Shown here piece after piece: positions 1 to 27,252 of a DNA stretch of 27,252 nt. Origin of the DNA: a virus; IMG/VR virus record IMGVR_UViG_3300024259_000133, positions 1 through 27,252 of that record; one strand, 5' to 3'. Position 1 is the stretch's first letter; each line of letters begins with the position of its first letter. Below the pieces are notes generated by a model that worked only from the letters and a program-made list of their open reading frames with translations, had not been told where the DNA came from and ran no database searches. The translations under genes were made by a program, and so were the position numbers.

Positions 1-3000
1 TCCGCAACTGCGGCATTGTACCACTGCACCAATTTGTTCGACATCGCCAGGAGGTTATCCCCGGTCATTTCCTCCATCGGGATGCTTTGCAGATCCGTGA
101 TTTGCGTCATGATATTAGCGGCACTGTTAGCCCCGCTAAACGTGTCACTAACTGCGGAAAGTATAGACCTGATCTCCTCCCCAAGCTTGGCAAAATCAGC
201 ACCGGCACTACTCGCCGCATCGCCAGCCCCCTCAAGGTTGTCGATCATCCACGCCACATCTTCGGCAATCTCCCACCAATTGATTCCCCAGGATTCAGCC
301 AATGCCTTAAGACTGTCAATATCCAGCTTTGCAAACGCTTCAATGATCTCCTTATATCCAACGCCCAGGAACCCATATCTCTCGTCAATCTCAGCCTGTC
401 GATCATACCCGCTGCCAAGCCCCATCTGATATTTCAATGCCGCAAGAGCCTGTGCCTCAAAATCAGCATATTGTTCCGCAGATGCGTTAACCTGATCCAT
501 AGCCAGCTTCATCTGGTAAAGAGCCGCAATCGCATTGTTCACAGCCGACTCGACAGATCCCACGGCACTCATCATGGCCTGGATGGACTTTGTAATCTCA
601 TCCCATACGGCAGTCTGCATTGTGTCTATGAGATTTTGTATTGCATCATCCAAAAGCTCAGTCTTGTCACCTAGCTTTTCAACATCAATCCCTGCGTCAA
701 TCATCTCCTGCCAGTATGCCTCAAACTGTCCGGTCAAGGCTGCAATCGCCTGATCCAGCGCAGTCGCCTCAGTTGTGACGGCACTCAAGTCATCCGACAT
801 CTGAGCATAATACTGCGCCCACTCGGTTGCGATTTCCTGAATGTCCTCCTCAGACAATTCCTCGCCAGCCGCTTCAAGTGCAGCCACGTAAGCCGCTGTG
901 GATGCACTGGCAAGGGAAACAGCCCTGTCCATCTCCGTGTATTCATTCGCCGTGCCATCAATCAAACTGTTGAAATTATCATAGGCCGCCGCCGCCTCGT
1001 ACAGCTTGTCGATGTTGTCACCGAATGTCTGAAAATACGCTTCGACTCCACCCGACCATGCTTCATCCGTCAACAGCTTCTCAACGCTGGCTTGAAATTC
1101 GTCAGACATGACCCCGTAAACATCCATGTCCATTAATGCAGCAACAGCCTCACCGAGATACGGTTGGAAATATTCGTGGATAATATCCCACACCACCGCT
1201 GTGGAATTACCCGCTTTCCCGGTTCCACTGTAATCATCTGCCGTGTACGGTTGTCCGGTTTCAGGGTTGATATACCCTTGCCGTTCAAGCCACATTCCCG
1301 TTCCTTCGTCACCCTCTTTCCAATCGTAAAGGCCGCTTGAAGGGGAACCGGATTTGATCCAATCTTTATACCCACCGGGGCCGAAAATCCCCTGGACATC
1401 CAAAGGTCCACCGTCCTGGGCATATGCCCGGATCGTCATTACGAACTCGTCCCAATCAATGCTCTTGAGAGATTCTTTCAAATCTTGCTGGCTTTCTTCG
1501 GACAGGACGGACCATATTTTTTCAAAGTGTGAAAATGACTCGGCCACAGTCCCAAAGAGGTAGTTTAATTCCGTTTCAATGTCGCCTTCGGAGAATCCCG
1601 TTTGCCCAAGCAGGTTCAAGAATTCCACATTAAAAAGCCGATTATAATCATCCGAAATCCTAGCCCCGAAAGCCGCCGACAACTCAGCATCAGGCTTCGT
1701 GTTGTTGTCAAAAATCATGAACCCACCGACAATCGCTGCCGTGATCGCCGCCACGATCCCACTCGCTGCCGCCGATGACATCTGACCGGCTGAAGCAGCG
1801 GCACCGCCAGAGTAAGCACCACTCCCACCCGCCAGAGCGCTTGAAGCCATCGCCTCGACTTCAGCCATTGTGATCTCGGCATACATCCCCACATAGGCAC
1901 TTCCCATCTCTGTGGCGAATATCCCGGCAACCGCCTCGGACAGGAAATTATAAACCTGACCCATCAAACTATTGCCAGTGTAAAGCTCATACCCTCCCTT
2001 GCCGACTGAGAACAAACTAGAAATCCAATCGAATATCCCACCGCCAGATCCACCCGCACCACCACCGCCGCCACCCCATATGCCAGAGGATGAACTACCA
2101 CCGAACAACGACCCCCACGATGCCGAGCCGTCACCCTGACCGAAAATGTCGTACATGCTCGCCGCCGCTGCCCACTCCGCGAACATTCTCAGCATGGAGT
2201 CAAGCAACCCGTCAAAAGCATCCTCTATGTCATCAAACTGTCCCGTGAAGGCATTATAAAAAGAATCGGCTATGCCAGCCTCGACCCGGTTCATAGCCCG
2301 CATCCAGAGATCGTAAACTGCGTCCGTGGTTTCTTTTGTGTCCTGTTCTATGCTGTCATTAGATGCCTTGGCTTTCTGAACATATTGGTCTAATGCCCCT
2401 TCTACTTGCCATAGCCCAAAATAATCATCGCCGGGATCAATAGGCATTTCCTTCGACAGCTTCTCAAGCTCTTTAGCAGCGTCTTTTGCTGACTTTCCAA
2501 CGTCTTCAATTCCAGGAACTAGCTTCTTTTTCAGCGTCTTACCGGCATCAACAGCCCCGGTCTTTAAATCTTTTATCCTCTCCTGGAACGCAAGTAATCT
2601 AGCAAGCAATACATCAACCGCCTCGTCTGTCCCTGTGATGGACTCAGCCAATGCTATCTGTTCTTTCGCAAGACCCGCCAACTCCTCTTGCACCTCAGTC
2701 AACATCTGTTGCCATATTTTGTCTCGCCCAAACGGATCAGCCGCAAATATATTTAATCGTTTGAGATTTAACCATGCTTTTTGAATAAAAAGGATATACC
2801 CATATAAACTCTTCAACCCATTGATAACGACGCCAGTGGCATTCGCCATGAACATCATCCCTTCAATGACTGCGGATAGACCCCCCTTGACCATATCCCT
2901 TAATGCCTGATCATTGTCTTTGATAGCACTACCCCAGGAAATAAACTCCTGCTCAAGAAGCAGCAACGCATCAATAAAAACCTGATTTCTTGTAATGAGA

Positions 3001-3743
3001 AATCCAATTTCTTCTTTGACATCACCCAAGGCATTAGACGCGGCTTTCGCAGCACCGGAAAAAGTACCCCGCATCGCCTCTGCCGCACCTCCCATTTGCC
3101 CCTCAAGTTCCTTGAAGATGATGGCTTGCGCACCGGCGATATTCCCGGCTTCAACCATGCCCTTCGCCATCTCTTTTTGAGCATCCGTGAACTGCACGCC
3201 AGCCCGGGTCATTGCAGACATCCCCAACACCGGATCATTCAACGCCTTGCCCAACATAATGGCAGATGATTTCAAGTCTTGTCCAAGCACCTCAGACATG
3301 TCTAGCGCCGCTTTGGTTGCCCTCTCAAATCCTTCCCCCCTGATATTTTTGAACGTGGCAAGGATCTTCATTCCATTCAAAATCACCTCATCGCCAACCG
3401 TGGTGACTTGCTGCATAGCACTTGCCATGTCTTTCAACTGGTTAATATTATATCCAGCCGCTTGACCCGTGGCCTTAATGACAGCCTCTAATCCCTTCTC
3501 CGCATCCTCCTGAATCTTGGCAAGCGCAATCGCCTCACGACCCACTTTCTGCATCTGGTAAATGGCAACAGCAGCACCGGCAGCAGCAGCAACACCCATC
3601 ACGGCAAAGGACTTTTTAAGAGTCCTTTCGATCTTGTCAGCCGCATGTTGAACCTTCTGTTGCGCTGTCAACAGATCACCACTCAGCTTCTTCGTGCTTG
3701 CCCGTACCGAGGCATATACTGTCCCTGCATTTATCCCTGCCAT
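1..3743 (-). CDS. Tail tape measure protein (partial, C-terminus cut by window edge)
   Basis: The reading frame is open for about 1,247 codons from ATG 3743 to the left edge. Tape measure proteins set tail length, fill the tail lumen and help DNA cross the host envelope. The N-terminus (MAGINAGTVYASVRAST) leads into Ala/Lys-rich helices and a hydrophobic stretch near residues 46-62. Helical regions with many Ala, Glu, Lys and Gln follow, then a Gly/Ser-rich linker and hydrophobic segments in the middle, as is usual for this family. It is the longest gene and sits directly downstream of the tail assembly chaperones (with an HNH gene between), the canonical position. A second ATG at 3746 is possible, but 3743 has better spacing from AGGTG. 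The family call is firm; the missing C-terminus could carry a lytic domain that cannot be seen. Confidence 0.93.
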   Translation of the reverse strand, partial: MAGINAGTVYASVRASTKKLSGDLLTAQQKVQHAADKIERTLKKSFAVMGVAAAAGAAVAIYQMQKVGREAIALAKIQEDAEKGLEAVIKATGQAAGYNINQLKDMASAMQQVTTVGDEVILNGMKILATFKNIRGEGFERATKAALDMSEVLGQDLKSSAIMLGKALNDPVLGMSAMTRAGVQFTDAQKEMAKGMVEAGNIAGAQAIIFKELEGQMGGAAEAMRGTFSGAAKAASNALGDVKEEIGFLITRNQVFIDALLLLEQEFISWGSAIKDNDQALRDMVKGGLSAVIEGMMFMANATGVVINGLKSLYGYILFIQKAWLNLKRLNIFAADPFGRDKIWQQMLTEVQEELAGLAKEQIALAESITGTDEAVDVLLARLLAFQERIKDLKTGAVDAGKTLKKKLVPGIEDVGKSAKDAAKELEKLSKEMPIDPGDDYFGLWQVEGALDQYVQKAKASNDSIEQDTKETTDAVYDLWMRAMNRVEAGIADSFYNAFTGQFDDIEDAFDGLLDSMLRMFAEWAAAASMYDIFGQGDGSASWGSLFGGSSSSGIWGGGGGGAGGSGGGIFDWISSLFSVGKGGYELYTGNSLMGQVYNFLSEAVAGIFATEMGSAYVGMYAEITMAEVEAMASSALAGGSGAYSGGAAASAGQMSSAAASGIVAAITAAIVGGFMIFDNNTKPDAELSAAFGARISDDYNRLFNVEFLNLLGQTGFSEGDIETELNYLFGTVAESFSHFEKIWSVLSEESQQDLKESLKSIDWDEFVMTIRAYAQDGGPLDVQGIFGPGGYKDWIKSGSPSSGLYDWKEGDEGTGMWLERQGYINPETGQPYTADDYSGTGKAGNSTAVVWDIIHEYFQPYLGEAVAALMDMDVYGVMSDEFQASVEKLLTDEAWSGGVEAYFQTFGDNIDKLYEAAAAYDNFNSLIDGTANEYTEMDRAVSLASASTAAYVAALEAAGEELSEEDIQEIATEWAQYYAQMSDDLSAVTTEATALDQAIAALTGQFEAYWQEMIDAGIDVEKLGDKTELLDDAIQNLIDTMQTAVWDEITKSIQAMMSAVGSVESAVNNAIAALYQMKLAMDQVNASAEQYADFEAQALAALKYQMGLGSGYDRQAEIDERYGFLGVGYKEIIEAFAKLDIDSLKALAESWGINWWEIAEDVAWMIDNLEGAGDAASSAGADFAKLGEEIRSILSAVSDTFSGANSAANIMTQITDLQSIPMEEMTGDNLLAMSNKLVQWYNAAVA

Positions 3744-3758
3744 CATTTCACCTTAAAT

Positions 3759-3791
3759 AAAAAAAGGGCTAATGCTTAAAGCATCGCCCAA
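3759..3791 (-). terminator. Intrinsic-terminator-like hairpin between HNH gene and tape measure gene
   Basis: On the minus strand GGGCGATGC pairs with GCATTAGCCC around a short loop and is followed by seven Ts. It lies after the HNH stop (3824) and ends about 15 bases before the tape measure start, so it could end the HNH transcript. It would also meet late-operon readthrough. Confidence 0.72.
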
Positions 3792-3823
3792 TTTTATATA
3801 TTTCAATACTTATAGGATTACTA

Positions 3824-4492
3824 TCAGCCAAACATCCTTAATTGATCACCGACTCCGGTGTTGTATTTTTTTATATTGCAGAGACGGCAAAGGCATTGAG
3901 TGTTTTGCCTTGTATGCTCCCCACCTTTAGTCAATGGTATGATATGATCTAAGTTTGGGTACAGTGGATGATATATGTTTTTGAAATCCGGTCTTGTCTT
4001 TTTGCCACAGAGTTGACAGACATAGCCATCTCTTCTGAACACATCCAATGGGTCAAAATCTTCGATTGTTGAAAGTTTCCTTAACGCTCGCCATTTGCTA
4101 TTATGCTTCCTCATAATGGCAATTCCGTTTTCGCTACGTTGCCACTCCTTTACTTTCTTTGAAACCTTGTCTTTATTCTCGCGCCTATAAACTGCCTTTC
4201 GTTTTAAAATCTTGTCTCTATTCTTGTAATAATATCGTTTATACCTTACCGCCTCATCATCTTCGTGTGTCCTCTTGTACTCTTTATCGTATTCCTTCGC
4301 AGCAACTAAATTGTTTTTATGATATTCTCTGCTGTAAGCATTTTTGCAAATCTTGCATATTCCTGATGGACTGCCGTTCCATGTACTTTTTACAAAAAAT
4401 TCAATCGTGTTAGGTTTGCTCATCTTACATCTTGAACAAGCTTTGAACTCTTGACTTTCAGGGGTGTTTTCTGGTATTGGGTTTGTAGCCAT
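3824..4492 (-). CDS. Free-standing HNH homing-type endonuclease (222 aa)
   Basis: A DNA-cutting enzyme of the HNH superfamily, probably a selfish homing gene. The N-terminus (MATNPIPEN) is followed by a zinc-binding module with two CxxC pairs (CSRC near residue 19, CKIC near residue 46). A basic helical stretch of ~16-residue repeats rich in Tyr, Lys and Arg follows (about 50-130). The C-terminal HNH domain has CQLC, then NLDHIIPLTKGGEH and CRLC, typical of the McrA-like zinc-bound beta-beta-alpha-metal fold. This catalytic domain differs from the 'KPFQPSLAFG' type seen in three other HNH genes of the window, although the N-terminal half resembles that of the gene at 5956-6834. The gene has its own promoter and leader hairpin upstream and a terminator-like hairpin downstream. 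The start is supported by AAGGAT upstream. Confidence 0.9.
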   Translation of the reverse strand: MATNPIPENTPESQEFKACSRCKMSKPNTIEFFVKSTWNGSPSGICKICKNAYSREYHKNNLVAAKEYDKEYKRTHEDDEAVRYKRYYYKNRDKILKRKAVYRRENKDKVSKKVKEWQRSENGIAIMRKHNSKWRALRKLSTIEDFDPLDVFRRDGYVCQLCGKKTRPDFKNIYHPLYPNLDHIIPLTKGGEHTRQNTQCLCRLCNIKKYNTGVGDQLRMFG

Positions 4493-4525
4493 GACGCCAT
4501 ATCCTTTTATATGGGGTTAAGGTTA

Positions 4526-4559
4526 GAAGCTGAAGGAAGCGCTAACTTCCTTCAGCTTC
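4526..4559 (-). other. Perfect 14-bp leader hairpin of HNH cassette
   Basis: GAAGCTGAAGGAAG and its exact reverse complement flank a six-base loop. The predicted transcription start (about 4557) falls at the 5' base of the stem, so the mRNA would begin with the hairpin. No U-tract follows, so it is not a terminator. It is followed by the motif TTCTAACC shared with three other HNH cassettes. Confidence 0.85.
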
Positions 4560-4563
4560 ATTA

Positions 4564-4592
4564 TTTATAGCGAAATCAGAGTGCTATGTCAA
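4564..4592 (-). promoter_or_regulatory. Sigma70-type promoter of HNH gene 3824-4492
   Basis: The minus strand shows TTGACA (4592-4587), a 17-bp spacer and TATAAA (4569-4564). The match to the housekeeping consensus is strong and the spacing ideal. It starts 15 bp after the stop codon of the upstream tail assembly gene. Confidence 0.85.
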
Positions 4593-4607
4593 GCGCAATA
4601 GCCGAAA

Positions 4608-4952
4608 TCATTTGCTTTTATTCGCTTCACGTTCAAGCCTTGATTCTTCATTCATATCTGATATCATGGCTCCCGATACAGCGCATACTTTCTCGAATGT
4701 TTCTACAGGGCATTCTATTCCATAGCGGTCTATCCATTCCCAAACAGCTAAATGGTTTACCGATATTGGCCCACCAAAACTCATGATTAATTGGTTCTGA
4801 GTGGATTGATAAACCCGCCATGCGTCCATATTATTCGGGTTCAAATCTGGCAGACAAGTCTCGCAATTTGGAAGCTCGCCTTTTTGTTCGTGCATCTTAC
4901 GGCAAGCGTCACAACTTGGCTTTTCACGAACTCTCTCCGCCAGTTCAATCAG
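4608..4952 (-). CDS. Tail assembly chaperone, -1 frameshift extension (gpT-like domain)
   Basis: This frame is joined to the upstream chaperone by a -1 slip at A AAA AAC. Translation would then continue from CTG at 4952 without interruption for 114 residues, giving a fusion of about 248 aa. The segment has two CxxC pairs (CDAC and CETC about 13 residues apart), suggesting a zinc-binding module, followed by a helical C-terminus. In lambda-like phages the gpG/gpGT pair chaperones the tape measure protein during tail assembly, and the order here (tube, G, GT, tape measure) matches. An internal ATG at 4895 (MHEQKGELPN) has no convincing ribosome binding site, which favours expression by frameshifting over independent initiation. 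Confidence 0.82.
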   Translation of the reverse strand: MIELAERVREKPSCDACRKMHEQKGELPNCETCLPDLNPNNMDAWRVYQSTQNQLIMSFGGPISVNHLAVWEWIDRYGIECPVETFEKVCAVSGAMISDMNEESRLEREANKSK

Positions 4953-5353
4953 TTTTTTATTTCGGCCTTCTGAATGTTTGAATTATCAGTAGTCAACTGC
5001 TCCAGACCTTCAGACACTAGAATAGCAAAAGCCGGCCATTCCTGCATAAACTTGGTTTTGTTTTCATCCGTAACAGGGATCTTTTTTCCGGTTTCATCTA
5101 CAATTCCTTCCCATGAAACAACTATAAACCCCCATATGAGTTCCGAGCGTAGTTTCTCGTTAATCTCATTGGGGGTTTCATACCTCGTACCACGCCGATA
5201 TTCGGGCGGCTTCTTTTTGGATGTGCGTTTGTTGATCTTCTCCATCTCAGCCGCAGGAATAGTGCGGATCAGGATATGTCCGTCCTCCGGTTGCTCATCG
5301 TCAAAATAAAACTTCGCCGGTGGGTTGGGATCTTTCGCATTGAAAACTGGCAT
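4949..5353 (-). CDS. Tail assembly chaperone, zero-frame product (gpG-like)
   Basis: A 134-aa protein between the major tail tube gene and the tape measure gene, the standard site of the gpG-like chaperone. It starts MPVFNAKDPNPPAKFYFDDE and is acidic/basic mixed with no membrane segment. The stop codon TGA comes directly after the slippery heptamer, so ribosomes that slip add the cysteine-containing domain encoded at 4608-4952. The ATG at 5353 is preceded by GGAGGA and a GC-rich hairpin (5371-5387). Identification rests mainly on gene order, length and the frameshift signal, not on a recognised domain. Confidence 0.83.
   Translation of the reverse strand: MPVFNAKDPNPPAKFYFDDEQPEDGHILIRTIPAAEMEKINKRTSKKKPPEYRRGTRYETPNEINEKLRSELIWGFIVVSWEGIVDETGKKIPVTDENKTKFMQEWPAFAILVSEGLEQLTTDNSNIQKAEIKN
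4952..4958 (-). promoter_or_regulatory. Programmed -1 ribosomal frameshift site (A AAA AAC)
   Basis: The zero frame reads GAA ATA AAA AAC TGA, so the heptamer A AAA AAC is in the exact phase (X XXY YYZ) needed for a -1 slip, immediately before the stop. The -1 frame is open both across the site and for 114 codons beyond it. I did not identify a clear downstream pseudoknot. Confidence 0.85.
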
Positions 5354-5370
5354 TGTAAAAATCCTCCGAT

Positions 5371-5387
5371 CCCCGGTAACGCCGGGG
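5371..5387 (-). other. GC-rich hairpin upstream of tail chaperone ribosome binding site
   Basis: CCCCGG and CCGGGG pair around a five-base loop, ending three bases before the GGAGGA of the gene starting at 5353. There is no T-tract, so it is not a classic terminator. Confidence 0.6.
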
Positions 5388-5409
5388 GCGTCAAGAGTTT
5401 GAATGATTG

Positions 5410-5862
5410 TTAAATAAGAACCATGCAGCCGCTCACTTTTGCAGTGAAAGATGTCTGCATCAATCCTGACTTGTCTGCGGATACATCATAGGACGTAATG
5501 TTGACATGGGATACCGGAGTATCATTCCCTGTCGTGTCAGAAGGACTCCAATACCCAGCAGTAGCACAAGGAGTATAGTAGCTGGTATTGTCAACATAGA
5601 GCCGTAGGGTGGTTATGTTCGTGTTGTCCAGGTTTGCAGCTTTCAGCGCATCCTGACCGGTAGTGTCTGCCGGGTCGTAAAGGCCATTAAAAGTTACCTG
5701 GCCGCCGTCCTTCAGCCCGAACTTGAACGTCTTCCAATTATCCCCGAACTCCGTGTCTTCCAGGGAGTCCGAAGTAATCCCACTGAGAGACCATGTTCCC
5801 ATCCCAACCACAGAAGCCGTCCCCAATTTGACCGCGCAATCCTTACCTATTTTTGTTGCCAT
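5410..5862 (-). CDS. Major tail tube protein
   Basis: A 150-aa beta-rich protein starting MATKIGKDCAVKLGTASVVG, with the pattern of siphovirus tail tube proteins. It has an N-terminal strand around a small-residue turn, then 'FKFGLKDGGQVTFNGLYDP', the 'variance from background' signature typical of the family, and a C-terminal strand pair. Its position just before the frameshifted tail assembly chaperones supports the call. Its product forms the hexameric rings of the tail tube. The ATG has an excellent AGGAGG and is preceded by a terminator-like hairpin (5883-5914). It is the nearest downstream structural gene to the glycosyltransferase cassette, so it is one candidate substrate of that cassette (inference). 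Confidence 0.88.
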   Translation of the reverse strand: MATKIGKDCAVKLGTASVVGMGTWSLSGITSDSLEDTEFGDNWKTFKFGLKDGGQVTFNGLYDPADTTGQDALKAANLDNTNITTLRLYVDNTSYYTPCATAGYWSPSDTTGNDTPVSHVNITSYDVSADKSGLMQTSFTAKVSGCMVLI

Positions 5863-5882
5863 TTCTTTGCCCTCCTGAGCAT

Positions 5883-5914
5883 AAAAAAAGCCCGGTCCGA
5901 TGTGGACTGAGCTT
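5883..5914 (-). terminator. Intrinsic-terminator-like hairpin between HNH gene and tail tube gene
   Basis: On the minus strand AAGCTCAGTCC pairs with GGACCGGGCTT (one mismatch, one wobble) around a five-base loop, followed by seven Ts. It lies after the HNH stop at 5956 and just upstream of the AGGAGG of the tail tube gene. Confidence 0.75.
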
Positions 5915-5955
5915 TGAACTTAGGTGGGCTTCCCGTTCGGGAGCGTCCCGGTTAT

Positions 5956-6834
5956 TTACTTACATTTCAATTCACGATGTCTGCATCCTTTCTGTGTATG
6001 CACCCATTCATGGCACGTCTTGCAGAACGTGATTACATTCCACAAATCGTTTGCGATCATCTTATTTTGGGTTGCCCCATTTATGTGATGAACATGCAAA
6101 GATACTTCGCCTATGCGTTTGCCGCATCGTTGGCATTCATATTCATCACGTTCAAGCGCCATTTTTCTGAGTTCTGAAACTACTTCCCTAGATGTCCCCT
6201 TTCTAAAACCTCTTGGATATGATTTCTGTTCATAGGTAGGACACGCTTTTTTACACCCATCAGAACAATATATCCTACACGCCCCCCCAGTTTGCCCTTT
6301 TAGTGAAGTGATCCTAGACCTAACTTGTGCATAGTTCGGTTTAAAATGTTTCCCACAATAAGTGCATACGCATACCAGAAAACCGTCCTTATCTTCCGTT
6401 GGCAATTCAGCAACTGTTAGTTGATGCCCGTATGTTTTATATGAAACAGGCATACTTCGTAACAGCTTAATATTTTCCCTATTGTCATCTCTATACTGTG
6501 TAAAATATTCTGTTCTATCCTCTTCCCTGGCACGTTCTCGGCTTTTCCTGCGCCGCTCATCAATGTTTTTGTGATAACATTTTCTTGCGTGTCTTCTATA
6601 TCGTTCCTTGTTATTTCCGACCCACTCCATTGATTGCTGTATCAGCTTTTTTCTGTTTCGTTGGTAGTATTGCTTTTTATATATTTTAGCACATTCCTTA
6701 CATATACTTGAAACCCCATCCCTAGCTTGTTTATTCTTATGAAACCCTGAATATGTTTTTTCAATCCCGCACTTCGAGCAGACTTTGGATTCTTGACTTA
6801 TGAGTATGTTTTCTGGTATGCTTTTTTTAGCCAT
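5956..6834 (-). CDS. HNH homing-type endonuclease, chimeric architecture (292 aa)
   Basis: The N-terminus (MAKKSIPEN, then CSKC and CKEC zinc pairs) and the following basic repeats resemble the HNH protein at 3824-4492. The C-terminal half is instead homologous to the 413-aa HNH protein at 18152-19393. Both have a Cys pair module (CTYC here, CVNC there), the motif YCSDxCK, a CQxCG zinc knuckle, HVHHINGA or EVHHIEGV, and a final CxxCHxxxH. The catalytic histidines are in HVHHING. It thus looks like a domain swap between two homing endonuclease lineages. The gene has its own promoter and leader hairpin. The start at 6834 has only a weak ribosome binding site but is fixed by the conserved N-terminus. 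Confidence 0.9.
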   Translation of the reverse strand: MAKKSIPENILISQESKVCSKCGIEKTYSGFHKNKQARDGVSSICKECAKIYKKQYYQRNRKKLIQQSMEWVGNNKERYRRHARKCYHKNIDERRRKSRERAREEDRTEYFTQYRDDNRENIKLLRSMPVSYKTYGHQLTVAELPTEDKDGFLVCVCTYCGKHFKPNYAQVRSRITSLKGQTGGACRIYCSDGCKKACPTYEQKSYPRGFRKGTSREVVSELRKMALERDEYECQRCGKRIGEVSLHVHHINGATQNKMIANDLWNVITFCKTCHEWVHTQKGCRHRELKCK

Positions 6835-6867
6835 GAGGTCATATGTCCGAATATGATTTTATGGTTA

Positions 6868-6901
6868 GAAACGGCAGCGGTCTAGCCACCTCTGTCGTTT
6901 C
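6868..6901 (-). other. Leader hairpin of HNH cassette
   Basis: On the minus strand GAAACGACAG pairs with CTGCCGTTTC (one mismatch) and further internal pairs close an eight-base loop. The position relative to the promoter and the following TTCTAACC match the other three cassettes, while the stem sequence is different. Confidence 0.75.
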
Positions 6902-6905
6902 ATTA

Positions 6906-6934
6906 TTTATAGCAAAATTAACGGTTTGTGTCAA
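6906..6934 (-). promoter_or_regulatory. Sigma70-type promoter of HNH gene 5956-6834
   Basis: TTGACA (6934-6929), 17-bp spacer, then TGCTATAAA with an extended -10. The -35 box overlaps the TGA stop of the 53-aa gene at 6931-7092 (GAT TGA CA). Confidence 0.85.
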
Positions 6935-7092
6935 TCCTTTTTATCGTTACCTTTCCATTTGATGGTTTCATTAACCTGAACAGTGGAGATGCCACCTTTA
7001 AATACATTAACGACAATGTTCCCGACCTTGCCACTGACCAGGAACTCCTTAATCACCTTCATCGTTTCCATAAATGGTGTGTCATTTTTCAT
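6931..7092 (-). CDS. Small hypothetical protein (53 aa)
   Basis: The start ATG overlaps the stop of the glycosyltransferase gene (ATGA), which implies translational coupling. The protein starts MKNDTPFMETMKVIKEF and has one helix followed by a beta hairpin (KVGNIVVNVFKGGISTVQVN). The pattern recalls small YezD/DUF2292-type proteins, but that is only a resemblance by eye. The stop codon lies inside the -35 element of the next HNH cassette, so it marks the exact left border of that insertion. Function is unknown. Confidence 0.7.
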   Translation of the reverse strand: MKNDTPFMETMKVIKEFLVSGKVGNIVVNVFKGGISTVQVNETIKWKGNDKKD

Positions 7093-8336
7093 GCCGCCTC
7101 CCGATAGCTGAATCCATTCAACTTTTTGAATAACGAATGGGTTGAACGGTTTACCTCATAAGTTGTCAAGTGACCGATATCGATTGATGTGTCCACGCAA
7201 ATCGGGATGTCCAGCTTCCTAATCTTGTGACACAGCATCACATCCTCGCCAACAAACTCAGCCCCCTCAGTTCTCCCGAGTTCAAACCAGGGATATTCAA
7301 TATCGAACAGCACCCTGAGATCGTAAAGGATGCACCCGCAGCCCGTTGCATCAACCGGTACCAACTCCCCAGAATAACACTCAGCATCAGACACATGAAG
7401 GTACTTGCCCAATGTCCCACGATACAAGATAGGGTCAAACGGGGGCCATCGCCTGTGGACTGTTGTGCCAACCACCGGGACATTATGGCTGATCAACTTC
7501 TTAATGCAATCAGGCGGGTAAATCTGGTCCGTGTCCATCATCAGCAGATGAGTGCATCGTTGCTTCAGTGCTTGCTCAACCAATGAATTTCTGGCATCTG
7601 CGATATTCCCCGCGAACGATCCAACCGGGAACTGCGGCAGCATCAGGGTATAATCAGGCTTCTCCATCATTGTGAAAGAAACCATAAACTGCACCGGTAC
7701 ACTCGCTTCAACGATTGGAAGCCCGATTGCGTACTTCTGTCTGCCCTGCTCGATCTTCCGGGTCAGGAATAGCTTGTGGTCTTTCCTTATCGTATCGGTT
7801 TCGTAAACCCGGTCATAATCTGAATCGGTTTCCTTCCCCATCGCAGGGTGATCGTGCAGAATCCTTGCCCCCATCGCATAATGGAATCGCCCGATCTCCT
7901 CCATCCTCTCCCGCATTTCATCATCACAGTAGGAATGCTGGTATCCGGTGTGGAATATCTCCCCATCCAGGATGTCCAGGCATTTGCGGTGAATGATAAA
8001 ATGGGCGCAGTGGTTATGTCCCTTCACGGGGTGATCCCATTCAAACGCTACCAACCCCCAAACGTCTTGGAACCGCCCCATAGCATCAAGCGCAATCTTG
8101 AGCGCATCAGGCTCCAGGGTTACATCGTCACCAAGAAAGCAAATAATATCGTGGTTTGCCCTTGCGGATAACCTCGCCATCATCTTCGGACAACCTATCC
8201 GGTCATGGTCTATGTCGGTGATTATTTCATATTGATCTTCTGGTATCCCCGCATTTTTCTTAATGGAAGCTATGCAGTGCTTTGCCTTATCCGGTCTGAT
8301 TGTCGGGATAAGTATGCTTACTTTTTGTGTAGCCAA
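7089..8336 (-). CDS. Tandem-domain glycosyltransferase (GT-A fold, family 2-like)
   Basis: A 415-aa protein with two GT-A-like halves. The first (about 1-200) starts VSILIPTIRPDKAKHCIASI and has an acidic motif GDDV near residue 69. The second (about 225-400) has ADARNSLVEQAL followed by MMDTDQIYPPD with a DTD motif at 268-270, which in this fold binds the metal and nucleotide sugar. No membrane segment is visible, so it is probably cytosolic. The start is TTG (8336) with AAAGGAG at proper spacing. The gene overlaps the preceding glycosyltransferase by 50 bases and is coupled to the small gene after it. Its place between tail genes suggests a role in modifying virion protein or host glycan late in infection (inference). 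Confidence 0.85.
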   Translation of the reverse strand: MATQKVSILIPTIRPDKAKHCIASIKKNAGIPEDQYEIITDIDHDRIGCPKMMARLSARANHDIICFLGDDVTLEPDALKIALDAMGRFQDVWGLVAFEWDHPVKGHNHCAHFIIHRKCLDILDGEIFHTGYQHSYCDDEMRERMEEIGRFHYAMGARILHDHPAMGKETDSDYDRVYETDTIRKDHKLFLTRKIEQGRQKYAIGLPIVEASVPVQFMVSFTMMEKPDYTLMLPQFPVGSFAGNIADARNSLVEQALKQRCTHLLMMDTDQIYPPDCIKKLISHNVPVVGTTVHRRWPPFDPILYRGTLGKYLHVSDAECYSGELVPVDATGCGCILYDLRVLFDIEYPWFELGRTEGAEFVGEDVMLCHKIRKLDIPICVDTSIDIGHLTTYEVNRSTHSLFKKLNGFSYREAA

Positions 8337-9147
8337 GGTATGACTCCTTTATGCTATTGACGTTGTTGTTCTCAAATATGTATCTCCTAAGCCCTATCTC
8401 TGGGTTATACGCATCGAGTTCAGCCCTAATCCGATCAGCATCCCACTGGAGCGCATTAAATCTCCCCGAACAATTATTTTTCCTGAAGTCAATCAGGTTC
8501 TCATGCGTTGCCATCCCGTCACAACCGTGGATGCCCATCACCAGGGCATTTCGATTCATCGCCATCGACTCGTACACACAACGCCCGGTTCCGATCACAA
8601 GGTCTGCCCAACTGATATGATCCCTTACTCCATCCATGTGGTCTGAAACAACCCTGAAATTGTACCCCCGTGTTGCGTATGCACAAAGCCCGATCAGGGT
8701 TTGGTTGTTGTTGAAGTACAAAATGTTCTGCAACTTCTGGTTCACGGGTCTATCAGGTGTGAAATATTCAAGGTCAATCGGGTTCCTGATAACGTCAGAT
8801 TTAAACTCTGCGCTCTCTAGTGCAGACTGTATTTCCTCGCTGACTGAAACGTAATGGTTCGCCCCAGGTATCGGTCTTTCAACCCTGGGTATCACCCCGT
8901 GGCATGTGTAGACTCTTGTTCCGATATTCCACTCAGATAACGCCTCAAGGCACGGGGCATGGTTTACGAGAGCGATACTATATCTTTTATTTTTATTTGC
9001 CTCTATGGGTACAATGCTGGACTCTGAGGGCGTATGTGCGTAAACATCAACGTCATGATCCTTGCTCAGCGAATGATACATGGTTTCAACCCATGTTTCA
9101 GTCCCTGCCCTTTGCGATAATGCGATGTTGGTCAATAAAATATTCAA
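8287..9147 (-). CDS. Glycosyltransferase, family 4-like (GT-B fold)
   Basis: A 286-aa protein starting MNILLTNIALSQRAGTETWVE, where the GTETW segment corresponds to the N-terminal glycine-containing loop of GT4 enzymes. Near residues 185-215, GTGRCVYESMAMNRNALVMG matches the donor-sugar-binding 'E..A...P.V' region of GT-B folds. It is shorter than typical GT4 enzymes (about 350-400 aa). The start is TTG overlapping the TGA of the radical SAM gene (TTGA), with GGGAG upstream. It belongs to one coupled unit with the radical SAM gene and the second glycosyltransferase. Donor and acceptor are unknown. Confidence 0.8.
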   Translation of the reverse strand: MNILLTNIALSQRAGTETWVETMYHSLSKDHDVDVYAHTPSESSIVPIEANKNKRYSIALVNHAPCLEALSEWNIGTRVYTCHGVIPRVERPIPGANHYVSVSEEIQSALESAEFKSDVIRNPIDLEYFTPDRPVNQKLQNILYFNNNQTLIGLCAYATRGYNFRVVSDHMDGVRDHISWADLVIGTGRCVYESMAMNRNALVMGIHGCDGMATHENLIDFRKNNCSGRFNALQWDADRIRAELDAYNPEIGLRRYIFENNNVNSIKESYLGYTKSKHTYPDNQTG

Positions 9148-9803
9148 GGTAACTCCCGTTTACCCAATCTTCCCCCGACTTCCTCAGCAGTTAATCCGGC
9201 CTGGCAATCACGGCATATCTCAAGCTCTTTCCGGTATGCCATTTCCCCATACCGAAGTTGGTTTTCCCTTGCTTCTGTGAGGTCTTTCCATGTCCCGACA
9301 ACCGATTCATGCCGCCAATCCTGACAGCACAAAAGCACATCCCCGTTAGCCGCAATCGGCATAGTCTCCACAGGAACCCTGCAAGGTGGATTGGCCAACC
9401 GCTGCCTGTGTTCCAACTCAGGCGTGTATCGACAATTCCCAGCCCTGGATGTCGCAACCGTCCTTGATCCGGCAGGGACACAATCAACACTGTCGAACTT
9501 CTTCAAAACAGGATGGTCAATGATGCCATTCGTTGCTGCTTCCATCTGAACCCCTGGAAGATGCTTCCTGGCATAGGAAAGACGCCATTCTATGTCAGGG
9601 TCAAGGGTCGGTTCGTAATGAAGTAGAAAACCTATTCGGCCTTCATACTGGTGTTCCGCCAGCCACTTTATAATAGTCGTGTAAACCCACGACAGCATCC
9701 CGTAAGGTTCTTTGCCACCGTACACATCATCAAACGGGCAGTACCGGCAATGACCATTACAATCGGTGTAGGTCTGGAAGTAAACTATCTGTGGATGTCT
9801 CAT
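9144..9803 (-). CDS. Radical SAM protein with SPASM-like C-terminus (short)
   Basis: A 219-aa protein with the radical SAM cluster motif CNGHCRYC (Cys 15, 19, 22), which binds a 4Fe-4S cluster and S-adenosylmethionine, and LHYEPTLDP near residue 61, equivalent to the 'GEP' motif. The C-terminus has PPC (141), INGDV-like ANGDVLLCC (159, 160) and CRDC (197, 200), the cysteine layout of a SPASM auxiliary-cluster domain. Normal radical SAM/SPASM proteins exceed 300 aa, and the barrel seems to lose several strands after about residue 100, so the protein may be an evolved short form or carry an internal deletion. The ATG overlaps the stop of the tail terminator gene, so it is expressed with the late genes. 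The substrate is unknown. Confidence 0.85.
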   Translation of the reverse strand: MRHPQIVYFQTYTDCNGHCRYCPFDDVYGGKEPYGMLSWVYTTIIKWLAEHQYEGRIGFLLHYEPTLDPDIEWRLSYARKHLPGVQMEAATNGIIDHPVLKKFDSVDCVPAGSRTVATSRAGNCRYTPELEHRQRLANPPCRVPVETMPIAANGDVLLCCQDWRHESVVGTWKDLTEARENQLRYGEMAYRKELEICRDCQAGLTAEEVGGRLGKRELP

Positions 9804-10195
9804 TTCTGTAATAGGATATTGTACTGAACGGTGTACTGCCGGATGTTCTCGTCTGGATTCGACAAGCTCCAGTATTGGTCAAACTGCATAAACAGATGTG
9901 TGTGCCCTGCTATGGTTAGGGCACAATCGTCATACAACGCCCGAAGGGTTGAATACAGAGTCCCGACCCCTGCTTCAGATGTTGACTGACTGAACAGGTT
10001 AAATTGTAAGTCGATATCGTCAAAGTCATAACTGAAATCCCAATCACCAATACCAGACACGAGGTCCACAACGGCATACGGGAACGCAGTATTTTGAGGT
10101 GCGTACCTAGTATACATCCTGCCACCAACAGCAGTCTTGAATGTATTGGCAACATTAAATTTAGTGTAGATCCCTGTAAGGAGTGCGCTGCTCAT
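9800..10195 (-). CDS. Tail terminator / tail completion protein (DUF3168-like)
   Basis: A 131-aa protein starting MSSALLTGIYTKFNV. It has the motif FPYAVVDLVSG followed by FDDIDLQFNLFSQS and LYSTLRALYDDCALTI, which fits the fold of tail terminator proteins that cap the tail tube and bind the head connector. It ends with strands ending in NILLQK. The gene overlaps both neighbours by four bases, and its place directly after a gp10-like gene is canonical. Downstream, the tail tube gene would normally follow, but here a glycosylation-type cassette and an HNH gene intervene. Confidence 0.83.
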   Translation of the reverse strand: MSSALLTGIYTKFNVANTFKTAVGGRMYTRYAPQNTAFPYAVVDLVSGIGDWDFSYDFDDIDLQFNLFSQSTSEAGVGTLYSTLRALYDDCALTIAGHTHLFMQFDQYWSLSNPDENIRQYTVQYNILLQK

Positions 10196-10587
10196 CGGTC
10201 AAGTTCCCTCTGCCACATCTTTTGTATCCTAGGACGGTTTCGTTTTACAGCAGGACGCATGTATGGTTGCGCTGGTTGGTGCTGCTCTTTATGTGTTCCT
10301 AGTTCCACGAAGGATGCATAGAATTTATCATAGTTCCCAGCGCCTTGTGCTGTTACAATGTACCCGCCATTCTTGAATTTGCTTGTCGTGACCGCAATCT
10401 GATCTCTCAAATGGGAGTTTGCAAACGACCCACCAGACCTTCCGGCACTCACCCATTTCGTTTTACCCACCGGGACTTTTCTTCTGGCGTCCCTGGCGAT
10501 CATCTCTGCACCCTTGCGGGATACTTGGTCAAGCGGTTCTTGGATTTCGTTCAAGACGGTTGTTATGTTTCTCCATTTAACTTCCAC
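10192..10587 (-). CDS. HK97 gp10-like / head-tail joining protein
   Basis: A 131-aa protein. The N-terminal helix region (LNEIQEPLDQVSRKGAEMIARDARRKVPVGKTKW) and the later FVELGTHKEQHQPAQPYMRPAV are the typical signature of the HK97 gp10 family ('VP..TG.L', 'YA.fvE.GT.....QPFmrPA'). The product acts at the neck. The start is GTG at 10587, with GAGG about ten bases upstream. The gene overlaps the adaptor gene upstream by 11 bases and the tail terminator downstream by four. Confidence 0.88.
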   Translation of the reverse strand: MEVKWRNITTVLNEIQEPLDQVSRKGAEMIARDARRKVPVGKTKWVSAGRSGGSFANSHLRDQIAVTTSKFKNGGYIVTAQGAGNYDKFYASFVELGTHKEQHQPAQPYMRPAVKRNRPRIQKMWQRELDR

Positions 10588-10912
10588 CGTCTATTTCCTC
10601 TGCCATCATTTCCACCATAATGTTCCGTTCGTCAGGATTGATAATGGACTTGATATTGAAATACCGTATTCCGTGTTTGATTCTCATCTCGGCAGTTATC
10701 CCGGAATGGTATCGAATCCTGATCTTGTGGGATATTGCGACTTCAACCTTCATTGCCTCGATACGCTCAGAACCCCGCAAAGGCCAGATAGCGGCACGGA
10801 GATTTGCGCCATTCGTGATTGCAGCCCAAACAACCGTCACGCCACCCATACCATCTGGCGTTTCAGTTGCGTCCTGAATATCTATTACATGCCGTAAATT
10901 TCCTGCCCTCAT
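10577..10912 (-). CDS. Head-tail adaptor (SPP1 gp16 / phage head-tail joining family)
   Basis: A 111-aa protein starting MRAGNLRHVIDIQDATET with the family pattern 'aG.l.hri.iq....' then 'W....nlRA.i.p..g.E', 'ISHKIRIRYHSGITAEMRI' and 'YFNIKSIINPDERN'. It forms the stopper ring that closes the portal after packaging. The ATG overlaps the stop of the HNH gene at 10909-11718 (ATGA), so no terminator separates them and the HNH gene is fully embedded in the reading unit. Confidence 0.88.
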   Translation of the reverse strand: MRAGNLRHVIDIQDATETPDGMGGVTVVWAAITNGANLRAAIWPLRGSERIEAMKVEVAISHKIRIRYHSGITAEMRIKHGIRYFNIKSIINPDERNIMVEMMAEEIDGGS

Positions 10913-11718
10913 AATGCCCCGCCAAATGCTAATGATGGTTGAAAAGGTTTTTCCAATTTAGCACCTTTTTTCAGATTCTCTTTTGCCCACATGGGTTGAA
11001 GATTTGACAACGCCCAACACTTTTTGAAATCTATGTCATCAGGTGTTTTGAAGTTGAATACTGATTGCGGTATTTTGTGATCAATATGCCAACCATCAAT
11101 GCCGTAATTATCCCAGGACATCCCAATCTTGAACTGGCTCTCAAGGTGTTCCCTTAATTCTGCGATAGTAAAATCCAGCATTTTCATTGTTTGGCAATCT
11201 TTATTCCCCTTCAAAGACTTACGAACAGCACCCCGCATTCTGTGCGACAACCTGAAATGTGGATCAAGTATTTTTTTCTTCCTATACTCACTACGGATTT
11301 TTTTTATTTTTTCAGGATTATTCTTTACCCATCCTTTTTGATGTTTCCAATTATTCTTTCTCCCATATTCAAGATTATACTCAGAAACATGCTCTTTATT
11401 TTTTCTATACCACTTCCTTACACTTTTCCTGCTAATTTCTGGGTGCGCCTTTCTATATTTTTCAGTTCTTTCTATAACCTTTTCACTGTTTGCTTTATAC
11501 CATCGCCGATTACATTCACGCACCTTGTCCCTGTTTTTGTCACTCCAATCCTTATTCCATGAATTAACATGGTCCCTATTTGAGTTTTTCCATTTTTTCG
11601 TTGTTGACATTTTGCATTTCTTACATGATGGATACAACCCACTTTTTGATTGCTTGTTTTTAAAAAACTCACTAACCGGCTTTTCTTCCCCGCACTTTGA
11701 ACAAACTTTTGTTTCCAT
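10909..11718 (-). CDS. HNH homing-type endonuclease, second of a tandem pair (269 aa)
   Basis: The N-terminal zinc module (METKVCSKCGEEKP, then CKKCK) is followed by about seven basic aromatic repeats of 15-16 residues (about 42-150). The C-terminal HNH domain has GWHIDHKIPQSVFNF, then the NLQPMWAKENL segment and the conserved tail KLEKPFQPSLAFGG. The start METKV (11718) overlaps the stop of the preceding HNH gene (TAATG). An upstream in-frame start at 11799 lies inside that gene and adds a sequence absent from relatives, so it is rejected. The stop overlaps the ATG of the head-tail adaptor. It has no promoter of its own and would be made from the promoter at 12678-12706. Confidence 0.9.
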   Translation of the reverse strand: METKVCSKCGEEKPVSEFFKNKQSKSGLYPSCKKCKMSTTKKWKNSNRDHVNSWNKDWSDKNRDKVRECNRRWYKANSEKVIERTEKYRKAHPEISRKSVRKWYRKNKEHVSEYNLEYGRKNNWKHQKGWVKNNPEKIKKIRSEYRKKKILDPHFRLSHRMRGAVRKSLKGNKDCQTMKMLDFTIAELREHLESQFKIGMSWDNYGIDGWHIDHKIPQSVFNFKTPDDIDFKKCWALSNLQPMWAKENLKKGAKLEKPFQPSLAFGGAL

Positions 11719-12605
11719 TATAGCGACCCTCCAAATGCAAGGGACGGTTGGAATGGTTTTTCGAGTTTTGCTCCTTTGCTTAGGTTTTCTTTTGCCCAAA
11801 GCGGTTGGAGGTTCTCAAGACTCCAGCATTTACGAAAATCAATATCATCGTATGACTCAAAATTGAAAACAGATACAGGGATGATGTGGTCAATGTGCCA
11901 CTCCCCGTAATTGCTCCATGACATCCCATCTTCAAATTGGTTTTCTAAATGACTTTTTAAATCTTTGAATTTATACCCAACAATATCTTCCCAATGCTTA
12001 CCGTTTTTCCTGGCATTTAAACTATGCGATATTAAGCACCTAATGTTTTTCGATATTCTGTACTGCAAATTATTGTTGTATAAATCCCTGTCTCTTTCCT
12101 GATATTTCAACCTGACCGATGGTCTACTATTATATTCCTTGCGATACTCAGTCAGCTTGGTTTGGTTTTCCTCGTTTGAATAATGTCCTTCACTCCATTC
12201 TATACGCCTTGCTTTTGTTTCAGGTTTGGCGTTGTATTCTTTTTGCCATGCTTTCGCACGCTCTTTATTTTCAGGTCTTGAACGACATTCTTTAACTCGC
12301 TGAACTCTTCGTTCTCCATTTTCAGGGATAGAATAATATTCTCTCTGATGCTTTAGGATTGCGTCCTTATTTTTAATATAATGAACAGCACTGGTTTTTC
12401 GTTGTCTTTCCTTGTTCTCAGGCTTGGAGCAATAAATGACATTTTGTTTTTTGGTACATTGGATACAACAGGCGCGTAACCCTATGCTGCTTCGGCTGTT
12501 TTTAGGGAAATATTCAACCGTTGCGGGTAAGGAGTTTAAGCACTTAGTGCATTCCTTGACCAGTTGACCGTCATCATTTAAAAATGGTATGGTTCGTTTA
12601 CCCAT
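11718..12605 (-). CDS. HNH homing-type endonuclease, first of a tandem pair (295 aa)
   Basis: The N-terminus MGKRTIPFLNDDGQLVKEC resembles the HNH protein at 21778-22719. A zinc module (CTKC and CIQC) is followed by about seven basic ~17-residue repeats with the pattern 'KPENKER..' (about 60-180). The C-terminal HNH domain has EWHIDHIIPVSVFNF, NLQPLWAKENLSKG and the tail KLEKPFQPSLAFGG. The start at 12605 is chosen because GGAGGT lies eight bases upstream; the alternative ATG at 12620 contains that Shine-Dalgarno sequence. The gene has the cassette promoter and leader hairpin and overlaps the next HNH gene by one base. Confidence 0.9.
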   Translation of the reverse strand: MGKRTIPFLNDDGQLVKECTKCLNSLPATVEYFPKNSRSSIGLRACCIQCTKKQNVIYCSKPENKERQRKTSAVHYIKNKDAILKHQREYYSIPENGERRVQRVKECRSRPENKERAKAWQKEYNAKPETKARRIEWSEGHYSNEENQTKLTEYRKEYNSRPSVRLKYQERDRDLYNNNLQYRISKNIRCLISHSLNARKNGKHWEDIVGYKFKDLKSHLENQFEDGMSWSNYGEWHIDHIIPVSVFNFESYDDIDFRKCWSLENLQPLWAKENLSKGAKLEKPFQPSLAFGGSL

Positions 12606-12639
12606 GACGCTTACCTCCATAAAGGTAGTCGATTGGTTA

Positions 12640-12673
12640 GAAGCGGTGAGGGTGCCAAAACCCTTACCGCTTC
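12640..12673 (-). other. Leader hairpin of tandem HNH cassette
   Basis: On the + strand GAAGCGGTGAGGGT faces ACCCTTACCGCTTC, giving a 14-position stem with a single non-Watson-Crick pair. The predicted start of transcription (about 12671) lies at its base, and TTCTAACC follows as in the other cassettes. Confidence 0.82.
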
Positions 12674-12677
12674 GTTA

Positions 12678-12706
12678 TTTATAATAAAATCATACCATTA
12701 TGTCAA
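12678..12706 (-). promoter_or_regulatory. Sigma70-type promoter of tandem HNH genes
   Basis: TTGACA (12706-12701), 17-bp spacer and TATAAA (12683-12678). The -35 box begins one base after the TAG stop of the head-tail connector gene. Confidence 0.85.
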
Positions 12707-12707
12707 G

Positions 12708-13511
12708 CTAAAATCCATAAAGCCTATATGATGAAAGCAGGTTGATAATTACATCTTTTATAGTCGATGTAATTGTCCCGATAACAATCTCTTCACGGTT
12801 TTCGTATGAATCCGCAACCATAATCTTTATAGCGTGCCTGACAGGCTCTGGAACGCTTATTTGAGTCGCAGTCCCACCAGATACCCACGCAGCATTCGCA
12901 CTCGATCCATTTAGGCTAAATGTGTCAACCCCTACATAAGTGATATACCACCTCCCGTTTGCTGCCGTATTGCCGACAACTGAGTCGATAAGTATATCCT
13001 CACCTCCGGTGTACCCATGTCCCACAATAGTTACAACGATGGGGCTTGCATTTGATGCAGCAGTTATTGTTTGGCTTGTGTGATTCCCATAACCAACGAC
13101 CATCTGCGTCTCAATCGGGTTCTGTTCTGCCAACGAATCACCGGGGTATGTCTCACCATACTTCAGGACGATTCTGCCAGGGTCGGAGTCCGTGTCGGCT
13201 GTCCATTCATCGCCCTCATTGAAATCGGTATTGACCACATCATCTGAACCCGTGTACTTTATGTGCGTGATCGATTGCAACTGACCATACGGCAATTCCC
13301 ACCGCCTCGGCCATTCGTCATAGAACGCTTTCCATGTCTGAGTGACCAACTTCCTGCGGGTGATGTTCTCAGCCTGGAGGGTCGCCATGTGGATCAGGGA
13401 ACGGATATAGGCATCGTCATCCGTAAATGTGGATTCAATACGGAGATGGTCCTTCGCCTCGCCAAGAGTGATCGGCAAATTTGCCGCTGGGGAAATCAAA
13501 GTTGTTTTCAT
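12708..13511 (-). CDS. Head-tail connector protein (HK97 gp6-like) with inserted beta domain
   Basis: A 267-aa protein. Residues 1-60 (ITLGEAKDHLRIESTFTDDDAYIRSLI) and the C-terminus (VPEPVRHAIKIMVADSYENREE) give the helical signature of gp6-like connectors, which form the ring below the portal. Residues about 146-217 interrupt the usual 'VGYG-(short)-VP..VR.AI' junction with a beta-rich unit (GHGYTGGEDILIDSVVGNTA, later VDTFSLNG and WVSGGTATQI). This unit resembles the ~60-residue beta domain common in phage tail and decoration proteins. It makes the protein clearly longer than the usual 100-200 aa. The start at 13511 has GGAGACACG upstream and overlaps the preceding stop. Confidence 0.88.
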   Translation of the reverse strand: MKTTLISPAANLPITLGEAKDHLRIESTFTDDDAYIRSLIHMATLQAENITRRKLVTQTWKAFYDEWPRRWELPYGQLQSITHIKYTGSDDVVNTDFNEGDEWTADTDSDPGRIVLKYGETYPGDSLAEQNPIETQMVVGYGNHTSQTITAASNASPIVVTIVGHGYTGGEDILIDSVVGNTAANGRWYITYVGVDTFSLNGSSANAAWVSGGTATQISVPEPVRHAIKIMVADSYENREEIVIGTITSTIKDVIINLLSSYRLYGF

Positions 13512-14611
13512 CGTGTCTCCACATAACCACAAACTGAAACTCGGAAATACAATAACTGGCTAAAATCATCCTCAATACTGTAAACAATTTTATCCAGGGT
13601 TTCTGACTTGAGTGTAACGATCATGTTTTCCGGCAATGTCTGAGTCAATGTTATCATCGTATTGGTCCCGTCAGAAATATGGTTTGTGATTGTAGTGCTA
13701 TGCGATGATAAGATATCCATCAGGTTTGTCATCCGTGACCGATGGGATGGCGAAGCCGGATTGCCCTGATACCGTTTCCGCTCAAAACCCGCAACTGGCG
13801 CCATACCTAATATCTGATCATACGATAGCTGCATCATAGTAGAATCAGCATTGTCGGCACTAACCGCATCAACAAAGGTTGTTTGAAAACTCTTGATATG
13901 AAACCAGGTCCCTTTGGCAGGTGCAATTTTATAATCAATCGGTGCGCCTGACGCTTGGAGGGTTAGCTCATCGATGTAAAATTTGGGGGCCTTTGGCCCT
14001 TCCTTGGATTCGCATTTGAACCTGAAAGCATCAAGCGTGCTGCTGGCAATCCCCATGTCAGCCAATGGAATGTTAATGTATTGCCAATCATCTTCATTGC
14101 TGGGGTTGAAATAATCCTCAAGATACACCACATTCCCCACTAGCGATCCCCCCACATGAGCATAAACGGAAATCGAATCCCCGTTTTTCCAATCCTTGTC
14201 AACATTAATCCACATGGTCAGGGCAACATAATTGCCAGTCATGTCAATGTCATCCCCCGGTCCGACATTGTTGATAAGCTGCATGATGTCATTAACCGCT
14301 GGATTGTCGCATTTGAGAGATTTTGTTCCGTCATATGATCTGTCAGTCGAATCAGCTATCCATTTCGTACCAACCGGCTCACTGAATGTCCATGCAACGG
14401 TATCCGTCCCGTCATGGATCAGTAGACCGCCAACACCGTAAGATGCATTTTGCGCCATCTCACGACCATAAGTGTCATTGGTGAAGAACGCAGCCTTCGG
14501 GGTGTGTGTCTTGTGATCACGAGTAGCCACCACCAAGCCAACATCCTCGCCGGCATCCTGGTTGACCTCAACCGGAGTCCCGGCTTTATCTGCGAGAAAA
14601 TGCTTGAACAT
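13508..14611 (-). CDS. Virion protein with carbohydrate-binding-like beta-sandwich
   Basis: A 367-aa protein not assigned to a named family. Residues about 74-220 look like a jelly-roll carbohydrate-binding module. There is a strand with SYDGTKSLKCDN, then VALTMWINVDKDWKNGDSISVY, DDWQYINIPLADM, and a closing FYIDELTL. The C-terminal part (about 225-367) contains IKSFQTTFVDAV and ends in strands. The ATG overlaps the stop of the preceding gene (TAATG), so the upstream ATG at 14641 is less likely. Its place between capsid and connector genes suggests a head or neck surface protein that may bind glycans (inference). Confidence 0.7.
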   Translation of the reverse strand: MFKHFLADKAGTPVEVNQDAGEDVGLVVATRDHKTHTPKAAFFTNDTYGREMAQNASYGVGGLLIHDGTDTVAWTFSEPVGTKWIADSTDRSYDGTKSLKCDNPAVNDIMQLINNVGPGDDIDMTGNYVALTMWINVDKDWKNGDSISVYAHVGGSLVGNVVYLEDYFNPSNEDDWQYINIPLADMGIASSTLDAFRFKCESKEGPKAPKFYIDELTLQASGAPIDYKIAPAKGTWFHIKSFQTTFVDAVSADNADSTMMQLSYDQILGMAPVAGFERKRYQGNPASPSHRSRMTNLMDILSSHSTTITNHISDGTNTMITLTQTLPENMIVTLKSETLDKIVYSIEDDFSQLLYFRVSVCGYVETR

Positions 14612-15153
14612 TAGTGATCCAATTCCTTGTAGAATCCCCAAAGCATTACAGTCAAGTAAGCCGTTGATGCTGCACTATTATGGACATAGAGTACATCATG
14701 ATAACCAAGAACAATCTTACCATCTGGCCGGTAAACAACCTCTTTATCCGCAGCCGCATAGGATTTTAGCAATGGTCTTAATTCAGCGATGTTTGTGGCG
14801 GTCATATACGCAGTTGCCAAAGCCGCTTTCCCAGAATCCGCCCTGGCGTTATACGCTAATACCGGCGTACCGCCCCCCACGGTTGACCATGTACCGAAAG
14901 CGCCCGTCCATATGCTGTCGGCATCGCTTGAGCATCGGATTGTCTGAAAACACAAGTGCCTGACTGGATCATCATTCCTGATTGCAAGCACATACTCTGC
15001 ACCGGAAGTATTATCACTGATTAACCATGAAAATAACTGTTCTTCATGTTGTGAATAATGGGAACCCTCACTCGTGCAAACAGCCTCCCCTTTTACCCTA
15101 TTCTCATGGTTGACCCCTGCTGGTGTTCCATTCGCGTCATTTATCGTCGGCAT
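14611..15153 (-). CDS. Hypothetical structural protein (180 aa)
   Basis: It starts MPTINDANGTPAGVNHENRV with AGGAGAG upstream. The middle is beta-rich (EYVLAIRNDDPVRHLCFQTI) and a C-terminal strand pair (DVLYVHNSAASTAYLTVMLW) resembles phage structural proteins of jelly-roll or decoration type. No membrane helix or catalytic motif is evident. It is coupled to the carbohydrate-binding-like protein downstream and so probably acts on the same particle. The family is not recognised. Confidence 0.65.
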   Translation of the reverse strand: MPTINDANGTPAGVNHENRVKGEAVCTSEGSHYSQHEEQLFSWLISDNTSGAEYVLAIRNDDPVRHLCFQTIRCSSDADSIWTGAFGTWSTVGGGTPVLAYNARADSGKAALATAYMTATNIAELRPLLKSYAAADKEVVYRPDGKIVLGYHDVLYVHNSAASTAYLTVMLWGFYKELDH

Positions 15154-15163
15154 TTCATCTCTC

Positions 15164-15481
15164 CTAAACGTCCTGGTCTTTAAGTTCCGTATCTGTCCCT
15201 AAATAGAGGTGATACTCAATCTTTTTCAGGGTAGTTAATATCTGTTCAAGCAAATCCAAAGACCGGATGTCCACAGTCGGCAGATTATTTCCGATACTCG
15301 GCAAATTATTTCCGGTTTCATACCACCGGTCCGTCTCAATACTGTAATGGTATTCCTTCCCGGTATCCACCTCGCGCCACCGGCTACCATTCAGCGGATT
15401 TATACCATTGGCTTTAGTCGGCTTGTCCTCGGACGCGAGCCCGGTATATACGTTTATTGACCCTTCGACGTAATAGCCCAT
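15164..15481 (-). CDS. Hypothetical protein, probable virion component (105 aa)
   Basis: The start MGYYVEGSINVYTG lies two bases after the stop of the gene before it. A segment INPLNGSRWREVDTGKEYHYSIETDRW resembles small phage proteins annotated as virion components or fibre-associated ('P..GS.f.evDTG..Y.yd...W'). GNNLP occurs twice (NNLPSIGNNLPTV), and the C-terminus is a helix (LDLLEQILTTLKKIEYHLYL). The role is not known. Confidence 0.65.
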   Translation of the reverse strand: MGYYVEGSINVYTGLASEDKPTKANGINPLNGSRWREVDTGKEYHYSIETDRWYETGNNLPSIGNNLPTVDIRSLDLLEQILTTLKKIEYHLYLGTDTELKDQDV

Positions 15482-15483
15482 GA

Positions 15484-15855
15484 TTACCTGATATACAGAT
15501 ACAAAACGCCGGTGTTGCTATTCCCTGCCGTTGTCACCGCTACTGTTAGTTGAGTATGAGCGCACCCCGCCATGGACGCTTCGGCGACATATTCCGTGTT
15601 GGACGTGTGCCGATTAGCCAACCCTGCAAGGGCAATATCCACACCGTCATTATCATTCACGGCAATGTCATAATTCGGGTCGGGTGCAGCACCTGCAAGC
15701 CCTGGCACCGTACAAGCTCCGATAATTCTGCCATTGTAATATTCGGTTGTCGTTCCCGATACCGCACCTGTGACAGAGTCAGATGTCCATGCCGCTTTTA
15801 TCTTCTTAATCGTGCCGTGGGTAATTTCAGTGAACGTCATTACTGACCCAGCCAT
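15484..15855 (-). CDS. Hypothetical structural protein, beta-rich (123 aa)
   Basis: It starts MAGSVMTFTEITHGTIKKIKA with an excellent AGGAGG seven bases upstream; the frame extends further upstream but without a better start. Small residues dominate (Ala, Gly, Thr), and short beta strands end in NTGVLYLYIR, as in phage capsid decoration proteins. A UUCG-loop hairpin (15870-15891) sits just before the ribosome binding site. The family is not identified. Confidence 0.65.
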   Translation of the reverse strand: MAGSVMTFTEITHGTIKKIKAAWTSDSVTGAVSGTTTEYYNGRIIGACTVPGLAGAAPDPNYDIAVNDNDGVDIALAGLANRHTSNTEYVAEASMAGCAHTQLTVAVTTAGNSNTGVLYLYIR

Positions 15856-15869
15856 GATATCCTCCTGTT

Positions 15870-15891
15870 GTGAGGGTCCGAAGACCCCCAC
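15870..15891 (-). other. UUCG tetraloop hairpin upstream of ribosome binding site
   Basis: On the minus strand GTGGGGGTC, TTCG, GACCCTCAC form a nine-pair stem (one G-U) with the very stable C(UUCG)G loop. It is followed by CACAACAGGAGG and has no T-tract, so it is not a terminator. Confidence 0.75.
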
Positions 15892-15900
15892 ATTATAAGT

Positions 15901-16443
15901 TTACGGTGCTGCCGGTGCAACATTCGCTGTGACAGACGCCCCAACTTCAAGCGGAACATAATTCATGAACGCTTGTACCGCCCCACTCGCCGGAGTAGCG
16001 GTTGCTGTCAACATACCAATGGTTCCAGTTCCGCCCTGAGTTCCGATGTAATGCGGATTTCCCGGAGGAGTATAATCGGATATGCCCGCACTTGGAGTAA
16101 TGGTTGCTAATGTCGCTACGATGCCACCGGGCCATACAATCCGGGCACCCTCGGCCAATGTAGCAATGGACGCACTGGCATCGCATATTTCAGCTACTGC
16201 AATGGTTGGGCTACTACTGGTATAAGTGAACGAAACGACGGCGGCTCCAGCACCCAATACCGTCGTAACCTCAATATAGAGGTGCATAAGCAAAATCCGA
16301 CCAGAAACATTGAACAGTTCAAATTGTCCAGTGTTGGTCACATGATTAAGGTATGTATTAGCGTCAAACACGCCCGTTTGAACCCGCATACCCGCGACTA
16401 AATCAGAAATTCTCTCTCTTGTACTCGGTGCATAGTTGCCCAT
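15901..16443 (-). CDS. Hypothetical structural protein, beta-rich (180 aa)
   Basis: It starts MGNYAPSTRERISDLVAGMR behind AGGAGG. After a short helical start the protein is beta-rich and small-residue-rich (GRILLMHLYIEVTTVLGAGA; IVWPGGIVATLATITP), typical of capsid decoration or baseplate-like subunits. No enzymatic motif is visible. It lies in the group of small virion genes between the major capsid and connector. The family is unrecognised. Confidence 0.65.
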   Translation of the reverse strand: MGNYAPSTRERISDLVAGMRVQTGVFDANTYLNHVTNTGQFELFNVSGRILLMHLYIEVTTVLGAGAAVVSFTYTSSSPTIAVAEICDASASIATLAEGARIVWPGGIVATLATITPSAGISDYTPPGNPHYIGTQGGTGTIGMLTATATPASGAVQAFMNYVPLEVGASVTANVAPAAP

Positions 16444-16455
16444 TTGTCAGGCCTC

Positions 16456-16752
16456 CTATCTTGTTTTGTATTTTGGCTTGATCGCCTTTTCGACCACTTT
16501 GGTCGCTTTCTTGGCTTGTGGTTTTTTGGCCATCCCTTCCTTCATGGCGGCGAAATCTTTTGATGTCACCTCCGCATCCTTTTTTATATCCCTGACAGCC
16601 CCTTTCAATGACTTGACCTCCAAACCCATTTCGTTGATTAACTCATTCATGGTTTCAAGACTGCCGGACAATTTTATCTCCAACCCTGTCGCTTCGTCCT
16701 TCGATATTTCCTCTGCCCACCGCCGGATCAATGCAATGTCATTTCGTTCCAT
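16456..16752 (-). CDS. Small coiled-coil protein with basic tail (98 aa)
   Basis: The start at 16752 (MERNDIALIRRWAEE) has GGGAG upstream; longer alternatives lie inside the preceding gene. It overlaps the upstream gene by 14 bases. Residues 1-75 are highly helical with heptad-like spacing, and the end is Lys/Ala-rich (AKKPQAKKATKVVEKAIK). Charge and helicity are compatible with a scaffold or DNA/RNA-binding accessory, but there is no specific evidence for either. Confidence 0.6.
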   Translation of the reverse strand: MERNDIALIRRWAEEISKDEATGLEIKLSGSLETMNELINEMGLEVKSLKGAVRDIKKDAEVTSKDFAAMKEGMAKKPQAKKATKVVEKAIKPKYKTR

Positions 16753-17524
16753 TTTCTTCTCCCGTTTTAGTATCATGATAAGTGACATATGCCGGATATT
16801 GCGGCAACGGTTGCCCATCCGTGTAGTCCAAATATGTCATGTCCCCATTCTGGTAAGCCCATTCGATCCATTGCTTATGAGCATGGGTTTGGACGCTCTC
16901 AGTCTGCATCCGTGATTGCGGGTCAATTACGAATTTCCTCAGAACCAGGCTTTCAATATGCAGCTGATTCGGTTCGATACCCCACTCGTTGCTAGGCTTC
17001 GTGGCATGTTCCATCTCAGTACAGCCGCGTTTCAGCATGACAGTAGTCTCCGGCCCAAGGTACTCGGCATCGTCTACTGCCGCCCTGACTTCCTTGTACC
17101 TCTCAAGCCCCTGCTCAAGCCCACGGTTATAAAAATACCCACCGTACAATCCGCATACCGATGACCTTACCTCAATGCCGCACTTCGATGGACGGTTCAG
17201 CCTTTTCTGCAACTTCAGCAGGGAAAATAATCCGTTCAAGGTCTTAGGTCGAACCACGACCTTATAGCAATCCTGGCAACCCAGCGGTACAAACCGTTCC
17301 TCTTTCGGCAACGGTAAACTGAACCCATTAAAGATGATCTGAAACCACAGGATACAGTCAGCCGAATCCATGTGCCTGACATGGTGCCAAGGCTGTTCCC
17401 ATGATACTGCTTTCTCGCACGCTATCCGACCATCAGTGTCCCGAAGAAAGAACCCTCCTTGGGTCAATAACCCCCGCGCTTTCTCTAGAATATCCTCATC
17501 ACATAATTTCTGATACACCGACAT
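16739..17524 (-). CDS. Uncharacterised protein with conserved-looking cysteines (261 aa)
   Basis: I do not recognise this gene. The start at 17524 (MSVYQKLCDEDILEKARG) has GGGGGAGAG upstream. The first half is mixed alpha/beta. The centre has VPLGCQDCYKVVVRPKTL, then SKCGIE, VCGLYGGYFYNRGLEQGLERY and later RGCTEMEHA. Five cysteines in these motifs could bind iron-sulfur or zinc. It does not resemble small virion proteins around it and is more like an enzyme. A radical SAM gene lies 7 kb downstream on the same strand, and a functional link with it is only a guess. Confidence 0.6.
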   Translation of the reverse strand: MSVYQKLCDEDILEKARGLLTQGGFFLRDTDGRIACEKAVSWEQPWHHVRHMDSADCILWFQIIFNGFSLPLPKEERFVPLGCQDCYKVVVRPKTLNGLFSLLKLQKRLNRPSKCGIEVRSSVCGLYGGYFYNRGLEQGLERYKEVRAAVDDAEYLGPETTVMLKRGCTEMEHATKPSNEWGIEPNQLHIESLVLRKFVIDPQSRMQTESVQTHAHKQWIEWAYQNGDMTYLDYTDGQPLPQYPAYVTYHDTKTGEENGTK

Positions 17525-17554
17525 AATCTCTCCCCCTAAATATCCCGTGATGAA

Positions 17555-17610
17555 CGGGGTGGAAGGCGGCGGGAGAACCACCTTATCGGGTCGCGACCCT
17601 ATCCACCCCG
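17555..17610 (-). other. Extended inverted-repeat structure in 92-bp intergenic gap
   Basis: CGGGGTGGA (17555-17563) pairs exactly with TCCACCCCG (17602-17610), and between them GGGTCGCGACCC (17588-17599) is a perfect 12-bp palindrome. It lies between the stop of the decoration-like gene and the ribosome binding site of the gene starting at 17524. No T-tract is present. Confidence 0.6.
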
Positions 17611-17616
17611 GTTATG

Positions 17617-18078
17617 TTAGGCGATTGCAGTAGGCGGTGCAGCCGATGCGAATCGCGGTTTAGACAGAACAGCCACAGCCCCGGTCAGCATCGAGGATGC
17701 CGTGGATGACGCAACATAAAGCGTCACCCAATCAAAGTCATCACTCAACTGTGAGCCGTTAAGCTCAATGGTGTAGGTCTTGTTCGCCGTGGTAATCGCT
17801 GTGGCGGAACTAGCCGTTGAGGTTTTGGTCATGGTGTCAGACGGGCTTGTGCCACTCACCCAATAATGACCGGGATCAATCACCGTGGCACTGGTGGCCG
17901 AGGCATCCTTAGCCTCCTTAACCTGAAGCAGGGAACCGGTAGTCAGCGCCCCCACACTCACGATGAAAGAAACATGCTGATAATTTTTCATGGAAATGTA
18001 ATCACCCGTGGCAACAGAGCTGAGGGCCGCAGGGTGAAGGACATTCACCAGTTTGTTTTCTTGTACCATTGCGTCCAT
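17617..18078 (-). CDS. Probable capsid decoration or head structural protein (153 aa)
   Basis: It starts MDAMVQENKLVNVLHPAALS with an AGGAGG eight bases upstream. The composition is rich in Ala, Ser and Thr, and the strand pattern (HVSFIVSVGALTTGSLLQVK; KTYTIELNGSQL; DWVTLYVASST) fits beta-sandwich virion proteins encoded just after the major capsid gene. An HNH gene now separates it from that gene. A terminator-like hairpin precedes it, as for other structural genes. Function is inferred from position and composition only. Confidence 0.7.
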   Translation of the reverse strand: MDAMVQENKLVNVLHPAALSSVATGDYISMKNYQHVSFIVSVGALTTGSLLQVKEAKDASATSATVIDPGHYWVSGTSPSDTMTKTSTASSATAITTANKTYTIELNGSQLSDDFDWVTLYVASSTASSMLTGAVAVLSKPRFASAAPPTAIA

Positions 18079-18100
18079 TTTATAATCCTCCTTGGTGAAT

Positions 18101-18124
18101 AAAAAAAGCGCCAGAAGGCGCTTC
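18101..18124 (-). terminator. Intrinsic-terminator-like hairpin after 413-aa HNH gene
   Basis: On the minus strand AAGCGCC pairs with GGCGCTT around a short loop, followed by seven Ts. It lies between the HNH stop (18152) and the AGGAGG of the next structural gene. Confidence 0.78.
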
Positions 18125-18151
18125 TAATATCCGTTTAAATTGTGTTGAAAA

Positions 18152-19393
18152 TTATTGGTTAATAACCGCTCCTTTGCTATCTGGTTCACAGGCTTCACGC
18201 TGGTAATCATGGTATGTGCAGCCTGGTTGTGAATGAATCGCCTTATGACAGCTATGGCAAACTGTGATGCAGTTGTCGAGATCGTTGGCAAGCATTGGTT
18301 CCTGCGCTACGCCTTCGATATGGTGAACCTCCAACTCCGTGCAAGCTCCGCATTTCTGGCATTGGTAGCTGTCACGGTTTAAGACTAGGGTGTTTAGGTC
18401 GGGGTCTAGGGTTTCTTGCCGGTATTTGCTTCGTGGGTTATGCCCTTCAGGATGTCTTATCTTCCTGAATACAGAACATGAGGTTTTGCATTCATCCGAA
18501 CAATAAAAATATGAACTTCCGGCGGCACCTTTTTGATCGTATAGAACCCTAATTCTGGCTGAAACTTGTCCCTTTTTAGGCCGGAACCACTGTTCACAAT
18601 TCACGCATTTCACCTGTAGGATTTGCTCGTTTTTCGGATCTCTTCTAACTTTTTCCGCAAAACCCAGTTGATCTTTGTAGGTATCATAACCGCAAAACCC
18701 TTCTAACCAATTCGGATTATTGGAACCGGTGAACCTGCTTTTAGTAAAAGTCCCAAAACATTCCTTGCTACAATAAAACGTTTCATACTGTTTTTTACGT
18801 GCTTCATAAATCCATTTCGTCTTTTTGCAGTCTGGGTTTCCGCATTCAACTTCTATCTTGCCACCTTTCCAAGCGCAGCTTTTATCACCAGAATGATGAA
18901 CAGAGCCTCCACAACTCGTTGTGAATCCCCTAATCAGGCTACTCTTCAAAACAACCTTTTCAACCCCACAATCACATTTACACAAATATTGAAGGTGCCT
19001 ATGTTTATCATATCCCGAATATCGAATGACAACTAATTCACCAAAGCGCTGGCTTATGATATCATCAGTTCTACGCGAATCATGGAAACATTTGGTTGAA
19101 CAAAAATTCTGCTCTTGCACAAGGCTTTTAAATTTCTTTATCACCTTGCCGCATTTATTACATTCTACATTTGCCTTTCCACCCTTCCATCCTGAAGCCT
19201 TATCGCCTTTTTTATGGAAATTCTGCGATTTGCCCTTTTGAAATCTACCTTTCCTGGTTGGAATCCCGAATCTCTTTAGCATCCCACTTATGCTTCCATA
19301 TGTGGGCAACCCTAACTCTTCAGCACATTTCCTAATTGATAACCCCTGGTCAATATAAAGATTTTCAAGCTGTGCTTTTGTTATGTTCGCCAT
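18152..19393 (-). CDS. Large HNH homing-type endonuclease (413 aa)
   Basis: It starts MANITKAQLENLYIDQGLSI, followed by RKCAEELGLPTYGSISGMLK, a helix-turn-helix-like N-terminal DNA-binding module seen in homing endonucleases. Several zinc-knuckle modules follow (CNKC, CKCDCG, CGNPDC, YCSKECF, CVNC, YCSDECK), with two GDKxxxWKGGK segments. The C-terminal HNH has YQCQKCGACTELEVHHIEGV and CHSCHKAIHSQPGC. The C-terminal ~200 residues match the HNH protein at 5956-6834. The start at 19393 has GAGGG eight bases upstream; the upstream in-frame start at 19423 would cross the promoter inverted repeat. It lies immediately after the major capsid gene. Confidence 0.9.
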   Translation of the reverse strand: MANITKAQLENLYIDQGLSIRKCAEELGLPTYGSISGMLKRFGIPTRKGRFQKGKSQNFHKKGDKASGWKGGKANVECNKCGKVIKKFKSLVQEQNFCSTKCFHDSRRTDDIISQRFGELVVIRYSGYDKHRHLQYLCKCDCGVEKVVLKSSLIRGFTTSCGGSVHHSGDKSCAWKGGKIEVECGNPDCKKTKWIYEARKKQYETFYCSKECFGTFTKSRFTGSNNPNWLEGFCGYDTYKDQLGFAEKVRRDPKNEQILQVKCVNCEQWFRPKKGQVSARIRVLYDQKGAAGSSYFYCSDECKTSCSVFRKIRHPEGHNPRSKYRQETLDPDLNTLVLNRDSYQCQKCGACTELEVHHIEGVAQEPMLANDLDNCITVCHSCHKAIHSQPGCTYHDYQREACEPDSKGAVINQ

Positions 19394-19412
19394 ATCTTTT
19401 TCCCTCTGCCAA

Positions 19413-19443
19413 CCTAAAAGCAACCAATATGATCGCTTTTAGG
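19413..19443 (-). other. Inverted repeat overlapping the -10 region of HNH promoter
   Basis: CCTAAAAGC (19413-19421) and GCTTTTAGG (19435-19443) pair perfectly with a 13-base gap. Unlike the other four cassettes, one arm lies between the -10 box and the predicted start of transcription. It may therefore act as an operator in DNA and not as an RNA hairpin. Confidence 0.65.
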
Positions 19444-19470
19444 TATAGCAAAGAAGCGGTTATTTGTCAA
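19442..19470 (-). promoter_or_regulatory. Sigma70-type promoter of HNH gene 18152-19393
   Basis: TTGACA (19470-19465), 17-bp spacer ending TTTGC, then TATACC (19447-19442) with an extended -10 TGC. It begins nine bases after the stop of the major capsid gene. Confidence 0.8.
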
Positions 19471-19479
19471 GTTAAATCG

Positions 19480-20805
19480 CTAACTTCTGGCCTGTAAAGT
19501 TATAAAATGCGATTGGGTGTAATCCGAACCGCCTTTATACGGAGTGACTTCCTGTGAAAGGATAGTTTGCCCGTCAAGCCTCAGAACGTATCTAAAAACA
19601 GACTCATCATAGATGAATTGGACATGAATAGACATATCGGACTTTAATCCACCCTTCTCTGCAATGATGTAACCGTTTTTAAAGTCAGCCAGGTAAATAT
19701 CCCCCAAATCTCCGATGCTCTGACATTGCTCGATGGCCATGACCGGACGACCAAATAATGTCGAATACCCAAGGCCAGACAACCCACCTGCCGGCATATA
19801 GATGGGAATTCCACCCGTACCTACGGCGATACTCATAGTATGGAGCTGCGGTTCAAGGTTCTGATTTATAAGCCACACCGCATTCGGCCTACTGGAAGCA
19901 AACAGCCTGCTCCACATGTTAATCACGTTCTCTGCCAAAATCGAATCCGCGGCCTGTCCGGTTTCTTTGCTTTGAGTCACCAGTGCGCCGGAATTCAGGA
20001 TGCCGAGCGGCTGACCGACCCCCAGGCCGTTGATCACAGCATCATCAATCATAAATCCGAACTCAGACACAAACGCGGTTCTCAGAATACCTTCCAAGGC
20101 ACCTGCATCGTCCAAAAGCTCATCGGTTGCATACGCCAACCCAATCAGCTTATTCAGGGTCAGTTCGATCTTTCTGAACGCAGGCTTACTGGCGGTCTTT
20201 TCACCGGCTTCTTCTAACCAATATCCGCGCACACCGCCTTGACGACTTCCCGTTGCTCTGGAAGTCTCATCAAACCCGTTGATCTTGATGGAATTGGCGT
20301 TACCAGAAACGGTAATCCTACGGCACAGGCTCGCCAGTTTGCCGGTTTCCCAAACCTGCTTCAGCAGTTCAGAACTGAAGTCCTGCTGGACGAGAAAACC
20401 GCCATCGCTGGGTATAGTCTCGCCCATACCAGTGGCGGCACGAGTATTCAGCAGTCTGGGGTCAACCATACCACCGGGGCAACCGGCCCTCATAATCGCA
20501 GCCATCTGCCCACCGAAGGAAGCGAAGCTATCCCGCTTCTCCTGTTTCTTAGCAGTCATGGTATCCACCAGGGGTTTACTAACCACTTCACGGGTCGGTT
20601 TTGACAGTTCATCGGTCATCCTCTCAGCGTCCGCCATAGAGTCTGCAATCTTCCGAACTTCTTTCACCCTGACCAAAAGCTCGTTCCGGTAATCAACTTC
20701 CTCCTCGGACGGGTCACGATTCTCAGCGATGCAAACAGCATCCTTTTTTGCGACCTTCTCCATAAGGGCCGCGATGTCACTGCGATATTCGCTCTGAGTT
20801 TTCAT
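19480..20805 (-). CDS. Major capsid protein (HK97 gp5 fold)
   Basis: A 441-aa protein. Residues 1-105 form a charged helical delta/scaffolding domain (KTQSEYRSDIAALMEKV...). The body then follows the HK97 plan: GMGETIPSDGGFLVQQDFSS at the start, an E-loop region (GYWLEEAGEKTASKPAFRKIELTL), the spine-helix segment EFGFMIDDAVINGLGVGQPL with the 'NG.G.gqP.Gil' motif, and an A-domain strand FRYVLRLDGQ. GGAGAAC lies upstream of the ATG. Together with the S78 protease directly upstream it suggests proteolytic removal of the delta domain during maturation. An HNH gene follows after nine bases. Confidence 0.93.
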   Translation of the reverse strand: MKTQSEYRSDIAALMEKVAKKDAVCIAENRDPSEEEVDYRNELLVRVKEVRKIADSMADAERMTDELSKPTREVVSKPLVDTMTAKKQEKRDSFASFGGQMAAIMRAGCPGGMVDPRLLNTRAATGMGETIPSDGGFLVQQDFSSELLKQVWETGKLASLCRRITVSGNANSIKINGFDETSRATGSRQGGVRGYWLEEAGEKTASKPAFRKIELTLNKLIGLAYATDELLDDAGALEGILRTAFVSEFGFMIDDAVINGLGVGQPLGILNSGALVTQSKETGQAADSILAENVINMWSRLFASSRPNAVWLINQNLEPQLHTMSIAVGTGGIPIYMPAGGLSGLGYSTLFGRPVMAIEQCQSIGDLGDIYLADFKNGYIIAEKGGLKSDMSIHVQFIYDESVFRYVLRLDGQTILSQEVTPYKGGSDYTQSHFITLQARS

Positions 20806-20823
20806 TTTGTTCTCCTTATTTTA

Positions 20824-21555
20824 TCAATCTTTTGCCAATAACATCTTGGTTTTATCCGCTTCCCTGGTGTCCTCAGAGGAATGGCTCGCCGCCGGTTCCT
20901 TTTCAGTCTCGGAATGGCTCGCCGCCGGTTCCGAGAGGGGCAAATAGCTCCGCAATACCTTAAAATCGTCCTCAACCAATTCGTCCTCCGCCTTGATCTT
21001 GCGGATTACGTTGTCAAGCTCTTCAAATTTGTCTTCCATCGGCTCCTCTTTCTCGAACGCACTCCGAACCTGTGCCGTTGTCGTTGGGTAAGCAGGATAT
21101 GTGACCACACTGACATCGAAGAGAGACACATCCCGGAGTACCCTTGTATTCTCTTCATAATCGTCATCGGCCTTATTCACCGTGAAGCCAAATGACATTT
21201 GAGACTTGTCACCTCGCCGTAAACTTATGAGCAAATCCCTGCCAACAGTTGTATCTGGAACGTCAATTTCAACCGCCAAACCTTTGTCGTCTTCAGTAAG
21301 TCTCAATGTCCCCGCTTTATTTCTTCCGATAACCGCCATTGGGTCATGCTCTACCAATGCCCTGACATCCGCTTCTTTAAGAGTTTTTTTGAACGCTCCA
21401 GGAGCTATTGATTCCTTGAACATCCCACCAATGTTGGTCCACTCGTTGAACCTAGCGGCATATCCAACCACCTTCGGAGAGTCATTGTTATCTGCGAGTC
21501 TCACTTCTGCGTGTGGCAAGTCTCTCCTCTCAATATCCTTTTTGTCGCGATACAT
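20824..21555 (-). CDS. Prohead protease (S78/U35 family)
   Basis: A 243-aa protein with the family order: VGYAARFNEWTNIG, ESIAPGAFKKTLKEADVRAL, catalytic His in LVEHDPMAVIGR, GTLRLTEDDKGLAVEIDVPD, and catalytic Ser in QMSFGFTV, with DVSVVTYPAYPTT closing the core. It cleaves the capsid delta domain and itself in the prohead. The start at 21555 has AGGAGGG six bases upstream; the earlier in-frame start lacks support. The C-terminal tail is acidic and holds a tandem repeat (EPAASHSE). A terminator-like hairpin precedes the gene. Confidence 0.92.
   Translation of the reverse strand: MYRDKKDIERRDLPHAEVRLADNNDSPKVVGYAARFNEWTNIGGMFKESIAPGAFKKTLKEADVRALVEHDPMAVIGRNKAGTLRLTEDDKGLAVEIDVPDTTVGRDLLISLRRGDKSQMSFGFTVNKADDDYEENTRVLRDVSLFDVSVVTYPAYPTTTAQVRSAFEKEEPMEDKFEELDNVIRKIKAEDELVEDDFKVLRSYLPLSEPAASHSETEKEPAASHSSEDTREADKTKMLLAKD
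20878..20932 (-). repeat. 22-bp direct repeat (33-bp period) in protease tail
   Basis: GGAATGGCTCGCCGCCGGTT plus CC occurs at 20878-20899 and identically at 20911-20932, encoding a repeated EPAASHS segment in the C-terminal tail of the prohead protease. Confidence 0.9.
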
Positions 21556-21577
21556 AACGCCCTCCTGTTTTTGGCAT

Positions 21578-21610
21578 AAAAAAAAGGCCACCCGGTTTTC
21601 CGGAATGGCC
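21578..21610 (-). terminator. Intrinsic-terminator-like hairpin upstream of protease gene
   Basis: On the minus strand GGCCATTCCGG, AAAA, CCGGGTGGCC form a strong stem (small internal mismatch), followed by eight Ts. It lies after the 45-aa ORF that follows the HNH gene and just before the AGGAGGG of the protease gene. Confidence 0.85.
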
Positions 21611-21636
21611 CATGCTGGTTAAACTGAATTATTTGT

Positions 21637-21774
21637 TTAGGAGCTACTGTCCCTTTTCAGCCCTTTTTTCGCTTCCCTGATTGCAGCCACGGCCTCGTGA
21701 AGTTGCAGCTTTTTTAGGGATATTAAGTCAAGGATTTCCCTGGCCGTGATTTTGACTTTACTGCGAGTATTCAT
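21637..21774 (-). CDS. Small helical protein (45 aa)
   Basis: The ATG follows the HNH stop codon by three bases, with no clear ribosome binding site, so translation is likely coupled. The protein (MNTRSKVKITAREILDLISL, ending KKGLKRDSSS) is almost entirely amphipathic helix and Lys-rich, without a membrane segment. It may be part of the inserted HNH element or an original phage gene between the small Cys protein and the protease. A terminator-like hairpin follows it. Coding status is likely but not certain. Confidence 0.5.
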   Translation of the reverse strand: MNTRSKVKITAREILDLISLKKLQLHEAVAAIREAKKGLKRDSSS

Positions 21775-21777
21775 GGC

Positions 21778-22719
21778 TTATCCAAATGCTAGAGATGGTT
21801 GAAAGGGTTTTTCGAGTTTATTCCCTTTGCTTATGTTTTCCTTGGCCCACATCGGCGCAAGGTTTTCCAAACACCAACAACGCTTAAAATCCAAATCATC
21901 AGGTGTTTTGAAATTGAAAACTGATCGGGGTATTTTATGATCCAAATGCCATTTACCATAATTCTCAAAAGTCATCCCCGGTTGGAACTGTTTTTTGAGG
22001 TGTTTTTTCAAATCGTCAAGCGTGAAATCAACCAACTTTTCCCAATGTATATGATTCTTATTCCCCTTCAACGCTTGATACATCGAACTGCTTATGTTGC
22101 GTGATAACCTAAAGTTTGGATCATTCTTTCTTAACTTGTTGTCTCTTTTCCTGTACCAGGCTCTTACTTCAGGTTTTGCTTGGTATTCTTTAGCCCTTTT
22201 TTTGCTTTTTGCTTTTACTTCTGGATTAGACCGATACTCTTTTGATTGCTTTGCCAACCTATCCTTATTTTCGAGGTAATACAGTTTAGCTCTTTCTTTT
22301 ATCCTGACCTTCACTTCAGGTTTGGAATTATGCAACGCTTTTTTCTGTTTGATCCGTTCTTTATTCTCCGGTTTTTGGCTAAACTCGGCGTTTTTTCTAT
22401 TAGCGCATTTCTTGCAATACGATGTCAAACCGTGTTTTTTTCGTTTATCACGGTTAAAATATTCATACGTAGCAGGTAGCGTCTTTTTGCAAACAGAACA
22501 CGTTGCCACATCTTTATGAATATGCCCGTTTTCCCATCTTTTAGCGTATTCGTTCAAGTATATATTCCGGCACTTCCTGCATTCTGAGCGTAACCCGAGA
22601 AAACCCCTTTTTCTATATGCGAAATATTCAAGTGTTGCAGGGAATACCCCACTACATTTAGTGCATTTCTTAGCCGGTTGACCTTCAGGAGTGAAATGTG
22701 TTACTGTTTTTTTACCCAT
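21778..22719 (-). CDS. HNH homing-type endonuclease with double zinc module (313 aa)
   Basis: The N-terminus MGKKTVTHFTPEGQPAKKC is followed by two zinc modules in tandem (CTKC/CRKC near 19-52 and CSVC/CKKC near 74-105), each with the 'P.T.EYF' pattern. Five basic repeats of about 17 residues with 'KPE.K.R.K' follow (about 110-190). The C-terminal HNH has KWHLDHKIPRSVFNF, NLAPMWAKENISKG and the tail KLEKPFQPSLAFG, which ends without the final two residues of its relatives. It has its own promoter and leader hairpin. The DNA encoding the C-terminal tail closely matches the 3' ends of the genes at 10909 and 11718. Confidence 0.92.
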   Translation of the reverse strand: MGKKTVTHFTPEGQPAKKCTKCSGVFPATLEYFAYRKRGFLGLRSECRKCRNIYLNEYAKRWENGHIHKDVATCSVCKKTLPATYEYFNRDKRKKHGLTSYCKKCANRKNAEFSQKPENKERIKQKKALHNSKPEVKVRIKERAKLYYLENKDRLAKQSKEYRSNPEVKAKSKKRAKEYQAKPEVRAWYRKRDNKLRKNDPNFRLSRNISSSMYQALKGNKNHIHWEKLVDFTLDDLKKHLKKQFQPGMTFENYGKWHLDHKIPRSVFNFKTPDDLDFKRCWCLENLAPMWAKENISKGNKLEKPFQPSLAFG

Positions 22720-22753
22720 GAGAGCATCTCCTTATTAGATGTTTTTGTGGTTA

Positions 22754-22787
22754 GAGGCGGTAAGGGTGTCAAGACCCTTATCGCTTC
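22754..22787 (-). other. Leader hairpin of HNH cassette
   Basis: On the minus strand GCGATAAGGGT pairs with ACCCTTACCGC (one A-C mismatch) around CTTGAC. The predicted transcription start is at its 5' base, and CTCTAACC follows the stem as in the other cassettes. Confidence 0.82.
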
Positions 22788-22791
22788 ATTA

Positions 22792-22820
22792 TTTATAACA
22801 AATCCTTTAGGTTATGTCAA
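22792..22820 (-). promoter_or_regulatory. Sigma70-type promoter of HNH gene 21778-22719
   Basis: TTGACA (22820-22815), 17-bp spacer and TATAAA (22797-22792). It begins two bases after the TAA stop of the small Cys-rich gene. Confidence 0.85.
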
Positions 22821-22822
22821 GA

Positions 22823-23059
22823 TTATTCGCCTTTTATTTGCTCAAATTGTATTCCATTATCTCCATTGTAAGGCTTTTTATGGTCATGTTCACCAACCAA
22901 TATGTCATACGGAATCCCGGCAATGGTCCCTTTTGGAAAAGCATTGCAATAATTCAAGTGTTCACCTTCAATATCAGGGTCATCTTGCAAAATGTATGTC
23001 CCCAAATAATGCTTACAACTCAAACAAGTTTCATATGACGGAGGTATTGTTTGTCCCAT
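22823..23059 (-). CDS. Small conserved cysteine-containing phage protein (78 aa)
   Basis: It starts [20 protein letters not shown] two bases after the MuF stop. The pattern CxxCxHY, later [23 protein letters not shown] and GDNGIQFE, is a layout I know from small hypothetical proteins next to head genes of many phages. The Cys and His residues may bind zinc. The function is not known; position in the head module and coupling to the MuF gene suggest a role in head assembly or packaging. Confidence 0.78.
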
Positions 23060-23061
23060 TT

Positions 23062-24444
23062 TTACACCTTTAGCTTGTCTAATATGCCATCAAAGTATTT
23101 TTCGAGACTTTTTGGGAACGTCCCTTTTGTATAATACGGCGATGTGTATTTCGCAAATCCATCACAAAACCATTCATATTTATTCTTACCAGCATAATCT
23201 GATATTTGTGAACTCGGAAATTTCTCATCTCTAAAAACCTTCAGGCGTATTTTATCAAGGTCTTTAAATGCCTTTGTGCCTGGTTTAGATATTTCATATT
23301 CGCCTTGTAGGATGTGAGCATATTCATGCCTTACATTAATAGCAGTATGGCTTTCTGCCTCATATCCATCCCAAGGCTTATTATGTCTTGACTCCCAAGC
23401 ATTTATGTTTTTCCAAGTTCGCTCATCCCAATCATCCGCAAAAGTGATGGATGACTCATTCGCTGGAATTGTATAATGTGCCTTACCTCTTTTGTTTTTT
23501 GTTATGTAAAACGTGTCAACCTTTGGGATTTTAATACTATACTCACGCTCAAACCTATCCATTTCACTCAGAACATCATTGGCCTTTTTAAGCGCAGCCT
23601 TTTTTGTTGCCTTACCTCCCCATGTCCTCCCCCCGGACAGGCCAACGTTATCAGCAATCCCCTTTTTTATAATGTATTCCTCAACTTCGGCTATCGTCTT
23701 GGCTTTCACAAAACCCTTTACTATGCTACCGGCTTCAAACACAGGGATCACGCTGCACTGGCAAAAAGCGTGACAAGGGGGATGTGCTTTGGGGCCATAA
23801 ATCTTTAATTTTCTACCAGTTCCAGTTTCACCTTCCAGCGTTTCGCCATGCTCGATGAAATTGCTTTCAATCCCGACTATCTTGCCGTTTAAGCCCTGGC
23901 AAAACGAACACGACTTGCTGCCGGTATTTATCCATTTCAGCTTCGTAACTCCGCCGATCCGGTACGTCTCCCGCAGTGTCGCGTTTGATGCCTTGATAAC
24001 CTCATTTCGTGCTATTTTACCGGGACGTTTTTCAAGCCATTCGTCCAGCCGGGTTCCGAATACTTTTTGAACATCCTCAATCGGCGTGTTTTTCAGTATC
24101 TCTAATAATTGCCCGGACGATGATCCGATATGCCGCAGGGTGTAGCCTTCAATGTATTTTCGCTTCCATTTTTTGAGCGCCGGGAATTGGTTGATATCGG
24201 CATTGATAAGGTTAACACCTGTTTTCTTGGTGCGCTGGATGTATTTGTCGAATACCGGTCCAAGGTGATCTTCAATCTCACCGACCATCCCAACATAGAA
24301 ATCTTCCATCCATTTTTCAAAGCTACTCGCTGATCTAACCAGGTGCTGGTCAACCGCTTTCCGAACATGATCAACTTCATATTTGACTAACCGCCTGGCG
24401 GCTTTTTCAATCGGCTTTAAAAATTCAAGTTGTAACGCCTTCAT
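23062..24444 (-). CDS. MuF-type head morphogenesis protein with C-terminal zincin-like domain
   Basis: A 460-aa protein. Residues about 1-240 form the phage Mu F / SPP1 gp7 minor head domain: [38 protein letters not shown] (Cys 179, 182) and [11 protein letters not shown] (His 221; Cys 224, 228, 230). Residues about 285-460 form a separate domain. It has HEYAH at 373-377 (HExxH zinc motif) followed about 45 residues later by [19 protein letters not shown], whose Glu 424 fits the third zinc ligand of gluzincin-type metallopeptidases. MuF proteins enter the capsid near the portal and are known to carry variable C-terminal toxin or effector domains. This protein is therefore a candidate injected metalloprotease (inference). 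It follows the portal after five bases. Confidence 0.9.
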
Positions 24445-24449
24445 ATCCG

Positions 24450-25751
24450 CTAATATTGTCTTTTCGCTACGGACCTCGCGTAGTCCAGGAAGAATCTTTT
24501 TTTTTTACGTTCCTCTTCTTCCGGTGTCCCGATGTCGGGGACAGGTTCCGGTTCCTTCCCCACCATCGAAAGCGGTATCATGTTCATAGGCACGAAGGTT
24601 TCGTCCCCGTTTTCAATGGGATTCATCTCCTCCTTGGCCCGGATGTCATTTATGCTCATTGCGCCGATCATGAACATCTGGTTGTAGAATTTCCCTCTTG
24701 ATTCTGCGTCACCTCTCAACAGTCCTTCAACCACATGCTTGAAATAGAGATGATTCGCCCGTTCCCCCGGTGTCAAAAGCTGCATGTTGTAATTTGATTC
24801 CAGGCGGATCAGCCACGGCAGGATGGAGTCGGTAACAAACGAGATCTGTTCCTGTTCAATGTTGGAAAAGCTGGATTTAGTGAGATCCTTTAACTTATGA
24901 GGTGGCAAATTAAACCAGCGAGCAATATCGGTGATCTGGAATTGCCTGGACTGAAGGAATTGCGAATCCTCCGGTGGGACTCCCACGTCCTCAATCTTCA
25001 TCCCCTCTTCCAGCAAAAGCAATCTGTGGGACTTGCCGAGGCCCGAATATTTATTGACCAGATCACCTTTCAGGTTGTCGTGAGCGTCCTGGCTGAGTTT
25101 CCCCGGATGGCTTACAATGACCCCCGGATGTGTACCGGACCCGAACCACCTGGCTCCGAACTCTTCCATGGCCATACCCAGGCCGATGCTCTCCTGTGCC
25201 ATCGTAATTACGCTGTACCCCTGTATGCCGTTGAACCCAAGCCCAGGTATGTGCAGGACGTTCTCGCGCCGTAGCGTGTGCTCCTCGGCCCCCATGTTGA
25301 TGATATAGGTGAGTTTGCCGTTTTGCCTTTCCACCTTCATCCGATTAGGTGGGATCGGCCATAATTCGATGACGTTGTTATACCCATCCCGGACGACCTC
25401 GGCATAACAGTTTCCCCAGGTTAGCAGGTGCGCTGTCATGGTTTCCCGAAGCACCATGGCCGTCATTTCCGGGTTCGCCGCCGTATGCAGGACACTATAC
25501 AGGCTCTTGTCGGTGGCTGTGGAATTCCCCTCACCGCGCCGGCGCATAAGGTGCAGCGGCAGGCTGGCCACGGTTCCAGCAATCAACGCAACGGCATTGA
25601 ATACCGCCGATGATGTCAAGGCGTTTTCCGTGTTGACGTTCACCCCGGCATTAGACTGAGCACCATACATATTCCACAGTCCGGGATTCCACGCCTTCGG
25701 ATCGGCAACGGATAGATTTCGTCTTTCAAATAATCGGCTAAATAGGCCCAT
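24450..25751 (-). CDS. Portal protein (HK97 gp3 family)
   Basis: A 433-aa protein starting MGLFSRLFERRN. The motifs of the HK97 portal family are in order: SSAVFNAVALIAGTVASLPL, LLTWGNCYAEVVRDG, ELWPIPPNRM, VLHIPGLGFNGIQGYS, FFxGxxP-like WFGSGTHPGVIV, IARWFNLPPHKL, and the C-terminal SINDIRAKEEMNP. The dodecameric portal is the DNA channel and terminase docking site. A GTG start at 25778 in the same frame lies inside the terminator-like stem, so 25751 is preferred, although its ribosome binding site (GGA) is weak. Confidence 0.93.
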   Translation of the reverse strand: MGLFSRLFERRNLSVADPKAWNPGLWNMYGAQSNAGVNVNTENALTSSAVFNAVALIAGTVASLPLHLMRRRGEGNSTATDKSLYSVLHTAANPEMTAMVLRETMTAHLLTWGNCYAEVVRDGYNNVIELWPIPPNRMKVERQNGKLTYIINMGAEEHTLRRENVLHIPGLGFNGIQGYSVITMAQESIGLGMAMEEFGARWFGSGTHPGVIVSHPGKLSQDAHDNLKGDLVNKYSGLGKSHRLLLLEEGMKIEDVGVPPEDSQFLQSRQFQITDIARWFNLPPHKLKDLTKSSFSNIEQEQISFVTDSILPWLIRLESNYNMQLLTPGERANHLYFKHVVEGLLRGDAESRGKFYNQMFMIGAMSINDIRAKEEMNPIENGDETFVPMNMIPLSMVGKEPEPVPDIGTPEEEERKKKRFFLDYARSVAKRQY

Positions 25752-25763
25752 ATTTTTTCCAAT

Positions 25764-25793
25764 AAAAAACCCGCTCACCGGATGCGGTGACGG
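25764..25793 (-). terminator. Terminator-like hairpin between membrane protein gene and portal gene
   Basis: On the minus strand CCGTCACCG and CGGTGAGCGG pair with one bulged base around a four-base loop, then GTTTTTTATT. It sits only 13 bases before the portal start and no HNH gene is nearby, so it shows that the pattern is not specific to HNH cassettes. Confidence 0.65.
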
Positions 25794-25823
25794 ATTGATA
25801 AAAAAAAATTATTCTATTATTGT

Positions 25824-25988
25824 TTATTCAGATGGCTTCTTTGGGATGCTTGCTGCCACCCCCACGCCGAAAACAAGCGCTCCCGTGACGGCAAACGCTG
25901 CCCAGGGATTTATCATGTGCAATCCATAGAAGATCCCGGAAAGTCCGGCAATTATTAAAAGATCGGGTAGGAATGATAGGTATTTCAT
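25824..25988 (-). CDS. Small two-helix membrane protein (54 aa)
   Basis: The ATG overlaps the terminase stop (TAATG). The protein starts MKYLSFLPDLLIIAGLSGIF and continues with a second hydrophobic stretch (PWAAFAVTGALVFGVGVAA), ending KKPSE. Two predicted membrane helices with a short turn (YGLHMINPW) fit the small membrane proteins often found between terminase and portal genes in HK97-like phages. Function is unknown. It was easy to miss because another frame is open over the same bases. Confidence 0.8.
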   Translation of the reverse strand: MKYLSFLPDLLIIAGLSGIFYGLHMINPWAAFAVTGALVFGVGVAASIPKKPSE

Positions 25989-27252
25989 TAGAATGCCAGG
26001 ACTCCTCTATGATTTGGATGGCTGGGTTCATAAATGCTCATCCCATCACCTTCAACCCGCATAGCTCGGCACATTGCATTCATACTCGCCACCGCACCGT
26101 CGATCTTGTTTTCATTACCCTCTTTAAATGGAAACACATTATCCTTCTTATCGAACCGACAGCACACGTTTTTAAACATCCAATTTGTCACAGGATTGTT
26201 GTCATGGTGAAATTTCCCGTCCCTGACACACGCCTCGATTTCCTTCATGGGTTCAGAGAGCATATTAACCGTCTGGGATATTTCAACCGTTGCGATCCCT
26301 TCCTGCTCCAATTCAGTAATCAACTGTTGAGCGTTCCATGGATCGTTACAAACCTCACCGCCACCCATTTCCTGCCCGCTCAAATCAAATTCTTTTGCAT
26401 CCTTCAAGATATCCTCTTTGATATACGCAAAATCTATCCTGGCCCCCGGTGTGGCTTCCAGATACCCGTCCTTCACCCAACCCGCATAATGTGTCGCGTC
26501 TTCGCCTTCCGTTCGCTCATGTGGTATATAGTGCGCTGAGAACAGATAATAATGATCGTCCTTCTTAAACAAACGCATCCGTGAAGCAATATCTATCTTT
26601 GACGCAAGATCAATCCCAACCCAACATGAACTCCCCTTGAAATCGTTAATATCAAGGCTTGAATCCGCACATTTCTCCCAATCAACGGAGTTCAACCAAC
26701 TTTCCCCGGCATTTGACCACACATTCAGGTGTTTGCATTTCAGGATGTTCTGTTTCCGCGCATCCTGTAATCCGGTTTTGAGCTGACTTCTCAAAAAGTC
26801 CTCAAATACCGATACGCCTAAATTCGGATTCGCCTTCTCCCATGTGGACCACTCTGCCCAATCATCATCCTTATCGACTGAAAAAATAATCCCAAAGATT
26901 TCATCGTTGACAATCTCACCTTGGAGTATCTTTTCAACCTGCTTACGCTTTGAATAGCATGGATATGATGTATTCGTTCCTGCGGTGGTGATAACCACCA
27001 TCATGGGTTGGAGCCTGGCCCCCATGCCCGTCTTACCGGCATCGTAGGATACATCTGATTTCGCTTCGTGATATTCGTCTTGCAGCCAACAATGAGGTGA
27101 CGCCCCATCACCGGGTTTTCCGATTACCGTTTCAAAACGTGAGGATGTTTGCAGGCTGTAAATGTTCCCTGGATTACGTTCTGTCCCACCTAAATCAATC
27201 CCGAACCGCTTCTGATAGCTCGGCAACTTGTTTGTCATCTGCCAAGCCGGAA
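25988..27252 (-). CDS. Terminase large subunit (partial, N-terminus outside window)
   Basis: The frame is open to the right edge, and the reading upstream of the ATG at 27238 (PAWQMTNKLP) shows the gene continues beyond it. The ATPase Walker A region is therefore not seen. Present are the Walker B-like WLQDEYHEA with catalytic Glu, the coupling motif VVITTAGTN, the nuclease start WVGIDLASKIDIAS with its catalytic Asp, and the terminal Asp in KIDGAVASMNAM. This fits the Terminase_1 family, the packaging motor that cuts concatemeric DNA and translocates it into the prohead through the portal. Confidence 0.94.
   Translation of the reverse strand, partial: PAWQMTNKLPSYQKRFGIDLGGTERNPGNIYSLQTSSRFETVIGKPGDGASPHCWLQDEYHEAKSDVSYDAGKTGMGARLQPMMVVITTAGTNTSYPCYSKRKQVEKILQGEIVNDEIFGIIFSVDKDDDWAEWSTWEKANPNLGVSVFEDFLRSQLKTGLQDARKQNILKCKHLNVWSNAGESWLNSVDWEKCADSSLDINDFKGSSCWVGIDLASKIDIASRMRLFKKDDHYYLFSAHYIPHERTEGEDATHYAGWVKDGYLEATPGARIDFAYIKEDILKDAKEFDLSGQEMGGGEVCNDPWNAQQLITELEQEGIATVEISQTVNMLSEPMKEIEACVRDGKFHHDNNPVTNWMFKNVCCRFDKKDNVFPFKEGNENKIDGAVASMNAMCRAMRVEGDGMSIYEPSHPNHRGVLAF

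What the first reader, a model, noticed from the sequence alone, without database searches (positions are those of the whole stretch)
4526..22820. Repeated promoter plus 5'-terminal hairpin cassette drives the HNH genes
Five promoters on the minus strand all have TTGACA, exactly 17 bp, and TATAAA or TATACC. In four (4526-4592, 6868-6934, 12640-12706, 22754-22820) the predicted transcript begins at the base of a hairpin with about 10-14-bp arms, followed by a shared TCTAACC motif. Stem sequences differ between copies yet pairing is retained (GAAGCTGAAGGAAG versus GAAGCGGTGAGGGT), which points to selection on RNA or DNA structure and not on sequence. The HNH genes would be expressed independently of phage late transcription, and a 5'-terminal hairpin could shield the mRNA from 5'-end-dependent decay or bind a regulator.
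Basis: partly seen in the sequence, partly recalled or inferred. Interest (0 to 1): 0.85.

Follow-up and report, generated by a model that had tools for sequence, protein, structure and literature searches.

The report
Antisense RNA switch on phage endonucleases
Four selfish DNA-cutting (homing-type) genes in this phage each carry the same kind of portable on/off module: a strong promoter facing a hidden opposite promoter that makes a ~75-nucleotide antisense RNA covering the gene's start, built like the SymR and RepX RNAs that hold down a bacterial toxin and a plasmid replication gene.

Summary
In detail: five exact TTGACA-17-TATA promoters (0.02 expected), four followed by a 14-bp-arm hairpin and TCTAACC, all before HNH-type genes. 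The reading is incomplete, because the structure is optimised for the opposite strand. In 20 related leaders (4 in the window, 16 elsewhere, before five PHROG families of homing-type nucleases) helix-1 mismatches on the mRNA strand are A·C 28 and G·T 0, so they are G·U wobbles on the other strand. The opposite-strand RNA folds more stably in 20/20 (mean -12.7 kcal/mol) into two long hairpins. One loop carries the complement of the Shine-Dalgarno sequence; the other hairpin ends in UUAUUUAUA. An antisense sigma70 promoter lies inside the ORF, its -10 ending exactly 12 nt from the start codon in 17/20. A covariance model built only from these phage RNAs recovers E. coli SymR (E 2e-8), the IncQ RepX locus (E 1e-5) and symE loci in bacterial genomes. 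Best explanation: a SymR/RepX(FinP-like) cis-antisense RNA module that represses translation of mobile endonucleases, with self-specific copies in one genome. Transcription is inferred, not shown. New variant of a known kind. I found no report of such control of homing endonucleases in the papers searched.

The parts
4564..4592 (-). Sense sigma70-type promoter of cassette A (TTGACA-17-TATAAA)
4487..4560 (+). Predicted antisense RNA A (two hairpins; 3' hairpin 4526-4559; tail ATTATTTATA 4560-4569)
   Evidence: R2 match 73.3 bits; terminator-like scan
4451..4480 (+). Antisense promoter A inside the ORF: TTGACT-18-TATTGG with TG before the -10
3824..4492 (-). ORF A, HNH endonuclease (222 aa)
6906..6934 (-). 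Sense promoter of cassette B
6829..6902 (+). Predicted antisense RNA B
   Evidence: R2 match 68.6 bits
6793..6822 (+). Antisense promoter B: TTGACT-18-TATGCT, extended -10
5956..6834 (-). ORF B, HNH endonuclease (292 aa)
12678..12706 (-). Sense promoter of cassette C
12600..12674 (+). Predicted antisense RNA C
   Evidence: R2 match 67.0 bits; top terminator-like site of the scan
12564..12593 (+). Antisense promoter C: TTGACC-18-TATGGT, extended -10
11718..12605 (-). ORF C, endonuclease VII-like HNH; start set to ATGGGT at 12605 by its position behind the leader
10909..11718 (-). ORF C2, endonuclease VII-like, start overlaps the stop of C (TAATG); no leader of its own
22792..22820 (-). Sense promoter of cassette E
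22714..22788 (+). Predicted antisense RNA E
   Evidence: R2 match 76.4 bits
22678..22707 (+). Antisense promoter E: TTGACC-18-TACTGT, extended -10
21778..22719 (-). ORF E, endonuclease VII-like HNH (313 aa)
19442..19470 (-). Sense promoter of cassette D; followed by a different short hairpin, no antisense-RNA match
18152..19393 (-). ORF D, HNH endonuclease (ATG start 19393)

Best explanation
Each of the four leaders is a two-faced regulatory module. A near-consensus host-type promoter makes the endonuclease mRNA, whose 5' end is at the base of hairpin 1. A second sigma70-type promoter on the opposite strand, written inside codons ~4-14 of the nuclease gene, makes a ~75-80 nt antisense RNA. It starts at the antisense of codon 2, covers the start codon, Shine-Dalgarno sequence and the rest of the leader, and ends at hairpin 1, where the complement of the sense -10 box (UUAUUUAUA) serves as its U-rich tail. 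The RNA folds into two hairpins; the loop of the first shows the complement of the Shine-Dalgarno sequence. It pairs with the mRNA leader and blocks translation, as SymR does on symE and as RepX is proposed to do on repA. Thus a nuclease with a strong promoter is held low once antisense RNA has accumulated and can be made in a burst when the DNA enters a cell without it. The module travels with unrelated homing-type endonucleases, and its stems and loops have diverged so that copies in one genome act mostly on themselves. Shown: anatomy, covariation, strand preference, position and score of the antisense promoter, significant model matches to SymR and the RepX locus. Inferred: transcription of either RNA, translational repression, the timing role, homing activity of the nucleases.
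For: (1) Strand: 28 A.C and no genuine G.T mismatch in helix 1 on the mRNA strand in 20 leaders; opposite strand more stable in 20/20, mean -12.7 kcal/mol, G.U pairs 104 against 8; folding z -6.5 against -3.4, and the strand difference is reached by 27 of 3000 dinucleotide shuffles. (2) Antisense promoter: best unconstrained site ends 12 nt from the ATG in 17/20, 13 in 2, 19 in 1; mean score 10.5 against 5.6 in 461 control ORF starts, p 5e-8. (3) Covariation on the antisense RNA: 21 of 26 pairs with both-side changes kept. (4) Model R2, built only from phage-type leaders, matches E. coli SymR (44.9 bits, E 2.4e-8), the IncQ repA antisense strand (33.7 bits, E 1.4e-5) and a plasmid leader L386 (43.3 bits), full length and on the antisense strand. 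(5) Rfam SymR matches the Pseudomonas phage PS-1 leader, antisense strand, 39.4 bits, E 5.9e-4. (6) In 398 Pseudomonadota genomes R2 finds 29 places in 19 genomes, some before Pfam SymE_toxin genes; antisense -10 at 12-13 nt in 27 of 31 loci examined. (7) The SymR promoter is known to lie inside the symE ORF, and its loss raises SymE more than sevenfold (PMC1891008). RepX overlaps the RBS and start codon of repA-repC, forms two stem-loops and has a GUUA linker, as here (PMC8136791). (8) Own sense:antisense pairing -72 to -88 kcal/mol, others 0 to -25.
Against: No transcript is shown for this phage or its relatives. The U-tail (UUAUUUAUA) is weaker than a classical terminator. Rfam's own SymR and R1162 models score the leaders below their gathering scores (39 of 61, 33 of 55). 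Antisense promoter scores are weak in L237, L253, L383 and L152, and L319 departs from the fixed position. In E. coli symE and L343 the scan did not rank the 12-13 nt site first. Part of the strand effect comes from the A/C-rich linker, although shuffles keeping composition do not reproduce it. C and E could cross-pair partly (-25 kcal/mol).
Confidence: 0.86

Rival explanations
1. One reading: the hairpin is a 5'-terminal stem that protects the mRNA from 5'-end-dependent decay (RppH/RNase E), with no antisense RNA.
For: The predicted start lies at the hairpin base; the mRNA-strand hairpins are stable; a second, unrelated promoter type (D, 19442) also has a hairpin near its start, kept with full sequence change in L345, L346, L347 and L357.
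Against: Helix-1 mismatches are never G.U on the mRNA strand; the mRNA strand is always the less stable one; it does not predict the fixed antisense promoter or the SymR and RepX matches.
Confidence: 0.06
2. Translational control by mRNA structure alone, as for T4 homing endonucleases: the small Shine-Dalgarno hairpin tunes or delays translation, and any opposite-strand transcript is incidental.
For: The Shine-Dalgarno hairpin is conserved and covaries; RBS-sequestering hairpins control I-TevI, segB and mobE (PMC2988022).
Against: On the mRNA strand it is only 5-6 bp, with the Shine-Dalgarno sequence partly in the loop; on the opposite strand the same hairpin is 13-16 bp in many members. In T4 the promoter choice excludes the hairpin; here the promoter includes it.
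Confidence: 0.04
3. A DNA-level element: the palindrome is an operator or cruciform bound by the endonuclease (autorepression, as for I-TevI) or a mobility signal.
For: Inverted repeat just downstream of the promoter; I-TevI represses its own promoter (PMC2988022); the cassette's left boundary is at the promoter.
Against: Sequence is not conserved while pairing is; the same element precedes unrelated nucleases, SymE, RadC and plasmid genes; strand-asymmetric mismatches are not expected of a duplex operator.
Confidence: 0.03

Closest known systems
SymR / symE of E. coli (Rfam RF01809; PMC1891008)
   Same: Cis-antisense RNA of 77 nt with its promoter inside the target ORF; two hairpins; starts with the antisense of the start codon (AGUCAU, here AGCCAU); GAUUAG/GGUUAG linker; covers the Shine-Dalgarno sequence; found by R2 at E 2.4e-8 on the correct strand.
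   Different: symE is LexA-controlled and codes for an AbrB-fold toxin in a restriction locus. Here the sense promoter is near-consensus sigma70 with no consistent LexA box, the targets are homing-type endonucleases, and there are several divergent copies per phage.
RepX, the R1162/RSF1010 (IncQ) copy-control antisense RNA (Rfam RF00043; PMC8136791), a FinP-like FinO ligand
   Same: 75 nt, two stem-loops, GUUA linker, antisense to the RBS and start codon of repA; leader has CTAACC (CTGACC in L385) and ATGGCTA in the same places; R2 E 1.4e-5.
   Different: Sits between repF and repA, hairpin 1 lies in the repF coding end, and it controls plasmid replication.
T4-type RBS-hairpin control of homing endonucleases (I-TevI, segB, mobE; seg43(25) in Aeromonas phage 25)
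   Same: RNA structure at the start of phage homing-endonuclease genes; seg43(25) also has a strong hairpin upstream of its RBS (PMC2988022).
   Different: No antisense RNA described there; control by promoter choice and sequestration in cis.

Membership tests
SymR-type (SymR/RepX, FinP-like) cis-antisense RNA | RNA of about 75 nt encoded opposite the start codon and RBS of its target | tested here: met
   R2 matches of 74-75 nt on the + strand spanning ATG to hairpin 1 in all four cassettes
SymR-type (SymR/RepX, FinP-like) cis-antisense RNA | Two stem-loops on the antisense strand, second one terminator-like with a short 3' tail | tested here: met
   terminator-like scan top two sites; the tail UUAUUUAUA is weak
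SymR-type (SymR/RepX, FinP-like) cis-antisense RNA | Promoter embedded within the target ORF at fixed position | tested here: met
   12 nt from the ATG in 17/20 homing leaders, 13 in 2
SymR-type (SymR/RepX, FinP-like) cis-antisense RNA | Detectable common profile with SymR and RepX | tested here: met
   R2 hits L387 E 2.4e-8, L385 E 1.4e-5; Rfam symR hits PS-1 E 5.9e-4
SymR-type (SymR/RepX, FinP-like) cis-antisense RNA | Antisense RNA is transcribed and represses the target | not testable with these tools
   needs RNA-seq, Northern blots and reporter fusions
Rfam RF01809 (symR) as curated | Score at or above the gathering threshold (61 bits) | tested here: not met
   best 39.4 bits (L383), 33.8 (L253)
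Rfam RF00043 (Plasmid_R1162) as curated | Score at or above the gathering threshold (55 bits) | tested here: not met
   best 33.4 bits (cassette A), on the mRNA strand, the strand on which the Rfam model reads
Type I toxin-antitoxin system | Protein is toxic when the RNA is absent | not testable with these tools
   no toxicity data; targets are predicted endonucleases
Homing endonuclease (free-standing) | Nuclease domain of a homing family and an insertion present/absent between close relatives | tested here: met
   PHROGs 1035, 8660, 374, 99, 314; L345 lacks E at the site where the window has it, and L147 carries a different nuclease inserted about 75 bp further on
Homing endonuclease (free-standing) | Cleavage of cassette-less alleles | not testable with these tools
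   needs enzyme assay or coinfection

The most novel reading that the evidence does not exclude
SymR, IncQ RepX and these phage leaders are one widespread superfamily of portable antisense-RNA control modules in Pseudomonadota and their mobile elements. Phage homing endonucleases use it as a self/non-self timer: the nuclease is made at once when the DNA enters a naive cell and is silenced where the module is already resident. Divergence of stem and loop sequences is selected for orthogonality between the copies in one genome.
Probability: 0.45. Interest if true: 0.88.

Novelty: new variant of a known kind. Interest (0 to 1): 0.8.

Why it matters
How a selfish nuclease is kept from harming its phage and host while still being made when homing is possible is an open question; T4 offers promoter choice and RBS hairpins only. 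A portable antisense-RNA switch shared with a chromosomal toxin (symE) and a plasmid replication gene (repA) would be a new answer. It is directly testable: a clean synonymous mutation in the antisense -10 box separates RNA from protein, and cultured Pseudomonas phage PS-1 carries a member. It also joins two Rfam families (SymR, Plasmid_R1162) and suggests FinO/ProQ-type chaperones as cofactors.

Tried and rejected
Pattern scans without structure gave many chance matches (most). I first read A·C mismatches as a by-product of an A/C-rich mRNA linker; composition-preserving shuffles rejected this as the whole cause. A pseudoknot between TCTAACC and the hairpin loop was considered and dropped: loops do not conserve the complement. 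The SEN34 match is an ordinary terminator-like hairpin sharing the loop GTGCGCTAACAC. L127/L136/L144 (TATAAATAA + hairpin + CTAACC) belong to another phage family and other genes. L182 is a hairpin without an ORF. LexA control: no consistent box. MCP, terminase and HNH searches gave no clear host. I did not predict protein structures: the question is about the RNA.
Full report
WHAT WAS CLAIMED AND WHETHER IT IS THERE. The window is a 27 kb virus record with head and tail genes on the minus strand. Exact TTGACA-17-TATA promoters occur five times, all on the minus strand, against 0.02 expected. Four continue as TATAAATAA[TC]GAA into a hairpin with 14-nt arms and a 6-nt loop, then TCTAACC. Each stands before a nuclease ORF.

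A SECOND HAIRPIN AND RELATIVES. Between TCTAACC and the start codon lies a small hairpin with the Shine-Dalgarno sequence in or next to its loop (CCATAT-AAAAGG-ATATGG in A, TACCT-TTATGG-AGGTA in C, CATCT-AATAAGG-AGATG in E). Pattern scans of viral and genome contigs gave further leaders (read). A covariance model of the sense leader (R1) found more in loci fetched by protein, not by leader, and in cultured Pseudomonas phage PS-1. The 20 leaders used below precede nucleases of PHROGs 1035, 8660, 374, 99 and 314 (assigned for representatives), including a Roseovarius chromosomal copy with HNH_3 + AP2 (L185) and a NUMOD3 protein (L132). On the model-fitted alignment 16 of 19 pairs have compensatory changes, 87 cells against 25 in shuffles, covariation score 0.56 against 0.16 (the independent MAFFT alignment of 12 gives 0.45 against 0.16).

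CASSETTE BORDERS. In L345, a close relative, the site of cassette E is empty. In L147 a different nuclease with its own leader is inserted about 75 bp further on, behind a small phage ORF whose stop codon TGA overlaps the TTGACA. L346 carries a different nuclease with a leader behind the homologue of the gene upstream of C. The unit therefore runs from the -35 box to the nuclease stop codon.

THE STRAND. In helix 1 the non-Watson-Crick cells on the mRNA strand are A·C or C·A 28 times and never a genuine G·T; the two G·T counted come from a one-base bulge in L152 and L383. On the opposite strand these are G·U wobbles. The opposite-strand RNA from codon 2 to the hairpin base folds more stably in 20 of 20 leaders (mean -12.7 kcal/mol), with 104 G·U pairs against 8. 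Its first hairpin grows from 5-6 to as many as 16 bp and includes the antisense of the start codon. Dinucleotide shuffles show the expected small bias of a G/U-rich strand but reach the observed difference in only 27 of 3000 cases; mean folding z is -6.5 for the antisense and -3.4 for the sense strand. An alignment of the antisense strand keeps 21 of 26 pairs with both-side changes.

THE ANTISENSE PROMOTER. The same strand carries, inside the first ~45 nt of the ORF, a sigma70-type promoter: TTGAC[TC]-18-TGGTATNNN in A, B and C, TTGACC-18-TGTTACTGT in E, the 18 counted to the -10 hexamer. I scored every position of the antisense strand of each ORF start. The best site ends exactly 12 nt from the start codon in 17 of 20, 13 nt in 2 and 19 nt in 1. 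Scores average 10.5 against 5.6 for 461 control ORF starts (p 5e-8) and 5.7 for codon shuffles. The nucleases belong to different families with different N-termini, so shared protein ancestry does not explain this, although some (A, B, L134, L135b, L236) do share an N-terminal stretch. The predicted antisense start is the antisense of codon 2 and its end is the predicted start of the mRNA, where the complement of the sense -10 region gives AUUAUUUAUA; two of the four sites top the terminator-like scan of the first 20 kb.

IDENTITY. Rfam hinted at this: Plasmid_R1162 matches A full length (E 0.028 for the window) and symR matches the PS-1 leader on the antisense strand (39.4 bits, E 5.9e-4), both below curated thresholds. 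The decisive step was the reverse search. A model of the antisense strand built only from phage-type leaders (R2) matches E. coli SymR at E 2.4e-8, the IncQ repA antisense strand at E 1.4e-5 and another plasmid leader at E 6e-8, full length and on the antisense strand. In 398 Pseudomonadota genomes it finds 29 places in 19 genomes; the genes behind them include SymE_toxin, RadC and many unknown small proteins, and the antisense -10 lies 12-13 nt from the start codon in 27 of 31 loci examined. In E. coli symE a TAGAAT lies 13 nt from the ATG, although my scan ranked another site first.

MECHANISM. For SymR the promoter is inside symE; mutating its -10 raises symE mRNA threefold and protein more than sevenfold (PMC1891008). 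RepX is a 75-nt antisense RNA over the RBS and start codon of repA-repC with two stem-loops and a GUUA linker; its mutations raise plasmid copy number, and it is bound by FinO (PMC8136791; PMC9977716). By analogy the phage RNAs should block ribosome entry on the nuclease mRNA. In the window each antisense RNA pairs with its own leader at -72 to -88 kcal/mol and with the others at 0 to -25, so the four copies should be largely self-specific. The purpose is inference: a strong promoter together with an accumulating antisense RNA gives a burst on entry into a naive cell and silence later, or simply a low ceiling on a harmful nuclease.

WHAT REMAINS OPEN. No transcript has been seen. The U-tail is weak. 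Cassette D has a different promoter-hairpin leader with relatives and no R2 match; C2 has no leader and overlaps the stop of C. Papers were searched for antisense control of phage homing endonucleases without success, in an open-licence library only, so priority cannot be claimed.

Noticed in passing
window 19390-19470 (-); L345:4295-4365, L346:9640-9720, L347:6056-6136, L357:5860-5930: A second promoter type (TTGACA, spacer with ACCGCTTCTTTG, TATA) before HNH genes just behind the major capsid gene; the hairpin that follows the -10 box changes completely in sequence but stays paired. Its G.T pairs are on the mRNA strand.
   Followed up: partly
L127, L136, L144 (IMG/VR 3300021255 and 3300001528 contigs): Another phage family with repeated TTGACA-17-TATAAATAA + hairpin + CTAACC before unrelated genes: possibly a separate leader regulon.
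   Followed up: no
Rfam RF00043 against L385:701-776: The Rfam model Plasmid_R1162, named an antisense RNA, reads on the repA mRNA strand (contains AAAGGAG and AUGGCU); it may be filed on the target strand.
   Followed up: partly
L386:640-800 (plasmid pCY-VIM): A RepX/SymR-like leader stands before a small unknown gene and a type IV secretion gene, behind a repF-like 3' end.
   Followed up: partly
L391-L416 (unnamed Pseudomonadota genomes): R2 matches precede many small proteins without Pfam match, often several per genome (G292, G297, G335 have four each): an undescribed set of possibly antisense-controlled genes.
   Followed up: partly
window 10909-12605: Two endonuclease-VII-like genes in tandem with TAATG overlap and the shared C-terminus LEKPFQPSLAFGG, also found in ORF E.
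   Followed up: no
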